From Galbibacter orientalis DSM 19592 (lineage in GTDB: Bacteria; Bacteroidota; Bacteroidia; Flavobacteriales; Flavobacteriaceae): DNA of 64,000 bases. A program made the position numbers and the translations under genes. The stretch is taken from contig NZ_JH651379.1 of NCBI RefSeq assembly GCF_000260115.1, positions 2,521,466 through 2,585,465 of the forward strand, in the 5' to 3' direction. Shown here piece after piece: positions 1-64,000 of the stretch (positions are counted from its first letter, which is position 1; every line of letters starts with the position of its first letter). The notes below the pieces were generated by a model, which was given only the letters and a program-made list of their open reading frames with translations, was not told the origin of the DNA and searched no databases.

Positions 1-143
1 CAGTCATAATACTATATTCTTCTTAGTAGGGTTAAAAAAGTCACTTCTCTATTTATGAGGATGTTAACTTTTAAAGAGTGCAAAACTACTCCAAATTTTC
101 AGTTAGACAAATAGATCACACTACTATATTGTTATAGAATTCA

Positions 144-151
144 TATTTTTG
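144..151 (+). promoter_or_regulatory. -7 promoter element for the M14 carboxypeptidase
   Basis: TATTTTTG matches the Bacteroidota -7 consensus TAnnTTTG. It covers an in-frame TTG at 149, so translation must begin downstream, at the ATG at 179. No clear -33 TTTG is present at the usual spacing, so only the -7 half is supported. The rest of positions 1-143 shows nothing else I can identify. Confidence 0.4.
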
Positions 152-178
152 TTTCACCTAATTCGTAAAAAAAGCCTC

Positions 179-1918
179 ATGAAAAAAATATCGGTCATTT
201 TAATTATTCTAATCTCTTTTATAAAACTACAAGCCCAAAAAACCGATTTTACTACAGAGTTTGAAAAATCCAGAGGAAAAGCTACAGCTACTTATAACGA
301 AACTATTTCCTATTTTACAGATTTAGCAAAAACATATCCTTCAATTAAAATAATAGAAGAAGGACTTACAGATAGCGGAAAGAATTTACATCTAGTCCTT
401 TTAAATCCTGATGAAAACTTTAATATAAAAGACATTAGAAAAAATAAAAGAATTCTTTTTATAAATAATGGAATTCATCCAGGTGAACCAGATGGAATTG
501 ATGCTACCATGATGCTTTACAGAGATATTGCTCAAGGCAAAATTAGTATCCCTAAGCATACCGTATTGGCTACAATTCCAATTTACAATATTGGAGGATC
601 TTTAAATAGAAATAGCACTTCTAGAACTAATCAAAATGGCCCTTTAGCATACGGATTTAGAGGAAATGCAAGAAACTACGACCTCAACAGAGATTTTATA
701 AAAAACGATACTAAAAATGCCCAAGCATTTGCCAAAATATATCACTACTTACAACCCGATGTTTTTATTGACAACCATGTAAGTAACGGTGCCGATTATC
801 AATATATTTTAACTCATCTTTTTACGCAACACAACAAACTAGGAGGAGAAGCCGGTACATACCTACATGAGCAACTTATGCCAGAAATGATTGCTTCTCT
901 TAAAGAAAAGGATTACGACATTACTCCTTATGTAAATGTTTTTAATGAAGTTCCTGAAAAAGGATTTTCACAATTTCACGATGCTCCTCGGTATTCTACG
1001 GGCTACACTACCCTATGGAATACACTTGGAATGATGGTAGAAACGCATATGCTAAAAGACTATAAAAAAAGAGTTTACGGAACTTATGAATTGATGCGGA
1101 GCATGATTGAAGTTATCGAAAAAGATTATAAAAAAATTAAAGCAGTAAGAGAAGCTACCAGCAATTCTTTTTTAAATGCTGAAAGTTATGCGGTTAATTG
1201 GGAGGTAGATAAAAGCAAACACTCTACCCTAAATTTTAAAGGCTTTGAAGGCGAACGCATTCCAAGTGAAGTAACAGGATTAGAACGTTTAAAATATAAC
1301 CGAAATAAGCCTTTTACAAAAGAAGTTACTTATTATGATACGTTTAAAGCAACAAAAACTGTTCAGATTCCTGAAGCATATTTAGTTCCAAAAGCATGGA
1401 CCAAAGTGGTTGATTTATTAAAATTAAACAACGTTGTTTTAGATGAAATAAAAGATACTAAAGAATGGAATGTAGAAGTTTATCATATAGCAGATTTTTC
1501 TACAGTTGAGAGCCCGTATGAAGGTCATTACCTACACAAAAACACCTCTGTTACAAGAGAAAAAGAAACGCAACTTATTAACGCAGAAGATTATTATTTA
1601 ATTAGAACTCGTCAGAAAAGTATCCGTTATATTTTAGAGACCTTGGAGCCAGAAGCAGTAGATTCTTTTTTTAACTGGAATTTCTTTGATACTATTCTTC
1701 AGCAAAAAGAAGGTTTTTCGCCTTATGTTTGGGAAGACAAAGCACTAGAGTTTTTAAACAACAATCCAACTGTAAAAAAGGAATTTGAAGCTAAAAAAGT
1801 AGCCAACAAAGACTTTGCAAACAGTTGGTATGCGCAATTAGATTGGATCCATAAAAAATCTCCTAATTACGAAAAAGCACATTTAAGATATCCTATCTAT
1901 CGAGTATTTGAAAATTAG
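179..1918 (+). CDS. M14 family zinc carboxypeptidase, secreted
   Basis: Predicted secreted metallo-carboxypeptidase of 579 aa that would trim C-terminal residues from peptides in the periplasm or outside the cell. I start at ATG 179 because it directly precedes a classical signal peptide (MKKISV..., hydrophobic core, LQAQ cleavage site) and an upstream TTG start would overlap the promoter. Zinc-site motifs of the M14 family are visible: HPGEPDG near residue 103 (HxxE), an NRDF segment, DNHVSNG (third zinc histidine) and a downstream METH glutamate in the position of the catalytic acid. A long C-terminal part (about residues 330-579) is beyond the peptidase core and is unassigned. It has no T9SS C-terminal domain. 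It stands alone and faces the Nudix gene tail to tail. The family assignment is firm; substrate is unknown. Confidence 0.85.
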   Translation: MKKISVILIILISFIKLQAQKTDFTTEFEKSRGKATATYNETISYFTDLAKTYPSIKIIEEGLTDSGKNLHLVLLNPDENFNIKDIRKNKRILFINNGIHPGEPDGIDATMMLYRDIAQGKISIPKHTVLATIPIYNIGGSLNRNSTSRTNQNGPLAYGFRGNARNYDLNRDFIKNDTKNAQAFAKIYHYLQPDVFIDNHVSNGADYQYILTHLFTQHNKLGGEAGTYLHEQLMPEMIASLKEKDYDITPYVNVFNEVPEKGFSQFHDAPRYSTGYTTLWNTLGMMVETHMLKDYKKRVYGTYELMRSMIEVIEKDYKKIKAVREATSNSFLNAESYAVNWEVDKSKHSTLNFKGFEGERIPSEVTGLERLKYNRNKPFTKEVTYYDTFKATKTVQIPEAYLVPKAWTKVVDLLKLNNVVLDEIKDTKEWNVEVYHIADFSTVESPYEGHYLHKNTSVTREKETQLINAEDYYLIRTRQKSIRYILETLEPEAVDSFFNWNFFDTILQQKEGFSPYVWEDKALEFLNNNPTVKKEFEAKKVANKDFANSWYAQLDWIHKKSPNYEKAHLRYPIYRVFEN

Positions 1919-1965
1919 ATGTTGTTTCAAATATAATTCTGTATAAGTTTTTAAGGGGTTTCTGA

Positions 1966-2547
1966 CTAAAACAATGTTTTTATATTTTCATAAGAATTTT
2001 CCATCAATTTAGGAATGTCGGATGCTGGTCGCCATTCGGCTAACTCAATATTTTCGTTACATTGTGGCACTAAAGTACCCTTGTACTTACTCGTCATTAA
2101 AAACCAATGCGTTTCTTTTAATTTATAAGTACCATTTCTTTTAAAAATATGGTATGTTTTTTTAAGAAGAGAATCTATTTTTAGCTTCTTTACACCCGTT
2201 TCTTCTTCAACTTCACGTATAGCAGCATCTTCTATAGTTTCCCCTTTATCCACTTTTCCTTTGGGCAAATCCCATTTACTATTTCTAAAAATAAATAAAA
2301 TTTCATCTTCTTTATTTTTAACTAATCCCCCCGCTGCAATGACCAACGGTATTTTTTTTAGGAATTTTTTCATCAGAACCTTCTCATCCTCATAATATAT
2401 ATGGGCGCATTTTATTTTACCTTTATTTAGTTGATGGATTACATCAACAATATCAACAGTTTCCATTAGAAACAATTTGAAATCTGTTTCTTTTTCAATC
2501 TTATTGGTTAAAATAATGCGATGTTCATTTACAAAAACTTCATACAT
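1966..2547 (-). CDS. Nudix hydrolase
   Basis: Hydrolase of nucleoside-diphosphate-linked compounds, 193 aa. A canonical Nudix box, G-x5-E-x7-REV-x-EE-x-G-V, is seen at residues 97-119, supplying the metal-binding glutamates. About 65 residues precede the Nudix fold and have no assigned role. I choose the ATG at 2547 (MYEVF...); another in-frame ATG at 2556 would add three residues and overlap the pyrE start. The gene is divergent from pyrE with only 7 bp between start codons, so its promoter must lie inside pyrE; TATCTTTA at 2566-2573 on the minus strand is one base from the -7 consensus. Exact substrate cannot be read from sequence. Confidence 0.85.
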   Translation of the reverse strand: MYEVFVNEHRIILTNKIEKETDFKLFLMETVDIVDVIHQLNKGKIKCAHIYYEDEKVLMKKFLKKIPLVIAAGGLVKNKEDEILFIFRNSKWDLPKGKVDKGETIEDAAIREVEEETGVKKLKIDSLLKKTYHIFKRNGTYKLKETHWFLMTSKYKGTLVPQCNENIELAEWRPASDIPKLMENSYENIKTLF

Positions 2548-2550
2548 TTG
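2543..2550 (+). promoter_or_regulatory. -7 element of pyrE, lying inside the Nudix start region
   Basis: TACATTTG fits TAnnTTTG exactly and ends five bases before the pyrE ATG at 2555, so the predicted transcript would be leaderless or nearly so. It overlaps the first codon of the divergent Nudix gene. No good -33 element is seen at the usual distance. Confidence 0.4.
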
Positions 2551-2554
2551 CAAC

Positions 2555-3193
2555 ATGGTTTTAGATAAAGATACCGCTAAAAAAACAGCAGAACTTTTAT
2601 TGCAAATTAATGCAATAAAGTTGAATCCGAAAAATCCTTTTACATGGGCTTCCGGATGGAAATCACCAATTTATTGTGATAATAGAATAGTACTATCCTT
2701 TCCTCCTATCAGAAATTACGTTAGAGAGCATATGGCAAAGCAACTCGAAGAGCTTTATGGAAAACCCGATGTTATAGCCGGGGTTGCCACTGGAGCTATT
2801 GGAATTGGAATGCTTGTTGCCGAGGTACTTAGTCTTCCATTTGTATATGTTAGACCAGAGCCTAAAAAACACGGACGAGGAAACCAAATTGAAGGTTTTT
2901 TAGATCGTGGACAGAGCGTTGTTGTGGTAGAAGACTTAATTAGTACTGGAAAAAGTAGCTTAAACGCTGTTAAAGCTTTAAAAGAAGAAGGCGCTAATGT
3001 AAAAGGAATGATTGCTATATTTTCCTACGGCTTTGATGTTGCTGATGAGAATTTTAAAGAAAATAATGTTTCTTTATATACATTAAGTAACTACGAGCAT
3101 TTATTACAACAAGCAGTAGATACCAACTACATCAACGAAAAAGAACTAAAGACGCTACAGGATTGGAGAAAAGATCCTGGAAATTGGAAATAA
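2555..3193 (+). CDS. pyrE: orotate phosphoribosyltransferase
   Basis: Transfers the phosphoribosyl group of PRPP to orotate to give OMP in de novo pyrimidine synthesis; cytosolic. The 212-aa length is normal. The PRPP-binding signature VVVVEDLISTG is at residues 122-132 and the flexible-loop lysine region (RPEPKKHGRG) is near residue 105. The start is ATG 2555 (MVLDKDTAKK), matching family N-termini; a longer frame from 2477 runs antisense through the Nudix gene and is not credible. It is followed after 10 bp by an SRPBCC gene, probably in the same transcript, which ends at the hairpin at 3634. Confidence 0.95.
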   Translation: MVLDKDTAKKTAELLLQINAIKLNPKNPFTWASGWKSPIYCDNRIVLSFPPIRNYVREHMAKQLEELYGKPDVIAGVATGAIGIGMLVAEVLSLPFVYVRPEPKKHGRGNQIEGFLDRGQSVVVVEDLISTGKSSLNAVKALKEEGANVKGMIAIFSYGFDVADENFKENNVSLYTLSNYEHLLQQAVDTNYINEKELKTLQDWRKDPGNWK

Positions 3194-3203
3194 TAATAGC
3201 ACC

Positions 3204-3599
3204 ATGAAGTTAGAAACAGAAAAAAAGACCGTAAATAAATCTGCTGAAGAATTATATAATTTTTTAGGTGATGTAAAAAACTTTGAAAAACTAATGCCAG
3301 AAAACATTAGTAAATTTGAAGTTTTAGAAGACGATAAGTTTCTTTTTGCATTAAAAGGAATGCCAGAAATCGTTCTAAAAATGAAAGAAAAGCAACCGCA
3401 TAATAAAATTGTATTAGGAGCTGCAAGCGAGAAACTTCCGTTTACACTAACTGCGGATATTGAGAGTTTAGCTGCTGATAAAAGCGAAGCAAAACTAACT
3501 TTTGAAGGAGAGTTCAATGCAATGATGGGAATGATGATAAAAGGCCCTATTACAAGCTTTATAAATACCTTAACAGATAATATGGGTAAAGTTTCTTAA
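3204..3599 (+). CDS. SRPBCC (START-like) family protein
   Basis: Small 131-aa protein resembling the polyketide cyclase/START-like (SRPBCC) family, which forms a deep hydrophobic ligand pocket. The evidence is the N-terminal pattern of a short strand followed by a helix (SAEELYNFLGDVKNFEKLMP), alternating beta strands and a long C-terminal helix. There is no signal peptide, so it is probably cytosolic. It lies 10 bp downstream of pyrE and likely shares its transcript. The ligand is unknown and no catalytic residue can be named. Confidence 0.7.
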   Translation: MKLETEKKTVNKSAEELYNFLGDVKNFEKLMPENISKFEVLEDDKFLFALKGMPEIVLKMKEKQPHNKIVLGAASEKLPFTLTADIESLAADKSEAKLTFEGEFNAMMGMMIKGPITSFINTLTDNMGKVS

Positions 3600-3626
3600 C
3601 AAACAATACCTTATACATTACATTAC

Positions 3627-3661
3627 AAAAAAAGGGTTAGACGCTGTCTAACCCTTTTTTT
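3627..3661. terminator. bidirectional intrinsic terminator
   Basis: A perfect 9-bp stem (GGGTTAGAC / GTCTAACCC) with a 3-nt loop, flanked by seven A on the left (3627-3633) and seven T on the right (3655-3661). It can therefore terminate on both strands. It ends the pyrE transcript and was probably also the terminator of the convergent DUF389 operon before the insertion sequence separated them. Confidence 0.85.
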
Positions 3662-3719
3662 GGTAGTAAGACACTATCCAAAATTTTGTGTAAACGCTTA
3701 AAGTGGGTTTAGCTCAAAT

Positions 3720-4925
3720 TTAGAGTTGAACCCTATTTTCAAATATAGTTAAAAATTGATTTAAAATTAGTCCCCAATTATGGATAGGTTGCGTCCATTT
3801 TTTGGTGATTTGCATCAGCGATAAATAGACCGATTTTTTAAGAGCATCATCTGTTGGGAACGCCATTTTGTTTTTGGTGTATTTTCTGATTTTTCCATTT
3901 AAATTTTCAATAAGGTTTGTGGTATAAATGATTTTTCTAATCTCTAAAGGAAAGTCAAAAAATACGGTAAGTTCCTCCCAGTTACGTTGCCAAGATTGTA
4001 CGGCATAAGGATATTTGTCATTCCATTTTTGGGCAAATCGTTCCAGCTCTTGTGCTGCCATTTCTTTGTTGGGTGCGTTGTAAATAAGCTTCATATCGGC
4101 AGTAAATGCTTTTTTGTCTTTCCAAACCACATAACGGGCCGAGTTGCGTATTTGATGCACGACACATATTTGTGTGCCTGCTGTAGGGAATACGTTTTTA
4201 ATAGACTGGGTAAAGCCATTAAGGTTATCGGTAACGGTAACCAAAATATCTTCTACACCACGAGCTTTTAAATCGGTAAGCACACCTTGCCAAAAAGCTG
4301 CTGATTCATTGTGACCCAACCACATTCCTAAAAGCTCTTTGTAGCCTTCTCTATTAAGCCCTACTGCCAAGTAAATGGTTTTATTAATCACTTTGCCCGA
4401 TTGGCGCACTTTAAATACAATACCGTCCATCCAAACAACACAATATACAGCTTCCAATGGTCTGTTTTGCCAATCTAAAACACGCTGGTTGACTTTGTCC
4501 GTGATAATGGATATAGCTGATGTAGAGAGCTTGTAACCGTAGATTTGTTGTAGCTCTTCTTCTATATCGGAAACACTCATCCCTTTTGCGTAAAGCGATA
4601 TAATGATGTTTTCTATAGGAGTAGCTGTGCTTTGGTTCTTGGGTACTACAATGGGCTCAAAACTACCTTCTCGATCCCTAGGAACCTGTATCTGACTTTT
4701 TCCAAATTCAGTCTTTACGTGTTTGGAACTACTACCGTTACGAGCGTTACTGTGCAAACTTTGCTCATGCTTAGAATAACCTAAATGATTATCCATCTCA
4801 CCTTGAAGCATCGCTTCTAAAGCTGCTGAATGTAGCTCTTTAAGCATAGTGCTTAACTCTTCTTGTGTGGTAATGCCTTCTAAAAGACCGCTTTTTAAAA
4901 ATTGTTGTTTCTCTTCTGGTGTCAT
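3720..4925 (-). CDS. IS256-family (Mutator-type) transposase
   Basis: Full-length 401-aa transposase that cuts and joins the element ends. The DDE catalytic triad is visible: D167 in WMDGIV, D233 in VTDNLNG and E340 in [14 protein letters not shown], together with the C-x2-H motif (C254, H257) typical of this family. An N-terminal DNA-binding region covers about residues 1-150. There is no frameshift or internal stop, so the enzyme may be active. It is transcribed in the same direction as the DUF389 operon just upstream. Confidence 0.93.
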
Positions 4926-4956
4926 AATAACTGTGTTTTATAAAATTATACAAAAA

Positions 4957-4986
4957 TTTAAGGTGGGTTTTAAAACCCACCTTAAA
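4957..4986. repeat. 30-bp perfect palindrome inside the insertion sequence
   Basis: TTTAAGGTGGGTTTT is followed directly by its exact reverse complement. It lies between the right end of the element and the transposase start (4925). A hairpin here in an incoming transcript could mask the transposase start region or slow read-through from the DUF389 operon; it may instead be a transposase-binding site, since half of it recurs near the left end (3699-3714). The role is inference. Confidence 0.7.
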
Positions 4987-5045
4987 TCTTACTTTACACA
5001 GTTTTTTGGATACTACCGGTAGTAAATTATATCATCAATGAAAAA

Positions 5046-6512
5046 CTAATCCAAATATTTCACCTCTATTTTATCATTCTTCATTCGGACTTTAAGCCAT
5101 TCTGTCAACTTTTTAGAAGCTTCTATTTTCTTTTCAGACGACATTCCTTTTTCCCATTTTATAATAAACATCGGGATGGTGTCAATCTTTTTAAAATCGG
5201 TTTTGATTTCATTACCAAAACCTAGCTCTAAAATATTACTGTAGTTTATCTTAATTTCTTTACTTATTTCCTGAAACGGCACTTCGTTATAGGCAAATCT
5301 ACTTAAACGGTCTATTTCCTTTTCAAGTACTTTTATCTGCTCATCTTTTGTAACAATTTCTTGTTTTTTAGCTTCGTATAGTTCATTTACATATTGAAAC
5401 TTATCAAATTGTTTGTTTTCACCCCCCATAATAACAAGTTCAGCATTTTGTAATTTTGAGTATGATTTCATTTTTTCACGCCAAGTTTCTTGAATATTTT
5501 TAGGAATTGCAGCATCTCCCATAAAAACCAATTCTATTTTGGATCCTTTTCCTTTATTATATTCTATTACAGAGTACTTATCCAATAAAAACCCTCCATC
5601 ATCAAACTTATATGGCTTTACATCGTCATTAATAAACTTGGTAGCCTGATTTTTAAAATTAGACTCTTGCAACACATCATAAAAAGTTTTCCCAGCAGGA
5701 ATCATTACCAAAATGGCAAAAATGGAAGCTATTTGAGCAATGCGTTTACGTTTTTTAGAATTTACATATTTCACCATTGGGAAACGCAGTACCTTTAATA
5801 CAATAAATGTTGCCAAAGCAATAAAAATGGTATTAATTAGAAAGAGATACATGGCTCCCATTGCATAATCTACATTCCCTTTTGCCAAACCAAAACCTAC
5901 GGTACATAATGGAGGCATTAAGGCTGTAGCAATTGCAACACCAAAAATAACACTGGCAATAGTTCCCTTTTTTGCTCTTGCAATAACCAAAGCAGTACCC
6001 CCAAAAAATGCAATAAGCACATCTCGAATATCTGGTGCTGTTCTGGCTAAAAGCTCAGAAGACTCATCTCGTAAAGGAAACAATTTAAAGAATAAAAAAG
6101 CAGTTAGAATACTTAAAATTACCATTACGGCAAAGTTCTTAAGAGATCTTCTCAAGGTATCAATGTCATTAATAGCTAAAGACATTCCAATACCTAAAAT
6201 AGGTCCCATAAGAGGAGAAATTAACATGGCTCCAATAACCACTGCTGTTGAATTAGCATTTAACCCAATAGATGCAATAAATATTGAGCAAATTAAAATC
6301 CAAGAAGTATGCCCTTTAAACGGAATATCGTTTACTATACTTTCTTTAGTAGCCTCTTGATCGGTATTATTTCTAATATCCAATAGCTCAGAGAAAAATA
6401 ATTTTAAACTCCCCAAGAAACCAGAGAAATCTCTCTTCACCTTTTCTTGGCTACTATTATCGGTAGGCGTAATATTATCTTGCCCTAATCCGTTTTTCTT
6501 TTCTTCTTCCAT
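5046..6512 (-). CDS. DUF389 family membrane protein
   Basis: Membrane protein of 488 aa. The central region (about residues 70-270) holds roughly six hydrophobic segments with the family's glycine- and proline-rich turns (VIGAMLISPLMGPILGIG; ATALMPPLCTVGFGLAKG). The N-terminus is charged and cytosolic, and the last 200 residues form a soluble domain with a likely coiled-coil stretch (ELYEAKKQEIV...LEKEIDRL). Function of DUF389 proteins is not established. It is the last gene of a five-gene operon, 6 bp after manC, and its stop codon is only 20 bp from the insertion-sequence target duplication, so its original terminator is now displaced. Confidence 0.85.
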   Translation of the reverse strand: MEEEKKNGLGQDNITPTDNSSQEKVKRDFSGFLGSLKLFFSELLDIRNNTDQEATKESIVNDIPFKGHTSWILICSIFIASIGLNANSTAVVIGAMLISPLMGPILGIGMSLAINDIDTLRRSLKNFAVMVILSILTAFLFFKLFPLRDESSELLARTAPDIRDVLIAFFGGTALVIARAKKGTIASVIFGVAIATALMPPLCTVGFGLAKGNVDYAMGAMYLFLINTIFIALATFIVLKVLRFPMVKYVNSKKRKRIAQIASIFAILVMIPAGKTFYDVLQESNFKNQATKFINDDVKPYKFDDGGFLLDKYSVIEYNKGKGSKIELVFMGDAAIPKNIQETWREKMKSYSKLQNAELVIMGGENKQFDKFQYVNELYEAKKQEIVTKDEQIKVLEKEIDRLSRFAYNEVPFQEISKEIKINYSNILELGFGNEIKTDFKKIDTIPMFIIKWEKGMSSEKKIEASKKLTEWLKVRMKNDKIEVKYLD

Positions 6513-6518
6513 GTTTCA

Positions 6519-7592
6519 CTATGAATCAGTAAATTTAGTATTCAACCTTTTTAGGAGATTTTTTATCTCTTGCTCTTTTTTCTTAGGGTAAATTAGTAGC
6601 TTATCCTTTTCATCTATAATTATATAATTTTTCAAGTCGCCAATAACTACTGTTTTATTTTTTGAAGTATGAATTATATTTCCTTTACTATTTTCCAAAA
6701 GTGTTTTAGCATTTACAATAGCATTTTTATTATCGTCTTTTGGTAATTCATTATACAAAGCTCCCCATGTTCCTAAATCATTCCAATCAAAAGAAGCTGG
6801 TAGCACATATATATTTTTTGAAGGCTCCATAATAGCATAATCAATAGAAATATTTTCAGCCTCAGGATATGCTTTCGCTATAAAATCTTTTTCTTTTTCA
6901 GTATTAATATCATCAAAACCTGTTAAAAACTGGTTCAACATTGGAGCTTGATATTTTTCAAAAGCATTTAAAACACTTTGTACATTCCAAACAAATATTC
7001 CTGCATTCCATAAAAAATTCCCTTGTTTTATAAACTTTTTCGCTGTTTTATAATCGGGTTTCTCACAAAAACGTTCCACTCTTTTTACAACTTCAGAAGC
7101 ATTTTTTTTATGCTCAATATAACCATATCCTGTATTCGGAAAAGTAGGTTTTATCCCCAAAGTCATTAAAACATCCTCATTTTCACAAGTCTCAAAACAT
7201 AATTTAATATCGTTTACAAAACTATCTTCTTGCTCAATCCAATGGTCGCTTGGAGCAACCACTAGCATAGCATCTGGATTTTTCTTTTTTATTTTTAGGG
7301 AGGCATACAATATACAAGGAGCTGTATTTCTCATAGCTGGTTCTAGAATAACCTGTTCACTTTGAACAGTTGGCAATTGTTTCATTACCAAATCTCCATA
7401 CTCTTCATTTGTTAAAATATAAATATTCTCTGCTGGAATAATTTTATTTAATCTACTGAAGGTTTTTTGAATAAGCGTCTCCCCCGTCCCCAGAATATCA
7501 TGAAATTGTTTTGGCAGTGCGGCTGTACTAACGGGCCAAAAACGAGACCCGATACCTCCTGCCATCAATATTGCATAGTAATTTTTATTCAT
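6519..7592 (-). CDS. manC: mannose-1-phosphate guanylyltransferase
   Basis: Makes GDP-mannose from mannose 1-phosphate and GTP, feeding polysaccharide and glycoprotein synthesis; cytosolic. The nucleotidyltransferase signature (AGGIGSRFWP...PKQF) is at residues 11-30. At 357 aa it is the short form without the fused isomerase domain, and a separate manA is present at 46419. The start is ATG 7592, whose A is shared with the stop codon of the upstream SprT-like gene (TGATG), which implies translational coupling. An upstream TTG at 7595 is less likely. Confidence 0.92.
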   Translation of the reverse strand: MNKNYYAILMAGGIGSRFWPVSTAALPKQFHDILGTGETLIQKTFSRLNKIIPAENIYILTNEEYGDLVMKQLPTVQSEQVILEPAMRNTAPCILYASLKIKKKNPDAMLVVAPSDHWIEQEDSFVNDIKLCFETCENEDVLMTLGIKPTFPNTGYGYIEHKKNASEVVKRVERFCEKPDYKTAKKFIKQGNFLWNAGIFVWNVQSVLNAFEKYQAPMLNQFLTGFDDINTEKEKDFIAKAYPEAENISIDYAIMEPSKNIYVLPASFDWNDLGTWGALYNELPKDDNKNAIVNAKTLLENSKGNIIHTSKNKTVVIGDLKNYIIIDEKDKLLIYPKKKEQEIKNLLKRLNTKFTDS

Positions 7593-8191
7593 CAATCATT
7601 AATTAGTTCAACCTCGGCATTGGGTTGAAAAAGGTATACTCTTCCCGTATTAACTTCAACACACTCGTATCTTTTTACGCGTTTATTTCCTCTCTTAAAA
7701 ACCTTTCCGTTGTGTATTCGAAAAACACTTCCTATTGGGAGTTCAAAGATATAATTTTTATTGTTTTGAGGATCAAATTCTTTCAGCGCTACAGAAAGAT
7801 ACGCATCGGTATCACTACTCGCTTTAGGGTTTTTAAAATGTCGGGCTAGCACAGGTAATAACGAACTAGGAAAAACTTCTGGTCTAATAAAGGGAAGCAT
7901 CAATTGTTGAAACGTATATTTCCATTCCTGTCCGTGCGGCTTTATAAGTCGCCCATATTTTGTAAAAGCAACTAAATGAGCTATCTCATGCACTAGCGTA
8001 ATTAGAAATCTATATTTATTTAAATTTGCATTTACAGTAATTTGGTGACTCCCATCTGGTAGTTTCCTGTAATCTCCATGTCTAGTAACGCGTTCATTTA
8101 CAATTTTTAAATGTACATGATTGAGCTTTATCATCTCCAAACAAGGCGTTACCGCCATTTCTGGAATGTATTTAGATAGAATCTCACGCAT
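7592..8191 (-). CDS. SprT-like zinc metalloprotease domain protein
   Basis: A 199-aa protein with the SprT-like zincin motif HEIAH (H68, E69, H72) and a further histidine at about residue 86 (PHGQEWK) as probable third zinc ligand. Proteins of this family include the DNA-protein-crosslink protease SPRTN; bacterial members are mostly uncharacterised. The C-terminal third is basic and strand-rich, with a short FKRGNKRVKRYEC tract where zinc-ribbon cysteines occur in some relatives, but here only one cysteine remains. It sits in an operon between the SDR and manC genes. Confidence 0.82.
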   Translation of the reverse strand: MREILSKYIPEMAVTPCLEMIKLNHVHLKIVNERVTRHGDYRKLPDGSHQITVNANLNKYRFLITLVHEIAHLVAFTKYGRLIKPHGQEWKYTFQQLMLPFIRPEVFPSSLLPVLARHFKNPKASSDTDAYLSVALKEFDPQNNKNYIFELPIGSVFRIHNGKVFKRGNKRVKRYECVEVNTGRVYLFQPNAEVELIND

Positions 8192-8202
8192 TTATTTCCT
8201 TT

Positions 8203-8886
8203 TTACGGGGTGCTATTGCTAACCTGCAATAGTTTCCCATTATAAAATTTATTAGCATTTAAAGAAAATTCTGCAATATATGCTGCCATTTCTTCTGGAG
8301 TAGTTGGAGCTTTATAACCTGGAAAGGCTTCTTCTAACATCTCTGTTTGTACCGCTCCTAAAGCCAATACATTAAAAGAAGGGCCTGTTTCTTTATACTC
8401 TTCAGCCAATAATTCCGTCAAAGTAATTACAGCTGCTTTTGAAGAACTATATGCAGACAAGCCAGGGAATTTCATACTTCCTTGTACTCCTCCCATACTA
8501 CTTATTGTAACAACATGACCGTTTTTTGGCATATGTGGCAGCACAAGTTGTGTTAGGGCAAATACTCCTATAACATTTACACGGTACACATCTTCCACCT
8601 CTTTCATCGAAATTTCAGCAAATGGCTTGTTTACAATACTCCCCGCATTATTTATAAGCACATCTACTTGTTTCCAATTTTCTTCAATAAAAGTTGTTAC
8701 TTTTTTTAGTTGAATTTCTTCTGAAATATCACAGTCAAATGCTGTTACATTTGAAATATTAAGATTATTTACAGGCTTACAATTTCTGGAAAGCGCCAAT
8801 ACATTATGCCCTTGTTTTGATAACAATTGTACTAATTCAAATCCTATTCCTCTACTTGTTCCTGTAACAATAATATTTTTAGCCAT
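8203..8886 (-). CDS. short-chain dehydrogenase/reductase (SDR)
   Basis: NAD(P)-dependent oxidoreductase of 227 aa with a Rossmann fold. The cofactor motif TGTSRGIG is at residues 8-15, NNAG near residue 80, the catalytic serine in TISSMGG, and the YxxxK pair in AYSSSKAA. It has the length of the classical SDR family. Substrate is not predictable. It lies 10 bp after the M28 peptidase gene and 11 bp before the SprT-like gene, in one operon. Confidence 0.9.
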   Translation of the reverse strand: MAKNIIVTGTSRGIGFELVQLLSKQGHNVLALSRNCKPVNNLNISNVTAFDCDISEEIQLKKVTTFIEENWKQVDVLINNAGSIVNKPFAEISMKEVEDVYRVNVIGVFALTQLVLPHMPKNGHVVTISSMGGVQGSMKFPGLSAYSSSKAAVITLTELLAEEYKETGPSFNVLALGAVQTEMLEEAFPGYKAPTTPEEMAAYIAEFSLNANKFYNGKLLQVSNSTP

Positions 8887-8896
8887 TACGGTTAAT

Positions 8897-9868
8897 TTAT
8901 AGCGTATTCATTTTAATTTCCTTTGTTGGCGCGTTAGATATCTTTTCCAACACAGGAATCATTTCATTTATTACTTTTGCCATATGCTCAAAATCCATTT
9001 CACTAATCTCATCATCTACATGATGGTAATATGGATAGTTTTCAAAATCAAAGGTGCAAATAGTTTGTGCTGGCACTTTAAACGCTTCATAAAAAGGGTA
9101 ATTATCGGATCTTTTAAAAAGGTTGTATTCTCCTGCTTTTGGTAAAAATCCAACTATATTTTTTCCTGCATAGGCATTCATCTTTTCAGCCATATTACTT
9201 TCCTTATATCCTGTAAGATAAGTTAACTCTTCACGCTGCATAGGCACGCCAATCATTTCAAAATTAATCATTGTATACAGATTAAAATCTTGGCTTTTTA
9301 ATTTTTCAGCAAGATGCTCAGATCCTAAAAGTCCTTTTTCTTCAGCAGAAAACAAAACAAACAACAAGCTTCTTTTATTAGTTTTATGAGTTCCGAAATA
9401 CTTAGCAAACTCAATTACTGCACTGGTTCCAGAAGCGTTATCATTAGCTCCATTGGCAATTTCATCTCCTTCTACAGCTTTTGCTGTTCCAATATGGTCG
9501 TAATGTGCTCCAATAACAACAAACTCATTTTTTAATTGTGGGTCGTTTCCTTCAACCATTCCTACAACATTATAGGTTGGTTTATCAAAATTTGTTAAGG
9601 TATCATGATAGGTTTCAAAATAAGGTTTCACCCCATTTTTCTTAAAAATATTTTCAATGTAGGAAGAGGCTGTGTTTATTCCTTCTGTTCCCGCTTCTCT
9701 ACCGTTTAATTTATCTGAAGCTAGAAAAGACAAGTTTTTTTCTACTGAAGAAGCACTAGCTACTTTTTCTACAGAAACTTCTGCTTTTGAAGCTGTTTCT
9801 GTTACTGTAGTTGTAGTAGACTTACATGCAATTGCTACTAACGATAAGGCAAATAAATATTTTTTCAC
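8897..9868 (-). CDS. M28 family zinc aminopeptidase, lipoprotein
   Basis: Secreted di-zinc aminopeptidase of 323 aa. The N-terminus is a lipoprotein signal with cysteine 15 (LVAIAC), so it is probably anchored in a membrane. All metal-site motifs of M28 are seen in order: GAHYDHIG, GANDNASGTSA, FSAEEKGLLGS and a final HHVDDE histidine. The start codon is GTG; it directly precedes a good signal peptide. It is the first gene of the leftward operon that continues to the DUF389 gene, and its promoter should lie just above 9868, where no strong consensus is seen. Confidence 0.9.
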   Translation of the reverse strand: MKKYLFALSLVAIACKSTTTTVTETASKAEVSVEKVASASSVEKNLSFLASDKLNGREAGTEGINTASSYIENIFKKNGVKPYFETYHDTLTNFDKPTYNVVGMVEGNDPQLKNEFVVIGAHYDHIGTAKAVEGDEIANGANDNASGTSAVIEFAKYFGTHKTNKRSLLFVLFSAEEKGLLGSEHLAEKLKSQDFNLYTMINFEMIGVPMQREELTYLTGYKESNMAEKMNAYAGKNIVGFLPKAGEYNLFKRSDNYPFYEAFKVPAQTICTFDFENYPYYHHVDDEISEMDFEHMAKVINEMIPVLEKISNAPTKEIKMNTL

Positions 9869-10093
9869 GTGTATAAAATTTAGTAATTATTTGATAATGA
9901 ACAACGCTCTTGAATAGCCAAAAAGGCGTTCAATTAAAACCTATTAAATACCACTTACCAACTCTATTTACTGGTATAAAATGCATCTTTTCCCTTTCTA
10001 CTTCAAGATAAAAAGACGTAGCAAAGACTCACTATGTTTTATTTTTCTGTTTTGTATAAAGAAAAAAATCATCATTTTATTTTACAGTAAATT

Positions 10094-10183
10094 CAATCAA
10101 TAACTGGTATAATTCTTTTCGATACAAAACTCTTTAATAAACTCAGAGCAAGCATCGGAATTAAACCCTCTTAAGGGATTTAA
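10094..10183 (+). repeat. three-hairpin dispersed repeat, copy A (degenerate)
   Basis: A diverged copy of the repeat family seen best at 21833-21959. It keeps the TTCGA segment, an ACTCAGAGCAAGC stretch like the ACTCAGAACAGGC of copy C, and the last hairpin CCCT-CTTA-AGGG followed by ATTTAA. It lies in the 371-bp gap between pdhC and the M28 gene. Nothing else in that gap (9869-10093) is recognisable. Confidence 0.55.
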
Positions 10184-10190
10184 ATATACC

Positions 10191-10215
10191 AAAAATCCCG
10201 CATAAAGCGGGATTT
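10191..10215 (-). terminator. intrinsic terminator after pdhC
   Basis: Perfect 9-bp stem AAATCCCGC / GCGGGATTT with a 5-nt loop; on the minus strand it is followed by a T run. It lies 25 bp after the pdhC stop codon and closes the pdhA-pdhC transcript. Confidence 0.8.
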
Positions 10216-10239
10216 CTATGTTTATTCTATAAAATTTAT

Positions 10240-11901
10240 CTATGCTAACATGGTTACAGGGTTTTCTAAATACGCCTGTAATGTTTGTAAGAATTGAGCT
10301 CCAGTAGCACCATCAACCGTTCTATGGTCGCAGGCCAAAGTAACCTTCATTGTATGTCCAACTACAATTTCTCCATTTTTAACAACCGGTTTTTCAACAA
10401 TACTTCCTACAGAAAGAATAGCCGAATTAGGTTGATTAATAATTGAAGTAAATTCTTGGATTCCAAACATTCCTAAGTTAGAAACTGTAAAAGTACTTCC
10501 TTCCATTTCGGCAGGAGTAATTTTTTTATTTCTAGCTTTTCCAGCTAAATCTCTAACTTGAGACCCAATTTGCGTTAAACTCATTTGGTCTGTAAATTTT
10601 AATACAGGAACCAAAAGTCCGTCTTCCACAGCAACAGCAACACCTATATGTACATGGTGATTGTAAACTGTTACATCATTTTTCCATGTTGTATTTACTT
10701 GTGGGTGTTTCTTAAGCGCCATTGCACACGCTTTAACTACCATGTCATTAAAAGATACTTTAATATCTGGCAAAGCATTTATCTGACTACGAGAAGCCAT
10801 TGCATTACTCATATCTGCCTCGATAGTTAAGTAATAATGTGGCGCTGAAAATTTAGATTCTCCAAGGCGCTTCGCAATAGTTTTACGCATTTGAGAATTT
10901 TTCTTCTCTTCCGTACTTTCTTCTCCTGCGGGTACAAATGGCATTGCCGATGGAGCCGATGAAGCTTGTTGAGAAGCAGGCGCAGCTGTTGTTGCGCTTT
11001 CTGCTGGTTTCTTATAATTTTCTATATCTTTCTTAACAATTCTACCGTTCTCTCCAGAACCGTTTACATTAGAAAGATCTATTCCTTTATCTTCAGCCAT
11101 TTTTTTAGCTAAAGGAGAAACAAAAATCCTACCGTTTGAAGTAGAAGTAGCTTTTGGAGCTTCTGCTTTTTCTTCCTTAGGTGCTTCTGTTTTAGAAGAA
11201 TCTGAAGAAGTTTCTTTTTCTTTTTTAGCTGAAGCAGTTCCGCCTCCTTTTGAAGCATTTAATACTGCATCAACATCTGTACCTTCTGGTCCAATAACAG
11301 CTAAAACATCATCAACAGGTGCCGATTGTCCTTCTTCAATTCCAACATAAAGTAGCTTTCCTGAATAAAAAGACTCAAACTCCATTGTAGCTTTATCTGT
11401 TTCGATTTCAGCTAAAATATCGCCCTCTTCAACATCATCTCCTACTTTTTTAAGCCATGAAGCAACAGTTCCTTCTTCCATAGTGTCACTTAGACGTGGC
11501 ATAGTAACCACTTCTACGCCTTCAGGAATTTCTCCTCCACCATTAGAAGTTTCTTCAGAAGATTTTTCTTCGTTAGATGCTTCTTTTTTACTCTCTTCTT
11601 TAGCTTCTGCTTTTGAATCTGAAGAATTTCCAGCTCCATTAATTAGTCCTGAAACATCTTCTCCTTCTTCCCCAATGATTGCCAAAAGAGAATCAACAGG
11701 TGCACCATCTCCTTCTTGTATTCCAATATGAAGAAGCGTCCCTTCATGAAACGATTCAAACTCCATTGTAGCTTTATCTGTTTCAATTTCAGCTAAAATA
11801 TCGCCTTCTTCTACTTTATCTCCTACTTTCTTAAGCCATTTTGCAACGACACCCTCTTCCATGGTATCGCTCAAACGTGGCATGTTAATGATTTCTGCCA
11901 T
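10240..11901 (-). CDS. pdhC: pyruvate dehydrogenase E2, dihydrolipoamide acetyltransferase
   Basis: Core enzyme of the pyruvate dehydrogenase complex; passes acetyl groups from lipoyl arms to CoA. Domains in order: lipoyl domain 1 with lipoylated lysine K43 in ETDKATM, an acidic linker, lipoyl domain 2 with K170 in the same motif, an Ala/Ser/Glu-rich linker, the peripheral-subunit-binding domain (about 258-297), another Ala/Pro linker and the catalytic acyltransferase domain with the active-site histidine in CDHRTVDGA near residue 525. The two lipoyl domains are near-copies of each other. The gene starts 5 bp after pdhA. The E1-beta and E3 genes are not in the window. Confidence 0.96.
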   Translation of the reverse strand: MAEIINMPRLSDTMEEGVVAKWLKKVGDKVEEGDILAEIETDKATMEFESFHEGTLLHIGIQEGDGAPVDSLLAIIGEEGEDVSGLINGAGNSSDSKAEAKEESKKEASNEEKSSEETSNGGGEIPEGVEVVTMPRLSDTMEEGTVASWLKKVGDDVEEGDILAEIETDKATMEFESFYSGKLLYVGIEEGQSAPVDDVLAVIGPEGTDVDAVLNASKGGGTASAKKEKETSSDSSKTEAPKEEKAEAPKATSTSNGRIFVSPLAKKMAEDKGIDLSNVNGSGENGRIVKKDIENYKKPAESATTAAPASQQASSAPSAMPFVPAGEESTEEKKNSQMRKTIAKRLGESKFSAPHYYLTIEADMSNAMASRSQINALPDIKVSFNDMVVKACAMALKKHPQVNTTWKNDVTVYNHHVHIGVAVAVEDGLLVPVLKFTDQMSLTQIGSQVRDLAGKARNKKITPAEMEGSTFTVSNLGMFGIQEFTSIINQPNSAILSVGSIVEKPVVKNGEIVVGHTMKVTLACDHRTVDGATGAQFLQTLQAYLENPVTMLA

Positions 11902-11906
11902 TATTT

Positions 11907-12905
11907 TTAAAGTTTATGCTGTAAAAATGGATAATCTTCTTGTTCGTAAACAACGTCGTACATTACATTCTTATCTGGGAAATCTGATTCCTCAGCGAAT
12001 TTCTCGCACTCTTTTACTAAATCTTTTACTCGTTTGTCAATCTTAGCGATATCTTCATCCTTAGCATATTTCTTATCTAAAAGGATATCTTTAACTTGAG
12101 TAATTGGATCTATTTTTTTGTATTCTTCTACTTCGTCTTTAGTTCTATAGTGTTGAGCATCCGACATAGAATGACCACGGTATCTATATGTTTTCATTTC
12201 AAGGAAAGTTGGACCTCCTCCAGAACGTGCTCTTTCTACAGCTTCATGAACTGCTTCGGCAACTTTAACAGGATTCATCCCATCTACAGGTCCACATGGC
12301 ATATCAAAACCAAGACCTAACTTCCAAATTTCTTGTTCTTTAGAAGTTCTAGCTACAGAAGTTCCCATTGCATACCCATTGTTTTCACAAATAAAAACTA
12401 CAGGTAAATTCCAAAGCATTGCTAAATTAAAGGTTTCGTGTAAAGAACCTTGGCGCACTGCTCCATCTCCCATATAACATAAAGTTACTCCGTCTCTTTT
12501 GAAGAATTTATCTGCAAATGCAAGTCCAGCTCCAAGTGGAATTTGCCCCCCTACAATACCATGACCTCCATAAAAGTTGTGCTCTTTTGAAAAAATATGC
12601 ATCGAACCTCCTAAACCTTGAGAAGTTCCTGTTGCTTTTCCATAAAGCTCTGCCATAACTCTTTTTGGATCTACGCCCATACCTATTGGTTGAACGTGGT
12701 TACGATATGCAGTAATTAATTTATCTTTTTTAGGATCGATAGCATGCAAAGTACCTGCTAATACGGCTTCCTGTCCATTATAAAGGTGAAGAAAACCTCT
12801 TACCTTTTGTTGTATGTAAACCGCTGCCAGCTTATCTTCAAACTTTCTCCAAAATAGCATGTCTTCATACCATTTCAAGTAAACTTCTTTTGTAACTTTT
12901 TTCAT
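11907..12905 (-). CDS. pdhA: pyruvate dehydrogenase E1 component subunit alpha
   Basis: Thiamine-diphosphate-dependent alpha subunit that decarboxylates pyruvate and acetylates the lipoyl arm of E2. At 332 aa it has the usual length. The ThDP-binding motif GDGAVRQGSLHE...ENN is in the middle, and the phosphorylation-loop-like segment YRYRGHSMSD is near residue 245. It pairs with pdhC 5 bp downstream. Separation from the beta subunit gene is an arrangement I recall from other Flavobacteriaceae. Confidence 0.95.
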   Translation of the reverse strand: MKKVTKEVYLKWYEDMLFWRKFEDKLAAVYIQQKVRGFLHLYNGQEAVLAGTLHAIDPKKDKLITAYRNHVQPIGMGVDPKRVMAELYGKATGTSQGLGGSMHIFSKEHNFYGGHGIVGGQIPLGAGLAFADKFFKRDGVTLCYMGDGAVRQGSLHETFNLAMLWNLPVVFICENNGYAMGTSVARTSKEQEIWKLGLGFDMPCGPVDGMNPVKVAEAVHEAVERARSGGGPTFLEMKTYRYRGHSMSDAQHYRTKDEVEEYKKIDPITQVKDILLDKKYAKDEDIAKIDKRVKDLVKECEKFAEESDFPDKNVMYDVVYEQEDYPFLQHKL

Positions 12906-13005
12906 CTATATTTTCTTTTTGCCAAAAATTTGCGCATTCAATTTAGAAAAACATTTAACATAAATAGCACCTTACCTAAAAGGTTACGTTTTTCTAAACG
13001 CAATA

Positions 13006-13013
13006 CAAAAGTA
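13006..13013 (-). promoter_or_regulatory. -7 element of the pdhA-pdhC operon
   Basis: TACTTTTG on the minus strand, exact fit to TAnnTTTG, about 100 bp before the pdhA start. It predicts a long leader. A matching -33 element is not clear. Confidence 0.4.
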
Positions 13014-13066
13014 GCGTTTTCAATAAAAGTGTAAAAATGAAAAAGTGCTTTTATAAAAGATTTTTG

Positions 13067-13558
13067 TTAAATATTATTCAAAGTAGCTTTTCCGAAGGTA
13101 AGTGGTAATAAATCTTTTATAGAATCTGCCTTAACTACTTTCCCTGTTTCCCCCATAAAATAGAGTGCTATGGGTGCTTTTTGATTTTCTTCATATTCAA
13201 ACATTGATTGCCTACACGCACCACATGGAGGGGTTGGTGTTAACACATTAAATGCATCCGAAGAAGCAGAAATTGCCATCATTTTAATAGAAATGTTAGG
13301 ATAAAGTGCCCCTGCTTGATAAATAGCAACTCGTTCTGCGCATAAACCAGAAGGAAAAACTGCATTTTCCTGATTATTCCCCACTACAACTTCATCATTT
13401 TCTAACACAAGTGCAGCTCCTACTCTAAATTTGGAATAAGGAGCATAGGCATTTTTACGAACATTTACAGCTTTGACCATTAATTCTCTAACTTCAGTAG
13501 GAAGTTCATCTAGAGAATCGAAAACAGTAAGAGTTGTTGTTATTTCAAGTTTTTTCAT
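13067..13558 (-). CDS. cdd: cytidine deaminase
   Basis: Homotetrameric-type zinc enzyme (163 aa) converting cytidine and deoxycytidine to uridine forms in pyrimidine salvage. The zinc and proton-shuttle motif is CAE in GLCAERVAI, and the other two zinc ligands are in PCGACRQ. The start is ATG 13558. It follows porV in the same direction after a gap holding a reversed copy of the dispersed repeat. The cdd-porV neighbourhood is one I know from other Flavobacteriaceae. Confidence 0.94.
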   Translation of the reverse strand: MKKLEITTTLTVFDSLDELPTEVRELMVKAVNVRKNAYAPYSKFRVGAALVLENDEVVVGNNQENAVFPSGLCAERVAIYQAGALYPNISIKMMAISASSDAFNVLTPTPPCGACRQSMFEYEENQKAPIALYFMGETGKVVKADSIKDLLPLTFGKATLNNI

Positions 13559-13567
13559 AATGCATTT

Positions 13568-13671
13568 TTAATCCTTCATAAAGGTTTTAATTCCCCGAGA
13601 CCACTCATAATATGTGCTAAGTACTCTCGCTCAGATACCTTTTGAGCTAGTTTAAGATAATTCCTTTCCTG
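13568..13671 (-). repeat. three-hairpin dispersed repeat, copy F (reversed)
   Basis: The only copy in the opposite orientation. Read on the minus strand it has a CGAGA / TCTCG stem directly before GGGGAATTAAAA and a final hairpin CCTT-TATG-AAGG followed by ATTAAAA, matching the order in copies B and C. Its last stem differs from the CCCTC/GAGGG of copy B by paired changes. It ends ten bases upstream of the cdd start codon. Confidence 0.6.
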
Positions 13672-13740
13672 AACGCATTAGCAAAATACAATATTTTGAT
13701 TGAAAACTATTAGTTTTTAGTTTGAGTATCTAAAATGAAA

Positions 13741-13773
13741 AAAGAAGTTTTCACTATATTTTAAGGCTTCTTT
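13741..13773 (-). terminator. possible terminator after porV
   Basis: A 7-bp stem AAAGAAG / CTTCTTT with a long loop, followed on the minus strand by more T. It lies about 120 bp beyond the porV stop codon. It is weak, and is offered because no better one is present. The rest of the 13559-13893 gap, apart from repeat copy F, shows nothing. Confidence 0.3.
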
Positions 13774-13893
13774 ATTTCATATTAATTTTTATTGCTTTTT
13801 AATAATTACATGGAACATTAAAATAATCATTCTGCTTTGTATCTAAAAATTTAGACATGAATGTTTCAGTTTTATTCATCTAAACAACGCTAT

Positions 13894-15051
13894 CTAATAA
13901 TTATAATATTCATCTCCTAAATTAAAGGTAAGAGAAAATCGAAGCGTATTTTCTAATGGGTTTCTTACATTAGAAGTAGAGAATAAATAAGAAAGATCTA
14001 TAGTTGTTGCTTTAAAAGTGAATCCTGCTCCTAGCGTAAAAAACTTTCTAGCGCCTTTTTCATCATTTTCATGAAAATACCCTGTACGCAAAGCAAAAGC
14101 CTCATTATACACATATTCAGCTCCAAAAGCCCAAGTAATCTCTTTTAACTCTTCACTAAACCCATCTGGAGCATCTCCAAAAGAAGTAAACATTCCAGAG
14201 AAAAAGCTTTCGTTATAATAATCGTCTTGAGTATCAATCTGACCATCCCCATTAGAATCACTCGGTGTTGGAACTAATAATTTATTAAATTCAGTATTTA
14301 ATGAAAGTTTATTCATTGGATCAAAAATAAAATCGAATCCTGCTCCAAATTTCAAATTAGTTGGTAAAGGACTTTCTCTACTATCATCTTCATCATATTT
14401 CATTTTCGGACCGATATTAGAGATATTAAATCCTCCTTTCCAAACCCCGTTAAAACTATTATATGCTATTTCATGAGAACGATAATAACCTGCTACATCT
14501 ACTGCAAAAGTACTTGCAGAAGTACCATCGGTTGTTTCATCTTGATATTTTAAATCCGATCTAATAAACCTTCCAGCTACAGCCATAGAAAAAGTTTCAC
14601 TGAGTTTTAATGAATAGGAAGCATCTAATGCCAATTCATTTGGTCTTACAATTGTTGGAGCAACTCCCATTTGAGCTTCATTCTCGGTAATAAATTCAAT
14701 ATCTCCTAAACCAAAATAACGTATGGTAGCAGCCCATGCACTACGCTCGTTAATACGACTATAAAAAGAAGCATTTAACAAGGCAATATCATTAACAAGC
14801 TGACTTAAATAGGGGGTGTAACTAAGCCCTACTCCATATTCTCTTTCTGCAAAAGCATATTTAGCTGGGTTCCATTGTTGGGAAAACACATCTGGCGAAG
14901 TAGTTACTCCTAACTCTCCCATTCCACCAGATCTAGCATCTGAAGCAATTGTAAGAAAAGGAACTGCTGTAGTTATTACTCTGGATTCATTTTGAGCTGA
15001 GGCATAAGCTGACACTAATAATAGACTCAGAAATAAAAAACTTAATCTCAT
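13894..15051 (-). CDS. porV: T9SS outer-membrane protein PorV
   Basis: Beta-barrel protein (385 aa) of the type IX secretion system that shuttles cargo with C-terminal domains from the translocon to the attachment complex in the outer membrane. It has a signal peptide ending ASAQ, the conserved N-terminal block (VPFLTIASDARSGGMGELGV), many alternating strand segments and a C-terminal barrel strand ending in tyrosine-rich YYNY. It lies divergent from gldJ. In the related genomes I recall, the sortase gene porU sits between porV and gldJ; here there is only a 353-bp gap. Confidence 0.92.
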   Translation of the reverse strand: MRLSFLFLSLLLVSAYASAQNESRVITTAVPFLTIASDARSGGMGELGVTTSPDVFSQQWNPAKYAFAEREYGVGLSYTPYLSQLVNDIALLNASFYSRINERSAWAATIRYFGLGDIEFITENEAQMGVAPTIVRPNELALDASYSLKLSETFSMAVAGRFIRSDLKYQDETTDGTSASTFAVDVAGYYRSHEIAYNSFNGVWKGGFNISNIGPKMKYDEDDSRESPLPTNLKFGAGFDFIFDPMNKLSLNTEFNKLLVPTPSDSNGDGQIDTQDDYYNESFFSGMFTSFGDAPDGFSEELKEITWAFGAEYVYNEAFALRTGYFHENDEKGARKFFTLGAGFTFKATTIDLSYLFSTSNVRNPLENTLRFSLTFNLGDEYYNY

Positions 15052-15074
15052 TTAGTTTAGGTTGAATATTAAAA

Positions 15075-15105
15075 CAAATATAAATCTTTATTGATTTAAG
15101 GCAAA
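15075..15105 (-). promoter_or_regulatory. promoter of porV
   Basis: On the minus strand, TTTG (15102-15105), a 19-bp spacer, then TATATTTG (15075-15082). This is an exact Bacteroidota housekeeping promoter with the same spacing as the two tRNA promoters in this window. It predicts a short leader of about 15-20 bases. Confidence 0.7.
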
Positions 15106-15404
15106 TATCACATTACAATATGCAATTAACGTATTATTAAGAATAATCTTGTGTTAAACTGACCTTTTTTATAAAATAAAATCTACAAAAATTAATTCCC
15201 CGCATATCTATACATTACAATCCCCAAAACCCGCTTATCAACAATATTCTATTTATATGAAATAATAAAATTGTTATTTCATCGTTTTTACAACAACGTA
15301 GCGAACTTTGACAACATTATACTCACAATTTTTATGAAAAAAATTGAATTAAAACACTTAATTACTATATTGCACACTTATTTAAGACAACTCAAATCTT
15401 AACT

Positions 15405-17048
15405 ATGAAGAAGTATCTTTTTAACCCATATGTATTATGCTTAATAGCGTTTGCGAGTTTTACTAGCTGTAGTAATTCTTCAAAAAACACTTCTAGAGCT
15501 ACTGGTTGGCAAATCAATTCTAAAGAAGGTGGTTTCCAATACAATACAAATTTTAAAGAGCAGGAAACTGCTCCCGGACTCGTATTTCTAGAAGGAGGAA
15601 CCTTTACTAGAGGAAAAGTTCAAGATGATGTAATGCACGACTGGAACAACACACCTACTCAACAACATGTTCAGTCGTTTTACATGGACGAAACAGAGGT
15701 TACCAACAAGATGTACATGGAGTACCTTGATTACCTTAAAAGCGTTTACCCACCAGACGATCCAGCCTATGCAAACATTTATAAAGGAGCACTTCCTGAT
15801 ACACTTGTATGGAGAAATAGACTTGGATATAATGAAGTAATGACCAACAACTATCTTAGACATCCAGCATATGCTGAATATCCTGTAGTTGGAGTGAATT
15901 GGGTACAGGCTGTTCAATTTTCTGAATGGAGAACCGACCGAGTTAACGAATTACTTTTAGAACGTGAAGGGTATCTTGCTAAAAACAGTAAATATGCCGT
16001 AACTAACGGAGAAACTCAAGGAACATTTAGCACTGAAACCTACCTAAATAGTCCTGAAAATGTTTATGGCGGACAAATAGACTCCCTTCAAGGAAATGCA
16101 AAAAGAGATTCTACAAATGTATTTGCTAAAAGATCTAGTGGGGTAATTATGCCTTCTTATAGACTTCCTACCGAAACAGAATGGGAGTATGCAGCTGCCG
16201 CACTTGTAGGAACAAGAGAATACAACAATTATAGAGGTAGAAAAAAATATCCTTGGGAAGGGGAATACACCCGATCAGGAAAAAGAAAAAACCGCGGAGA
16301 TCAACTTGCTAACTTTAAACAAGGCAAAGGTGACTATGGTGGAATTGCAGGATGGTCCGATGATAGTGCAGATATTACTGCTCAAGTAAAATCGTATCCT
16401 CCAAACGACTGGGGATTATATGACATGGCAGGAAATGTTGCGGAATGGGTTGCCGATGTTTATAGACCTATTGTTGATGATGAAGCTAACGACTTTAACT
16501 ACTACCGTGGGAACGTTTACATGAAAACTTCTATTGGAGAAGACGGTAAAGTTCAAATTGTTGGTAGAGATGGAATTAAATATGATACACTAAGCAACGG
16601 TAGAATTGTTGCTCGTGATTTACCTGGGGAAATTGCAATGGTTCCTATCGATCAAAACGATACCTATTTAAGAACTAACTTTGACACCAGTGACAATAGA
16701 AATTATAGAGATGGAGATAAAGGTTCTACTAGATATTATGATATGTTTAATGAAGGAGAGGATTTAGAAGATTCTAAAAGAATGTACAATGCTCCTAAAA
16801 ATAAAATCATAAGAGATTCTTTAGGAAATATTGTAAAGCAAATAGACGACTCTAATACAAGAACTACCCTAATAAACGACGAAGTAAGAGTTTATAAAGG
16901 AGGATCTTGGAAAGATAGAGCATACTGGTTAGACCCTGCTCAAAGAAGATATTTACCACAATATATGGCAACAGATTACATTGGTTTCCGTTGTGCAATG
17001 TCTAGAGTTGGATCTAAAGCTAAAGAGAAGAAAACACCAAGACATTAA
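15405..17048 (+). CDS. gldJ: gliding motility lipoprotein GldJ
   Basis: Outer-membrane-associated lipoprotein needed for gliding and stability of the T9SS motor/ring partners. The 547-aa protein has a lipoprotein signal with cysteine 22 (ASFTSC). The rest is a formylglycine-generating-enzyme-like (FGE-sulfatase) fold with YRLPTETEWEYAA, DMAGNVAEWV and the C-terminal GGSWKDRAYW...GFRCA block; a long insertion separates the last two, as in GldJ/GldK proteins. A likely promoter is TTG (15344), 19 bp, TATATTG (15366), a slightly off-consensus form. A terminator follows at 17076. Confidence 0.94.
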   Translation: MKKYLFNPYVLCLIAFASFTSCSNSSKNTSRATGWQINSKEGGFQYNTNFKEQETAPGLVFLEGGTFTRGKVQDDVMHDWNNTPTQQHVQSFYMDETEVTNKMYMEYLDYLKSVYPPDDPAYANIYKGALPDTLVWRNRLGYNEVMTNNYLRHPAYAEYPVVGVNWVQAVQFSEWRTDRVNELLLEREGYLAKNSKYAVTNGETQGTFSTETYLNSPENVYGGQIDSLQGNAKRDSTNVFAKRSSGVIMPSYRLPTETEWEYAAAALVGTREYNNYRGRKKYPWEGEYTRSGKRKNRGDQLANFKQGKGDYGGIAGWSDDSADITAQVKSYPPNDWGLYDMAGNVAEWVADVYRPIVDDEANDFNYYRGNVYMKTSIGEDGKVQIVGRDGIKYDTLSNGRIVARDLPGEIAMVPIDQNDTYLRTNFDTSDNRNYRDGDKGSTRYYDMFNEGEDLEDSKRMYNAPKNKIIRDSLGNIVKQIDDSNTRTTLINDEVRVYKGGSWKDRAYWLDPAQRRYLPQYMATDYIGFRCAMSRVGSKAKEKKTPRH

Positions 17049-17075
17049 TAAAAAAATTTATAAATAATATAGGAA

Positions 17076-17105
17076 AAAGCTCTGAATTTATCAGAGCTTT
17101 TTTTT
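17076..17105 (+). terminator. intrinsic terminator between gldJ and murF
   Basis: Perfect 10-bp stem AAAGCTCTGA / TCAGAGCTTT, 5-nt loop, followed by more T. It ends only 14 bp before the murF start codon, so murF must either depend on read-through or on a promoter that overlaps gldJ or the hairpin; no consensus promoter is visible between them. Confidence 0.85.
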
Positions 17106-17118
17106 ATACATTTATTCC

Positions 17119-18399
17119 ATGACAACAGAATCACTACATACTTTATTTCTAACTACTACTGGCGCAGTTACAGACACTAGAAAGATTGAAAAAGACACCA
17201 TGTTTTTTGCTTTAAGAGGAGAAAACTTTAATGGAAATGAATTTGCCGAAGAAGCTATAGAAAAAGGCGCCAAATTTGCTATTGTAGACGACAGAAAGTA
17301 CAAAACTTCCGATAGAATTATTACGGTTAACAATTGTTTGCTTTCACTACAAGAGCTTGCTAAATTTCATAGAAAATATATAAACCCTACAATTATAGCG
17401 CTTACTGGAAGTAATGGTAAAACAACAACTAAAGAATTAATAAATGCTGTTTTATCAAAAAAATACAGAACGGTTGCTACCAAAGGGAATTTAAACAATC
17501 ATATTGGAGTTCCATTAACACTACTCTCTATGGATAAAACCACTGAAATGGGAATTGTAGAAATGGGCGCCAACCACCTAAAAGAAATCCAAAGATTGTG
17601 TGATATTGCTACTCCAAACTATGGTTATATTACAAATTTTGGAAAAGCTCATTTAGAAGGTTTTGGAGGAGTTGAAGGTGTAATTAAAGGGAAAAGTGAG
17701 CTTTATGACTTTTTAATCGGACGCTATAAAACAGTTTTTTTTAATGCTGAAGATGAAATTCAAATTGAAAAATTAAAGCATTATGATGCTAAAATAGGTT
17801 TTAGTCAAACTCCAAAAAGCGATTATCAAATTACACTTAAAAATGCAGATCCATTTGTTACGCTAGCATTTGAAGATATTACTATTAATTCTAATTTGAT
17901 AGGCACTTACAACACTACAAACATTGCTGTAGCTATAACAATGGGAAGCTATTTTGAAGTTTCTAATAAAGAAATTAAAGAAGCCATTGAAGCATACAAG
18001 CCTTCAAACAATAGGTCTCAAATAATAAATTCCAAAAATTATAAAATTATTCTAGATGCTTACAATGCAAATCCTTCTAGCATGAAAGCTGCATTAGACA
18101 ATTTTAATCAATTAAAAGACACTACCAAGCTACTTATTCTAGGAGACATGTTTGAATTAGGAAGTGAAGCAGAAAAGGAACATCAAACTATAGCAATGCT
18201 TGCTGAAAACTTAGATTTTGATGCTACTATTTTAGTTGGAGAGAATTTCTATAAAACAACAACCAACGCCTTAAAATTTAAATCTTTTGACGAATTAAAA
18301 GATTACATTACAAAAGAAATCCCGACTCAAAAAAATATTTTAATAAAAGGATCCAGAGGAATGGCTTTAGAGAGAATTTTAGAGTATTTAAATTCCTAA
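17119..18399 (+). CDS. murF: UDP-N-acetylmuramoyl-tripeptide--D-alanyl-D-alanine ligase
   Basis: ATP-dependent ligase adding D-Ala-D-Ala to the UDP-MurNAc-tripeptide, the last cytosolic step of peptidoglycan precursor synthesis. The 426-aa protein shows the Mur-ligase P-loop TGSNGKTT at residues 96-103, the central-domain histidine/asparagine block (GNLNNHIGVPLTLL), EMGANH and the C-terminal domain DAYNANPSSM...LGDM. Gene order gldJ-murF is one I associate with Flavobacteriaceae. It is convergent with the ferritin-like genes. Confidence 0.95.
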   Translation: MTTESLHTLFLTTTGAVTDTRKIEKDTMFFALRGENFNGNEFAEEAIEKGAKFAIVDDRKYKTSDRIITVNNCLLSLQELAKFHRKYINPTIIALTGSNGKTTTKELINAVLSKKYRTVATKGNLNNHIGVPLTLLSMDKTTEMGIVEMGANHLKEIQRLCDIATPNYGYITNFGKAHLEGFGGVEGVIKGKSELYDFLIGRYKTVFFNAEDEIQIEKLKHYDAKIGFSQTPKSDYQITLKNADPFVTLAFEDITINSNLIGTYNTTNIAVAITMGSYFEVSNKEIKEAIEAYKPSNNRSQIINSKNYKIILDAYNANPSSMKAALDNFNQLKDTTKLLILGDMFELGSEAEKEHQTIAMLAENLDFDATILVGENFYKTTTNALKFKSFDELKDYITKEIPTQKNILIKGSRGMALERILEYLNS

Positions 18400-18430
18400 A
18401 TCTTTAAATAGACAATTTGTATTTTTCTGA

Positions 18431-18534
18431 ATTAACCAACTACCTCGAGGCAAGCCTACTAGGTATTCAAAGGAAACAATTTAATCCATTTCGACGTAGA
18501 ACGTCGGGGAATAAAACCCTCAATGAGGGATTTA
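18431..18534 (+). repeat. three-hairpin dispersed repeat, copy B
   Basis: Begins with ACTACCTCG-AGGC-AA-GCCT, has a decayed right arm of hairpin 1, then hairpin 2 CGACGT-AGA-ACGTCG (18492-18506) and hairpin 3 CCCTC-AAT-GAGGG. Hairpin 2 differs from copy D by compensatory pair changes. The copy lies in the convergent gap between murF and the ferritin-like gene and runs straight into the terminator of the latter. Confidence 0.75.
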
Positions 18535-18574
18535 AAAAAAAGGTCATTTAGAGTTTTAAACCCCTAAATGACCT
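18534..18574 (-). terminator. intrinsic terminator of the ferritin-like gene pair
   Basis: On the minus strand, an 11-bp perfect stem (AGGTCATTTAG / CTAAATGACCT) with a 12-nt loop, followed by a run of eight T. It is 20 bp after the stop codon of the 276-aa ferritin-like protein. Confidence 0.8.
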
Positions 18575-18593
18575 CAACAACCAACCAAAAAAT

Positions 18594-19424
18594 TTATTCT
18601 TCAACTATAAATAGACTAGCTATTGCTACGGCATCATCTCCAGATAATGCCTCATCATAAGCTTCGGTAGAAGCATCCATGCTAAAAGCAGCACCGCTAC
18701 CCAAAGTAGTTACATCTAAACCACCTTGCATTACATTTTCCTCACCATTATAAACGGGCTGTGTTGCATCTGGCATTCCTGCACCTCTTTCATTTCCTGT
18801 AATCCAACCTTTCAAACCTCTTAACCTTCTAATTTCAGAAGCATGTCTAGCTTCCACAGAATGAATTTGTAAAGCGGCAGTTAAGAACGGGGAACCTAAT
18901 AAATTTCCTGCCTGCCCTTTATATGCTCTCACTCCTGTATCTTCAAAAGCTTGTGCCAATGCTAATAATTGTGCATATGCCGTTTCTTGTCCAACTCCAT
19001 TATCATTGAACGGATCGAAAGTACCACCTACAGTAAAATCGAATGTTGGCTTTGAAACTGGAGTTACCCCAGCACCTTCTAAACCAGCTATTAAAAAGTC
19101 AACATGCGCTTGTTCATGCTTAGAAATCTGCATATAAACAGTTTCAGGTCTTCCAGATGGCAACACTCCCGATTGAAGGGCTAAATCGTAAAACTCATCT
19201 TCTAAATACTCTAAAGTTAAAGCTAATTGAAGCGCTCCAACTGGATCTGTATTCATAGATTGCGCATATGTTTTTTTAGGCATTGCTGCCAATCCTAAAG
19301 GAACTGCAGCCATAGCCGCTTTCTTCCCTAATGTTCCTAATGTTCCAAATATATCTCGTCTTGATGTTTTACCTTCTAAAATACTACTGGTAGTAAAATC
19401 ATCTAAAAAATTTATAATATTCAT
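18594..19424 (-). CDS. ferritin-like domain protein, Tat-type export signal
   Basis: Exported protein of 276 aa of the Ferritin_2 type (related to plant desiccation protein PCC13-62). A twin-arginine motif (SRRDIF) at about residue 21, a hydrophobic stretch and a YAQ cleavage site indicate export of a folded, possibly metal-bound protein. Helices with E-x(n)-H/E patterns are seen: LEYLEDEFYD, KHEQAHVDFL, EDTGVRAYKG and SVEARHASEIRRLRG, matching the four-helix di-metal arrangement. Function is not established. It is paired with a paralogue 74 bp upstream. Confidence 0.82.
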   Translation of the reverse strand: MNIINFLDDFTTSSILEGKTSRRDIFGTLGTLGKKAAMAAVPLGLAAMPKKTYAQSMNTDPVGALQLALTLEYLEDEFYDLALQSGVLPSGRPETVYMQISKHEQAHVDFLIAGLEGAGVTPVSKPTFDFTVGGTFDPFNDNGVGQETAYAQLLALAQAFEDTGVRAYKGQAGNLLGSPFLTAALQIHSVEARHASEIRRLRGLKGWITGNERGAGMPDATQPVYNGEENVMQGGLDVTTLGSGAAFSMDASTEAYDEALSGDDAVAIASLFIVEE

Positions 19425-19498
19425 CGTTTTATGTTTTTGGATTAGTTCAGTTTTAAACTGAAATAAATAATTTATTACTAATAACTAAAGGTTCTTCA

Positions 19499-20227
19499 CT
19501 ACGGTAAGTTATTCGCTGTAAATTCAGTTTTAATGAATCCTGTTGCAGATACGGCAGCCAAAATATCTGATGGATCTAAAGCTGCATCTAAACCTGTATC
19601 TACAGTTACTACATCATCTCCAGCAAAGTCTGCCGAGTTAGGATTTATAAGTGTTCTTATTGCAGAAGCATGTCTTGCTTCTACAGAAACTATTTTTCCC
19701 GCTATTAATAAATAATCTGGATTAGAAATCAATCTTCCTGCACCATTATACGCAGCAACACCAGTATCCTCTAGTACTTTTGCAGTACCTAAAACTTGAG
19801 CTCTATTACTAAAATCCAAATCTCCATAATCAAACTCTAAAGTTGGCAACATTAAGTCTGTATTCCCTTCTACTGCTGCTGAAATTGCGGCATTAAAGAA
19901 ATCTCTATGATTTACCTCATGGTAATACAAGTCTGTTAAAACTTGTCTTTCTTCATCTGTAATATTAGCGTAAAATGAATTTACAACCTTAGTGTAGAAA
20001 TCTGCTTCCAGTTGCTCTAACGCATAGGCGTAATTTAAAACCCCTAGATCTCCTTCGCCTAAATCGAATATTCCACCTTCAGGCGGCGGCATCATATTTT
20101 GATCATCGTCATTACTACAAGCCATTAATAATCCAGTACCAGCTACCGCCAGTCCTCCCAATTTTAAAAATTGTCTTCTGTTATTAAAGCTCTTTGGTTG
20201 ATGAACTTTTATTGTTGTCTTTTTCAT
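19499..20227 (-). CDS. ferritin-like domain lipoprotein, Tat-type export signal
   Basis: First gene of the ferritin-like pair, 242 aa. The N-terminus has a clear twin-arginine signal (RRQFLKLGG) followed by a lipobox ending in cysteine (GLLMAC), so it is likely exported folded and then lipid-anchored. The helix motifs correspond to those of its neighbour: LEQLEADFYTKV, YYHEVNHRDFF, EDTGVAAYNGAG and SVEARHASAIRTL. The two proteins are diverged paralogues and probably act together. No catalytic role is known to me. Confidence 0.82.
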   Translation of the reverse strand: MKKTTIKVHQPKSFNNRRQFLKLGGLAVAGTGLLMACSNDDDQNMMPPPEGGIFDLGEGDLGVLNYAYALEQLEADFYTKVVNSFYANITDEERQVLTDLYYHEVNHRDFFNAAISAAVEGNTDLMLPTLEFDYGDLDFSNRAQVLGTAKVLEDTGVAAYNGAGRLISNPDYLLIAGKIVSVEARHASAIRTLINPNSADFAGDDVVTVDTGLDAALDPSDILAAVSATGFIKTEFTANNLP

Positions 20228-20550
20228 AATTGATGTTTTTATGATTAATCTTCACTTATACTAACGAAGAAAAAAGACAAGCGGTTTTCTTAAAATTTTG
20301 TTAAAGTTAAATTTGATTAATTCTGTACAAAAAAAAGACCGTTAACCACAAATATATCTTTCCATTCCCTGCTATTCTAACCGCAGCTCCTCAAGGAAAA
20401 AGAATGATCTATATTCCAGAATCTGCGGCTAAAATTGGTAGAATTAAAAAATGCTATAATAAAATTGTGGGGAAGTAAAACACTCATTGTGACAACATAA
20501 TATAGTCCGTGGTTTATGTGCGTTAATTTTCGGTTTAGCACAGGCTTTAG

Positions 20551-20594
20551 CAATTCCGAGCGGATTCGTACGTAGTCGAATCCGCTCGGAATTG
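20551..20594. repeat. 44-bp inverted repeat, 18-bp perfect arms
   Basis: CAATTCCGAGCGGATTCG, an 8-nt loop, and its exact reverse complement. There is no T run on either side, so it is not an ordinary terminator. It sits 30 bp beyond the stop codon of the TIMP-like gene. GC content is higher than the surroundings. The 20228-20623 gap also holds a 53-codon open stretch on the plus strand ending at 20478 that looks like the tail of a protein but has no recognisable identity. Confidence 0.75.
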
Positions 20595-20623
20595 TGGTTA
20601 CTATTGCTACCACCAGTTATTTT

Positions 20624-21376
20624 TCATAGATAATACTGACTTAAAAAACTAGGATTTTCTTTTTCTTTTGGGTAAAAATAAATTCCGATTAACAACTTAC
20701 TGTTATCTGGAACTTTGTCTTCTACTCCATTATCAAAACTTGTCCATTCCGTTTTTTTAATTATCTCAATTAATTTTTTGTCGATTGGGTTTTGATATCC
20801 ACTTATTTCAATGACGTTTTTAATCCTCAAATCAGATGCAAAAGTTATTTCATAAATTCCATAATTTCTTTCAAGATCAATGCCTATGAACTGTTCTAAT
20901 TCTTCATGAAGTCCCGCCTTTTCTCGATAACTTATTTTGTCTGTAAAATTTATGTTTTTCGACTTGAAAGTTTTTAGAATATCTAATTCTCTTTTTTGTC
21001 GTTTCTGATTTGTTTTGTTCAAATAAAGCAAACCAGAACACATCCCTATTCCGTAATGTTCTTCTTTATTTTTACTTGCATAAGCAATTAAACTTGTGTT
21101 TTCTGGAATATAAATATCACAAGAAGTTCCAATTCCATTGTCACTTCTCCCATAAACATAAATTGATTTTAATCTATCGCCTTTATAGAGCTCATTAATT
21201 TTAATATCTACTCTATAGCTTTGTTTATTCTTTTGATTTGGATAGATTTTAATAATTGTCACATTAGCAACAAAATCAGATTGAGTATACTTTTCAGTTA
21301 TTTTCGGCGGGTCGCAATCGCAAGCAAAAACTCCGATTGAAAACAGAAAGATTGTTATTTGCAGGATTTTTTTCAT
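20624..21376 (-). CDS. hypothetical secreted protein, TIMP/NTR-like N-terminus
   Basis: A 250-aa protein with a signal peptide ending at cysteines C19 and C21 (FACDCDPP). The Cys-x-Cys start, a following ADV-like strand and a later G-CD-Y segment near residue 100 resemble TIMP/netrin-like (NTR) folds, but similarity is weak. C19 fits a lipobox only poorly. The C-terminal 80 residues look like a separate alpha-beta domain. I start at ATG 21376; an upstream ATG at 21388 would spoil the signal peptide. It is a lone gene between repeat-rich gaps, with a large inverted repeat just past its stop, which suggests an acquired cassette. Function unknown. Confidence 0.6.
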   Translation of the reverse strand: MKKILQITIFLFSIGVFACDCDPPKITEKYTQSDFVANVTIIKIYPNQKNKQSYRVDIKINELYKGDRLKSIYVYGRSDNGIGTSCDIYIPENTSLIAYASKNKEEHYGIGMCSGLLYLNKTNQKRQKRELDILKTFKSKNINFTDKISYREKAGLHEELEQFIGIDLERNYGIYEITFASDLRIKNVIEISGYQNPIDKKLIEIIKKTEWTSFDNGVEDKVPDNSKLLIGIYFYPKEKENPSFLSQYYL

Positions 21377-21456
21377 AATTAATGGCAACTAATAATTAAA
21401 AACAGAAGAAAGCCCATGTGGTCATTTTTAATTAGGACAGAATTTACTATTAATTC

Positions 21457-21726
21457 CTAACAGCGAAAGAACAACCTTACATACCAATTTTCCATTTTCA
21501 TGCCTTTAAGGTTTTTAAAATCTTTTGTATTATCAGTTACTAAGATTAACTGATTTTCTATAGCTGTAATTCCTATTAGTAAATCAAACTCATCATGCAT
21601 CGGTATTCTATTCTTTATCCCTAAATTTTCTGCTTCCCTAAATTTCTTTTATAATTTGCTCGGCGGATTTTTCTGAATCAAAAGCTCTGAATAAGTTTCG
21701 ATTATATGTCGGTCTATGTATGTCAT
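21457..21726 (-). pseudogene. PIN-domain (VapC-like) toxin gene remnant
   Basis: Read on the minus strand, the last 60 codons up to the TAG at 21457 encode MHDEFDLLIGITAIENQL, then ILVTDNTKDF, then LKGMKMENW, which is the C-terminal third of a PIN-domain endonuclease (aspartate, then the T-D/H-N motif and a final NW). Upstream coding (FRAFDSEKSAEQIIKE) continues in another frame after a single-base shift near 21650, and the N-terminal aspartate block and any antitoxin gene are absent. It is a decayed toxin of a toxin-antitoxin pair. Confidence 0.6.
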
Positions 21727-21832
21727 TTTATTTCAAATATAATATTTCTTTTAGAATCAAATTCTCTCTCATTATTGCCAACAGACTCATTAACAACCAA
21801 AAAGAAGTCCCTTGTTAAAAATTCATTCTCAT

Positions 21833-21959
21833 GAATCAACTACCTCGAGGCAAGCCTACGAGGTAGTTAAAGGAAAATAATTTAATCCATTTCGACGTAG
21901 AGCCTTTCAATATACTCAGAACAGGCTCTGGGAATAAAATCCTCAATGAGGGGATTTAA
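21833..21959 (+). repeat. three-hairpin dispersed repeat, copy C (best preserved)
   Basis: Hairpin 1 is AACTACCTCG-AGGC-AA-GCCT-A-CGAGGTAGTT (21838-21868), nearly perfect. Hairpin 2 is an enlarged version with an AGAGCCT / AGGCTCT stem. Hairpin 3 is CCTC-AAT-GAGG. The end of the repeat contains the stop codon of the glycoside hydrolase gene at 21956-21958. The rest of the 21389-21955 gap holds the PIN remnant and nothing else I can name. Confidence 0.8.
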
Positions 21960-24589
21960 GAAATATCGTCTATTAAATTTGCCACCAAACTTGTCCATCC
22001 TGTTTGATGAGACGCGCCTAAACCACGACCATTATCTCCATCAAAATACTCATAAAACAAAATTAGATCTTTAAACATAGCCTCTTTATACTTTTCTGGA
22101 TGATTGGAATTTATTGGTCGGTTTCCATTACTATCTTTTTCAAACATATTAATAAGACGCTCACTTAGGTTTAAAATAATTTCTGATAACTCTTTCTTTT
22201 GACCACTTCCTGTTGGAAATTCAAAACTCAAAGACCCCATTTTATGACTTTGGTATTCTTTTAAAGCTTGAATAAAAAGAAAATTAATAGGCATCCAGAT
22301 AGGTCCCCTCCAATTTGAATTCCCTCCGAATAAATGCACCGTAGATTCTCCAGATTCATAATTAATAGAATAATCAATGTTTTCAATACTAATATGGTAT
22401 GGCTTTTCATGTGCTTTAGAAAGAGAACGTATCCCATAGTCGCTTAAAAACTCTTTTTCATCTAAAAAGCTCTTCATTAAAATTAATAATCGATCTTGAG
22501 GCACTAAAGACAGTAATAAGTCCTCACCATCTACAAACGACTGGATTACTGGATATTTCAATGTATTTTTTCGGTATCGTTTAAACCAATTAATACTACG
22601 CTCAAATTTTGGTAGTTTCTCTATAACTTCTTTTTTGATATTTAAAACTGCAGCCATAGACAACAAACCAGCAATAGAACGGACTTTTATCAGTGTAGAT
22701 TCTCCAGAAGGCAGTGTTAATTTATCATAAAAAAAGCCTTCCTCTTCATCCCAAGTTCCTTGAGAATTAATATTTATATTATTTAAAGCTTCAGCAATAA
22801 ATACAAAATGTCCAAAATATTTTATAGTCATATCCTCATAACTATTGTCTTGTAAAGAGATCTCAAGACTAATTTCCAACATACTTAAACAATAAAGTGC
22901 CATCCATGAAGTGCCATCTACCTGCTCCAACTTTCCGTTTCCAGGAACCCCATAACTCCTGTCAAACACCCCTATATTATCGAGTCCTAAAAAGCCTCCT
23001 TCAAAAATATTATTATTACTACTATCTAATCTATTTACCCACCATGTAAAATTCAATGCTAATTTATTGAGTATCCGTTTTAAAAACTTAATATCTCCTA
23101 CACCCTTTTGTTCCTTATCAATTTTATAAACTTTCATTGCAGCCCATGCCTGTACTGGTGGGTTGACATCACTAAAAGACCATTCGTAGGCTGGAATTTG
23201 TCCATTTGGAGCCATATACCATTCTCTAGTAAATAATATAAGCTGATTTTTTGCAAATTCTGGGTCAATTTTAGCCAAGGAAATACAATGAAATGCAGAA
23301 TCCCACGAAGCATACCATGGATATTCCCATTTATCGGGCATCGACATAATATCGTGATTTCTCAATGTTTTCCAATTACTATTTCTCCCCGAAAGTCTTT
23401 CCACAGGAGGTATAGAAACATCAGAATCGCCTTCTAACCAAGTTTCAACATCGTAATTGTAATATTGTTTTGTCCATAACAATCCAGAGTAAGCTTGCCG
23501 TTGAATAGCTTTCCGTTCATTAGTACTCCCATTAGTTATTGCATTGTAAAACTCATTACATTCTTCTATACGGCGATTAAAAATTTCCTCAAACTGCTCG
23601 TCAAAAGGTTGCGAGTGCTCTTGTGCAGAAAGACGCAATTTTATAGTTTTTGTTTCCCCTCCTTGAAAATTTAATTTGTATACAGGGGCAAATTTTGTTC
23701 CTTCCTCTATAGATGTTGGCAAAGAAACATTATCATTCACTAAAGAAGTATGAAAAAGATCCTTTTTATATGGATGGTCATTCTTTCTTAAATATACAGC
23801 TTCTTCATTGGTTTCATTTTTAGTAAAAAACAAAAAATCAGCTTCCTCAAAATACAAATTATAACTCCCTACATAAATGTTCTTTACAGCTACATAATCC
23901 ATTCCATTAGCTGTTTGTTTTTTGATGAATGGTTTTTCTTTTATTCCAACAAAACTCCAATAATTTCGAATCCAAAGAGTAGGCAACAAATGTAAATCGG
24001 CTTGAGTTTTAGCTACATTTTCAATTGTTATTTTTATAAGAAGGTCTTCATTATCTGCTTTTGCATATTCTGTTTCTACATTAAAATACTTATCTCCTTT
24101 AAAAGCATCGGTATCTAGAATTTTATATTCACGTTCATTCAAACCTCTTTTTCGGTTTTCCTCCACAATTTTATCATACGGAAACTCTTCTTGCGGATAC
24201 TTATAGAGATGTTTCATATAAGAATGAGAAGGGGTGTTTTCTAGATAGTAATACAATTCTTTCACATCTTCTCCATGGTTTCCCTCAGGACCAGTTAATC
24301 CAAAAAGTCGTTCTTTCAAAATAGAGTCTTTTCCATTCCAAAGTGTTATTCCAAAACAAATATTACAATAACGATCGGAAATTCCAGCAATTCCATCTTC
24401 TCCCCAACGATAGGCTCTACTACGAGCGTGGTCGTGCGTAAAATACCCCCAAGCATCTCCATTTGAGCTGTAATCTTCTCGAACTGTTCCCCATTGCCGC
24501 TCACTTAAATAAGGCCCCCATTTAAGCCAATCTTTCTTCTCCGAATAATTTTCTTCTAAACGCTCATGCTCCTTAGTTCTGATTTCCAT
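21956..24589 (-). CDS. MGH1-like glycoside hydrolase (GH63-related glucosidase)
   Basis: Large 877-aa enzyme with no signal peptide, so probably cytosolic. The family call comes from the N-terminal block (ERQWGTVREDYS...GDAWGYFTHDHARSRAYRWGEDG) and the (alpha/alpha)6-barrel segments: WYASWDSAFHCISLA, NGQIPAYEWSFSDVNPPVQAWA, DGTSWMALYCL, NWRGPIWMPINF and GRGLGASHQTGWTSLVA. Conserved acids in ASWDSAFH and DGTSW are likely catalytic or binding residues. Related proteins act on mannosylglycerate, glucosylglycerate or glucosides; the substrate here is not decidable. It is a single gene; the stop codon lies inside a dispersed repeat. Confidence 0.8.
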   Translation of the reverse strand: MEIRTKEHERLEENYSEKKDWLKWGPYLSERQWGTVREDYSSNGDAWGYFTHDHARSRAYRWGEDGIAGISDRYCNICFGITLWNGKDSILKERLFGLTGPEGNHGEDVKELYYYLENTPSHSYMKHLYKYPQEEFPYDKIVEENRKRGLNEREYKILDTDAFKGDKYFNVETEYAKADNEDLLIKITIENVAKTQADLHLLPTLWIRNYWSFVGIKEKPFIKKQTANGMDYVAVKNIYVGSYNLYFEEADFLFFTKNETNEEAVYLRKNDHPYKKDLFHTSLVNDNVSLPTSIEEGTKFAPVYKLNFQGGETKTIKLRLSAQEHSQPFDEQFEEIFNRRIEECNEFYNAITNGSTNERKAIQRQAYSGLLWTKQYYNYDVETWLEGDSDVSIPPVERLSGRNSNWKTLRNHDIMSMPDKWEYPWYASWDSAFHCISLAKIDPEFAKNQLILFTREWYMAPNGQIPAYEWSFSDVNPPVQAWAAMKVYKIDKEQKGVGDIKFLKRILNKLALNFTWWVNRLDSSNNNIFEGGFLGLDNIGVFDRSYGVPGNGKLEQVDGTSWMALYCLSMLEISLEISLQDNSYEDMTIKYFGHFVFIAEALNNININSQGTWDEEEGFFYDKLTLPSGESTLIKVRSIAGLLSMAAVLNIKKEVIEKLPKFERSINWFKRYRKNTLKYPVIQSFVDGEDLLLSLVPQDRLLILMKSFLDEKEFLSDYGIRSLSKAHEKPYHISIENIDYSINYESGESTVHLFGGNSNWRGPIWMPINFLFIQALKEYQSHKMGSLSFEFPTGSGQKKELSEIILNLSERLINMFEKDSNGNRPINSNHPEKYKEAMFKDLILFYEYFDGDNGRGLGASHQTGWTSLVANLIDDIS

Positions 24590-24872
24590 ATATTTTATTT
24601 ATACTATTGAAACTAAAAACATTATTTTAAAATACTTTATGCTATTAGTCGAAACTAAAATTATTGAATATAAACTACACTATACCTTTTTTAGAGTGTT
24701 TTTACCTAAGTATTTATAATTTTTGATGATTTTACAAAAAGAATCGATTTAAAAAGTGAATTCTGAAATAGAATCTATATACTACAACATTTATTCCCTG
24801 TCTTGCAATATCAATAAAAAACATGCTATTTATTCTTTACTACTATTTGATACTTCTCTGATGTAATATTCT

Positions 24873-24880
24873 TAATTTTG
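24873..24880 (+). promoter_or_regulatory. -7 element of the ClC channel gene
   Basis: TAATTTTG, an exact TAnnTTTG, 40 bp before the start codon; a TTTG at 24846-24849 is a possible -33 element with a rather long 23-bp spacer. The remainder of the 24590-24920 gap is AT-rich with no feature I recognise. Confidence 0.45.
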
Positions 24881-24920
24881 CAATTTTAAATTTAGAATAA
24901 AGCACAAACTATTCATTTTA

Positions 24921-26204
24921 ATGAAGAAGGAAATTATCAAAAAAAGCTATTATGGTTTAGTAACGGGCGCTATTATTGTAGGAGCAACTGCTACTATTTT
25001 AGGTTATTCTTTAAAGAAAACTACAGAAATTTTTGAAGAACATATTTTTGAAAAGCTTAATAGCTTTCCCCTACTTTTTATAATAGCTCCTTCTGTAGGA
25101 ATAACGCTTATTTATTTTACTAGAAAATATTTATTCAAAGGAAAAAAGAATAAAGGTATTGCTGAAATTTTCCATACCCTAAGCAACAGAAAGGATGAAC
25201 TTCCGTTTTACAAAGTACCCTCTCATTACATAAATGGCTTTTTAACGGTTATATTTGGAGGTTCTACAGGTATTGAAGTTTCCACCGTAGTTGCAACTGC
25301 AGCTCTTGGAGCATCTGTACATAAAAAAGACACTGTTGCCAATAGTTATAAAACAGAGTTAATATGCGCAGGTGTTGCTGCTGGAATAACTACTTTGTTT
25401 GGGAGTCCAATTGCAGGTATTCTATTTAGTATTGAAGTTATTTCAAGAAAAGTTACAAAAAGTGTTCTCCTAAGCTGTGGAATTTCTGTATTAATAGCTT
25501 GGACATTTGTTCATTTTTTTGATAATGAAATACTTTTTGAGTATCATGTTTCACTATGGAATACAAAAGCAATTCCTTTTATGATACTACTTAGCGTGCT
25601 AGCTGGTGTTACAGCTGTTTATTTTACTAAATGTGTAATCTTTATAAAAAAAGTATTTTCTAAAATAAGCAATAATTTTATTCGGGTAAATCTTGGAGCT
25701 GTACTTGTAGGAATTTCGATATTTTTTTTTCCAGCTTTATATGGAGATAGCTACCACGGGATTAATGAGCTTCTAACTTCAAATTATTATACTCCACTTC
25801 CTATTGGATTCCTACTCTCATTATTCTGTATAATTATTTTTAAACCCTTGGCTGCTTCCCTTACATTAGGAGCAGGGGGAGATGGTGGTGTTTTTGCTCC
25901 AAGCATTGTAACGGGCGCCGCACTTGGTACTTTTGTTGCTACTTTTTGTAATCAATATTTCCAAACAGATTTAATAGTTTTAAACTTTGCTTTATTAGGC
26001 GCTGGAGCTATGCTAAGCGCTGCAATTCATGCACCCTTAACTTCTTTGTTTTTAACGTGCGCAATAGTTGGCGGAGGTTACAATTTATTCATCCCATTAC
26101 TTTTTGGAGTTTTTATTGCCAAATATGTAGCAAAATTTTTATGCCATTATACCGTTTATACCTATAAACGTAAAGACAATAAATTCTTGTTTGATATAAA
26201 ATAG
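24921..26204 (+). CDS. ClC-family chloride channel or Cl-/H+ antiporter
   Basis: Inner-membrane protein of 427 aa with about ten hydrophobic segments. ClC selectivity-filter motifs are present: GGSTGIEVS with the gating glutamate at E119, GSPIAGILFSIE, and GAGGDGGVFAPS near residue 317. The usual GREGP is altered to GIEVS, but the glutamate is kept. There are no C-terminal CBS domains, so this is the minimal form. Whether it is a channel or an exchanger cannot be decided from sequence. It stands alone, divergent from the glycoside hydrolase. Confidence 0.9.
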   Translation: MKKEIIKKSYYGLVTGAIIVGATATILGYSLKKTTEIFEEHIFEKLNSFPLLFIIAPSVGITLIYFTRKYLFKGKKNKGIAEIFHTLSNRKDELPFYKVPSHYINGFLTVIFGGSTGIEVSTVVATAALGASVHKKDTVANSYKTELICAGVAAGITTLFGSPIAGILFSIEVISRKVTKSVLLSCGISVLIAWTFVHFFDNEILFEYHVSLWNTKAIPFMILLSVLAGVTAVYFTKCVIFIKKVFSKISNNFIRVNLGAVLVGISIFFFPALYGDSYHGINELLTSNYYTPLPIGFLLSLFCIIIFKPLAASLTLGAGGDGGVFAPSIVTGAALGTFVATFCNQYFQTDLIVLNFALLGAGAMLSAAIHAPLTSLFLTCAIVGGGYNLFIPLLFGVFIAKYVAKFLCHYTVYTYKRKDNKFLFDIK

Positions 26205-26208
26205 CAAG

Positions 26209-26266
26209 TTCTTCCTTTTCAGATTAACTACAATTTTTGCATAAACACAACTTTTGGGAATGATCC
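26209..26266 (+). repeat. 58-bp dispersed repeat, copy 1, beside tRNA-Val
   Basis: Shares 52 of 58 positions with 45819-45876, including TTCAGATTAAC, CACAATTTTT and GGGAATGATCC blocks (the second with one T/C difference). It lies 45 bp beyond the terminator of the tRNA-Val locus. Here GAATGATCC is repeated once more just after the copy. Confidence 0.75.
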
Positions 26267-26310
26267 GAATGATCCCCCATGATCCCCTATAGCGTGACCT
26301 GTACATAATT

Positions 26311-26341
26311 AAAAAAGCCACTCAATTTCTTGAATGGCTTT
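26311..26341 (-). terminator. terminator after the distal tRNA-Val
   Basis: On the minus strand, stem AAAGCCATTCAA / TTGAGTGGCTTT (one G-T pair) with a GAAA loop and then a run of T. It lies 10 bp beyond the 3' CCA of the tRNA. Confidence 0.8.
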
Positions 26342-26350
26342 GTTTGTAAG

Positions 26351-26428
26351 TGGTGGGCGATACTGGATTCGAACCAGTGACCCCCTGCTTGTAAGGCAGG
26401 TGCTCTGAACCAACTGAGCTAATCGCCC
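26351..26428 (-). tRNA. tRNA-Val(TAC), distal copy
   Basis: Folds as a complete cloverleaf read on the minus strand: acceptor GGGCGAT, D arm with GCTCAG...GAGC, anticodon stem CCTGC/GCAGG with loop CTTACAA (anticodon TAC, reads GUA), and T arm with GGTTCGAATCC. The 3' CCA is encoded. The 78 bases are identical to the copy at 26494-26571. It has no consensus promoter of its own and lies downstream of a hairpin with a T run. Confidence 0.95.
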
Positions 26429-26460
26429 TAATTTGGGCATCAAGTAAATGAAAGTTTTAT

Positions 26461-26487
26461 AAAAAAAGACCTCCTTCAAGGAAGTCT
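26461..26487 (-). terminator. hairpin with T run between the two tRNA-Val genes
   Basis: On the minus strand, AGACTTCC / GGAGGTCT with a 5-nt loop followed by seven T. It has terminator form but lies between two tandem tRNA genes that seem to share one promoter, so it may act as a partial terminator or a processing signal. Confidence 0.7.
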
Positions 26488-26493
26488 GAAAAT

Positions 26494-26571
26494 TGGTGGG
26501 CGATACTGGATTCGAACCAGTGACCCCCTGCTTGTAAGGCAGGTGCTCTGAACCAACTGAGCTAATCGCCC
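26494..26571 (-). tRNA. tRNA-Val(TAC), proximal copy
   Basis: Same 78-base sequence as the distal copy, with anticodon TAC and encoded CCA. It is the first gene after the promoter at 26594-26624. Confidence 0.95.
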
Positions 26572-26593
26572 TTCATTTGCTTGATTGCGGTTG

Positions 26594-26624
26594 CAAATAT
26601 ATAACAGTTTTTAATATCAGCAAA
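26594..26624 (-). promoter_or_regulatory. promoter of the tRNA-Val locus
   Basis: On the minus strand TTTG (26621-26624), a 19-bp spacer and TATATTTG (26594-26601), a full match to the Bacteroidota consensus. The predicted start is about 15 bases before the tRNA. Confidence 0.75.
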
Positions 26625-26640
26625 GAAAATAAAGAAAAAA

Positions 26641-27849
26641 TTAGAGTATTTCTGCAACAACAAAAGTACTCCCTCCAACATAAATAAAATCGCTCACACC
26701 AGCCGATTTCTTAGCCGATTCAAAAGCAGCTGAAACTGAACTATATACCACGCCCTCCAAAGCATACTCCAAAGCTTTTTCTTTTAAAACTTCTGCCTCC
26801 AAACCACGAGATATTTCTGGCTTACAGAAATAATACATGGCATTTTTAGGAAATAAAGGTAAGATGTCTGTGAGTTTTTTGTCTTTTACAAACCCTAAAA
26901 CAATATGTAATTGATTATATTTTTGCTTAGAAAGCTGATTTGTTACAATTGAAAGTCCTTCTTTATTATGAGCAGTATCACAAATTATAGTTGGTTCCTC
27001 GCCTAATTTTTGCCACCTCCCCATTAAACCAGTATTCCGAACTGTATTATTCAAGCCATTTACAATGTTCTCCTCCGTAACAGAAAAGCCTTTTAATTGC
27101 CGTAACGTTAATACTACTGCTTTTATATTTTTCTCTTGGTAATCTCCCAATAAATCACTTTTATAATTGAGATTTAGCTCAGAAGCTAATTGAAGTGTTG
27201 TATTATTATAACTAGCCACTCCTTCAAAAACAGGATATGTTTCTGGATGATACTCACTTATTACCGTAGGAACATTTGACTTAATAATTCCAGCTTTTTC
27301 CCAAGCTATTTTTTCTAAGGTATCTCCCAACATATCGGTATGATCCAAACCTATATTTGTAATTAAAGCTACCTCGGGAGTAATTATATTTGTTGAGTCA
27401 AAACGCCCTCCTAAACCTACTTCTATAATTGCAATATCTATTTTTTCTTCTGAAAAAAATTGAAAAGCCATTCCAACAGTCATTTCAAAAAATGACAATT
27501 CATTGGCTTTAAAGAATGGTTTATTGACTTCAATAAAATTTACCACAAAATCTTCTGAAATCTCCTTTCCATTTATTTTAATTCGCTCTCTAAAATCTTT
27601 TAAATGAGGAGATGTGTACAATCCAACTTTATAACCTGCTTCCTGCAACACAGAGGCTAACATATGGCTTGTAGAGCCTTTACCATTGGTTCCCGCTACA
27701 TGAATAGATTTAAAATTTTGCTCGGGATTCTGTAGATGTTTTGCAAGCGCAATAGTATTTGTTAGTTTAGGCTTAAAAGCCGATTGCCCTTGTTTTTGAT
27801 ACATCGGCAACCTACCAAACATCCAGTTTAGGGTTTGCTCGTATGTCAT
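26641..27849 (-). CDS. folC: folylpolyglutamate synthase / dihydrofolate synthase
   Basis: ATP-dependent ligase that makes dihydrofolate from dihydropteroate and adds glutamates to folates. The 402-aa protein has the Mur-ligase-like P-loop VAGTNGKGSTSH near residues 52-63, the second nucleotide segment VGLGGRFDSTN, TNIGLDHTDMLG and the C-terminal domain CDTAHN. It is the last gene of the tonB-exbBD run, 37 bp after tonB; the functional link to transport is not evident and this is probably just co-transcription. Confidence 0.94.
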   Translation of the reverse strand: MTYEQTLNWMFGRLPMYQKQGQSAFKPKLTNTIALAKHLQNPEQNFKSIHVAGTNGKGSTSHMLASVLQEAGYKVGLYTSPHLKDFRERIKINGKEISEDFVVNFIEVNKPFFKANELSFFEMTVGMAFQFFSEEKIDIAIIEVGLGGRFDSTNIITPEVALITNIGLDHTDMLGDTLEKIAWEKAGIIKSNVPTVISEYHPETYPVFEGVASYNNTTLQLASELNLNYKSDLLGDYQEKNIKAVVLTLRQLKGFSVTEENIVNGLNNTVRNTGLMGRWQKLGEEPTIICDTAHNKEGLSIVTNQLSKQKYNQLHIVLGFVKDKKLTDILPLFPKNAMYYFCKPEISRGLEAEVLKEKALEYALEGVVYSSVSAAFESAKKSAGVSDFIYVGGSTFVVAEIL

Positions 27850-27886
27850 AATTGTATTTTATTAAAATGAAAGAATTAGTAGTTTT

Positions 27887-28780
27887 CTACTCTCCTAATT
27901 TGAAATTAACCACTACAAAACCTATTTGCCTTGAAGGCGCATTTGCATCAGAATTCCATTTATAAGAACGCGCAGTTTTACTTGCAGCTTCTTTTAAACA
28001 AGCTGCTGTATTTGTAGTACCTTTTACACCTGGAGTGGCGCTAATAACGTTTCCAGAACGGTCTACCTCTATTTTCACAACCACAGTTCCAGACTCATTA
28101 CAGTCTTGCACAAACTTATCTCCAGAAACTAAGCTACGCCCATTAAGACCATAACCTACACCTCCAGAACCCGTTCCGCCACCACCGTAATAACTTGTAG
28201 CATATGGATCGCCATCTGGTTGCCCTTTGTCTCCTGCGCGGTTGTCGTCTCCTTCTCCTCCAGTAGCTTTTCCGTCAGAACTATTAAGTCCTCCCATCAT
28301 TGCATCTAGATTCTTTTTCTTAGCTTCTTGTTCTTTTTTAATACGTTCTTCTTCAGCTTTTCGCTCACGCTCTTTTCGCGCTGCTTCTGCCTGTGCTTTT
28401 TTCTTAGCCTCTTCTTCAGCTTTCTTTTTTGCCTCTGCCTCTTTTTGCTTCTTAATCACCACAGACTCTTCATTATTCTGTGTAACTACATCTTCAACTT
28501 TAGCTTCCGCAGGTTCTGCAGGAGCAGTAGGCTTTGGAGTTTCCTCAACAGGAGTTGCCTTTTCTATAGGTTTTTCTACGGGAGTACTTTTTATTTTTTC
28601 CTTTGGTTGTACATTTCCACTCCCAAAATTTGTAGTTCCAAAATTAACAGAGATTCCATTTTCAATAGGCGGATCTAAATAAGACAACCCAATATAAAAC
28701 ATAAGAAACAAGAGTATTGTTAGTAACAAGGTTGTTACTGTAAAGGATTTCTTTTTATGTTTTGTATCTAAAAAAGACAT
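27887..28780 (-). CDS. energy transducer TonB-family protein
   Basis: Couples the inner-membrane proton motive force to outer-membrane receptors. The 297-aa protein has one N-terminal membrane helix (about 16-36), a Pro/Lys/Glu linker, a long Lys/Glu/Ala helical stretch like that of TolA (about 110-165), a Gly-rich hinge (YYGGGGTGSGGVGYG) and a C-terminal TonB-type domain (CNESGTVVVKIEVDRSGNV...). The TolA-like charged helix makes a Tol-type role also possible. The start is 2 bp after exbD, so the two are probably co-translated. Confidence 0.82.
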   Translation of the reverse strand: MSFLDTKHKKKSFTVTTLLLTILLFLMFYIGLSYLDPPIENGISVNFGTTNFGSGNVQPKEKIKSTPVEKPIEKATPVEETPKPTAPAEPAEAKVEDVVTQNNEESVVIKKQKEAEAKKKAEEEAKKKAQAEAARKERERKAEEERIKKEQEAKKKNLDAMMGGLNSSDGKATGGEGDDNRAGDKGQPDGDPYATSYYGGGGTGSGGVGYGLNGRSLVSGDKFVQDCNESGTVVVKIEVDRSGNVISATPGVKGTTNTAACLKEAASKTARSYKWNSDANAPSRQIGFVVVNFKLGE

Positions 28781-28782
28781 AT

Positions 28783-29169
28783 TTATTTAGGTCTAACTGC
28801 TAAAATTACTTTGTAACTATTTTGGTTTGCTATGTCCATTATATTAACTGCATTATCTATCGGAACACTTTTTTCAGCTCTTAAAATAATAGTAGGTTGC
28901 TCTACATCTTTTAATCTTCTCTTAAGTTCTGTTTCTACGAATTCAGGTTTTACTTTTACATTATCCACATAAATATCAAGGTTTTTATTGATACTTACTG
29001 AAACGTTTTGTGTATTTGTAGACTTTCCTTTTGCCTTAGGTAATAGTAAATCTAGAGCATTTGGAGAATTTGAAGTAAGCATAAAGAACACCAAGAGTAG
29101 AAAAACAATATCAGTCATAGAACTCATACTGAATTCTGGCGACACTTTGTTTCTTCCTTTTAACTTCAT
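28783..29169 (-). CDS. exbD: biopolymer transporter ExbD/TolR
   Basis: Single-span inner-membrane protein of 128 aa that forms the proton pathway with ExbB. The transmembrane helix with the proton-carrying aspartate is in SSMTDIVFLLLVFFML near residue 20, followed by a small periplasmic domain ending VILAVRPK. It sits between exbB and tonB. A strong hairpin in the 93-bp gap upstream may set its level relative to ExbB. Confidence 0.92.
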   Translation of the reverse strand: MKLKGRNKVSPEFSMSSMTDIVFLLLVFFMLTSNSPNALDLLLPKAKGKSTNTQNVSVSINKNLDIYVDNVKVKPEFVETELKRRLKDVEQPTIILRAEKSVPIDNAVNIMDIANQNSYKVILAVRPK

Positions 29170-29198
29170 TTCTTATAAAATTTTAGTGTTTTAATGAT

Positions 29199-29236
29199 AA
29201 ACAGATAACCTAAAGTAAGTATTAGGCTATCTGTTT
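29199..29236 (-). promoter_or_regulatory. intercistronic hairpin between exbB and exbD
   Basis: AAACAGATA-x-CCTAA pairs with TTAGG-x-TATCTGTTT: 14 pairs, one internal mismatch and an 8-nt loop. There is no T run on the minus strand after it, so it is not a classical terminator. Position suggests an mRNA-stabilising or processing element that makes more ExbB than ExbD. Confidence 0.6.
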
Positions 29237-29262
29237 AGTATAAGGTTTCAACGTTACCAATT

Positions 29263-29952
29263 TTACATTGGTTCGTCTAGAAGGTCTAAAAATTCTACTG
29301 CATTAGCTTCCATATTATGGACAACCTTATCGGTACGAACAACCAAATGATTGTATCCAATATAAGCAATAATACCTACTACAAGTCCTGCTACCGTAGT
29401 AGTCATTGCTGTATAAATACCACTTGCTAATTGCCCCATTTCTGCTTGTCCGCCACTAGTTGCCATTTGGTGAAACGCTATAATCATTCCGATTACAGTA
29501 CCTAAGAAACCAATCATTGGAGCCGCTCCAGCTACTGTTGCTAGAATACTTACGTTCTTTTCTAATTTATATACTTCTAAAGTACCTGCATTCTCAATTG
29601 CCTTATTAATATCTTCCAAAGGTTTTCCTATTCTAGAGATTCCTTTTTCGGTTAATCTTGCTACTGGCGAATCTGTTTGAGCACAAAGTATTTTAGCTGC
29701 TTCTAATTTTCCATTAGAGACATGATCTCTAATTTGAAGCATGAAATTTTTATCAATTTTTGAAGCTGCTTTAATAGCAAAAACTCTTTCAAAATAAATG
29801 TATAAGGCTACAAATAACAACACAAAAAGTATTGCTATAATAATTACACTTGCAGTTCCTCCATTTACGATTAAATCTATAACCGAAAGTGTTTTTTCTT
29901 CCGAAAGAACTTCTTCAGCCACCTCTTGGGTTGCTTCTTGAAATAATATCAT
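29263..29952 (-). CDS. exbB: MotA/TolQ/ExbB proton channel family protein
   Basis: Inner-membrane channel subunit, 229 aa, with three membrane helices: one near residues 33-56, and two in the C-terminal half (LATVAGAAPMIGFLGTVIGMI and the IYTAMTTTVAGLVVGIIAYIGY segment). The GLLGT-like turn (GFLGTVIGM) is conserved. It has an N-terminal extension of about 25 residues. It heads the exbB-exbD-tonB-folC run, 54 bp after nhaD. Confidence 0.92.
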   Translation of the reverse strand: MILFQEATQEVAEEVLSEEKTLSVIDLIVNGGTASVIIIAILFVLLFVALYIYFERVFAIKAASKIDKNFMLQIRDHVSNGKLEAAKILCAQTDSPVARLTEKGISRIGKPLEDINKAIENAGTLEVYKLEKNVSILATVAGAAPMIGFLGTVIGMIIAFHQMATSGGQAEMGQLASGIYTAMTTTVAGLVVGIIAYIGYNHLVVRTDKVVHNMEANAVEFLDLLDEPM

Positions 29953-30006
29953 ATATTATTATTTATCGAATTGGGTTTGGTTTATAACGGTGTATTGCAT
30001 ATAAAA

Positions 30007-31371
30007 TTATACGTCAAGTACAAAATTTCTTAAAAGTACAAATACTGCAGCTCCAGATAAGAATCCAATTAATGCTAACCATCCAATTTTTTTAAGGTAC
30101 CAGAAGAAATCGATTTTCTCCATTCCCATAGCAACTACACCAGCTGCCGAACCAATAATTAACATACTTCCTCCTGTTCCGGCTGAATACGCTATAAAGT
30201 GCCAAACTGGATCGTCCATTCCTACAGAAAACATCCCCATACTTGCGGCTACCAAAGGTACATTATCAATAACTGCAGAACCTGCTCCTAAAATTATAAC
30301 CACTAAATCTGAAACTTTTTCTCCAACAGATTCTGTTCCTAACATAGGCATTACTGCATCCATTCTTTCTGCAAAATGGAATAACATCCCTAGTGATTCT
30401 AAAGCAGCTACTGCCATTAAAATCCCTAAGAAAAATAAGATACTTGGCAGTTCAATTCTCGCTAAAGAATGATGTACTGGACTATGATGTCCTTGGAAAT
30501 CTCCACTATCTTCATTAACTCCAGAAAGAGCGAATTTTTTATTACTATAAATTTCTGCAAAAGCAGCAACTACAGCAAGAGACAACATCATTCCTACATA
30601 AGGAGGTAAATGTGTTACTGTTTTAAATAAAGGAACAAAAACAATCATTCCTAAACCTAAATACAACATAATAGTTCCATATTTAGATTTTGGTGCTGTT
30701 TCTGCAAAATCTCCTTCAATTTCTCCTTTAAATATTTTTAATCTTGATGCTATTAATACTGGTACAACCATACAGAATATAGATGGTATTAATACATGCT
30801 CTATTAATAAAGCAGCAGATACTTTGTGTCCAATCCACAACATGGTAGTAGTAACATCTCCAATAGGAGACCATGCACCCCCAGCATTTGCAGCTATAAT
30901 AATAATACCCGCAAACCAAAGTCTCAACTCTCTATCTTTAAGTACTTTTTGTAAGATTGTTATTAATACAATTGTTGCTGTTAGGTTATCTATAATTGCT
31001 GAAAGCACAAAAGCCAGAATACTAAATATCCATAACAATTTACGCTTACTTCTAGCTTTAATATAGCCCTTAATAGTTGCAAAGCCATCAAAATAATCGA
31101 TGATTTCCACAATAGTCATTGCCCCAAGTAAGAAAACTAATATTTCGGCGGTTTTACCTAAATGATGCAACAATATCTCATCAACATGAGAAGCTTCTAG
31201 TTCTTTGAGTTCTGCATTAACTTCAAAAACATCCATGTGTGTTAATGCAATAATAGCCCATAAAAGTGCCATCATTCCCAAAGCAGGAATCAATTTGTCA
31301 ATTTTTAAATTATGTTCTAGGGTGATTGCCAAATAACCAAGAACGAATACAATAATAATTATAGTCTCCAT
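30007..31371 (-). CDS. nhaD: NhaD-type Na+/H+ antiporter
   Basis: Inner-membrane sodium/proton antiporter of 454 aa with about 12 hydrophobic segments, typical of marine bacteria under salt load. Recognised from segments FLLGAMTIVEIIDYFDGF, SAIIDNLTATIVLITIL, ANAGGAWSPIGDVTTTMLWI and the C-terminal VIDNVPLVAASMGMF; the two ...DN... motifs in broken helices are characteristic of the ion-transporter superfamily. It follows the amino-acid dehydrogenase gene by 26 bp. Confidence 0.92.
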   Translation of the reverse strand: METIIIIVFVLGYLAITLEHNLKIDKLIPALGMMALLWAIIALTHMDVFEVNAELKELEASHVDEILLHHLGKTAEILVFLLGAMTIVEIIDYFDGFATIKGYIKARSKRKLLWIFSILAFVLSAIIDNLTATIVLITILQKVLKDRELRLWFAGIIIIAANAGGAWSPIGDVTTTMLWIGHKVSAALLIEHVLIPSIFCMVVPVLIASRLKIFKGEIEGDFAETAPKSKYGTIMLYLGLGMIVFVPLFKTVTHLPPYVGMMLSLAVVAAFAEIYSNKKFALSGVNEDSGDFQGHHSPVHHSLARIELPSILFFLGILMAVAALESLGMLFHFAERMDAVMPMLGTESVGEKVSDLVVIILGAGSAVIDNVPLVAASMGMFSVGMDDPVWHFIAYSAGTGGSMLIIGSAAGVVAMGMEKIDFFWYLKKIGWLALIGFLSGAAVFVLLRNFVLDV

Positions 31372-31397
31372 AGGATAGTGTTAGTAAATATTTGTGT

Positions 31398-32624
31398 CTA
31401 AATTAATTGTTTTAATGCGATTTCAAAAGCAGTACTGCTAATATTTATTTTAGCATTATTATGTTGAAAGGTATTTTGCAATGCCTTTTTAATTGTATCT
31501 GAGGTATCTGCAAAGATTGCTTCATCTGTCATTTCGGTACGTCGCTCCATAAAATAAGCAAAAACTCTAGCCATTCCACAGTTCGAAATAAAATCTGGAA
31601 TTAAGCTTATTCTTTGGTCTGTATATTCCATAATAGGACCAAAAAATATTTCTTTATCAGCAAATGGAACATTCGCTCCACAAGAAACAACCTCTAAACC
31701 TGCTTCTATTAACTGGGTAATTTGTTCTTTTTTAATAAGTCGAGAAGCAGCACAAGGCAAGAAAATTTGCGCTTGTATATTCCATATCTTCTCATTCATT
31801 TCTTTAAAAGGAATCATATTTGGAACGTCCAAGGTATTTCCTTTTTTCTCCAAGAAAAACGATTTTATTTCAGCAAAAGAAAAGCCTTCTTCATTTATAA
31901 CACCGCCATTAATATCGGTAATTCCAACAATTAAAGCGCCCATTTGAGATAAATAATAGGCTGCAGCAGCACCAACATTTCCAAAACCTTGAACAATTGC
32001 TTTCTTCCCTTTTACCGTTCCTCCATATATTTCATAATAATGTTTTACAGACTCTGCAACCCCATAACCGGTTATCATGTCTGCAACGGTGTATTTTCTT
32101 TTAATATCTGGAGAGAAGTTATCGTTTTCTAAAACCTTAATAACTCCTTGTCTCAGCTGTCCAATCCTGTTTATCTTATCGGCTTCAGACGGCTTAAAAT
32201 GTCCGTTAAAAACTCCTTCTTGCGGATGCCAAACCCCACAATTTTCGGTAATTGGTATAACCTCATGGATTTCATCTACGTTTAAATCGCCTCCAGTTCC
32301 GTAATAACTTTTAAGCAACGGAGAAACAGCTTTATACCAACGTTCTAAAACCCCTTTTTTACGAGGATCTTTTGGATCGAAGTTAATTCCAGATTTAGCA
32401 CCACCAATTGCGGGTCCAGAAACCGTAAATTTAACTTCCATAGTTTTTGCTAAAGATAACACCTCATTAGCATCCAAACCTACTCTCATTCTGGTTCCAC
32501 CACCTGCGGCTCCTCCTCGTAAAGAATTTATAACGGTCCACCCTTCAGCAGCTGTTTCAGAGTCCTTCCAATTAAAAATAATTTCAGGAGATTTGTCTTC
32601 GTATTGTTTAAGTAATTCTTTCAT
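31398..32624 (-). CDS. Glu/Leu/Phe/Val dehydrogenase family protein
   Basis: NAD(P)-dependent oxidative deaminase of amino acids, 408 aa. The catalytic lysine is in the family motif GPAIGGAKSGI near residue 88, and a second conserved block is YYGTGGDLNVDE. The NAD domain carries GFGNVGAAAAYYL. Substrate (glutamate versus branched or aromatic amino acids) cannot be fixed from the motifs. It starts 64 bp after anmK and has its own -7 element. Confidence 0.9.
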   Translation of the reverse strand: MKELLKQYEDKSPEIIFNWKDSETAAEGWTVINSLRGGAAGGGTRMRVGLDANEVLSLAKTMEVKFTVSGPAIGGAKSGINFDPKDPRKKGVLERWYKAVSPLLKSYYGTGGDLNVDEIHEVIPITENCGVWHPQEGVFNGHFKPSEADKINRIGQLRQGVIKVLENDNFSPDIKRKYTVADMITGYGVAESVKHYYEIYGGTVKGKKAIVQGFGNVGAAAAYYLSQMGALIVGITDINGGVINEEGFSFAEIKSFFLEKKGNTLDVPNMIPFKEMNEKIWNIQAQIFLPCAASRLIKKEQITQLIEAGLEVVSCGANVPFADKEIFFGPIMEYTDQRISLIPDFISNCGMARVFAYFMERRTEMTDEAIFADTSDTIKKALQNTFQHNNAKINISSTAFEIALKQLI

Positions 32625-32643
32625 TAATCTTTTAAAGTATTCA

Positions 32644-32651
32644 CAAATATA
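32644..32651 (-). promoter_or_regulatory. -7 element of the amino-acid dehydrogenase gene
   Basis: TATATTTG on the minus strand, 20 bp before the start codon. No -33 TTTG at the usual spacing. Together with the 64-bp gap this suggests separate transcription from anmK. Confidence 0.45.
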
Positions 32652-32688
32652 TAAAACAAAAAAATCTGACCTCGACTTTTAGAATATT

Positions 32689-33747
32689 TTAAGGATTGTA
32701 AATTTTCCCACTACTATGGTCTTTAGAAGCTCCCGTAATACTTTTCATACAATTCACTTCATCCCTTACTTTCAAGACGCCTAATAAACCAAAAATAATG
32801 GCTTCCTTAAACTCTATAGTATTATTATTAGGTAAAATTATTTCTGCATCACTCAAGGTCTTTAATTGTTCAATAAAAAAAGTATTGTAAGCGCCTCCTC
32901 CTGTTACCAAAACTCTTGCTGTTGGCTCCAAAACTTGAGCCACCTGAAAAGCTGTATGCGCTATATAAGTTCTTAAAATATCTTTTTCTGAAATTTTATA
33001 AGAATCAATTAAAGGGAGTACATCGCTTTCTACCCATTCAATTCCCAACGACTTTGGATATGGTTTTTTATAAAAAGCTAAACTATTTAACTCTTCAAGC
33101 AGTTCCTCATTAATATTACCTGATGCAGCAATCTTTCCGCCATCATCATAATCAAAACCTAATTTTGAGACGTAATGATTCAAAACATTATTCACAGCAC
33201 AAATATCAAATGCCTTATAAACACCGTCCTTTTCTACGGAAACATTTGCAAACCCTCCTAAATTAAGGCAATAATTGTATTCCGAAAAAAGTAGCTTATC
33301 TCCAATTGGTACCAAGGGAGCTCCTTGCCCTCCAAGTTCTACATCCTCCACACGGAAATCGCATACTACTTTTTCGCCAACTTTCTCTGCTATAAAAGGT
33401 AAATTTCCTATTTGATAGGTCTGTCCTTCATCTGGTTTATGAAAAACGGTATGCCCATGAGAAGCAACAAAATCTATCGTCTCTATTTGTTTTTCCTTAA
33501 TAAAGCCACAAATTATTTCAGCTAAAAAAACAGTGTATTCTTCGTCTAATTTCTGTAGATCAGAAGTATTTAAATGAATAGCATTTTTTAAACGTTTGCG
33601 TAAATTTTCTTCATAAGAAACTGTTTTAGAACTTCTTACAGAAAAACTCCACTCATCTTTCTTTTCAAAATAAACATTAACCAAATCGATTCCGTCCAAT
33701 GATGTGCCAGACATCACTCCTATAACGTTGTAGTTTTCTTTTTTCAT
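32689..33747 (-). CDS. anmK: anhydro-N-acetylmuramic acid kinase
   Basis: Phosphorylates and opens 1,6-anhydro-MurNAc from cell-wall turnover, giving MurNAc 6-phosphate. The 352-aa protein has the ATP-binding signature GVMSGTSLDGID at residues 6-17, SHGHTVFHKP in the middle and the late VTGGGAYN segment. Length is typical. It is divergent from the acyl-CoA dehydrogenase. Confidence 0.94.
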   Translation of the reverse strand: MKKENYNVIGVMSGTSLDGIDLVNVYFEKKDEWSFSVRSSKTVSYEENLRKRLKNAIHLNTSDLQKLDEEYTVFLAEIICGFIKEKQIETIDFVASHGHTVFHKPDEGQTYQIGNLPFIAEKVGEKVVCDFRVEDVELGGQGAPLVPIGDKLLFSEYNYCLNLGGFANVSVEKDGVYKAFDICAVNNVLNHYVSKLGFDYDDGGKIAASGNINEELLEELNSLAFYKKPYPKSLGIEWVESDVLPLIDSYKISEKDILRTYIAHTAFQVAQVLEPTARVLVTGGGAYNTFFIEQLKTLSDAEIILPNNNTIEFKEAIIFGLLGVLKVRDEVNCMKSITGASKDHSSGKIYNP

Positions 33748-33772
33748 TAAGTGTAAAAATAAATAAGAATGA

Positions 33773-33803
33773 TTGAAAATGTTACATTTTAAAATTATAT
33801 TTG
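33773..33803 (+). promoter_or_regulatory. promoter of the acyl-CoA dehydrogenase gene
   Basis: TTG (33773-33775), a 20-bp spacer and TATATTTG (33796-33803). The -7 element overlaps the TTG at 33801 and touches the ATG at 33804, so those cannot be start codons; it supports ATG 33834. Confidence 0.65.
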
Positions 33804-33833
33804 ATGAATATTATAAAAATATCACAAAATAGG

Positions 33834-34976
33834 ATGGATTTCAAACTTTCTGAAGAACAATTACTAATAAAAGAAGCTGCAAGGGATTTTGCTAAAACGG
33901 AATTATTACCTGGAGTCATCGAAAGAGACGAAAAGCAAGAATTCCCAACAGAGCAAGTCAAAAAAATGGCAGAACTTGGTTTTTTAGGAATGATGACTTC
34001 TCCCGAATATGGAGGTAGCGGAATGGATACCGTATCTTATGTTATGGTAATGGAAGAGCTTTCAAAAGTAGATGCATCTGCTTCTGTTATTGTAAGCGTA
34101 AATAACTCTTTAGTTTGTTGGGGATTAGAAAATTTCGGAACAGAAGAACAAAAGAAAAAATATTTAAAACCGCTAGCTTCCGGAGAAATTACCGGAGCCT
34201 TTTGCTTATCGGAACCTGAAGCAGGAAGTGACGCTACTTCACAAAAAACAACTGCTCTTGATAAAGGAGACCATTATATTGTTAATGGCACAAAAAACTG
34301 GATTACCAATGGAAATTCAGCAGCTGTTTATTTAGTAATAGCACAAACTCATCCAGAAAAAAAACACAAAGGCATTAATGCTTTAATTATTGAAAAAGGA
34401 ATGCCTGGTTTTGAGATTGGTCCAAAAGAAAATAAATTAGGAATTAGAGGAAGCGATACACATTCTTTAATTTTTAACGATGTAAAAGTTCCCAAAGAAA
34501 ATAGAATTGGCGAAGATGGTTTCGGATTCAAGTTTGCTATGAAAACGCTAGCAGGTGGAAGAATTGGAATTGCTGCTCAAGCGCTAGGAATTGCCTCTGG
34601 AGCGTATGAACTGGCAAAAGAATATTCTAAAGTAAGAAAGTCTTTCGGCACAGAAATATGCAACCATCAAGCAATTGCCTTTAAATTGGCAGATATGCAT
34701 ACCCAAATTGAAGCAGCAAGACACCTTGTTTTAAAAGCTGCTTGGGACAAAGACAATGGAAATGACTACGACTTATCTGGTGCGATGGCAAAATTATATG
34801 CCTCTCAAGTTGCCATGGATACCGCTACCGAAGCTGTACAAATACATGGTGGAAACGGTTTTGTAAAAGAATATCATGTAGAAAGACTGATGAGAGACGC
34901 CAAGATTACTCAAATTTACGAAGGCACTTCAGAGATTCAGAAAATAGTCATATCAAGAAGCATTCTAAACAACTAA
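33834..34976 (+). CDS. acyl-CoA dehydrogenase
   Basis: FAD enzyme of 380 aa catalysing the first dehydrogenation of acyl-CoA in fatty-acid or branched-chain degradation. Family motifs are present: GAFCLSEPEAGSDA (FAD/substrate loop), WITNG, and the C-terminal QIHGGNGFVKEYHVERLMRDAKITQIYEGTSEIQ, in which the glutamate of YEGTSEIQ is the usual catalytic base of short-chain types. The start is set by the upstream promoter and gives the family N-terminus MDFKLSEEQL. A terminator follows. Confidence 0.94.
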   Translation: MDFKLSEEQLLIKEAARDFAKTELLPGVIERDEKQEFPTEQVKKMAELGFLGMMTSPEYGGSGMDTVSYVMVMEELSKVDASASVIVSVNNSLVCWGLENFGTEEQKKKYLKPLASGEITGAFCLSEPEAGSDATSQKTTALDKGDHYIVNGTKNWITNGNSAAVYLVIAQTHPEKKHKGINALIIEKGMPGFEIGPKENKLGIRGSDTHSLIFNDVKVPKENRIGEDGFGFKFAMKTLAGGRIGIAAQALGIASGAYELAKEYSKVRKSFGTEICNHQAIAFKLADMHTQIEAARHLVLKAAWDKDNGNDYDLSGAMAKLYASQVAMDTATEAVQIHGGNGFVKEYHVERLMRDAKITQIYEGTSEIQKIVISRSILNN

Positions 34977-35026
34977 CCCTCTCTTTTAACACGCATTTCT
35001 ATAATAGAAATGATAATATTACAATT

Positions 35027-35058
35027 ACACCCCTATTTTTTTAGGGGTGTCTTTATTT
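35027..35058 (+). terminator. terminator of the acyl-CoA dehydrogenase gene
   Basis: Perfect 9-bp stem ACACCCCTA / TAGGGGTGT with a T-rich loop, then C and TTTATTTT. The rest of the 34977-35324 gap is AT-rich leader carrying the gltB promoter. Confidence 0.75.
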
Positions 35059-35276
35059 TAAAACCTATTTTAAATACAACACCCCCTCTTTTTATTAAAA
35101 AAATATATTATTCCTACGACATATCCTTAAAATACCCTTAAAATTATAGGGATTAATAATTTTTTAGCCTTGAATTAACGATTTGATAATTTGCCCCACC
35201 TTAAAATCTCAATATTAGATTTTTCTCAAGCTTTAATTCTAAACACCGAATTAATTTCATTTTTTACTCAAAAACG

Positions 35277-35308
35277 TTGAATAATCGGCATCTTTCTTAT
35301 TAGATTTG
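35277..35308 (+). promoter_or_regulatory. promoter of gltBD
   Basis: TTG (35277-35279), a 21-bp spacer and TAGATTTG (35301-35308), an exact -7 match. It is followed by GTGGAAACCACGTAATT before the gltB start; an inverted match to AAACCACGTAAT occurs past gltD at 41321-41334. Confidence 0.55.
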
Positions 35309-35324
35309 TGGAAACCACGTAATT

Positions 35325-38300
35325 ATGAAGCCACAACAACAAGGACTATACTCTCCGGAGTTTGAACATGACAATTGCGGTGCAGGTTTTATCTGTAACC
35401 TAAATGGAGTAAGAACCAACGACATCATTCATAAAGCCCTCGATATTTTAATTCGTTTAGAACACAGAGGAGCTGTAAGTGCCGATGGTAAAACGGGAGA
35501 TGGTGCAGGAATCCTAATAGAGATCCCTCATGCTTTTTTTAAACAAACATGTAAGTTTGAAATTCCCGAATCCAAAGAATATGCTGTAGGAATGTTATTC
35601 CTACCAAAATCTAAAAACCAATCTCAAATATGTATTAATCTTTTTGAGGAAAACATCAAAAAACAAGGTCTAAATATTATAGGCTGGCGCGATGTTCCTG
35701 TAGACCATAATTGTATTGGGAAAATAGCTGCTGAAACCGAACCTTTGGTAAAGCAGGTCTTTATTGGAAAAAACAACTTAGATCTTACGGAAGAAGAGTT
35801 TAATGCGAAGCTTTTTGCAGGAAGAAAAATAGCAGAACATGCTGTTTTAAATTCTAATCTTTCTGAGGCTGGCTATTTTTATTTTTCAAGCCTTTCAACC
35901 AACACAATTATATATAAAGGTTTATTAATGCCTCAAGACATTAGTACTTATTATAAGGATTTAATGCAACCAGAGGTAGTAACAAAACTAGCTTTAGTAC
36001 ACCAACGTTTCTCTACAAACACCTTCCCTACTTGGGATTTGGCTCAACCTTTCCGTTTAATGTGCCATAATGGTGAGATTAACACTCTTAGAGGTAACTT
36101 AAGTAGAATGAAAGCTAGAGAAGAGCTTTTTAAAACTGAAATCTTCGGAGAGAGCATTAAAGACATCCCTCCAATTGTTTTAGAAGGAAAATCGGATTCT
36201 GCTTCTATGGATATGGTATTAGAATTATTATTACAAACAGGAAGATCACTTCCTGAAGCAATGATGATGATGGTGCCAGAAGCATGGGAAAAACACCAGT
36301 CTATGACCGACTCCAAAAAGGCTTTTTACGAATACAACTCTTGTATTATGGAGCCTTGGGATGGTCCTGCTTCAATTCCTTTTACTGACGGAAATTATAT
36401 CGGTGCTCTTTTAGACCGTAACGGTTTGAGACCTTCTCGATACACTGTTACTAAAGATGGGTACGTAATTATGTCTTCGGAAACTGGAGTTATAGATGTG
36501 GCTCCAGAAAATGTAGAACACCACGGCCGCTTAGAACCAGGAAGAATGTTTCTGGTAGACATGAATGAGGGACGTATTATTGGAGATGAAGAAGTAAAAG
36601 AAAGTATTGTTTCAAAAAGACCTTATAGAAAATGGCTAGATGAGAATCTTTTACAACTTTCCCAAATATCCTACACTGGAAATAAAACTCCTGTAGAAAA
36701 AGAGGATTTTATAACACGTCAAAAATTATTTGGATACACCAATGAAGATATCACAACCTTAATAACTCCAATGGCTACTTTAGGAAAAGAAGCCATCGGA
36801 TCTATGGGAACCGATACTCCACTTGCTGTTTTATCGGATAAACCTCAATTACTTTTCAATTACTTTAAACAACTTTTCGCTCAGGTTACCAATCCGCCAT
36901 TAGATGGGATTCGTGAAGAAATTGTAACCGATATTAGCTTGTCTATTGGAGGTGATAAAAATATCTTCGATATCATTCCTGAGCAATCTAAAAAACTGAA
37001 AATCCAGAATCCAGTAATCTCAAATGAAGATCTGGATAAGATTAAATATATTAACCACCCGGACTTTAAGGCCGTTTCAATTTCAATCCTTTATGATATT
37101 AATAAAGGGTTGAATGGCCTTGAAGCACGTTTAGACGAAATGGTGGACGAGATTTCTAATGCTATTGATGAAGGATGTAATATTATTATTCTTTCTGATA
37201 GAAATGTTTCGAGCAACATGGCTCCAATTCCATCAGCTTTAGCATGTTCTCATGTACACCATGGACTAAAGAAAAAAGAAAAGAGATCTTCCGTAGGAAT
37301 TATTATTGAATCTGCGGAACCTAGAGAACCTCATCATTTTGCACTTTTATTTGGTTATGGCGCTAGCGCGATTAATCCATATATGGTAAACGAGATTATT
37401 GCAAAATTATCAGCAGAAGGAGAAATCAATATTTCTTTTGAAGAGGCAATTCTTAATTTTAACAAAGCTATCGGAAAAGGTATTGTTAAGATTATGAATA
37501 AAATTGGAATCTCAACTTTACATTCCTATAGAGGGGCTCAAATTTTTGAAGCTTTAGGATTAAATAAAAAATTTGTAAACAAATATTTCTGCAATACTAC
37601 TAGTCGTATTGAAGGAATTGGGATTTATGAAATTGAAAAAGAAATTCAAAAGCGTGTTTCCAAAGCATACACTAGCAGCGAATCTTTAGCCGATTTAGAT
37701 TTAGAAATTGGAGGAGATTACCGCTGGAGAAGAAATGGAGAACGCCATATGTTCAACCCAACTACTGTTGCTAAATTACAACAGGCTGTTAGAACAAATA
37801 AATTTGATAGCTACAAGGAATATTCTAAGATGATTAATGAGCAAACAGAGCGTTTGATGACACTTAGAGGGATGTTCAAGTTTAAAGAACTTAATCCAAT
37901 TCCAATTGAAGAGGTAGAGCCTTGGACAGATATTGTTAAGCGTTTTAAAACTGGAGCCATGTCTTTTGGTTCAATTAGTAAAGAAGCGCATGAGAATTTA
38001 GCTATTGCCATGAATAGAATTCAAGGTAAAAGTAATTCTGGAGAAGGTGGAGAAGACCCAGACCGTTTCCATAAAGACCTTAATGGTAATTGGAGAAACA
38101 GTGCTATAAAGCAAGTTGCTTCTGGACGTTTTGGAGTTTCTATAAACTACCTTACCAACGCCAAAGAAATACAAATTAAAATGGCTCAGGGTGCTAAGCC
38201 TGGAGAAGGAGGACAATTACCTGGTCCAAAAGTAAATCCTTCTATTGCCAAAACTAGAAATTCCACTCCTTATGTTGGGTTAATATCACCACCTCCGCAT

Positions 38301-39842
38301 CACGATATTTATTCTATTGAAGATTTAGCTCAGCTAATTTTCGATTTAAAAAATGCGAATCGTGAAGCTAGAGTAAACGTTAAGTTAGTATCAGAAGTAG
38401 GAGTAGGAACTATTGCTGCTGGAGTTGCCAAAGCAAAAGCAGATGTTGTTCTTATCTCTGGATTTGATGGAGGTACGGGGGCATCGCCACTTACCTCGCT
38501 TCGTCATGCAGGATTACCTTGGGAACTTGGGGTTGCAGAAGCACAGCAGACATTAGTCTTAAACGACCTTAGAGGACGTATAGTAATGGAATGCGACGGA
38601 CAATTAAAAACGGGTCGAGATGTAGCTATTGCTTGTTTATTAGGTGCAGAAGAATTTGGTTTTGCTACGGCTCCACTTGTAGCATCTGGTTGTATTATGA
38701 TGCGCGCTTGCCATTTAAATACATGTCCAGTTGGAATAGCAACTCAGGATCCTGAATTACGTAAAAACTTTAAAGGAACTCCTGAGCATGTTATTAATTT
38801 CATGTATTTTATTGCTCAAGAGTTACGTCAGATAATGGCCGACTTAGGATTCAAGTCTATTGAAGAAATGGTTGGACAGAGTCAGAAATTAGATATGAAT
38901 AAAGCTATTGAGCATTACAAAGCGCAAGGAATAGACTTATCTAATATTTTATACAAACCTAGAGTTCCAGAGCATGTAAAACTTCATAATACAGAAAAAC
39001 AAGACCATCAGTTAGAAGAAGTTTTAGATTTTGAAATTTTAAATCAAGCTCATCCAGCGGTTTACCGTAAGGAAAAAATGAGTTTAGATTTTCCAATAAC
39101 AAACATCAATCGTACTACGGGAGCTATATTAAGTAATGAAATTTCTAAAATTCATGGAGAAGAAGGGCTTCCTGAAGATACATTAACATTAAATTTTGAA
39201 GGTTCTGCCGGACAAAGTTTTGGAGCATTTGCTACTAAAGGACTTACCTTAAAAGTAAATGGTAATACAAATGATTACTTTGGAAAAGGACTTTCTGGTG
39301 CCAAATTAATTGTAAAAGTACCTGAAAAAGCTACTTTTAAACCAGAAGAAAATGTAATTATTGGTAACGTTGCCATGTATGGTGCTGTTACTGGAGAAGC
39401 ATATATTAACGGTATTGCTGGAGAACGTTTCTTAGTAAGAAACTCTGGAGCCAAAGCTGTTGTTGAAGGTATTGGAGACCACGGTTGTGAATACATGACA
39501 GGTGGGGTTGCAGTTATTCTTGGAAAAATAGGTAGAAACTTCGCTGCTGGAATGAGCGGTGGGGTAGCTTATATTTATAATCCAGATAACACCCTCGATA
39601 CGAATAACTTTAATATGGAAATGGTTGAATTAGAAGATTTGTCTGATAATGACCAAATTCAATTACAAACCTTAATTAGCGAACATATTAAATACACCGA
39701 TAGTCCACATGCAAAACGCATTATGGAAGATTGGGGTAAAAACAGCAAAAAGTTTGTAAAAGTAATGCCAACAGAATACAAAAAAGCATTAGAGATGCTG
39801 GCAAAACAAGAAAAAGAAGTAGAACAACTAACAACAGCATAA
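35325..39842 (+). CDS. gltB: glutamate synthase large subunit
   Basis: Large subunit (1505 aa) of NADPH-type glutamate synthase: releases ammonia from glutamine and adds it to 2-oxoglutarate. Domains: class II amidotransferase with nucleophile C18 after a short propeptide, a central domain, the FMN-binding synthase domain ([15 protein letters not shown] near residue 1050), the [3Fe-4S] cysteines in [15 protein letters not shown] near residue 1125 and the C-terminal beta-helix domain ([13 protein letters not shown]...). Length matches the bacterial alpha subunit. gltD follows after one base. Confidence 0.97.
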
Positions 39843-39843
39843 A

Positions 39844-41301
39844 ATGGGAAAACTAAGAGGATTTTTAGAATACGAAAGACGCGGTGAAGATAGTATTGCT
39901 GTTGAAGAACGTGTTGAGAATTACAATGAGTTTACCAAAGAACTCGATACAAAAGAATTAAACGAACAAGGTGGCCGTTGTATGGATTGCGGAATCCCGT
40001 TCTGCCATAGTGGATGTCCGCTCGGGAATTTAATTCCCGACTTCAACGACGCCGTTTATAAAAACGATTGGAGCAAAGCGTTACGCCTACTCCATGCCAC
40101 CAATAATTTTCCTGAGTTTACAGGGAGATTATGTCCAGCACCTTGTGAATCTGCATGTGTACTAGGAATTATCCAACCTCCTGTTTCTATTGAACTTATT
40201 GAAAAATATATTGTAGAACGTGGATTTAAAGAAGGATGGATTAAACCAAACCCACCAAAAAAACGCACAGGAAAAACAATTGCTGTTGTAGGTTCTGGAC
40301 CATCTGGTTTAGCAGCTGCACAACAATTAAATCGTGCAGGACATACCGTAACTGTTTTTGAACGCGATAAAAAAGTTGGTGGCCTATTAAGATATGGAAT
40401 TCCAGATTTTAAATTAGAAAAGAATGTTATAGATCGTCGTGTTGCTATTTTAGAAGCTGAAGGAATTGAGTTTAAAACAAACGTTCATGTAGGGAAAAAC
40501 TACGATGCGGCACAACTAAACGATTTTGATGCTGTAGTACTTTGTGGTGGCGCTACGCAACGTAGAAAACTACCAATTCCAGGAGCGGAAGCAAATGGCG
40601 TTGTGCAAGCAATGGATTTCTTAAAAAGAAACAATCAGGTTGTAGACGGATTAGCAGAAACTACAGAATCTTTACATGCCGCTGGCAAAAATGTTATTGT
40701 TATTGGTGGAGGAGATACTGGGTCTGACTGTGTAGGAACTTCCAATCGTCATGGAGCAAAATCGGTTACTAACTTTGAGATTATGCCAATGCCTCCAGAA
40801 TCTCGTTCAGAAGAAAATCCATGGCCTTTCTGGCCTTTTACCCTCAAAACAAGTTCTTCTCATGAGGAAGGTGTTGAGCGTAATTGGAGCATCTTAACAA
40901 AAGAATTTGTAAAAAATGAACAAGGAAATTTAACAGCTATTAAAACTGTTGAAGTTAAATGGGTTAAAATTCCAGGAGAGCGTCCACAACTTAAAGAAGT
41001 TGAAGGTTCTGAAAAAGAATGGCCTTGCGATTTAGCATTATTAGCTTTAGGATTTACAGGCCCAGAAGCTACTTTAAGCGAGCAATTAGGATTAAAAACT
41101 GATGAAAGAAGTAATATAAAAGGGAATAATTATCAAACCAATGTTCCTCATATTTTTACTGCTGGAGATATGCGCAGAGGACAATCGTTAATTGTTTGGG
41201 CTATTTCTGAAGGTAGAGAAGCAGCACATCATGTAGATAAATTTTTAATGGGATCTTCTTCACTTCCAGTAAAGGAAAAAGGAGATTTACCAGCAGCCTA
41301 G
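39844..41301 (+). CDS. gltD: glutamate synthase small subunit
   Basis: Electron-supplying beta subunit (485 aa). The N-terminal ferredoxin-like part has cysteines C46, C49, C54, C58 and C97, C101, C105 for two [4Fe-4S] clusters; the FAD motif VVGSGPSGLAAAQ follows near residue 147 and the NADPH motif GGGDTGSDC near residue 289. It is directly downstream of gltB in one operon ending at the terminator at 41437. Confidence 0.96.
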   Translation: MGKLRGFLEYERRGEDSIAVEERVENYNEFTKELDTKELNEQGGRCMDCGIPFCHSGCPLGNLIPDFNDAVYKNDWSKALRLLHATNNFPEFTGRLCPAPCESACVLGIIQPPVSIELIEKYIVERGFKEGWIKPNPPKKRTGKTIAVVGSGPSGLAAAQQLNRAGHTVTVFERDKKVGGLLRYGIPDFKLEKNVIDRRVAILEAEGIEFKTNVHVGKNYDAAQLNDFDAVVLCGGATQRRKLPIPGAEANGVVQAMDFLKRNNQVVDGLAETTESLHAAGKNVIVIGGGDTGSDCVGTSNRHGAKSVTNFEIMPMPPESRSEENPWPFWPFTLKTSSSHEEGVERNWSILTKEFVKNEQGNLTAIKTVEVKWVKIPGERPQLKEVEGSEKEWPCDLALLALGFTGPEATLSEQLGLKTDERSNIKGNNYQTNVPHIFTAGDMRRGQSLIVWAISEGREAAHHVDKFLMGSSSLPVKEKGDLPAA

Positions 41302-41338
41302 GTTATATATTTATTTAATTCCATTACGTGGTTTTGTC

Positions 41339-41438
41339 AATCAACTATCTCTAGGCAAAATCGAGATAGTAAGACAAAACAAATTTAACTCATTTCGGCA
41401 CAGAGTGTCGGGGGATTAAATCCTTCATGAGAAATTAA
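41339..41438 (+). repeat. three-hairpin dispersed repeat, copy D
   Basis: Hairpin 1 stem is ACTATCTC / GAGATAGT (41344-41351, 41363-41370), where copy C has ACTACCTC / GAGGTAGT: one C-G pair replaced by T-A. Hairpin 2 is CGGCAC-AGA-GTGTCG (41396-41410), where copy B has CGACGT-AGA-ACGTCG: two further compensated pairs and one wobble. Hairpin 3 is decayed. It lies between gltD and the operon terminator. Confidence 0.75.
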
Positions 41439-41472
41439 AATAGCCGACTTCAATTTGAGGTCGGCTATTTTT
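41437..41472 (+). terminator. terminator of gltBD
   Basis: A long stem (AAAATAGCCGACTTCAA pairing with TTGAGGTCGGCTATTTT, one G-T pair) followed by T. It lies directly after repeat copy D. Confidence 0.85.
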
Positions 41473-41531
41473 ATGCTATCTAATCGTTAAGGTTAATTTT
41501 CATTTTCGTATTTTCCCGAAAATTTTTTTCA

Positions 41532-42797
41532 ATGCAAGAAACACCCATTTTTAGTAATGATACTATTGTATTCGGTATCATCATGTTATGTTTAGGATTT
41601 GTTTTTTTTACTTCAGCAATAAAAACTGGATTTTGGAACAAGTTCTATAAAATTGTCCCTTCCGTATTAATGTGTTATTTACTCCCTTCGTTATTTAATT
41701 CTTTTGGAGTTATTTCAGACGAAACTTCAAACTTATACTTTGTAGCAAGTAGATACCTACTTCCAGCATCATTAGTTTTAATGACGCTAAGTATTGACCT
41801 AAAAGCGGTTTTTAATTTGGGTCCAAAAGCATTAATCATGTTTTTTACTGGAACTATAGGAATTGTTATCGGAGGACCGCTTGCCATTCTTTTAATTTCC
41901 ACTATTTCTCCAGATACTGTTGGAGGCGTTGGGCCAGATGCCGTTTGGCGAGGCCTTGCAACGCTAGCTGGTAGTTGGATTGGTGGAGGTGCAAATCAAG
42001 CCGCTATGCTTGAAATTTTTAAATACAATCCTGAAAAATATGGAGGAATGGTATTAGTAGATATTGTGGTAGCCAATCTGTGGATGGCAATTGTATTACT
42101 AGGTGTTGGAAAAAGTAATAAAATTGACAACTGGTTAAAGGCAGACAATAGCGCTATTGAGGAGCTAAAAAATAAAATGCAAGCCTTTGCCGATAAAGTA
42201 ACTCGTATTCCATCATTAACAGATTACATAATGATTCTCTCCATTGCATTTGTTGCGGTAGGGATTGCACACTTTGGTGCTACTAATATTTCAGATTTTT
42301 TAACAGGAAACTTTGAAGCCGTAAGCGATAAAAAAAGTGCCTTGTCTTCTTTTGGATCACAATTTTTTTGGATGATTACCATTGCCACACTAATTGGTAT
42401 CGGACTCTCATTTACAAAATTCAAAAACTACGAAGGTGCTGGTGCGAGTAAATTTGGCTCTATTTGTATCTATATTTTGGTTGCCACTATTGGAATGAAG
42501 ATGAATATCTTTACCATTTTTGAAAATCCGGGACTTATTGCAATTGGTTTAGTATGGATGACCATTCACGCTTTATTACTAATAATAGTTGCAAAAATAA
42601 TTAAAGCTCCCTACTTCTTTTTAGCAGTTGGAAGTCAGGCAAATGTTGGAGGAGCTGCTTCTGCTCCAGTAGTTGCTGCAGAGTTTCACCCTTCTTTAGC
42701 TACTGTAGGTGTTCTATTGGCTGTATTTGGATATGCTGTTGGAACCTATGGTGCTATTTTTTGCGCTTATTTAATGGAATTAGCTTCAAAAGTGTAG
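41532..42797 (+). CDS. DUF819 family membrane protein
   Basis: Polytopic inner-membrane protein of 421 aa with about eleven hydrophobic segments. Recognised as DUF819 by RYLLPASLVLMTLSIDLKAV, GGPLAILLI, LATLAGSWIGGGANQAAM and the C-terminal VGSQANVGGAASAPVVAA. Glycine-rich GSWIGGGANQ and SQANVGGAAS repeats in the two halves suggest an inverted-repeat transporter fold. Transported substrate is unknown. The next gene is 49 bp downstream. Confidence 0.85.
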   Translation: MQETPIFSNDTIVFGIIMLCLGFVFFTSAIKTGFWNKFYKIVPSVLMCYLLPSLFNSFGVISDETSNLYFVASRYLLPASLVLMTLSIDLKAVFNLGPKALIMFFTGTIGIVIGGPLAILLISTISPDTVGGVGPDAVWRGLATLAGSWIGGGANQAAMLEIFKYNPEKYGGMVLVDIVVANLWMAIVLLGVGKSNKIDNWLKADNSAIEELKNKMQAFADKVTRIPSLTDYIMILSIAFVAVGIAHFGATNISDFLTGNFEAVSDKKSALSSFGSQFFWMITIATLIGIGLSFTKFKNYEGAGASKFGSICIYILVATIGMKMNIFTIFENPGLIAIGLVWMTIHALLLIIVAKIIKAPYFFLAVGSQANVGGAASAPVVAAEFHPSLATVGVLLAVFGYAVGTYGAIFCAYLMELASKV

Positions 42798-42846
42798 CAA
42801 TTTTTAGTAGAATTATGCATATTTGCCCTTCAGAAAAAAACAACTT

Positions 42847-43578
42847 ATGTACAAATTATTAGTACCCACTTTAATAGCCTTAATCCTTGTTTCTTGCGGA
42901 AAAGGAAATGACAATATGATTGTTAACGGAAACGTAGAAGGTTTGCGTAAAGGAACTATTTATTTTCAGAAATTAGAAGATAGTACAATGGTAACTTTAG
43001 ACTCTATAAAAATAGACGGGAAATCCGATTTTAGTTTTTCAACCACTATTGAAAGTCCAGAAGTTTTTACCTTATACCTTGATAAAAATGATGGTAATCT
43101 TTTAAACGATCGTCTTGATTTTTTTGGAGAACCTGGAACAATCACCATAAAAACTACAAGAGATTATTTTGCTCCTGAAGCTAAAATTGAAGGCTCTGAG
43201 AGTCAGAAAACATGGGAAGAATACAAAAGTATCCTTTCAAAATTTTCTACTAAAAACTTAGAGCTTATAAAAGAAACGTTACAGGCAACTAAAGATGGGA
43301 AAATGGAAATTGCAGATTCTCTAAAACAAGTTTCTCAAAGAAATTCGACTCGTAGTTACCTTTACACGCTTAATTTTATTCTTAACAATAAGGATTCTTA
43401 CACGGCTCCTTATATAACACTTGCCAATGCTTACAACACCAATGTTAAATATTTAGATTCTATAAACAACTCCTTAACACCAGAAGTTGCCGATTCTAAA
43501 TATGGTAAAATGTTGGCTGAATACATTAAAGAAATAAAAGAAAATTCTACTACAGCAGCAAAAGACTCTATTAAATAA
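42847..43578 (+). CDS. DUF4369 domain lipoprotein
   Basis: Lipoprotein of 243 aa with cysteine 17 at the end of ALILVSC. The DUF4369 domain (about residues 25-125) has the usual GNVEGLRKGTIYF start and alternating strands; the rest is helical and charged. In Bacteroidota this domain often precedes a thioredoxin-like domain; none is present here. I start at ATG 42847 because a near-consensus -7 element (CATATTTG) lies at 42818-42825, covering the alternative TTG at 42823. Function unknown. Confidence 0.75.
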   Translation: MYKLLVPTLIALILVSCGKGNDNMIVNGNVEGLRKGTIYFQKLEDSTMVTLDSIKIDGKSDFSFSTTIESPEVFTLYLDKNDGNLLNDRLDFFGEPGTITIKTTRDYFAPEAKIEGSESQKTWEEYKSILSKFSTKNLELIKETLQATKDGKMEIADSLKQVSQRNSTRSYLYTLNFILNNKDSYTAPYITLANAYNTNVKYLDSINNSLTPEVADSKYGKMLAEYIKEIKENSTTAAKDSIK

Positions 43579-43593
43579 TTACTGTATATATAT

Positions 43594-43640
43594 TTTTTAT
43601 CATTAATGTCCGAGTAAAAATACAAGACCGCTTCGCTGTA
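43594..43640 (+). repeat. 47-bp dispersed repeat, copy 1, left of the marC block
   Basis: Shares TGTCCGAGTAAAA, ATACAAGACCGC and TTCGCTGTA with 45526-45572, differing by about two substitutions and one base of length. It is followed by a short purine-rich stretch. It and the second copy are direct repeats enclosing the two paralogous membrane proteins and marC. Confidence 0.8.
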
Positions 43641-43812
43641 AGAAAAAAGAACAAAGACTAAATCTTAACTATTATAAAATGAGTAGTTTAAAGAAGTTAC
43701 ATTGTTAAAATTTTCTTTTTCATTCATTTTTATTAATAGCAAGGGAGCTATATAAGTAGAGCTCAATAAATTTTGTTAACCTTTATCGGACAACAATAAT
43801 TTTTTATAGAAG

Positions 43813-43845
43813 AGGTTGGCAAATTATTTTAGCCAACCTTTTTTT
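43813..43845 (+). terminator. rightward terminator overlapping the convergent gene
   Basis: GGTTGGC / GCCAACC with an 11-nt loop followed by seven T on the plus strand, so it stops transcription coming from the DUF4369 gene. The last four codons and the stop of the leftward gene at 43824 form part of the hairpin. Confidence 0.7.
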
Positions 43846-44261
43846 ATGGAACTGTTTGTAAAAGCTATTAAAAAAGCAGCTATTAAAACCACTAATGCAG
43901 GTAAAATATAAGCCGTATTCCCTAAAGCTTCTGGAGTTTTAACTACAAACAAGCTATAGCCCATTTGAATAATAATAGCTATAAGGGAAATTACAAACAT
44001 AGGTTTTGCCCATTTCTTTTTTAACAGCAAAGCAAAACTCCCTAGCACCCCAGAAAAAACGGCAATTCCATAAATAAATTTTGCCCAGAGCGGATTGTTT
44101 TCATACATGGCTCTTTGGGGTTCGGGCATAGCTTCTAATGCTTCTGGTGTTACACTAATATCTGCTATAAAAGCTCCTACTCCCATTAAATTCCAAAACA
44201 ATGCAAGAATAGTGATAAGCCAAAACCACCACGGAATTTTAGTTGATAATTGCGTGTCCAT
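43824..44261 (-). CDS. small four-helix membrane protein, paralogue 1
   Basis: Unrecognised 145-aa protein with four hydrophobic segments (about 11-31, 60-82, 88-108, 113-135) and short polar loops, most likely in the inner membrane. It is a clear paralogue of the protein at 45008: both share FW(L/I)...ALxWNLMGxGAFI, SGVxGS, LLLxKKWxxPxFVxSLxAIxIQM and a final SIKKxWL. No named family is recognised. It lies on the far side of marC in the same direction. Confidence 0.7.
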   Translation of the reverse strand: MDTQLSTKIPWWFWLITILALFWNLMGVGAFIADISVTPEALEAMPEPQRAMYENNPLWAKFIYGIAVFSGVLGSFALLLKKKWAKPMFVISLIAIIIQMGYSLFVVKTPEALGNTAYILPALVVLIAAFLIAFTNSSIKKGWLK

Positions 44262-44322
44262 AATAAGTTTAGTTAGTTATAAGTCTTATAAATTTAAGAA
44301 ATAAAACGCAAACTTAAATTGC

Positions 44323-44937
44323 CTATTTTAAAACAACGAAAAAACTTTTTAGTCCCATAAGGATACTTTGCACTGCATAAGCCGCTAAAATAAGTCCCAT
44401 AACCTTACTAATTACAGAAATACCATACTCTCCAATTCTCTTTTGAATATGATTAGCTCCAAGTAAGAAAACGCAGGTTATTCCAATAACTAATAATACT
44501 AGAATAGAAGTTATTATTTGCTGTTGAATAGTGTAGATATGGTTATCTGTCATTAACACCACCGCCATAATTGCTCCAGGCGAAGCAATTGAAGGTATTG
44601 CTATTGGAAAGATAGTAACATGTTTATAATCTTTTATTGATTCTTTTTCTGAGGAAGGTTTACCTTCTCCAAAAATCATAGTAAGTGCAAATAAAAATAA
44701 AATAACTCCTCCAGAAATCTGAAAAGCATCTAAAGACACTTTCATTCCTTCCAAAATAAATTGCCCAATAACAATAAAGAACAACAGAATAAAGAACGCT
44801 ACTACGCTTGCACGCATAGCTATTTTCTTTTTTTCAGCCAAATCAAACGACTTTGTTGCCTCCAAATACACTGGAACAGAACCAAATGGATCGATTACGG
44901 CAAATAAAAATAATATAGTAGTTATAATCTCCTGCAT
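44323..44937 (-). CDS. MarC family membrane protein
   Basis: Inner-membrane protein of 204 aa with six hydrophobic segments. MarC family blocks are visible: LFAVIDPFGSVPVYL at the N-terminus, AFQISGGVILFLFALTMIFG in the middle, FPIAIPSIASPGAIMAVV and the C-terminal RIGEYGISVISKVMGLILAAYAVQ. Despite the name, a role in multiple antibiotic resistance is not supported for this family, and function is unknown. It is flanked on both sides by paralogous four-helix membrane protein genes in the same direction. Confidence 0.88.
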   Translation of the reverse strand: MQEIITTILFLFAVIDPFGSVPVYLEATKSFDLAEKKKIAMRASVVAFFILLFFIVIGQFILEGMKVSLDAFQISGGVILFLFALTMIFGEGKPSSEKESIKDYKHVTIFPIAIPSIASPGAIMAVVLMTDNHIYTIQQQIITSILVLLVIGITCVFLLGANHIQKRIGEYGISVISKVMGLILAAYAVQSILMGLKSFFVVLK

Positions 44938-45007
44938 TTATAATAAATCTTAGTGTGCTAAATATACGTAGAAGATTTTTTACAGAACTCCCTAAAAAAT
45001 AAAGATT

Positions 45008-45445
45008 TTAATTCAACCAGTTCTTTTTTATACTGAAGTTTGAAAAGAATACGTGAAAAACACCAGCAAGAATAATAAAAACAGGGAGAATTACAGATTC
45101 GGGACTGAAAGACTCTAATGAAGTTACCCCTATTAAACTATATATCATTTGAATTAAGATAGCCACCAGAGAAAGTACAAATAAGGGTCTTGACCACTTT
45201 TTACGCAATAATAAACCTATACTTCCAATAACTCCAGACAATACAGCTACAGCATATACAACTTCCATCCAAGAGGGATAAGAAAGTAAGAGTTCTTTTT
45301 CTGAAATTGGAAGCGCCAACAAGGAAGCTTGAGTCATGCTTATTTGTCCTATAAAAGCTCCCAGCCCCATTAAATTCCAAATAAGTGCAAATATAGAAAC
45401 TATCCAAAACCAAATTGGAAGACTTAAAACAGCTTTACGAGTCAT
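45008..45445 (-). CDS. small four-helix membrane protein, paralogue 2
   Basis: Same length (145 aa) and layout as the protein at 43824, and about half of the positions agree in the membrane segments, so the two arose by duplication. It has four hydrophobic segments and no signal peptide. It begins near the direct repeat at 45526-45572. No known function. Confidence 0.7.
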   Translation of the reverse strand: MTRKAVLSLPIWFWIVSIFALIWNLMGLGAFIGQISMTQASLLALPISEKELLLSYPSWMEVVYAVAVLSGVIGSIGLLLRKKWSRPLFVLSLVAILIQMIYSLIGVTSLESFSPESVILPVFIILAGVFHVFFSNFSIKKNWLN

Positions 45446-45525
45446 AATCTATTAAATTTTAGCTTATTACACCTCTAATATACACTTTATATAAGGATTT
45501 CTAAAGTGTTAAAATTACTGACTCT

Positions 45526-45572
45526 ATTTTTATCATTTATGTCCGAGTAAAATACAAGACCGCTTCGCTGTA
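45526..45572 (+). repeat. 47-bp dispersed repeat, copy 2, right of the marC block
   Basis: Second copy of the repeat at 43594-43640, in the same orientation. The minisatellite starts at its right edge, at the place where the first copy has only a short purine-rich tract. Confidence 0.8.
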
Positions 45573-45576
45573 TGAA

Positions 45577-45768
45577 CAAAGAGGCAAGAGGCAAGAGACA
45601 AGAGACAAGAGGCAAGAGACAAGAGACAAAGAGACAAAGAGACAAGAGACAGGAGACAAGAGACAAAGAGACAGGAGACAGGAGACAAGAGACAAAGAGA
45701 CAGGAGACAGGAGGCAAGAGACAGGAGATAGGAGATAGAAAACAAGAAACAAGAGATATGTATATCCC
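45577..45768. repeat. GAGACA-type minisatellite, about 190 bp
   Basis: A nearly uninterrupted purine-rich tract built of 7-8-bp units GAGACAA, GAGACAG, GAGGCAA and AGAGACAAA, ending in decayed units (GATAGGAGATAG). It is open in several frames on both strands, but the translations (RQETRDK-type or Ser/Leu/Cys-type) are low-complexity and not credible genes. Apart from this, the 45446-45951 gap holds repeat copies and the tRNA-Thr terminator. Confidence 0.9.
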
Positions 45769-45818
45769 TAAATAGAGTTGACCGTTTTTATTTAATTTCC
45801 ATTATCAAAAATGTAGAA

Positions 45819-45876
45819 TTCTTCTTATTCAGATTAACCACAATTTTTACATAAACACAACAATTGGGAATGATCC
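45819..45876 (+). repeat. 58-bp dispersed repeat, copy 2, beside tRNA-Thr
   Basis: Matches 26209-26266 at 52 of 58 positions. It lies 41 bp beyond the terminator of the tRNA-Thr gene, the same relation as at the tRNA-Val locus. Confidence 0.75.
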
Positions 45877-45916
45877 ACTTTTTTATGAAAGGAAACTACT
45901 ATTGTATTTATACCCA

Positions 45917-45949
45917 TAAAAAAAGCCTCTTCATTTTTGAAGAGGCTTT
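45917..45949 (-). terminator. terminator of tRNA-Thr
   Basis: On the minus strand a perfect 12-bp stem (AAAGCCTCTTCA / TGAAGAGGCTTT), 4-nt loop and T run, directly after the tRNA. Confidence 0.85.
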
Positions 45950-45951
45950 AG

Positions 45952-46025
45952 AGCCGATAGAGGGACTCGAACCCACGACCTGCTGATTACAAATCAGCTG
46001 CTCTAGCCAGCTGAGCTACATCGGC
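45952..46025 (-). tRNA. tRNA-Thr(TGT)
   Basis: Complete cloverleaf on the minus strand, 74 nt: acceptor GCCGATG/TATCGGC (one G-T pair), D arm GCTCAG...GAGC, anticodon stem GCTGA/TCAGC with loop TTTGTAA (anticodon TGT, reads ACA), T arm GTGGGTTCGAGTCCC. CCA is not encoded, unlike the tRNA-Val genes. Confidence 0.94.
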
Positions 46026-46044
46026 GTTTCCCTTAAAAAGTGCG

Positions 46045-46075
46045 CAAATATAATTCTCAAAATTATACTTGCAAA
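46045..46075 (-). promoter_or_regulatory. promoter of tRNA-Thr
   Basis: On the minus strand TTTG (46072-46075), a 19-bp spacer and TATATTTG (46045-46052), identical in both boxes and spacing to the tRNA-Val and porV promoters. Confidence 0.75.
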
Positions 46076-46108
46076 CTTTTTTAAAAGAAATTTTTGATTT
46101 TTTTTAGA

Positions 46109-46384
46109 TTAAGCCGCTGACAATTTATTCAGCTTTTCAACTAAAGAAGAAGCTTTCTCTTCAAGCTCTTTGTTAACTTGCTTTAAATGAGCTTTTCTAT
46201 TATCTACATCTTTATTATTAACCTTTACGATTAACTCATCAAAAGTAGCAATTGCTTCATCTATAATTTTATCACCTTCTTTAGAATTTGGTGTATTGGT
46301 ACTTATTTCCCAAATGTAAACAGCTTCAATAATATCTCCTAAAACGAAGTTTATATCTCTCTTTAAATCTCTTATACTAGCCAT
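46109..46384 (-). CDS. conserved small helical protein of unknown function
   Basis: A 91-aa protein with no signal peptide or membrane segment. It is predicted to be entirely helical, with a C-terminal coiled-coil-like stretch (LKQVNKELEEKASSLVEKLNKL). I do not recognise a named family, but it has normal codon use, a clean start codon and its own -7 element (TACTTTTG at 46403-46410, minus strand), so it is a real gene. It lies between tRNA-Thr and manA. Confidence 0.7.
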   Translation of the reverse strand: MASIRDLKRDINFVLGDIIEAVYIWEISTNTPNSKEGDKIIDEAIATFDELIVKVNNKDVDNRKAHLKQVNKELEEKASSLVEKLNKLSAA

Positions 46385-46402
46385 ACTATTTTATTTTAGC
46401 TG

Positions 46403-46410
46403 CAAAAGTA
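46403..46410 (-). promoter_or_regulatory. -7 element of the 91-aa protein gene
   Basis: TACTTTTG on the minus strand, 18 bp before the start codon, fitting TAnnTTTG. A TTTG with a rather long 23-bp spacer overlaps the end of manA. Confidence 0.4.
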
Positions 46411-46418
46411 CAGCATTT

Positions 46419-47387
46419 TTATAAATGTACCTCCAAAATTTTAGCATCCTTAGCACTAATACTAATTTCATTGATTGTGGCTGGAATGAGGATTGTTTCT
46501 CCTTGTGCTAACTTCTCTATATTTTCTCCGACTTTAATTTGCGCTTGTCCGTCCACACAAATATAAATAGTAAAAGAATCTCTATTAACTAATTGCTTTA
46601 CAAAGGTTCCTACAACATTTAAATAATTGGTAATAAAATAATCACAAGTCACCATATTATTAGACGAATTATACTCCGTACCATAGTTAACCTTAAAATC
46701 GTCTTTCTTCTGATAATCGATTGCGTCTACTGCCAATTCGGTATGCAATTCTCGTGTATTCCCATCTTTATCTTTACGTTCATAATCATAAATTCGATAC
46801 GTAACATCTGATGTTTGCTGAATTTCTGCCAATAGAATTCCTGCTCCAATTGCATGAACTTTTCCTGTATTGATAAAATAGGTGTCGCCTGCTTTAACTT
46901 CTTCTTGATTTAAAATCTCAAGTAATTGTCCGTTTTCTAAGTGTTCTAAATATTCTTCTTTCGTCAAAGTTTCTTTAAAACCAACAATCAATTTAGAACC
47001 TGGATCGGCTTGCATAACATGCCACATTTCTGTTTTTCCGAAGGAATTATGCCTTTCTTTTGCCAAGGCATCATTAGGGTGAAGCTGTACAGATAAATCT
47101 AATTTTGCATCTATAAACTTAATCAAGATTGGAAATTTACTCCCGAAACGTTTGTAAACAGAAGCTCCTAAAAGTTCCTCTTTATAAGTATCTATTAATT
47201 CTTGAAGTGTTTTTCCTTGTAATTCTCCATTGCTAGCAACAGAAACATTTCCTTCTACTCCAGACAGCTCCCAACTTTCTGAGGCTGTAGTTGTTTTTAC
47301 ATCCTTCTGAAGGACTTCTTTTAATTTGTTTCCTCCCCATAAATACTCTTTATAAATAGGAATAAACTTTAATGGGTATAAATTCAT
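46419..47387 (-). CDS. manA: mannose-6-phosphate isomerase, class I
   Basis: Zinc enzyme of 322 aa that interconverts fructose 6-phosphate and mannose 6-phosphate, entry to GDP-mannose synthesis (manC is at 6519). Seen are the N-terminal LKFIPIYKEYLWGGNKL, the zinc/active-site QLHPND near residue 100, GKTEMWHVM, and the cupin strand GKVHAIGAGILLAEIQQTSDVTYRIYDY. It is the short bacterial form. It lies 28 bp after the pterin synthase-like gene. Confidence 0.93.
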   Translation of the reverse strand: MNLYPLKFIPIYKEYLWGGNKLKEVLQKDVKTTTASESWELSGVEGNVSVASNGELQGKTLQELIDTYKEELLGASVYKRFGSKFPILIKFIDAKLDLSVQLHPNDALAKERHNSFGKTEMWHVMQADPGSKLIVGFKETLTKEEYLEHLENGQLLEILNQEEVKAGDTYFINTGKVHAIGAGILLAEIQQTSDVTYRIYDYERKDKDGNTRELHTELAVDAIDYQKKDDFKVNYGTEYNSSNNMVTCDYFITNYLNVVGTFVKQLVNRDSFTIYICVDGQAQIKVGENIEKLAQGETILIPATINEISISAKDAKILEVHL

Positions 47388-47415
47388 TTTTATATAAACG
47401 CTTTATTAATAATTA

Positions 47416-47823
47416 TTAAGCCCCTGTATAGGTAACATAATTTCTTGGTGTTTCATATAGCACAACCTCCAATTCAAATTCCTCTAAAAAAGGTTTTAAC
47501 CGATTGTAGATTACTATAGCTATATTTTCTACGGTTGGATTTAAGGTTTTAAATTCTGGAACTTCAATATTAAGATTTTTATGATCTAAATGATCTTCAA
47601 CTTCTCTTTCGATAAGCTCTTTTAATATTTTTAAGTCGATTACAAATCCAGTTTCAGGATCAATTTCTCCTTTTACACTTACAATTAAATCGTAGTTATG
47701 ACCGTGATAATTAGGATTGCTGCATTTTCCAAATACAGCTTTATTTTTATCGTCGTCCCAATCTGGACGAAACAATCTATGAGCTGCATTAAAATGAGCT
47801 TTTCTACTAACTTTTAAGTTCAT
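47416..47823 (-). CDS. 6-pyruvoyl-tetrahydropterin synthase / QueD family protein
   Basis: A 135-aa COG0720 enzyme acting on dihydroneopterin triphosphate. Zinc ligands H15, H40 and H42 are present, and the catalytic cysteine C34 stands in a C-x5-HGH motif (GKCSNPNYHGHNY). In this family C-x3-HGH is typical of queuosine enzymes (QueD) and C-x5-HGH of 6-pyruvoyl-tetrahydropterin synthase; GEIDPETGFVIDL and LDHKNL also resemble the animal enzyme. The sequence therefore favours a tetrahydropterin role over queuosine. Annotation pipelines would usually call it queD. Confidence 0.85.
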   Translation of the reverse strand: MNLKVSRKAHFNAAHRLFRPDWDDDKNKAVFGKCSNPNYHGHNYDLIVSVKGEIDPETGFVIDLKILKELIEREVEDHLDHKNLNIEVPEFKTLNPTVENIAIVIYNRLKPFLEEFELEVVLYETPRNYVTYTGA

Positions 47824-47910
47824 CTGTTACTATTTATTGTTTTTCAATGGTCAGCTATAATGCTCTTGACTATCATAATTGGTTGGTTTCCAAATTTGTT
47901 AATAGGCATT

Positions 47911-48447
47911 TCATGATATAGCACTAGATTGTTCTTCAATATGAAGGTAGAATTTTTCAAATATTATTTTAAACCAAGCTGTATACTCATCAGGATTAAC
48001 CTGCATATCTTTTTTAATATCTTTTAAAGACATCCATTTCCAGCTTGCTACTTCATCAGGATTAATTTTTGGTTCTTCATTATACTTACCTACCAAAATA
48101 TGATCGTATTCATGTTCTGTTAATCCATTATCAAAAGGAGCATGGTATATAAATGACAAAACTTCTTCAAGGTCTGTAGCAAACCCCATTTCTTCTTGCA
48201 AACGACGTTTTCCTGCTTCAATATTACTTTCTCCTTCTCTTTGGTGACTGCAACAGGTATTTGTCCACAAGCCTGGAGAATGGTATTTATGAGCCGCACG
48301 TTGTTGAACCATGGTTTCCCCAGCATCATTAAAGACAAAAACTGAAAAAGCTCTATGAAGCAGCGCTTTTTCATGTGCTTCAATCTTTTCCATTAATCCA
48401 ATTTGCTGATCATTTGCATCAACCAAAATAACTTTTTCTTTTTCCAT
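47911..48447 (-). CDS. idi: isopentenyl-diphosphate delta-isomerase, type I
   Basis: Interconverts IPP and DMAPP for isoprenoids. The 178-aa Nudix-fold enzyme shows the catalytic cysteine in WTNTCCSHQREGE near residue 65, the divergent Nudix helix AGKRRLQEEMGF and the metal-binding EYDHILVG. Length is standard. It lies between the pterin gene and the surface-protein locus. Confidence 0.93.
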   Translation of the reverse strand: MEKEKVILVDANDQQIGLMEKIEAHEKALLHRAFSVFVFNDAGETMVQQRAAHKYHSPGLWTNTCCSHQREGESNIEAGKRRLQEEMGFATDLEEVLSFIYHAPFDNGLTEHEYDHILVGKYNEEPKINPDEVASWKWMSLKDIKKDMQVNPDEYTAWFKIIFEKFYLHIEEQSSAIS

Positions 48448-48543
48448 TTAGCATTTTTCTTTCAAAGGATGATTGGTTTCTTTTCAATCTGCCGTAAAAT
48501 AGCACAACAAATCTACAAAAATGGTTAACCATATCATAAAACA

Positions 48544-48571
48544 AAAAATCCCACTTGTTGTGAGATTTTTC
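48544..48571. terminator. possible terminator upstream of idi
   Basis: AAAAATC-x-CAC / GTG-x-GATTTTT with a short loop, one mismatch, and A/T runs on both sides, so it could work in either direction. It would end leftward transcription of the surface-protein locus before idi. Confidence 0.4.
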
Positions 48572-48649
48572 AGCTAAACCCTTTTTAGAGTTTTTCTTTA
48601 TAGTAACGCTATATTATTTTAAATTGAAGCAATCATTAATTTCATCTAA

Positions 48650-48751
48650 AATCAACTACCCCGGAGCAAAATCACAAGGTATTCAAACGCAGAGTCCAAT
48701 GGTAAGTCCGGAACAGGCTTTGAAGCATTATACCCTCTGTATGGGATTAAA
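48650..48751 (+). repeat. three-hairpin dispersed repeat, copy E (degenerate)
   Basis: Begins ATCAACTACC, keeps the GGTATTCAAA segment also seen in copy B and CGGAACAGGCTT like copy C, and ends with CCC-...-GGGATTAAAA. It ends 18 bp before the stop codon of the PorP/SprF gene. The rest of the 48448-48768 gap holds only the weak hairpin at 48544. Confidence 0.6.
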
Positions 48752-48768
48752 AAGTTACACCTTATTAC

Positions 48769-49728
48769 TTAGAAAAATCTTGGAGCAGTAACTCTTCTGT
48801 AATTTCTAGAAAACTCATATCTAAGGAAAATTTCCATAGTTCCATTATTAAACTGAGTTCCTCCTAATGCTGTTACTTCTCGGTCATAAGCCATTCCAAT
48901 AGCTAAAGATTCGTTTAACTGAAAAGCAATCATAGCGGTTACTGCTGCATCCAATCTGTATCCTACACCAAAAGAAACACTTTCGTTATACATAAAATTA
49001 GCAGATACATCTACTTGCAAGGGTGCTCCAGAAACATATTTGGTCAATACTGTAGGCTTAAATTGCCAATCATAATTTAAATCAAAAACATAGCCCCCCA
49101 TTAAATAATAATGAATTCTAGAAGTAGCCACGTAAGACGTGCTACTATTGGAATTGTTAGATTCATCAAAATACTCTGTAGTAAGCATATTAGGAACAGA
49201 AAGTCCAACATAATATTTATCGGCATGGTAATAAATTCCAGCCCCTATATTTGGCGAGAACTTATTATCGATATTGTTTTGTCCTGTAAGTTCCACATCA
49301 TCATATTGATTAAGCTTTGTAAAATCAATATTCAATAAGCTACCTCCCACTTTCAATCCAAAAGATAAATTCCCTTGGTAGGAAGTTTGGATAGTGTATG
49401 AAATATTCGCATCAAAAAAGGTTTCTTGAGTAACCCCTTCACCTAATTTATCATTAATTATAGACAAGCCAACTCCTAATCTACTATCTCTAATTGGCGA
49501 ATGCACATTAAGCGTTTGCGTTTGTGGCGCGCCATCTAAACCTAACCATTGATTACGGTATAAAGCTGTAGCACTAAGCATTCCTCTACTCCCCGCATAG
49601 GCAGGATTTATGCTCATGGTATTATACATATATTGAGTATACTGCGCATCTTGCTGTGAATAAACAGAATTTAATGCCGTAAGAATAAACAACACTATTA
49701 AAAAATTATTACGCTTCAAATTGTTCAT
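48769..49728 (-). CDS. PorP/SprF family T9SS membrane protein
   Basis: Outer-membrane beta-barrel of 319 aa that partners large T9SS adhesins carrying a type B C-terminal domain. It has a signal peptide ending VYSQ, the family hallmark QYMYNTMSINPAYAGSRG just after it, repeated barrel strands (GLSIINDKLG, FGLKVGGSLLNIDF, YYVGLSVPN) and a C-terminal strand ending RFF. It lies 3 bp after its probable client, the adhesin gene upstream, as in sprB-sprF pairs. Confidence 0.93.
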   Translation of the reverse strand: MNNLKRNNFLIVLFILTALNSVYSQQDAQYTQYMYNTMSINPAYAGSRGMLSATALYRNQWLGLDGAPQTQTLNVHSPIRDSRLGVGLSIINDKLGEGVTQETFFDANISYTIQTSYQGNLSFGLKVGGSLLNIDFTKLNQYDDVELTGQNNIDNKFSPNIGAGIYYHADKYYVGLSVPNMLTTEYFDESNNSNSSTSYVATSRIHYYLMGGYVFDLNYDWQFKPTVLTKYVSGAPLQVDVSANFMYNESVSFGVGYRLDAAVTAMIAFQLNESLAIGMAYDREVTALGGTQFNNGTMEIFLRYEFSRNYRRVTAPRFF

Positions 49729-49731
49729 CTC

Positions 49732-52032
49732 CTAATAATTGATATATAAATATCCAGCTGTACTCTTTGTGGTTTGGTCTTTAACATATTCTATTGCATA
49801 ATAATATGTTCCAACTGGTAATTTATTATTTTGACCTATGGTAACTCTCCCCTGTGAATACCCGTTAAAATGATTAGTACTCTGTCCATAACCTTCCGTT
49901 TCGAAGACTAATACTCCCCATCTATTAAAAATCTTAACTGAGTTTTGAGGATATAATTCAATCCCACCAATTTTGAAAAAATCGTTTCTTCCATCTCCAT
50001 TAGGCGATACTAATTGATGAATTTGCAAATCTTCTTCTGGTGCTGGTGGCGGAGGTGGAGCTGGGTTTAATGGCTCTGCATTTACAGTTATAAAACCTCT
50101 TTCAAAATTAATACTTCCATCGGAATGGATAACATCTACTACATAACTAAAAACATCTTGTCCTTCATAATTTGCATCAACAACATATGAAATTGTGTTG
50201 TCAGAATTTATAGTAGCAACACCATTTCCAGGCGTCCCTATACTTGAAATAACTAAGTTTGAATTTTCATTGAAAGCATCGTTTTCTAAAACATTAAAAA
50301 TTACTTCTGAAGGATTTGAAGAGTCAACATAATATAAATCGTCTACCACATCTACCACAGCATTCACTTTTATGAGAACAGTAGCTGAAGAAGACTCCAT
50401 TACCCCATCAATATTTGTATAATTTATACTATACTCAAAAGTATCGTTTCCTACAAAATCGGACTCGGGAGTATAAGTAATTGTATTATCAGCATTTTTA
50501 ATTGCTGTTCCGTAAATTGGGGTATCAACTTCTATTGAAAAATTTGAAACCCAATCAACATTATCATTATCCAAAACCTTAATAGTAATTACTGTATCTT
50601 CATCTGTAGTTACATTATCATTTTCAGCAATATCATCTCTATCGTCATTTCCATCACTTACATCAACATGAACCGTTGCAGTATCAAAACCACCATTCCC
50701 ATCTGATACAGTATAAGTAAAGCTATCCTCTCCTACAAAACCTGGTTCCGACGTATAAATAAGCGTTGTATTATCATTAGGATTAAACTCTACAAGTCCG
50801 TGTGCAGGCAACACATAGTCGTAAATAGACAAGGCGTCTCCATCTGGGTCTGTATCGTTTATCAGCACGTCCATAATCAATGATTCTCCATCAAACACAT
50901 AAAAATCGTCCACAGCAACTGGGGCATCGTTGGCTGAATTATCTGTAACTTCAACTATTGTAACTCTAACTACAGCTGTAGTTTGGTTTCCATTAGCATC
51001 TGTTAGCGTATAACTAAAACGGTCATTTCCATTAAAACTTGGATTTGGGATATATTCAAATACTCCATCAGAAACTTCTACAACAGTTCCGTTACTTGCA
51101 TCTGTATTATATTGATAATCATTTCCGCTACTTCCAGCCGCTCCAATATTATCATTCTCCCTTACATCTATTTGATTTGATACCCCAGGACTGCTATCTT
51201 CCAAAACTTCCAAACTATCATCTTCAGCATACAAAGCATTGATGGTAATTGTAGCAGTATCTGTCATAGGTGAACCATCGGTATTTAAAACCGATAACGA
51301 ATAGGTAAATTCATCTTGCCCTTTAAAATTACTCCCTGGAATATAGGTAATGGTGTCATCACTTGGATTCTCTGATGTTTCATTTTGATTAAGTACAACC
51401 GTTCCATATTGTGCTTTTGTTACTTCTATTACCCCAATAGTTGGAATATCAGAATCGTTCTCCAGCATATTAATAGTAGTTCCTGTAGTTGCTACGGAAG
51501 CTACTACATCGTCCACCAATTGGAATTCATTTCTAAGGCAAACTACGGTAAAAGTAGGTAGTTGTTTAGCACTCCCCCCCTTTTGAAGCGTAGCTATATA
51601 TTCAATATATGTAGTCCCTGCTTTTACGGTAGGCGAAAGTCCGCTAAGACCTTCATTCCAAGTTACTGCTGCATTAGTTCCAACACTACCCGCTACATTT
51701 AATGTAACCTCATTGGCTGGAGAATTGCAATACGTAACTACAAAATATGAAGTAGCATTTTTACCACATTTAGTACCATCGTAAGTAGCGTAATAAACAC
51801 CTGGAATTTTTACCTCCAGAAGGTGGTCTCCATCTTGAGAAGAAGGTAACCATACAGCGTCTCCTCCATTTTCTTCCATTCCATCCTGCACATACCATTT
51901 ATAATTACTAATAACTCCATTTTCGACACTTGTTTTTGGAGCTTCCAATATAAATTGTGCCTGCATTTGGAATGTCAGCAATAAAAATAAGCCGAACAAA
52001 AACTGTTTGATATGTATATTTTGATATTTCAA
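49732..52032 (-). CDS. T9SS type B sorting-domain surface adhesin
   Basis: Secreted protein of 766 aa. After a signal peptide (FLFGLFLLLTFQMQAQ) comes an Ig-like region, then about five VCBS/tandem-95 cadherin-like repeats marked by xVxDD...LxNDxDPDGD...FTYTVSDGNG, a Pro-rich hinge (PAPPPPPAPEE) and a gliding-motility-associated C-terminal domain (SPNGDGRNDFF, VKIFNRWGVLVFE, LPVGTYYYAIEY) that directs T9SS export. There is no ATG before the signal peptide; the best start is TTG 52032 (KYQNIHIKQ...), with TTG 52062 as an alternative directly after the stop of the upstream gene. The neighbouring PorP/SprF is its likely partner. Confidence 0.88.
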   Translation of the reverse strand: MKYQNIHIKQFLFGLFLLLTFQMQAQFILEAPKTSVENGVISNYKWYVQDGMEENGGDAVWLPSSQDGDHLLEVKIPGVYYATYDGTKCGKNATSYFVVTYCNSPANEVTLNVAGSVGTNAAVTWNEGLSGLSPTVKAGTTYIEYIATLQKGGSAKQLPTFTVVCLRNEFQLVDDVVASVATTGTTINMLENDSDIPTIGVIEVTKAQYGTVVLNQNETSENPSDDTITYIPGSNFKGQDEFTYSLSVLNTDGSPMTDTATITINALYAEDDSLEVLEDSSPGVSNQIDVRENDNIGAAGSSGNDYQYNTDASNGTVVEVSDGVFEYIPNPSFNGNDRFSYTLTDANGNQTTAVVRVTIVEVTDNSANDAPVAVDDFYVFDGESLIMDVLINDTDPDGDALSIYDYVLPAHGLVEFNPNDNTTLIYTSEPGFVGEDSFTYTVSDGNGGFDTATVHVDVSDGNDDRDDIAENDNVTTDEDTVITIKVLDNDNVDWVSNFSIEVDTPIYGTAIKNADNTITYTPESDFVGNDTFEYSINYTNIDGVMESSSATVLIKVNAVVDVVDDLYYVDSSNPSEVIFNVLENDAFNENSNLVISSIGTPGNGVATINSDNTISYVVDANYEGQDVFSYVVDVIHSDGSINFERGFITVNAEPLNPAPPPPPAPEEDLQIHQLVSPNGDGRNDFFKIGGIELYPQNSVKIFNRWGVLVFETEGYGQSTNHFNGYSQGRVTIGQNNKLPVGTYYYAIEYVKDQTTKSTAGYLYINY

Positions 52033-52062
52033 AATGATTTTTTTTAGATTTTTATCAAACAA

Positions 52063-55000
52063 TTATTTTACAACAAAAACTACGTTGATAAGCGAGTTGT
52101 AGTCAGAAGGCACTGCCTTTATATCATAACTTAAAACTCCAGTATCTGAAATAGATACATTTTCAAATACATCCGTGTCGTAATAAGTTACATAGTAATA
52201 CAATTCGTCTTCACCATAAGTAGGAATCCCACTAGAAGGAGCACTAGTACTTGAAACCATTGGCGAACCGTATTGGCTTACATAATCTTCATGTAGGTCT
52301 CTCGTATTTCCAGTTGAAACTGCAGATGCATTTAACGCTATCGACGGGGGATAGAAAATTCTAGCTGCTTTAGCGGTTACTTTTGACATAGCTGATATTG
52401 CTTCATTTGTATTAGTTTCATTAGTTCCATCTCCATCAACATCTAATTCTGTATCTAAACTTATACTTGAAGCTGTTTGCTCTTTCCATTCAACACCATC
52501 TCCTGCGGCATTAGTAGTAAGTATTTGATTTGCCGTACCATTTTTAATTTTAGCAGTAGTTATAGCCTCATCAGCAATGTCTGCTGTAGCAATGGTTTCG
52601 TCTTTAATTTCTGTAGAAGTAACAACTCCTTCAGCTATTTCAAGAGTTACATTATTAAAAGTTGCATTGGCTCCTCCTGTAACCGTAAGATCATTAGAAG
52701 TAATATCCCCATCTCCATTAATAGAAGCTATATCTACATCTAAAGCACCTGAAGTTGGGTTTTTAGTTAATCCTACTCCAGCTACCTCTTGATTAATATG
52801 CTTAGCTTCAACTGCAAGGTTTGATATTTTATACCCATTTACAGCCCCATCAGCAATTTTACTATCAGTAACTGCATGCAATAAGATTTTATCTGTGGTT
52901 ACAGCATCATCCGCTAATTTTGCGTTTGTAATGGCAGCATCTGCAACTTCTATTTGATATTCTCCTCCTGAAACTCCTGTTCCAGAAACAGTAGTTGTTG
53001 TTCCATTTTTAATTAATGTTTCTGATCCGTCGGGAGTAGGTAATATAATACTATTACCATTTGATATAGATAATGTGTTTCCTGTTATAGCTAATTCCTG
53101 CTCATCTGTATTGTCTATATATCCTGATAAATCAATTTGATTTTCCGTTGTTTTAGGGGTTGACAACGTTAATACATTGGCAGTTAAGTTTAAATCCTGA
53201 AGCTCATTTGTCGAATTTGTATCCTCATCTGCACTAATATGATTATCTATGGCTGTTTCGTTAGCGTCAATTTGACTCTGTAAATCGTCAATAGAGTTGT
53301 TTGCCGCTGTTTTTGCAGCATCTAAATCTATTTGAACTTCTTCAATAGCATCTTGTACATTATTGCTTGAAACATTCCCTGCAGGAGAAAATGTTACTTC
53401 AGTAGCGGTTTGATCATCTGTATTATCTAAATATGGTGTCAAATCTACCGTCCCTCCATCTTCCAATGTTAATATATTGCCAGTAGCCAAACTTAATCCT
53501 TGGTCATCTGTATTATCTAAATATCCTGAAAGATTTACACTCCCTCCATCTTCTAATACTAAATCATTTCCTGATAAACTCAAAGCCTGATCATCTGTAT
53601 TCACTCCACTTAAATCAATCGAAAAATCATAATCTTTTCCTTCTGAATCAGGCGTTACTGTTATACTACCATCTGTAGATGTAAGTGCTTGTATCTCATT
53701 CTCGTCATCCGTATCCCCATCTGCTGCATTGCTTGCTGCTAACTCGTCAATAGCTGCTTGTGTGTTTTCTGCTGTAAGTCCAGAGGTGCTATTGCTATAA
53801 TCTACCTCTGAAGCGGTTTGATCGTCTGAACCTAAATCAGACAATGCTACTTGCAAAGTTCCCCCAGCATCTACTAACTCTAAATTAGTTCCATTAACTC
53901 CAAATGTAGTATTCAACTCATTCTCGTCATCTGTATCCCCATCTGCTGCATTACTTGCTGCTAACTCGTCAATAGCTGCTTGTGTGTTTCCTGCTGTAAG
54001 TCCAGAAGTGCTATTGCTATAATCTACTTCTGAGGCAGTTTGATCGTCTGAACCTAAATCAGACAATGCTACTTGCAAAGTTCCTCCAGCATCTACTAAC
54101 TCTAAATTAGTTCCATTAACTCCAAATGTAGTATTCAACTCATTCTCGTCATCCGTATCCCCATCTGCTGCATTACTTGCTGCTAACTCGTCAATAGCTG
54201 CTTGTGTGTTTTCTGCTGTAAGTCCAGAAGTTCTATTGCTATAATCTACCTCTGAAGCGGTTTGGTCGTCACTGCTTCCTGCTGCTACTTCATCTATCGC
54301 TGATTGTACATTTGTAGCTGTTAATCCTTCTGAAGAAGTGAATTGTGTACTCGAGGCATCTACCGATAAATCATAGTTATTATCCGCATCTTTTGTAGCT
54401 ACTACACTACCATCTGTAGATGTAAGTGTTTGTATCTCATTGGTTGCACTTAAATCCTCATCTGCCGATTCATGTGCTGCAAGAGCATTTGTGTTAGCTA
54501 ATATTCCAGCATCAGTAGCTGCTTTATTTGTATCTACATCCGATTGTACCGCAGCTATTGCATTGGTTGCAGCTGTTTCATTTGCATCCACATCTGATTG
54601 TACTGCTGCTATCTCTGATGATTCTTCTAATAATGATAAATCTACACTAGTTCCTTTCCCATTCTCAATACCTATACTTAACGTATTTGTTGTACCATCT
54701 AAACTTGCTGTTCCTAAATCCTGATCATCACTACTTATATATCCTGATAAATCAATCTCAGAAGCAGCACTGTTGTTTGTTATTCTTAACTTATCTCCTG
54801 TTAATTCTAAATCCTGTATCTCATTGGTTGCACTTAAATCCTCATCTGCCGATTCATGTGCTGCAAGAGCATTTGTGTTAGCTAATATTCCAGCATCAGC
54901 AGCTGCTTTATTTGTATCTACATCCGATTGTACCGCAGCTATTGCATTGGTTGCAGCTGCTTCATTTGCATCCACATCTGATTGTACTGCTGCTATCTCT

Positions 55001-57063
55001 GATGATTCTTCTAATAATGATAAATCTACACTAGTTCCTTTCCCATTCTCAATACCTATACTTAACGTATTTGTTGTACCATCTAAACTTGCTGTTCCTA
55101 AATCCTGATCATCACTACTTATATATCCTGATAAATCAATCTCAGAAGCAGCACTGTTGTTTGTTATTCTTAACTTATCTCCTGTTAATTCTAAATCCTG
55201 TATCTCATTGGTTGCACTTAAATCCTCATCTGCCGATTCATGTGCTGCAAGAGCATTTGTGTTAGCTAATATTCCAGCATCAGCAGCTGTTTCATTTGCA
55301 TCCACATCCGATTGTACTGCAGCTATTGCATTGGTTGCAGCTGCTTCATTTGCATCCACATCCGATTGTACCGCAGCTATTGCATCGGTTGCAGCTATTT
55401 CATTTGCATCCACATCTGATTGTACTGCTGCTATTTCTGATGATTCTTCTAATGATGATAAATTGGCAATAGCACTAGCTCCATCTTCTATCGAAATTGT
55501 TAAATCAGTTCCACTTAATGTAGCAGATTCTAAATTCTGATTATCTGTATTCACTCCACTTAAATCAATCGAAAAATCATAATCTTTTCCTTCTGAATCA
55601 GGCGTTACTGTTATACTTCCATCTGTAGATGTAAGTGTTTGTATCTCATTGGTTACACTTAAATCTTCATCTGCCGATTCATGTGCTGCAAGAGCATTTG
55701 TGTTAGCTAATATTCCAGCATCAGCAGCTGCTTTATTTGTATCTACATCCGATTGTACCGCAGCTATTGCATTGGTTGCAGCTATTTCATTTGCATCCAC
55801 ATCCGATTGTACCGCAGCTATTGCATTGGTTGCAGCTATTTCATTTGCATCCACATCTGATTGTACTGCTGCTATTTCTGATGATTCTTCTAATAATGAT
55901 AAATCTACACTAGTTCCTTTCCCATTCTCAATACCTATACTTAACGTATTTGTTGTACCATCTAAACTTGCTGTTCCTAAATCCTGATCATCACTACTTA
56001 TATATCCTGATAAATCAATCTCAGAAGCAGCACTGTTGTTTGTTATTTTTAACTTATCTCCTGTTAATTCTAAATCCTGTATCTCATTGGTTGCACTTAA
56101 ATCTTCATCTGCCGATTCATGTGCTGCAAGAGCATTTGTATTAGCTAATATTCCAGCATCAGCAGCTGCTTTATTTGTATCTACATCCGATTGTACTGCA
56201 GCTATTGCATTGGTTGCAGCTGTTTCATTTGCATCCACATCCGATTGTACTGCAGCTATTGCATTGGTTGCAGCTGCTTCATTTGCATCCACATCTGATT
56301 GTACTGCTGCTATCTCTGATGATTCTTCTAATAATGATAAATCTACACTAGTTCCTTTCCCATTCTCAATACCTATACTTAACGTATTTGTTGTACCATC
56401 TAAACTTGCTGTTCCTAAATCCTGATCATCACTACTTATATATCCTGATAAATCAATCTCAGAAGCAGCACTGTTGTTTGTTATTTTTAACTTATCTCCT
56501 GTTAATTCTAAATCCTGTATCTCATTGGTTGCACTTAAATCCTCATCTGCCGATTCATGTGCTGCAAGAGCATTTGTGTTAGCTAATATTCCAGCATCAG
56601 CAGCTGCTTTATTTGTATCCACATCCGATTGTACTGCAGCTATTGCATTGGTTGCAGCTGCTTCATTTGCATCCACATCTGATTGTACTGCTGCTATTTC
56701 TGATGATTCTTCTAATGATGATAAATTGGCAATAGCACTAGCTCCATCTTCTATCGAAATTGTTAAATCAGTTCCACTTAATGTAGCAGATTCTAAATTC
56801 TGATTATCTGTATTCACTCCACTTAAATCAATCGAAAAATCATAATCTTTTCCTTCTGAATCAGGCGTTACTGTTATACTTCCATCTGTAGATGTAAGTG
56901 TTTGTATCTCATTGGTTGCACTTAAATCTTCATCTGCCGATTCATGTGCTGCAAGAGCATTTGTGTTAGCTAATATTCCAGCATCAGCAGCTGCTTTATT
57001 TGTATCTACATCCGATTGTACCGCAGCTATTGCATTGGTTGCAGCTGTTTCATTTGCATCCAC
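52063..57063 (-). CDS. C-terminal open segment of the repetitive fibre-like protein
   Basis: The frame is open from about 57251 down to the TAA at 52063; the first ATG is at 57063 (1666 aa), within the repeats, and no signal peptide or promoter is there, so independent expression is doubtful. It contains seven AGILANTNAL modules alternating with two kinds of beta-strand inserts (ITNNSAASEIDLSGYIS and the EGKDYDFSIDLSGVNTDNQ type), three DDQTASEVDYSN modules (53700-54270), an LSGYLDNTDDQ region and a C-terminal domain ending INVVFVVK. No T9SS C-terminal domain is seen. It is followed directly by the T9SS type B adhesin gene. Confidence 0.65.
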   Translation of the reverse strand: MDANETAATNAIAAVQSDVDTNKAAADAGILANTNALAAHESADEDLSATNEIQTLTSTDGSITVTPDSEGKDYDFSIDLSGVNTDNQNLESATLSGTDLTISIEDGASAIANLSSLEESSEIAAVQSDVDANEAAATNAIAAVQSDVDTNKAAADAGILANTNALAAHESADEDLSATNEIQDLELTGDKLKITNNSAASEIDLSGYISSDDQDLGTASLDGTTNTLSIGIENGKGTSVDLSLLEESSEIAAVQSDVDANEAAATNAIAAVQSDVDANETAATNAIAAVQSDVDTNKAAADAGILANTNALAAHESADEDLSATNEIQDLELTGDKLKITNNSAASEIDLSGYISSDDQDLGTASLDGTTNTLSIGIENGKGTSVDLSLLEESSEIAAVQSDVDANEIAATNAIAAVQSDVDANEIAATNAIAAVQSDVDTNKAAADAGILANTNALAAHESADEDLSVTNEIQTLTSTDGSITVTPDSEGKDYDFSIDLSGVNTDNQNLESATLSGTDLTISIEDGASAIANLSSLEESSEIAAVQSDVDANEIAATDAIAAVQSDVDANEAAATNAIAAVQSDVDANETAADAGILANTNALAAHESADEDLSATNEIQDLELTGDKLRITNNSAASEIDLSGYISSDDQDLGTASLDGTTNTLSIGIENGKGTSVDLSLLEESSEIAAVQSDVDANEAAATNAIAAVQSDVDTNKAAADAGILANTNALAAHESADEDLSATNEIQDLELTGDKLRITNNSAASEIDLSGYISSDDQDLGTASLDGTTNTLSIGIENGKGTSVDLSLLEESSEIAAVQSDVDANETAATNAIAAVQSDVDTNKAATDAGILANTNALAAHESADEDLSATNEIQTLTSTDGSVVATKDADNNYDLSVDASSTQFTSSEGLTATNVQSAIDEVAAGSSDDQTASEVDYSNRTSGLTAENTQAAIDELAASNAADGDTDDENELNTTFGVNGTNLELVDAGGTLQVALSDLGSDDQTASEVDYSNSTSGLTAGNTQAAIDELAASNAADGDTDDENELNTTFGVNGTNLELVDAGGTLQVALSDLGSDDQTASEVDYSNSTSGLTAENTQAAIDELAASNAADGDTDDENEIQALTSTDGSITVTPDSEGKDYDFSIDLSGVNTDDQALSLSGNDLVLEDGGSVNLSGYLDNTDDQGLSLATGNILTLEDGGTVDLTPYLDNTDDQTATEVTFSPAGNVSSNNVQDAIEEVQIDLDAAKTAANNSIDDLQSQIDANETAIDNHISADEDTNSTNELQDLNLTANVLTLSTPKTTENQIDLSGYIDNTDEQELAITGNTLSISNGNSIILPTPDGSETLIKNGTTTTVSGTGVSGGEYQIEVADAAITNAKLADDAVTTDKILLHAVTDSKIADGAVNGYKISNLAVEAKHINQEVAGVGLTKNPTSGALDVDIASINGDGDITSNDLTVTGGANATFNNVTLEIAEGVVTSTEIKDETIATADIADEAITTAKIKNGTANQILTTNAAGDGVEWKEQTASSISLDTELDVDGDGTNETNTNEAISAMSKVTAKAARIFYPPSIALNASAVSTGNTRDLHEDYVSQYGSPMVSSTSAPSSGIPTYGEDELYYYVTYYDTDVFENVSISDTGVLSYDIKAVPSDYNSLINVVFVVK

Positions 57064-58330
57064 ATCCGATTGTACTGCTGCTATTTCTGATGATTCTTCT
57101 AATAATGATAAATCTACACTAGTTCCTTTCCCATTCTCAATACCTATACTTAACGTATTTGTTGTACCATCTAAACTTGCTGTTCCTAAATCCTGATCAT
57201 CACTACTTATATATCCTGATAAATCAATCTCAGAAGCAGCACTGTTGTTTGTTATTTTAACTTATCTCCTGTTAATTCTAAATCCTGTATCTCATTGGTT
57301 GCACTTAAATCCTCATCTGCCGATTCATGTGCTGCAAGAGCATTTGTGTTAGCTAATATTCCAGCATCAGCAGCTGCTTTATTTGTATCTACATCCGATT
57401 GTACCGCAGCTATTGCATTGGTTGCAGCTGTTTCATTTGCATCCACATCCGACTGTACTGCTGCTATTTCTGATGATTCTTCTAATAATGATAAATCTAC
57501 ACTAGTTCCTTTCCCATTCTCAATACCTATACTTAACGTATTTGTTGTACCATCTAAACTTGCTGTTCCTAAATCCTGATCATCACTACTTATATATCCT
57601 GATAAATCAATCTCAGAAGCAGCACTGTTGTTTGTTATTTTAACTTATCTCCTGTTAATTCTAAATCCTGTATCTCATTGGTTGCACTTAAATCTTCATC
57701 TGCCGATTCATGTGCTGCAAGAGCATTTGTGTTAGCTAATATTCCAGCATCAGCAGCTGCTTTATTTGTATCTACATCCGATTGTACTGCAGCTATTGCA
57801 TTGGTTGCAGCTGCTTCATTTGCATCCACATCCGATTGTACCGCAGCTATTGCATCGGTTGCAGCTATTTCATTTGCATCCACATCTGATTGTACTGCTG
57901 CTATTTCTGATGATTCTTCTAATAATGATAAATCTACACTAGTTCCTTTCCCATTCTCAATACCTATACTTAACGTATTTGTTGTACCATCTAAACTTGC
58001 TGTTCCTAAATCCTGATCATCACTACTTATATATCCTGATAAATCAATCTCAGAAGCAGCACTGTTGTTTGTTATTTTTAACTTATCTCCTGTTAATTCT
58101 AAATCCTGTATCTCATTGGTTGCACTTAAATCCTCATCTGCCGATTCATGTGCTGCAAGAGCATTTGTGTTAGCTAATATTCCAGCATCAGCAGCTGCTT
58201 TATTTGTATCTACATCCGACTGTACTGCAGCTATTGCATCAGTTGCAGCTATTTCATTTGCATCCACATCCGATTGTACCGCAGCTATTGCATCTGCATT
58301 TGTTCCTATGGAAGTTGTATTTGAAGTAAT
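54440..58330. repeat. tandem long repeats, 384/438-bp units
   Basis: Near-identical DNA units of 384 bp, or 438 bp when one extra 54-bp (18-codon) subunit is present, repeated about ten times inside the fibre-like gene. Unit boundaries can be followed from CCTGTTAATTCTAAATCCTG at about 54797, 55181, 56060, 56498, 57266, 57649 and 58087. A second, 383-bp-spaced duplication is at 58288-58960 and a 237-bp triplication at 53700-54270. High identity makes unit gain, loss and misassembly likely. Confidence 0.9.
57252..57634 (-). pseudogene. middle repeat unit between the two frameshifts
   Basis: One complete 384-bp unit (383 bp here) in its own frame. The open part includes an ATG at 57446 (MDANETAATNAI...) and ends at the TAA at 57252. 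It differs from neighbours by only a few bases, so recent unit duplication or conversion explains why both breaks are identical. Confidence 0.6.
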
Positions 58331-59413
58331 GTTTGTTTCATTAGTGGTTACTCTTGTACCTAAATTAGTGATATCAGTAGCATTTGTTGTAATGGCAGCT
58401 TTGTTAGTTAATATATCCTCAGTGTTTGTAGTTATATTTGTTGTATTAGCTGCAACTCCTGACTGCAAAACTGCATCATCATAAAATGCACCCCCATCTG
58501 ATCCTACTTCTACATCATTATCATCATCGCCACTTACAATTGTTTGATTTGATGCTGTAATTGCTCCATCCACATATGTCTTTACAGCCAACTCTGTCGG
58601 GAACTTTGTATTAGTATCATCCGCTAAAGTAACATCTGCTGATTTATTTGATGCATCTTCCTTTAAAGCTATTGCATCTGCATTTGTTCCTATGGAAGTT
58701 GTATTTGAAGTAATGTTTGTTTCATTAGTGGTTACTCTTGTACCTAAATTAGTGATATCAGTAGCATTTGTTGTAATGGCAGCTTTGTTAGTTAATATAT
58801 CCTCAGTGTTTGTAGTTATATTTGTTGTATTAGCTGCAACTCCTGACTGCAAAACTGCATCATCATAAAATGCACCCCCATCTGATCCTACTTCTACATC
58901 ATTATCATCATCGCCACTTACAATTGTTTGATTTGATGCTGTAATTGCTCCATCCACATAACTCTTCGTTGCTGCATCTTGATTTGCTGTTGGAATTCCT
59001 AAATTAGTAATCACAATTCCATTTGCATCTGCTCCTTCTCCTAATACATTTGCTAAATCTTGCTCATCCTTATCTATTGCATCAGCAATTTCATCAAAAG
59101 ATACATGAACTTGTCCTCCATCACTATCGGTAATAACTAATTGCTTGTTCTCTGTATCTACTTCAAATTCTTTGTTTGTTACTATATTCCCAGATGTTAA
59201 TTCCCAAGAATCTCCATCCCAGAAATATAAAATTCCAGTATCGGTATTTATATAAATATCTCCAAGATCTGCTGGATAGAAGGTAACTCCAGGTGCTGTT
59301 ACATCCGTACCTTTAATTACCTCACAATTACATTGATTTTCAAGGTTTATGGTTGTTTGAGAAAACGCAAACCCAGAAATAAGCAATACAATAATTATAA
59401 TTCCGTTTTTCAT
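57635..59413 (-). CDS. N-terminal open segment of the repetitive fibre-like protein
   Basis: The 592-aa product actually readable from the start codon. It has a cleavable signal peptide (GFAFSQ) and a small conserved N-terminal domain with CNC near residue 30. Two near-identical blocks of about 128 residues follow (TYVDGAITASNQTIV...GTNADAIA), with Asn/Thr-rich heptad-like spacing suggesting a trimeric coiled coil or phage-tail-fibre-like stalk. Then come the first two AGILANTNAL modules. It ends at the premature stop after TGDKLK. Without the downstream part it has no visible cell-surface anchor. Confidence 0.7.
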   Translation of the reverse strand: MKNGIIIIVLLISGFAFSQTTINLENQCNCEVIKGTDVTAPGVTFYPADLGDIYINTDTGILYFWDGDSWELTSGNIVTNKEFEVDTENKQLVITDSDGGQVHVSFDEIADAIDKDEQDLANVLGEGADANGIVITNLGIPTANQDAATKSYVDGAITASNQTIVSGDDDNDVEVGSDGGAFYDDAVLQSGVAANTTNITTNTEDILTNKAAITTNATDITNLGTRVTTNETNITSNTTSIGTNADAIALKEDASNKSADVTLADDTNTKFPTELAVKTYVDGAITASNQTIVSGDDDNDVEVGSDGGAFYDDAVLQSGVAANTTNITTNTEDILTNKAAITTNATDITNLGTRVTTNETNITSNTTSIGTNADAIAAVQSDVDANEIAATDAIAAVQSDVDTNKAAADAGILANTNALAAHESADEDLSATNEIQDLELTGDKLKITNNSAASEIDLSGYISSDDQDLGTASLDGTTNTLSIGIENGKGTSVDLSLLEESSEIAAVQSDVDANEIAATDAIAAVQSDVDANEAAATNAIAAVQSDVDTNKAAADAGILANTNALAAHESADEDLSATNEIQDLELTGDKLK

Positions 59414-59737
59414 TCTTAATTTAATTTCTTAACAATAATTATCTTAAAATTTAAACAGCAAATTCCACTGCTGTCTAAACAACATTAAATTTTATTTAAT
59501 AAATTTTGGTGTATTTTTTAGCTACATCCTTTCTAAAAAAATTAGATCTTTAAGATGTAAAACTCATTTATTTGAGAGTAGTTGGTTTTCATTTTTATAT
59601 GAGGTTTGAAATAGGTTTTCTTTTTATTTTCAATCTTCAAAACTACTGTAAAACAAAAGCTTAATAAAAAAAATGATGTGTAATAAAGCTATTATGTTGT
59701 ATGGTCGATTAACAGTATTTTTTACAGATTAACTACA

Positions 59738-62374
59738 TTAATTTTTGTTTACACGGTAGGTTTTATTTCTATTTGTTATGACTGTTTGAACACGAACAAA
59801 TAATTTTGCATTTTCAGAAACATACTCACATCCACCTTCTGTGTTATTAATTACTAATCTGTATACATATCCTTCTTTTTCGATTTCTGGATTTAACACT
59901 TCTAAACTCGCTGTAGTGTATCCACTATAATTTATAGCATCTGTAATATCTGAGAAAGTAGTACCTCCATCTGTACTTTCTTGCCATTGATAGGTGTTTA
60001 CGTTTTTAGCAGTAACCGAAAAACTAGCATTATTCCCCACAAATACCGTTTGATCCTCAGGTTGATTTCCTTCGTTAATTACAAATGGAGTAATTTTTGT
60101 AACGGCCGAAACATCAGGAAAAGTTTCCCCTGAATTAAGTCCCCCATACTCAACCAAATATCCTTTAGGTTGGTATGCTCCACTAGTAGCTCCAGTATTT
60201 GAGAGGTCATTCCATGAACCATCAAAACCAGTTCCTGGGGCGTTGATATGCGCATAATCTTCATCTCCCGATTGGTTTGGCTCTCCGGTATTCCAATTAG
60301 CATACATTCCATTTACTACAGTTCCTCCTCCAGTACCCTGCCAAAATTGCTGACCAGCTTCTGGTCCAGTTACCCATTTCCATTCCCCTTCAACAGCAGC
60401 ATCACTTGCTCCAATCCAGCCAGCCCCTGGCGATTGCTCGCCTAATAAAGCAGCTTCATCTGCTGAAGTTATAGTAGCTAAATATCCTTGTACGCCATAA
60501 AAATTTCTGGCTTCGGCTGCTGCTTTAGCTACTGTCCATGTAATTCCTTCAGAAGGGATATATTCATAGTAATGACCAGAAGATTCTAAGAAATTTAATT
60601 CCGATAAAACAATGGAAATATCTTTAGTAGCATCATTTAAAACCGCAGTAGAACTATAACGAACCGCTAAAACTGCTTGCTCAAAAGCTTCAAGTGTAGC
60701 AGGACCTGTAAGAGTAAGCTTCCCTTCTGTTGGATTCCAACTTGAAGTAATTCCAGTAATCGAATTATTATAACTCAATAAATCTCCATCATCATAATTT
60801 TCTGAAATTTGAATAAATACCTTTTCGAGACTGTCTTGATCGTCGGTTATACTAACGCTCTCCACTATTGGGGTAGAACCACCTATACAATGAATAAGAT
60901 TTCCAACCGCATTAATTTCTGGCGGATTGTTATCAATTCCATCATTAGCATCTCTAAAATCAACATCCCCTCCAGAATTAACATCCGAATCCATATCTGG
61001 CAAAACTACAGCCCCTGTTAAAGGGTTATCTATTGTTCCACCAGGATCTGCATATCCAACGGATGTATCTGTACTATTATCTAAACCATCATTATCACTA
61101 TCTGCATTACTAAGTGTTAATCCAGCTTCAAGGGCATCATTATTGCCTTGATCATCACTATTAATATCTAAAAAATCTGGAGTTCCATCACCATCAGTAT
61201 CTACAGGAATAATTCCATTCGCTCCATATGCATTATCCACCCCGTTTGTTCTGTTTCCAGAAGGTGCAATATAACCTAAGGTGGTTTGAGCTTCTACATT
61301 ATCAGGAATTCCATCACCATCACTATCAAGATCTTTATAATCGGGAATCCCATCATTATCTGTGTCTACTGTGGAACAATCGTTACTTGGCAAAGTATAA
61401 GTTGCACCATAAATTCTAAATCCAATTTGGTAAGCTATAATTTTTACATATTGTAAAGAAGATTTTGTAACTATATTTAATGTTGATTTGGTTGGCCTTG
61501 CTACTCCTTGACCTACATACCCCTCGTTACTTACTCCAGTTGAGTTGGTTTTTTCTATATTAAAATCAGAACCACTAACTGAAGGATCAGCTTCTACAAC
61601 TAATGATATTGTTGAACCTATTGGCAATACTTGAGGGAATTTCAGGAAAAGATTAGACTGCCCTTCATAATTACCTACAGCATTATTTGCATATGTTGTT
61701 CCTGGAAATCCTTCAACGTTAGCAACATTGTAAAAGTATTGGATATTCTTAGCCTCTTGAACATATCCTACAGATTTACACTCTACATCATTTAATATTC
61801 CATCTCCATCTACATCCTTATCTGTATTATCTTTCACGCCATCTTTGTCCAAATCGTTACATAAACCAGAAAGTATTGAAAAAGGTAATGGTCTTTTATT
61901 TATACTTGGACCAGCATAAGAAACAGAAAGATTACTGCTTCCTCCATTTTCATAAAATAATATTTGTATCGAATGTTTCCCAGACGGTAACCAAACTCCA
62001 CCTGACCGCTCTTGACTCCCATGATTCCCATCATTACTTACAACTTGAGTGCCATTTATATATAGTTTAGAACCATCATCGGAAGTAGTATAAAAAGTGT
62101 AATTACCAGCCGTAGTAATATTAATATATCCTCGGTAACGTATGGAATATGTATCTGCATCACCAGGGTCTATAGTGTTCTGAAGAGCTCCAACGTCAAA
62201 GTTTCCTATCTGCCCCATTCCTAATGAACCAGAAGTAGGAATATTATCTACTGTATTCCCAGAAGGGACACCTTCATAAAATTCATAATCCAACACCCCA
62301 GAGCATGGCGGAGTTTGGCCGTAAATAAGGATTGGAAACAAAAGTAAGTATACTAAAAAACAAAGTTTATTCAT
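59738..62374 (-). CDS. PA14 / thrombospondin-3 / C-type-lectin surface protein
   Basis: Secreted protein of 878 aa, probably an adhesin or glycan binder. Domains in order: signal peptide ending IYGQ; PA14 domain at about 25-165 ([29 protein letters not shown]); calcium-binding thrombospondin type 3 repeats at about 172-195, 335-365 and 390-480 ([19 protein letters not shown]); a cadherin-like segment; a C-type-lectin-like domain at about 610-745 ([40 protein letters not shown]); and an Ig-like domain. It ends TYRVNKN with no T9SS C-terminal domain. It heads the surface-protein locus. The 59414-59737 and 62375-62685 gaps show nothing recognisable. Confidence 0.85.
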
Positions 62375-62655
62375 TAGGATTGAGGGGTGTAGGTTAATTT
62401 AATATTTTGAAACAATTCAAGTAATTTTTCTAATTTAGTTCTTGTTAATATTTTGTTAAAGCGAAAATTATCCTACAAATATATTATGCTTGCATACTAT
62501 ATTGAAAATAAAAAAGACTATACACACTAATCTATCGATGAAATACATAAAGGTTATAATCACCTATATTCTATTTTTTTAGTTAAACGTTTTAGTTTTA
62601 AAACATTCATTTATAAAATATTGAACTAAATAGTGGCATTTGATCTTTATTAATT

Positions 62656-62663
62656 TATTTTTG
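62656..62663 (+). promoter_or_regulatory. -7 element of prfC
   Basis: TATTTTTG, exact TAnnTTTG, 22 bp before the prfC start. The nearest TTTG is too close to be a normal -33 element. Confidence 0.4.
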
Positions 62664-62685
62664 CAGTCCTTAAAAAAAGGTAAGC

Positions 62686-64000
62686 ATGCGTTTAGAAGAA
62701 GAAATTAAAAGAAGGAGAACATTTGGGATTATTTCTCACCCAGATGCTGGTAAAACAACATTAACCGAAAAGCTTTTGCTTTTTGGTGGCGCTATTCAAG
62801 AAGCTGGGGCTGTTAAAAGCAATAAAATAAAAAAAGGAGCTACAAGCGATTTTATGGAGATTGAGCGCCAGAGAGGGATTTCTGTAGCTACTTCTGTATT
62901 AGCTTTTAACTATCAGAATAAAAAAATTAATATTCTTGACACCCCTGGACATAAGGATTTTGCTGAAGATACTTTTAGAACGCTTACCGCAGTAGACAGT
63001 GTTATTGTAGTAATAGATGTTGCTAAAGGGGTGGAGGAACAAACCGAGAAATTGGTTGAAGTTTGCCGCATGCGCAACATTCCAATGATTGTTTTTATAA
63101 ACAAATTAGACCGTGAAGGAAAGGATGCCTTTGATCTTTTAGATGAAGTAGAACAAAAACTTAATTTAAAAGTTACTCCGCTTAGTTTTCCTATCGGAAT
63201 GGGATACGATTTTAAAGGAATTTATAATGTTTGGGAAAAAAACATCAATCTTTTTAGTGGCGACAGTAAAAAGAACATCGAAGAAACCATTGCTTTTGAT
63301 GATGTTACTAACCCCGATTTAGATAAAATAATTGGCGAAAAATCTGCTAAAGATTTACGAGAAAACCTAGAATTGGTTTATGAGGTATATCCAGATTTTA
63401 ACCGTGAAGAATATTTAAAAGGCGATTTACAACCTGTGTTTTTTGGCTCTGCTTTAAATAATTTTGGAGTTAGAGAACTTTTAGATTGCTTTGTTGATAT
63501 TGCCCCTACACCGCTTCCAAAAAAAGCAGAAGAACGCTTGGTTGATCCTAATGAAAAAGAATTTTCTGGTTTTGTTTTTAAAATCCATGCTAATATGGAT
63601 CCTAAACACCGAGATCGATTAGCTTTTATAAAAATAGTTTCTGGTACTTTTGAAAGAAATACGCCATACTTACATGTTAGAAATAATAAAAAATTAAAAT
63701 TCTCTAGCCCTAATGCCTTTTTTGCTGAAAAGAAAGAGATTGTAGATATTTCTTATGCTGGAGATATTGTTGGGTTACACGATACAGGGAATTTCAAAAT
63801 TGGTGACACTTTAACGCAAGGGGAAGCGCTCAACTTTAAAGGCGTACCTAGTTTTTCTCCTGAACACTTCCGCTATATTAATAATGCAGACCCAATGAAG
63901 GCTAAACAACTAGACAAAGGAATTAGTCAGTTAATGGATGAAGGGGTTGCTCAGTTATTCACTTTAGAAATGAATAATCGAAAAATTATTGGTACTGTTG
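62686..64000 (+). CDS. prfC: peptide chain release factor 3 (partial, cut by window end)
   Basis: GTPase that recycles release factors 1 and 2 from the ribosome. The first 438 codons are in the window and are intact. The start is ATG 62686 ([14 protein letters not shown]), with AAAAAAAGG a few bases upstream, one of the few purine-rich ribosome-site-like sequences here. G motifs are clear: P-loop HPDAGKTT at residues 18-25, ERQRGISV switch I, DTPGH and NKLDRE. The RF3-type reading rather than EF-G is supported by [16 protein letters not shown] and by the domain order. The frame is still open at the window edge. Confidence 0.95.

Follow-up and report, generated by a model that had tools for sequence, protein, structure and literature searches.

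The repeat that recurs between the genes of Galbibacter orientalis DSM 19592 is very probably formed by the ends of an IS200-type transposon (IS200/IS605 family, single-strand, HUH tyrosine) minus the tnpA gene, that is, a non-autonomous PATE, presumably moved by a TnpA acting in trans and inserted mostly into the lagging-strand template. PATEs are palindrome-associated transposable elements, and the repeat family is another element of this type, not a new RNA. That it is a non-autonomous IS200/IS605-type element follows from subterminal hairpins of the IS200 type, a TTNAA junction, no clear target duplication and the lack of a gene, and there is further direct support in the likeness of the ends to those of relatives bearing tnpA, in presence and absence between species and in the strand bias found in this genome.

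Six copies lie in the window, the whole stretch of 64,000 nucleotides that was analysed. The earlier note had described them as intergenic and as sharing one order of three hairpins; all six exist and the order is correct, but degeneration is seen in A, B and F, B is weak and, with ORFs of at least 80 aa considered, copy D overlaps an ORF end by 4 nt. Scored with a covariance model, R1, copy A (10067..10183, + strand) is degenerate and of full length, with its transposed strand being the opposite one (48.3 bits, E=1.6e-7), and copy B (13567..13666, - strand), reversed relative to the other five, is the most degenerate and only a weak match (24.7 bits, E=0.0098). Copy C (18434..18535, +; 108.8 bits) is of a short form with CGACGTAGAACGTCG as its hairpin 2, copy D (21834..21959, +; 147.9 bits) is of a long form close to the genome consensus, copy E (41339..41439, +; 64.7 bits) is again short, and copy F (48650..48751, +; 72 bits) has an internal deletion past hairpin 1. 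As C, D, E and F were members of the R1 training set, independent recovery by the model in the window is limited to A and B.

The two forms, short at about 103 bp (C, E) and long at 126 bp (D), had been lumped as a single repeat. In the long form a larger hairpin with CCCTTCGATAAACTCAGGACAGG takes the place of the 3' arm of hairpin 2; copy D carries this sequence with differences. Hairpin 1 of copy D (21841..21865, +) is the right-end (RE) hairpin of IS200-type relatives, reversed, its motif being found as the RE of the intact IS, GATACCTCG...CGAGGTAGTTCATT. Hairpin 2 (21899..21929, +) is the long-form replacement, AGAGCC...GGCTCT, and sits at the position of the left-end (LE) hairpin, judged by its placement relative to the ATTCCCC of IS left ends and by the consensus fold; the same fold and comparison with the IS left ends mark hairpin 3 (21940..21952, +), CCTC..GAGG, as an extra outer hairpin. 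Neither hairpin 3 nor the long-form hairpin 2 has a counterpart in the intact IS ends inspected. The TTTAA (TTNAA) at 21955..21959 (+), which is also present at intact IS left ends, is probably the target site and, on the transposed strand, lies to the 5' side of the element.

It is apparent that the repeat is not found only in the window, as R1 recovers all six copies, one weakly, and at least 150 copies genome-wide, mostly of 126 bp and intergenic. In this census the best 150 of 3832 candidates were scored, and it favours the long form because R1 was trained on copies chosen mostly by similarity to D. RNAalifold predicted only 6 pairs from 35 similar copies, thus R1 is chiefly a sequence profile. 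The length over the 150 copies is 96-147, without an internal transposase gene. Mean identity is 81% and many copies are decayed, yet some are 98-100% identical over shared columns, near-identical copies are present on two replicons, and copy D matches 41 other genomic places at E<=1e-25 in a DNA search. C2 had no match in the plasmid collection.

The earlier note had proposed that the hairpins were kept by compensatory changes. Paired substitutions do exist in the stems, although the copy labels had been shifted: the hairpin 1 example is D to E and not C to D, the hairpin 2 example is C to E and not B to D, and the CCTT/AAGG of hairpin 3 belongs to B rather than F. For hairpin 1 the 150 copies in the genome gave 35 double-change cells, where shuffles averaged 18 and reached at most 28, and 176 unpaired cells, where no shuffle had fewer than 186; with 25 of the 35 coming from a single pair, the excess looks like an inherited subfamily. 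Hairpin 2, in 139 long-form copies, had 13 double-change cells against 8 in shuffles (maximum 15) and 123 unpaired against 124, and hairpin 3 had 2 double-change cells compared with 2.5 and equal numbers of unpaired cells, 77, so that for these two hairpins there is no compensatory change above shuffles among the copies in this genome, and stem substitutions are paired beyond expectation only in hairpin 1. Between lineages the picture is different. Across 18 distinct sequences of the RE hairpin 93.9% of cells are paired compared with 82.8% when shuffled, with 25 double-change cells compared with 8.4 (0/500 shuffles in both cases), and the signal collapses on a one-column slide; two coarser measures are weaker (48/500 and 36/500 shuffles). 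Hairpin 1, compared between lineages, is therefore the one place where compensatory change is clear. The proposed selection on a folded strand is supported insofar as a transposase reads folded DNA; it is visible in this right-end hairpin between lineages, and much less as upkeep of each copy here.

Selection acting in each copy on a folded RNA or on a regulatory module at 3' ends would account for the three hairpins, for an RNA fold z-score of -3.4 for the consensus, for the pairing of hairpin 1 above shuffles and for copies lying closer to the 3' ends of genes than to the 5' ends (median 47 against 116.5 nt). It is nevertheless extremely unlikely: the strand of the element is independent of its neighbours, being that of the genes in 40 of 78 tandem cases, hairpins 2 and 3 do not covary above shuffles, R1 has no match in 32 of the 40 genomes searched and no Rfam family matches a copy. 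At gathering cut-offs Rfam found three tRNAs only in the whole window, and a permissive search confined to 18400-22000 (copies C and D) gave one hit, off the copies, at E=0.18. The 3'-end module put forward in the earlier note is thus not upheld, and its other candidate, a mobile REP-like element, came close, the repeat being an ends-only derivative of the IS200/IS605 type.

This derivation rests on relatives in other genera. Read as its reverse complement, the repeat has two subterminal IS200-type hairpins, which elsewhere in the bacterial family flank tnpA; of 60 tnpA loci fetched 25 (23 distinct places) were inspected for ends, and both LE and RE were present at 15. A 33-nt RE pattern, allowing up to 2 mismatches, is found in 8 of 299 family genomes, with 79 matches here and 18 in the seven others, 7 of those 18 sitting just 3' of a tnpA match; the reversed-pattern control gave 0 matches. 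Relatives of about 80-90 nt that consist of ends only occur in genomes also having tnpA (L233 in G159, L227 in G109) and in G183 (L230), the tnpA search having covered the first two of these genomes. By eye, the TnpA of the relatives has Y-x-x-NQ as in subclass 1.1. A tnpA beside an element in G012 (L141) was set aside as coincidence, as the same tnpA occurs at L132 and L147 without the motif.

Within the genome of G. orientalis the search for a tnpA of this type found 0 candidates. An autonomous IS200/IS605 insertion sequence is excluded by this and by an element too short for tnpA. The mobiliser is missing or recently lost, because no matching tnpA was found yet some copies are nearly identical; the cognate tnpA was presumably once resident. 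A single Y1 transposase gene, L031, turned up in the genome; it looks REP-associated, and proteins of this kind might move REPs (PMC8266576). If the repeat were of the REP/REPIN type and mobilised by L031 instead of an IS200-type TnpA, this would provide the mobiliser that, gene conversion aside, the 98-100% identical copies call for. This reading is very unlikely, as the RE of the element closely matches IS200-type ends and, unlike in REP/REPIN systems with a RAYT, the palindrome of the element does not flank this RAYT-like gene; the hairpins that do are different: in the 1.36 Mb fetched from elsewhere in this genome, three exact strings taken from them were not matched and a fourth, of 9 nt, was matched once. 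A separate BIME-like repeat, CCTTCGACAAGCTCAGG, is also present in the genome, mostly as inverted pairs. A strand bias of the standalone CCTTCGACAAGCTCAGG motif like that of the element was considered and dropped, with 12 of 18 C1 sites outside copies agreeing, most of them as inverted pairs.

A TTNAA junction, variable at its middle base, is found in 120 of 150 copies. IS200/IS605 insertion is not known to make a target duplication, and with TTNAA counted as flank, flank matches at k=2, 3, 5, 6 and 8 were not above shuffles, with 6 at k=4 against a shuffled mean of 2.5 and maximum of 7. Inspection of the two ends, AATCAAC and GGGATTTAA, shows no inverted repeat, and with neither terminal inverted repeats nor clear target duplication a classical MITE is excluded. 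Copy C is absent from the syntenic gap in all three congeners in which the gap was read whole (G003, G004, G006) and from the 144 nt adjoining the right flank that were read in G005; the left flank has diverged, hence site C gives absence only and not a base-exact empty site.

Among the 133 copies on the chromosome, 121 agree in strand with GC skew (Fisher p 1.2e-23), a count reached only at shifts of 0-65 kb; a first, kernel-smoothed reading of the skew gave 117, and the extra skew samples were placed around switch zones and hence were not blind. The switches of C1 lie near 0.90, 2.15, 2.74 and 3.44 Mb. In the tandem-gene cases agreement with GC skew was 71 of 78, compared with the 40 noted above for gene strand. 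The leading strand was assigned from GC skew and from the 62% of long-ORF bases on the G-rich strand; tRNA genes gave no guide, with 6 of 10 co-directional, and no rRNA was found. The polarity is that expected of insertion into the lagging-strand template, which probably is its source, and such replication-coupled orientation is documented for this transposon family (PMC5371812). The bias was not replicated in two relatives, G002 (16/32) and G006 (5/8), with local skew taken over 10-20-kb stretches. Both of these hold mainly short-form copies.

Polar chromosome markers used by the host, such as KOPS and Chi, are also oriented. That the repeat is such a marker, its orientation held by selection, would fit the strong polarity, which is also present in the lowest-scoring third of copies (43/45), and the lack of polarity in relatives could make it a species trait. 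This is highly unlikely, as copies do not become denser toward the switch points (the ter-like ones have 22 copies within 150 kb, with 20.4 expected), spacing is irregular (cv 1.2), many copies are decayed and insertion bias by itself predicts the observed polarity. That in this species the element, and most of all the long form, is a replication-polarised feature of the chromosome, its orientation kept or used by the host, is very unlikely as well; if true it would account for old copies being polarised like young ones and for the non-polar short-form relatives.

Under the transposon reading the mobile strand would be the reverse complement of the strand given in the earlier note, and would run from the target TTNAA through the outer hairpin (hairpin 3), the LE hairpin (hairpin 2), a spacer and the RE hairpin (hairpin 1) to a GTTGATT end. 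A TnpA acting in trans may have recognised the folded ends and excised the strand, which would then be inserted 3' of TTNAA on single-stranded DNA, mainly the lagging-strand template, and because of this copies would have accumulated in a single orientation per replichore. Afterwards they probably decayed in intergenic DNA, largely neutrally.

The PATEs described in Haloquadratum walsbyi (PMC3119063) are similarly short, of many copies, and without a transposase gene or terminal inverted repeats, with near-terminal palindromes related to IS605-type ones, a short targeting oligonucleotide and resident IS200-type transposases that are mostly missing or broken. By comparison the element here is bacterial and not archaeal, is related to tnpA-bearing IS200-type elements (a relation judged on tnpA), has an extra outer hairpin and a long form whose LE hairpin has been exchanged, and shows a strong strand bias, in one genome. 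IS200/IS605 insertion sequences such as IS608 and ISDra2 (TnpA classes in PMC6006769) likewise have LE and RE subterminal hairpins beside a short A+T-rich site; the element shares this, has ends matching tnpA loci of its own bacterial family, and differs in having no tnpA inside. REPs, BIMEs and REPINs with RAYT/TnpA-REP are also intergenic, palindromic, of high copy and possibly moved by Y1 proteins (PMC3116915, PMC8266576); the element differs from them as a longer composite with two unlike ends.

As the bias is absent in two relatives, the generality of lagging-strand insertion is directly testable. With at least 150 directional insertions, this single-strand element has left a fossil record of fork direction, and since its orientation changes in blocks that match the switches of GC skew, such elements could aid the reading of inversions and replichores.

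All six copies (A-F) of the hairpin repeat claimed in the earlier note for the window (C1:2521466-2585465, forward, in a genome of 4.5 Mb on two contigs) are present, both by direct reading of the six places and by searching with the covariance model R1, the match of copy B being weak (E=0.0098). The six represent one element in variant forms, its full length being 126 bp. It is not restricted to the window: R1 has at least 150 matches across the genome (E<=1.2e-11), a floor, as only the best 150 of 3832 candidates were scored. When as many as 3 mismatches were allowed, a pattern of the left hairpin matched 156 times, versus 2 for its reversed control. The 150 copies make up 0.41% of the genome (18,538 bases); 122 have lengths of 123-132 bp, and 9 overlap an ORF (>=100 aa) by more than 20 nt. 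The long form, in which hairpin 2 has a larger replacement hairpin, accounts for 139 copies and the short form of ~103 bp for 10, with one between.

The ends of the element are well defined. AATCAAC forms a sharp left boundary over the 150 copies with a featureless flank outside, and the other end has a conserved TT and AA with a variable middle base, the inferred target site TTNAA being found in 120 copies and TTAAT in 12. No clear target duplication was found, matching flanks of k=5, 6 and 8 occurring in none of the 150 copies; at k=4 there were 6 matches (shuffled mean 2.5, maximum 7) when TTNAA was included as flank, and otherwise none.

The first flanking hairpins with the letters of the element were those of an IS200-type tnpA, the Y1 transposase gene, of a congener (L134). 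As a protein query its TnpA had matches, distant ones included, in 24 of 149 family genomes, with no tnpA candidate in the source genome. Surroundings were inspected for 25 of the 60 fetched tnpA-search loci, representing 23 distinct places, 15 of which have both a left-end (LE) and a right-end (RE) hairpin; LE alone is found at L164, RE alone at L171, L162 and L186 (the latter two at contig edges), and neither in the surroundings of L132, L141, L135 and L173. Example ends at tnpA loci are LE TTTAATC...ATTCCCCGACGCTTGCGTCGGG and RE GATACCTCG...CGAGGTAGTTCATT, the reverse complement of the element being TTTAA|TCCCTC..GAGGGTTTTATTCCCCGACG..CGTCG (short form) ... GAATACCTCGTAGGCTTGCCTCGAGGTAGTTGATT, with hairpin 1 as RE and hairpin 2 at the place of LE. 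LE and RE tips within one IS may have common letters, such as CAGCTTGCTGCGGGG in L165. Eight RE places were inspected outside the source genome. At L226, L228 and L231 a tnpA lies upstream, whereas L227, L230 and L233 are ends-only elements; L229 is RE alone and L225 was not located.

R1 matches are found in 7 of 39 other relatives, with 32 in G002 and 8 in G006, the best-scoring being short-form elements of ~103 bp. The exact 27-nt hairpin-1 pattern has a single place in the named-genome collection, a similar short element in a Bacteroidetes MAG (L131). At the site of copy C the syntenic flanks are present in G003, G004 and G006 and the element is absent from the gap between, and in G005 the gap is ~1.5 kb, the 144 nt read also lacking the element. 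The right flank in G003 restarts near TTTAA, but the left flank has diverged and therefore the insertion is not base-exact.

The paired stem changes on which the earlier note based its case for selection on all three hairpins hold in this genome for hairpin 1, where they are above shuffles (mainly one pair), and not for hairpins 2 and 3. Between lineages the RE hairpin covaries, with 25 double-change cells versus 8.4 shuffled (0 of 500 shuffles), in 19 sequences (18 distinct) from IS and ends-only copies, drawn from 35 loci (10 not located by motif, 6 dropped for other length) with a motif locator biased towards conserved outer stems. Such covariation fits a transposase recognising the folded strand. 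Constraint on the hairpins would act while the lineage is mobile, and dead copies would decay.

The orientation of the element follows GC skew, which was sampled at 64 stretches, the switches being fitted from skew alone; as 20 stretches were added near switch zones the sampling is not blind to the elements. C1 has switches at 0.895-0.912, 2.136-2.158, 2.723-2.748 and 3.408-3.462 Mb. Over C1 2147001-2735501 and 2735501-3435126 element orientation flips along with the skew, there being four switches and not two, which suggests either large-scale rearrangement or a join in the assembly. Using switch midpoints, the strand on which the repeat was first read is the C-rich strand in 121 of 133 C1 copies (60 + 61 concordant, 7 + 5 discordant; Fisher p 1.2e-23), with 117 of 133 in an earlier kernel-smoothed reading. 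Rotation reached 121 in 395 of 20,000 random shifts, and on a 5-kb grid only at shifts of 0-65 kb (14 of 790), the best past 200 kb being 104. On C2 the minus strand holds 15 of 17 copies, smoothed skew being positive over the whole contig and 4 of 13 single stretches slightly negative. Among 78 C1 copies between tandem genes (ORFs >=100 aa), 40 match the gene strand and 71 replication. Concordance by thirds of R1 score is 40/44, 38/44 and 43/45, it is 7/7 for short-form C1 copies, and of the six copies in the window all but B are concordant. As the strand first read is C-rich, the mobile strand lies on the G-rich strand, which holds 62% of long-ORF bases and which, by the usual skew rule, we take to be the lagging-strand template.

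When relatives were tested by local skew in 10-20-kb stretches around each R1 match, the bias was not seen in G002 (16/32) or G006 (5/8), although local skew gave 30/37 in the source genome. Both relatives are drafts in which many matches are weak, but the bias cannot be claimed as general. A published case in Halanaerobium likewise shows no strand preference (leading-strand tnpA 10/22; PMC7290912), while a review (PMC5371812), citing Ton-Hoang 2010, states that orientation in the IS200/IS605 family tracks host replication.

The genome carries further repeats. A separate BIME-like repeat pairs CCTTCGACAAGCTCAGG and ACTTCGACAAGCTCAGT 40-43 nt apart, inverted in 5 of 6 pairs (L062, L066, L067, L087 and L088, for example C1:1093958 and 1093999) and often followed by tandem TTCGACAAGCTCAG units; the long-form hairpin 2 is similar to it. 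A single Y1 transposase gene with a REP-associated look lies in a small-ORF region (L031:1429-1992, C1 ~1762743-1763306), flanked by CCCCCCGCT-type hairpins, longer strings of which have no further occurrence in 1.36 Mb of the genome. Within the window there is a long array of repeat families D1-D10 (53183-58966, spacings ~330-440 bp, within large reading frames), a purine-rich minisatellite, D8, of GAGACAAGAGACAAGAGGCAA units between ORFs (45567-45766) and a further dispersed repeat common to congeners, a 90-bp intergenic stretch (~20511-20600) that has 82-89% matches in G006 (five places), G002 (two) and G005 (one).

No published description of the element was found among titles, abstract openings and passages of the PATE, REPIN and MITE literature, though one may exist. 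The element, whose mobiliser was not found, is a new and unusually numerous PATE-type repeat that shows a tell-tale strand bias in a single genome.
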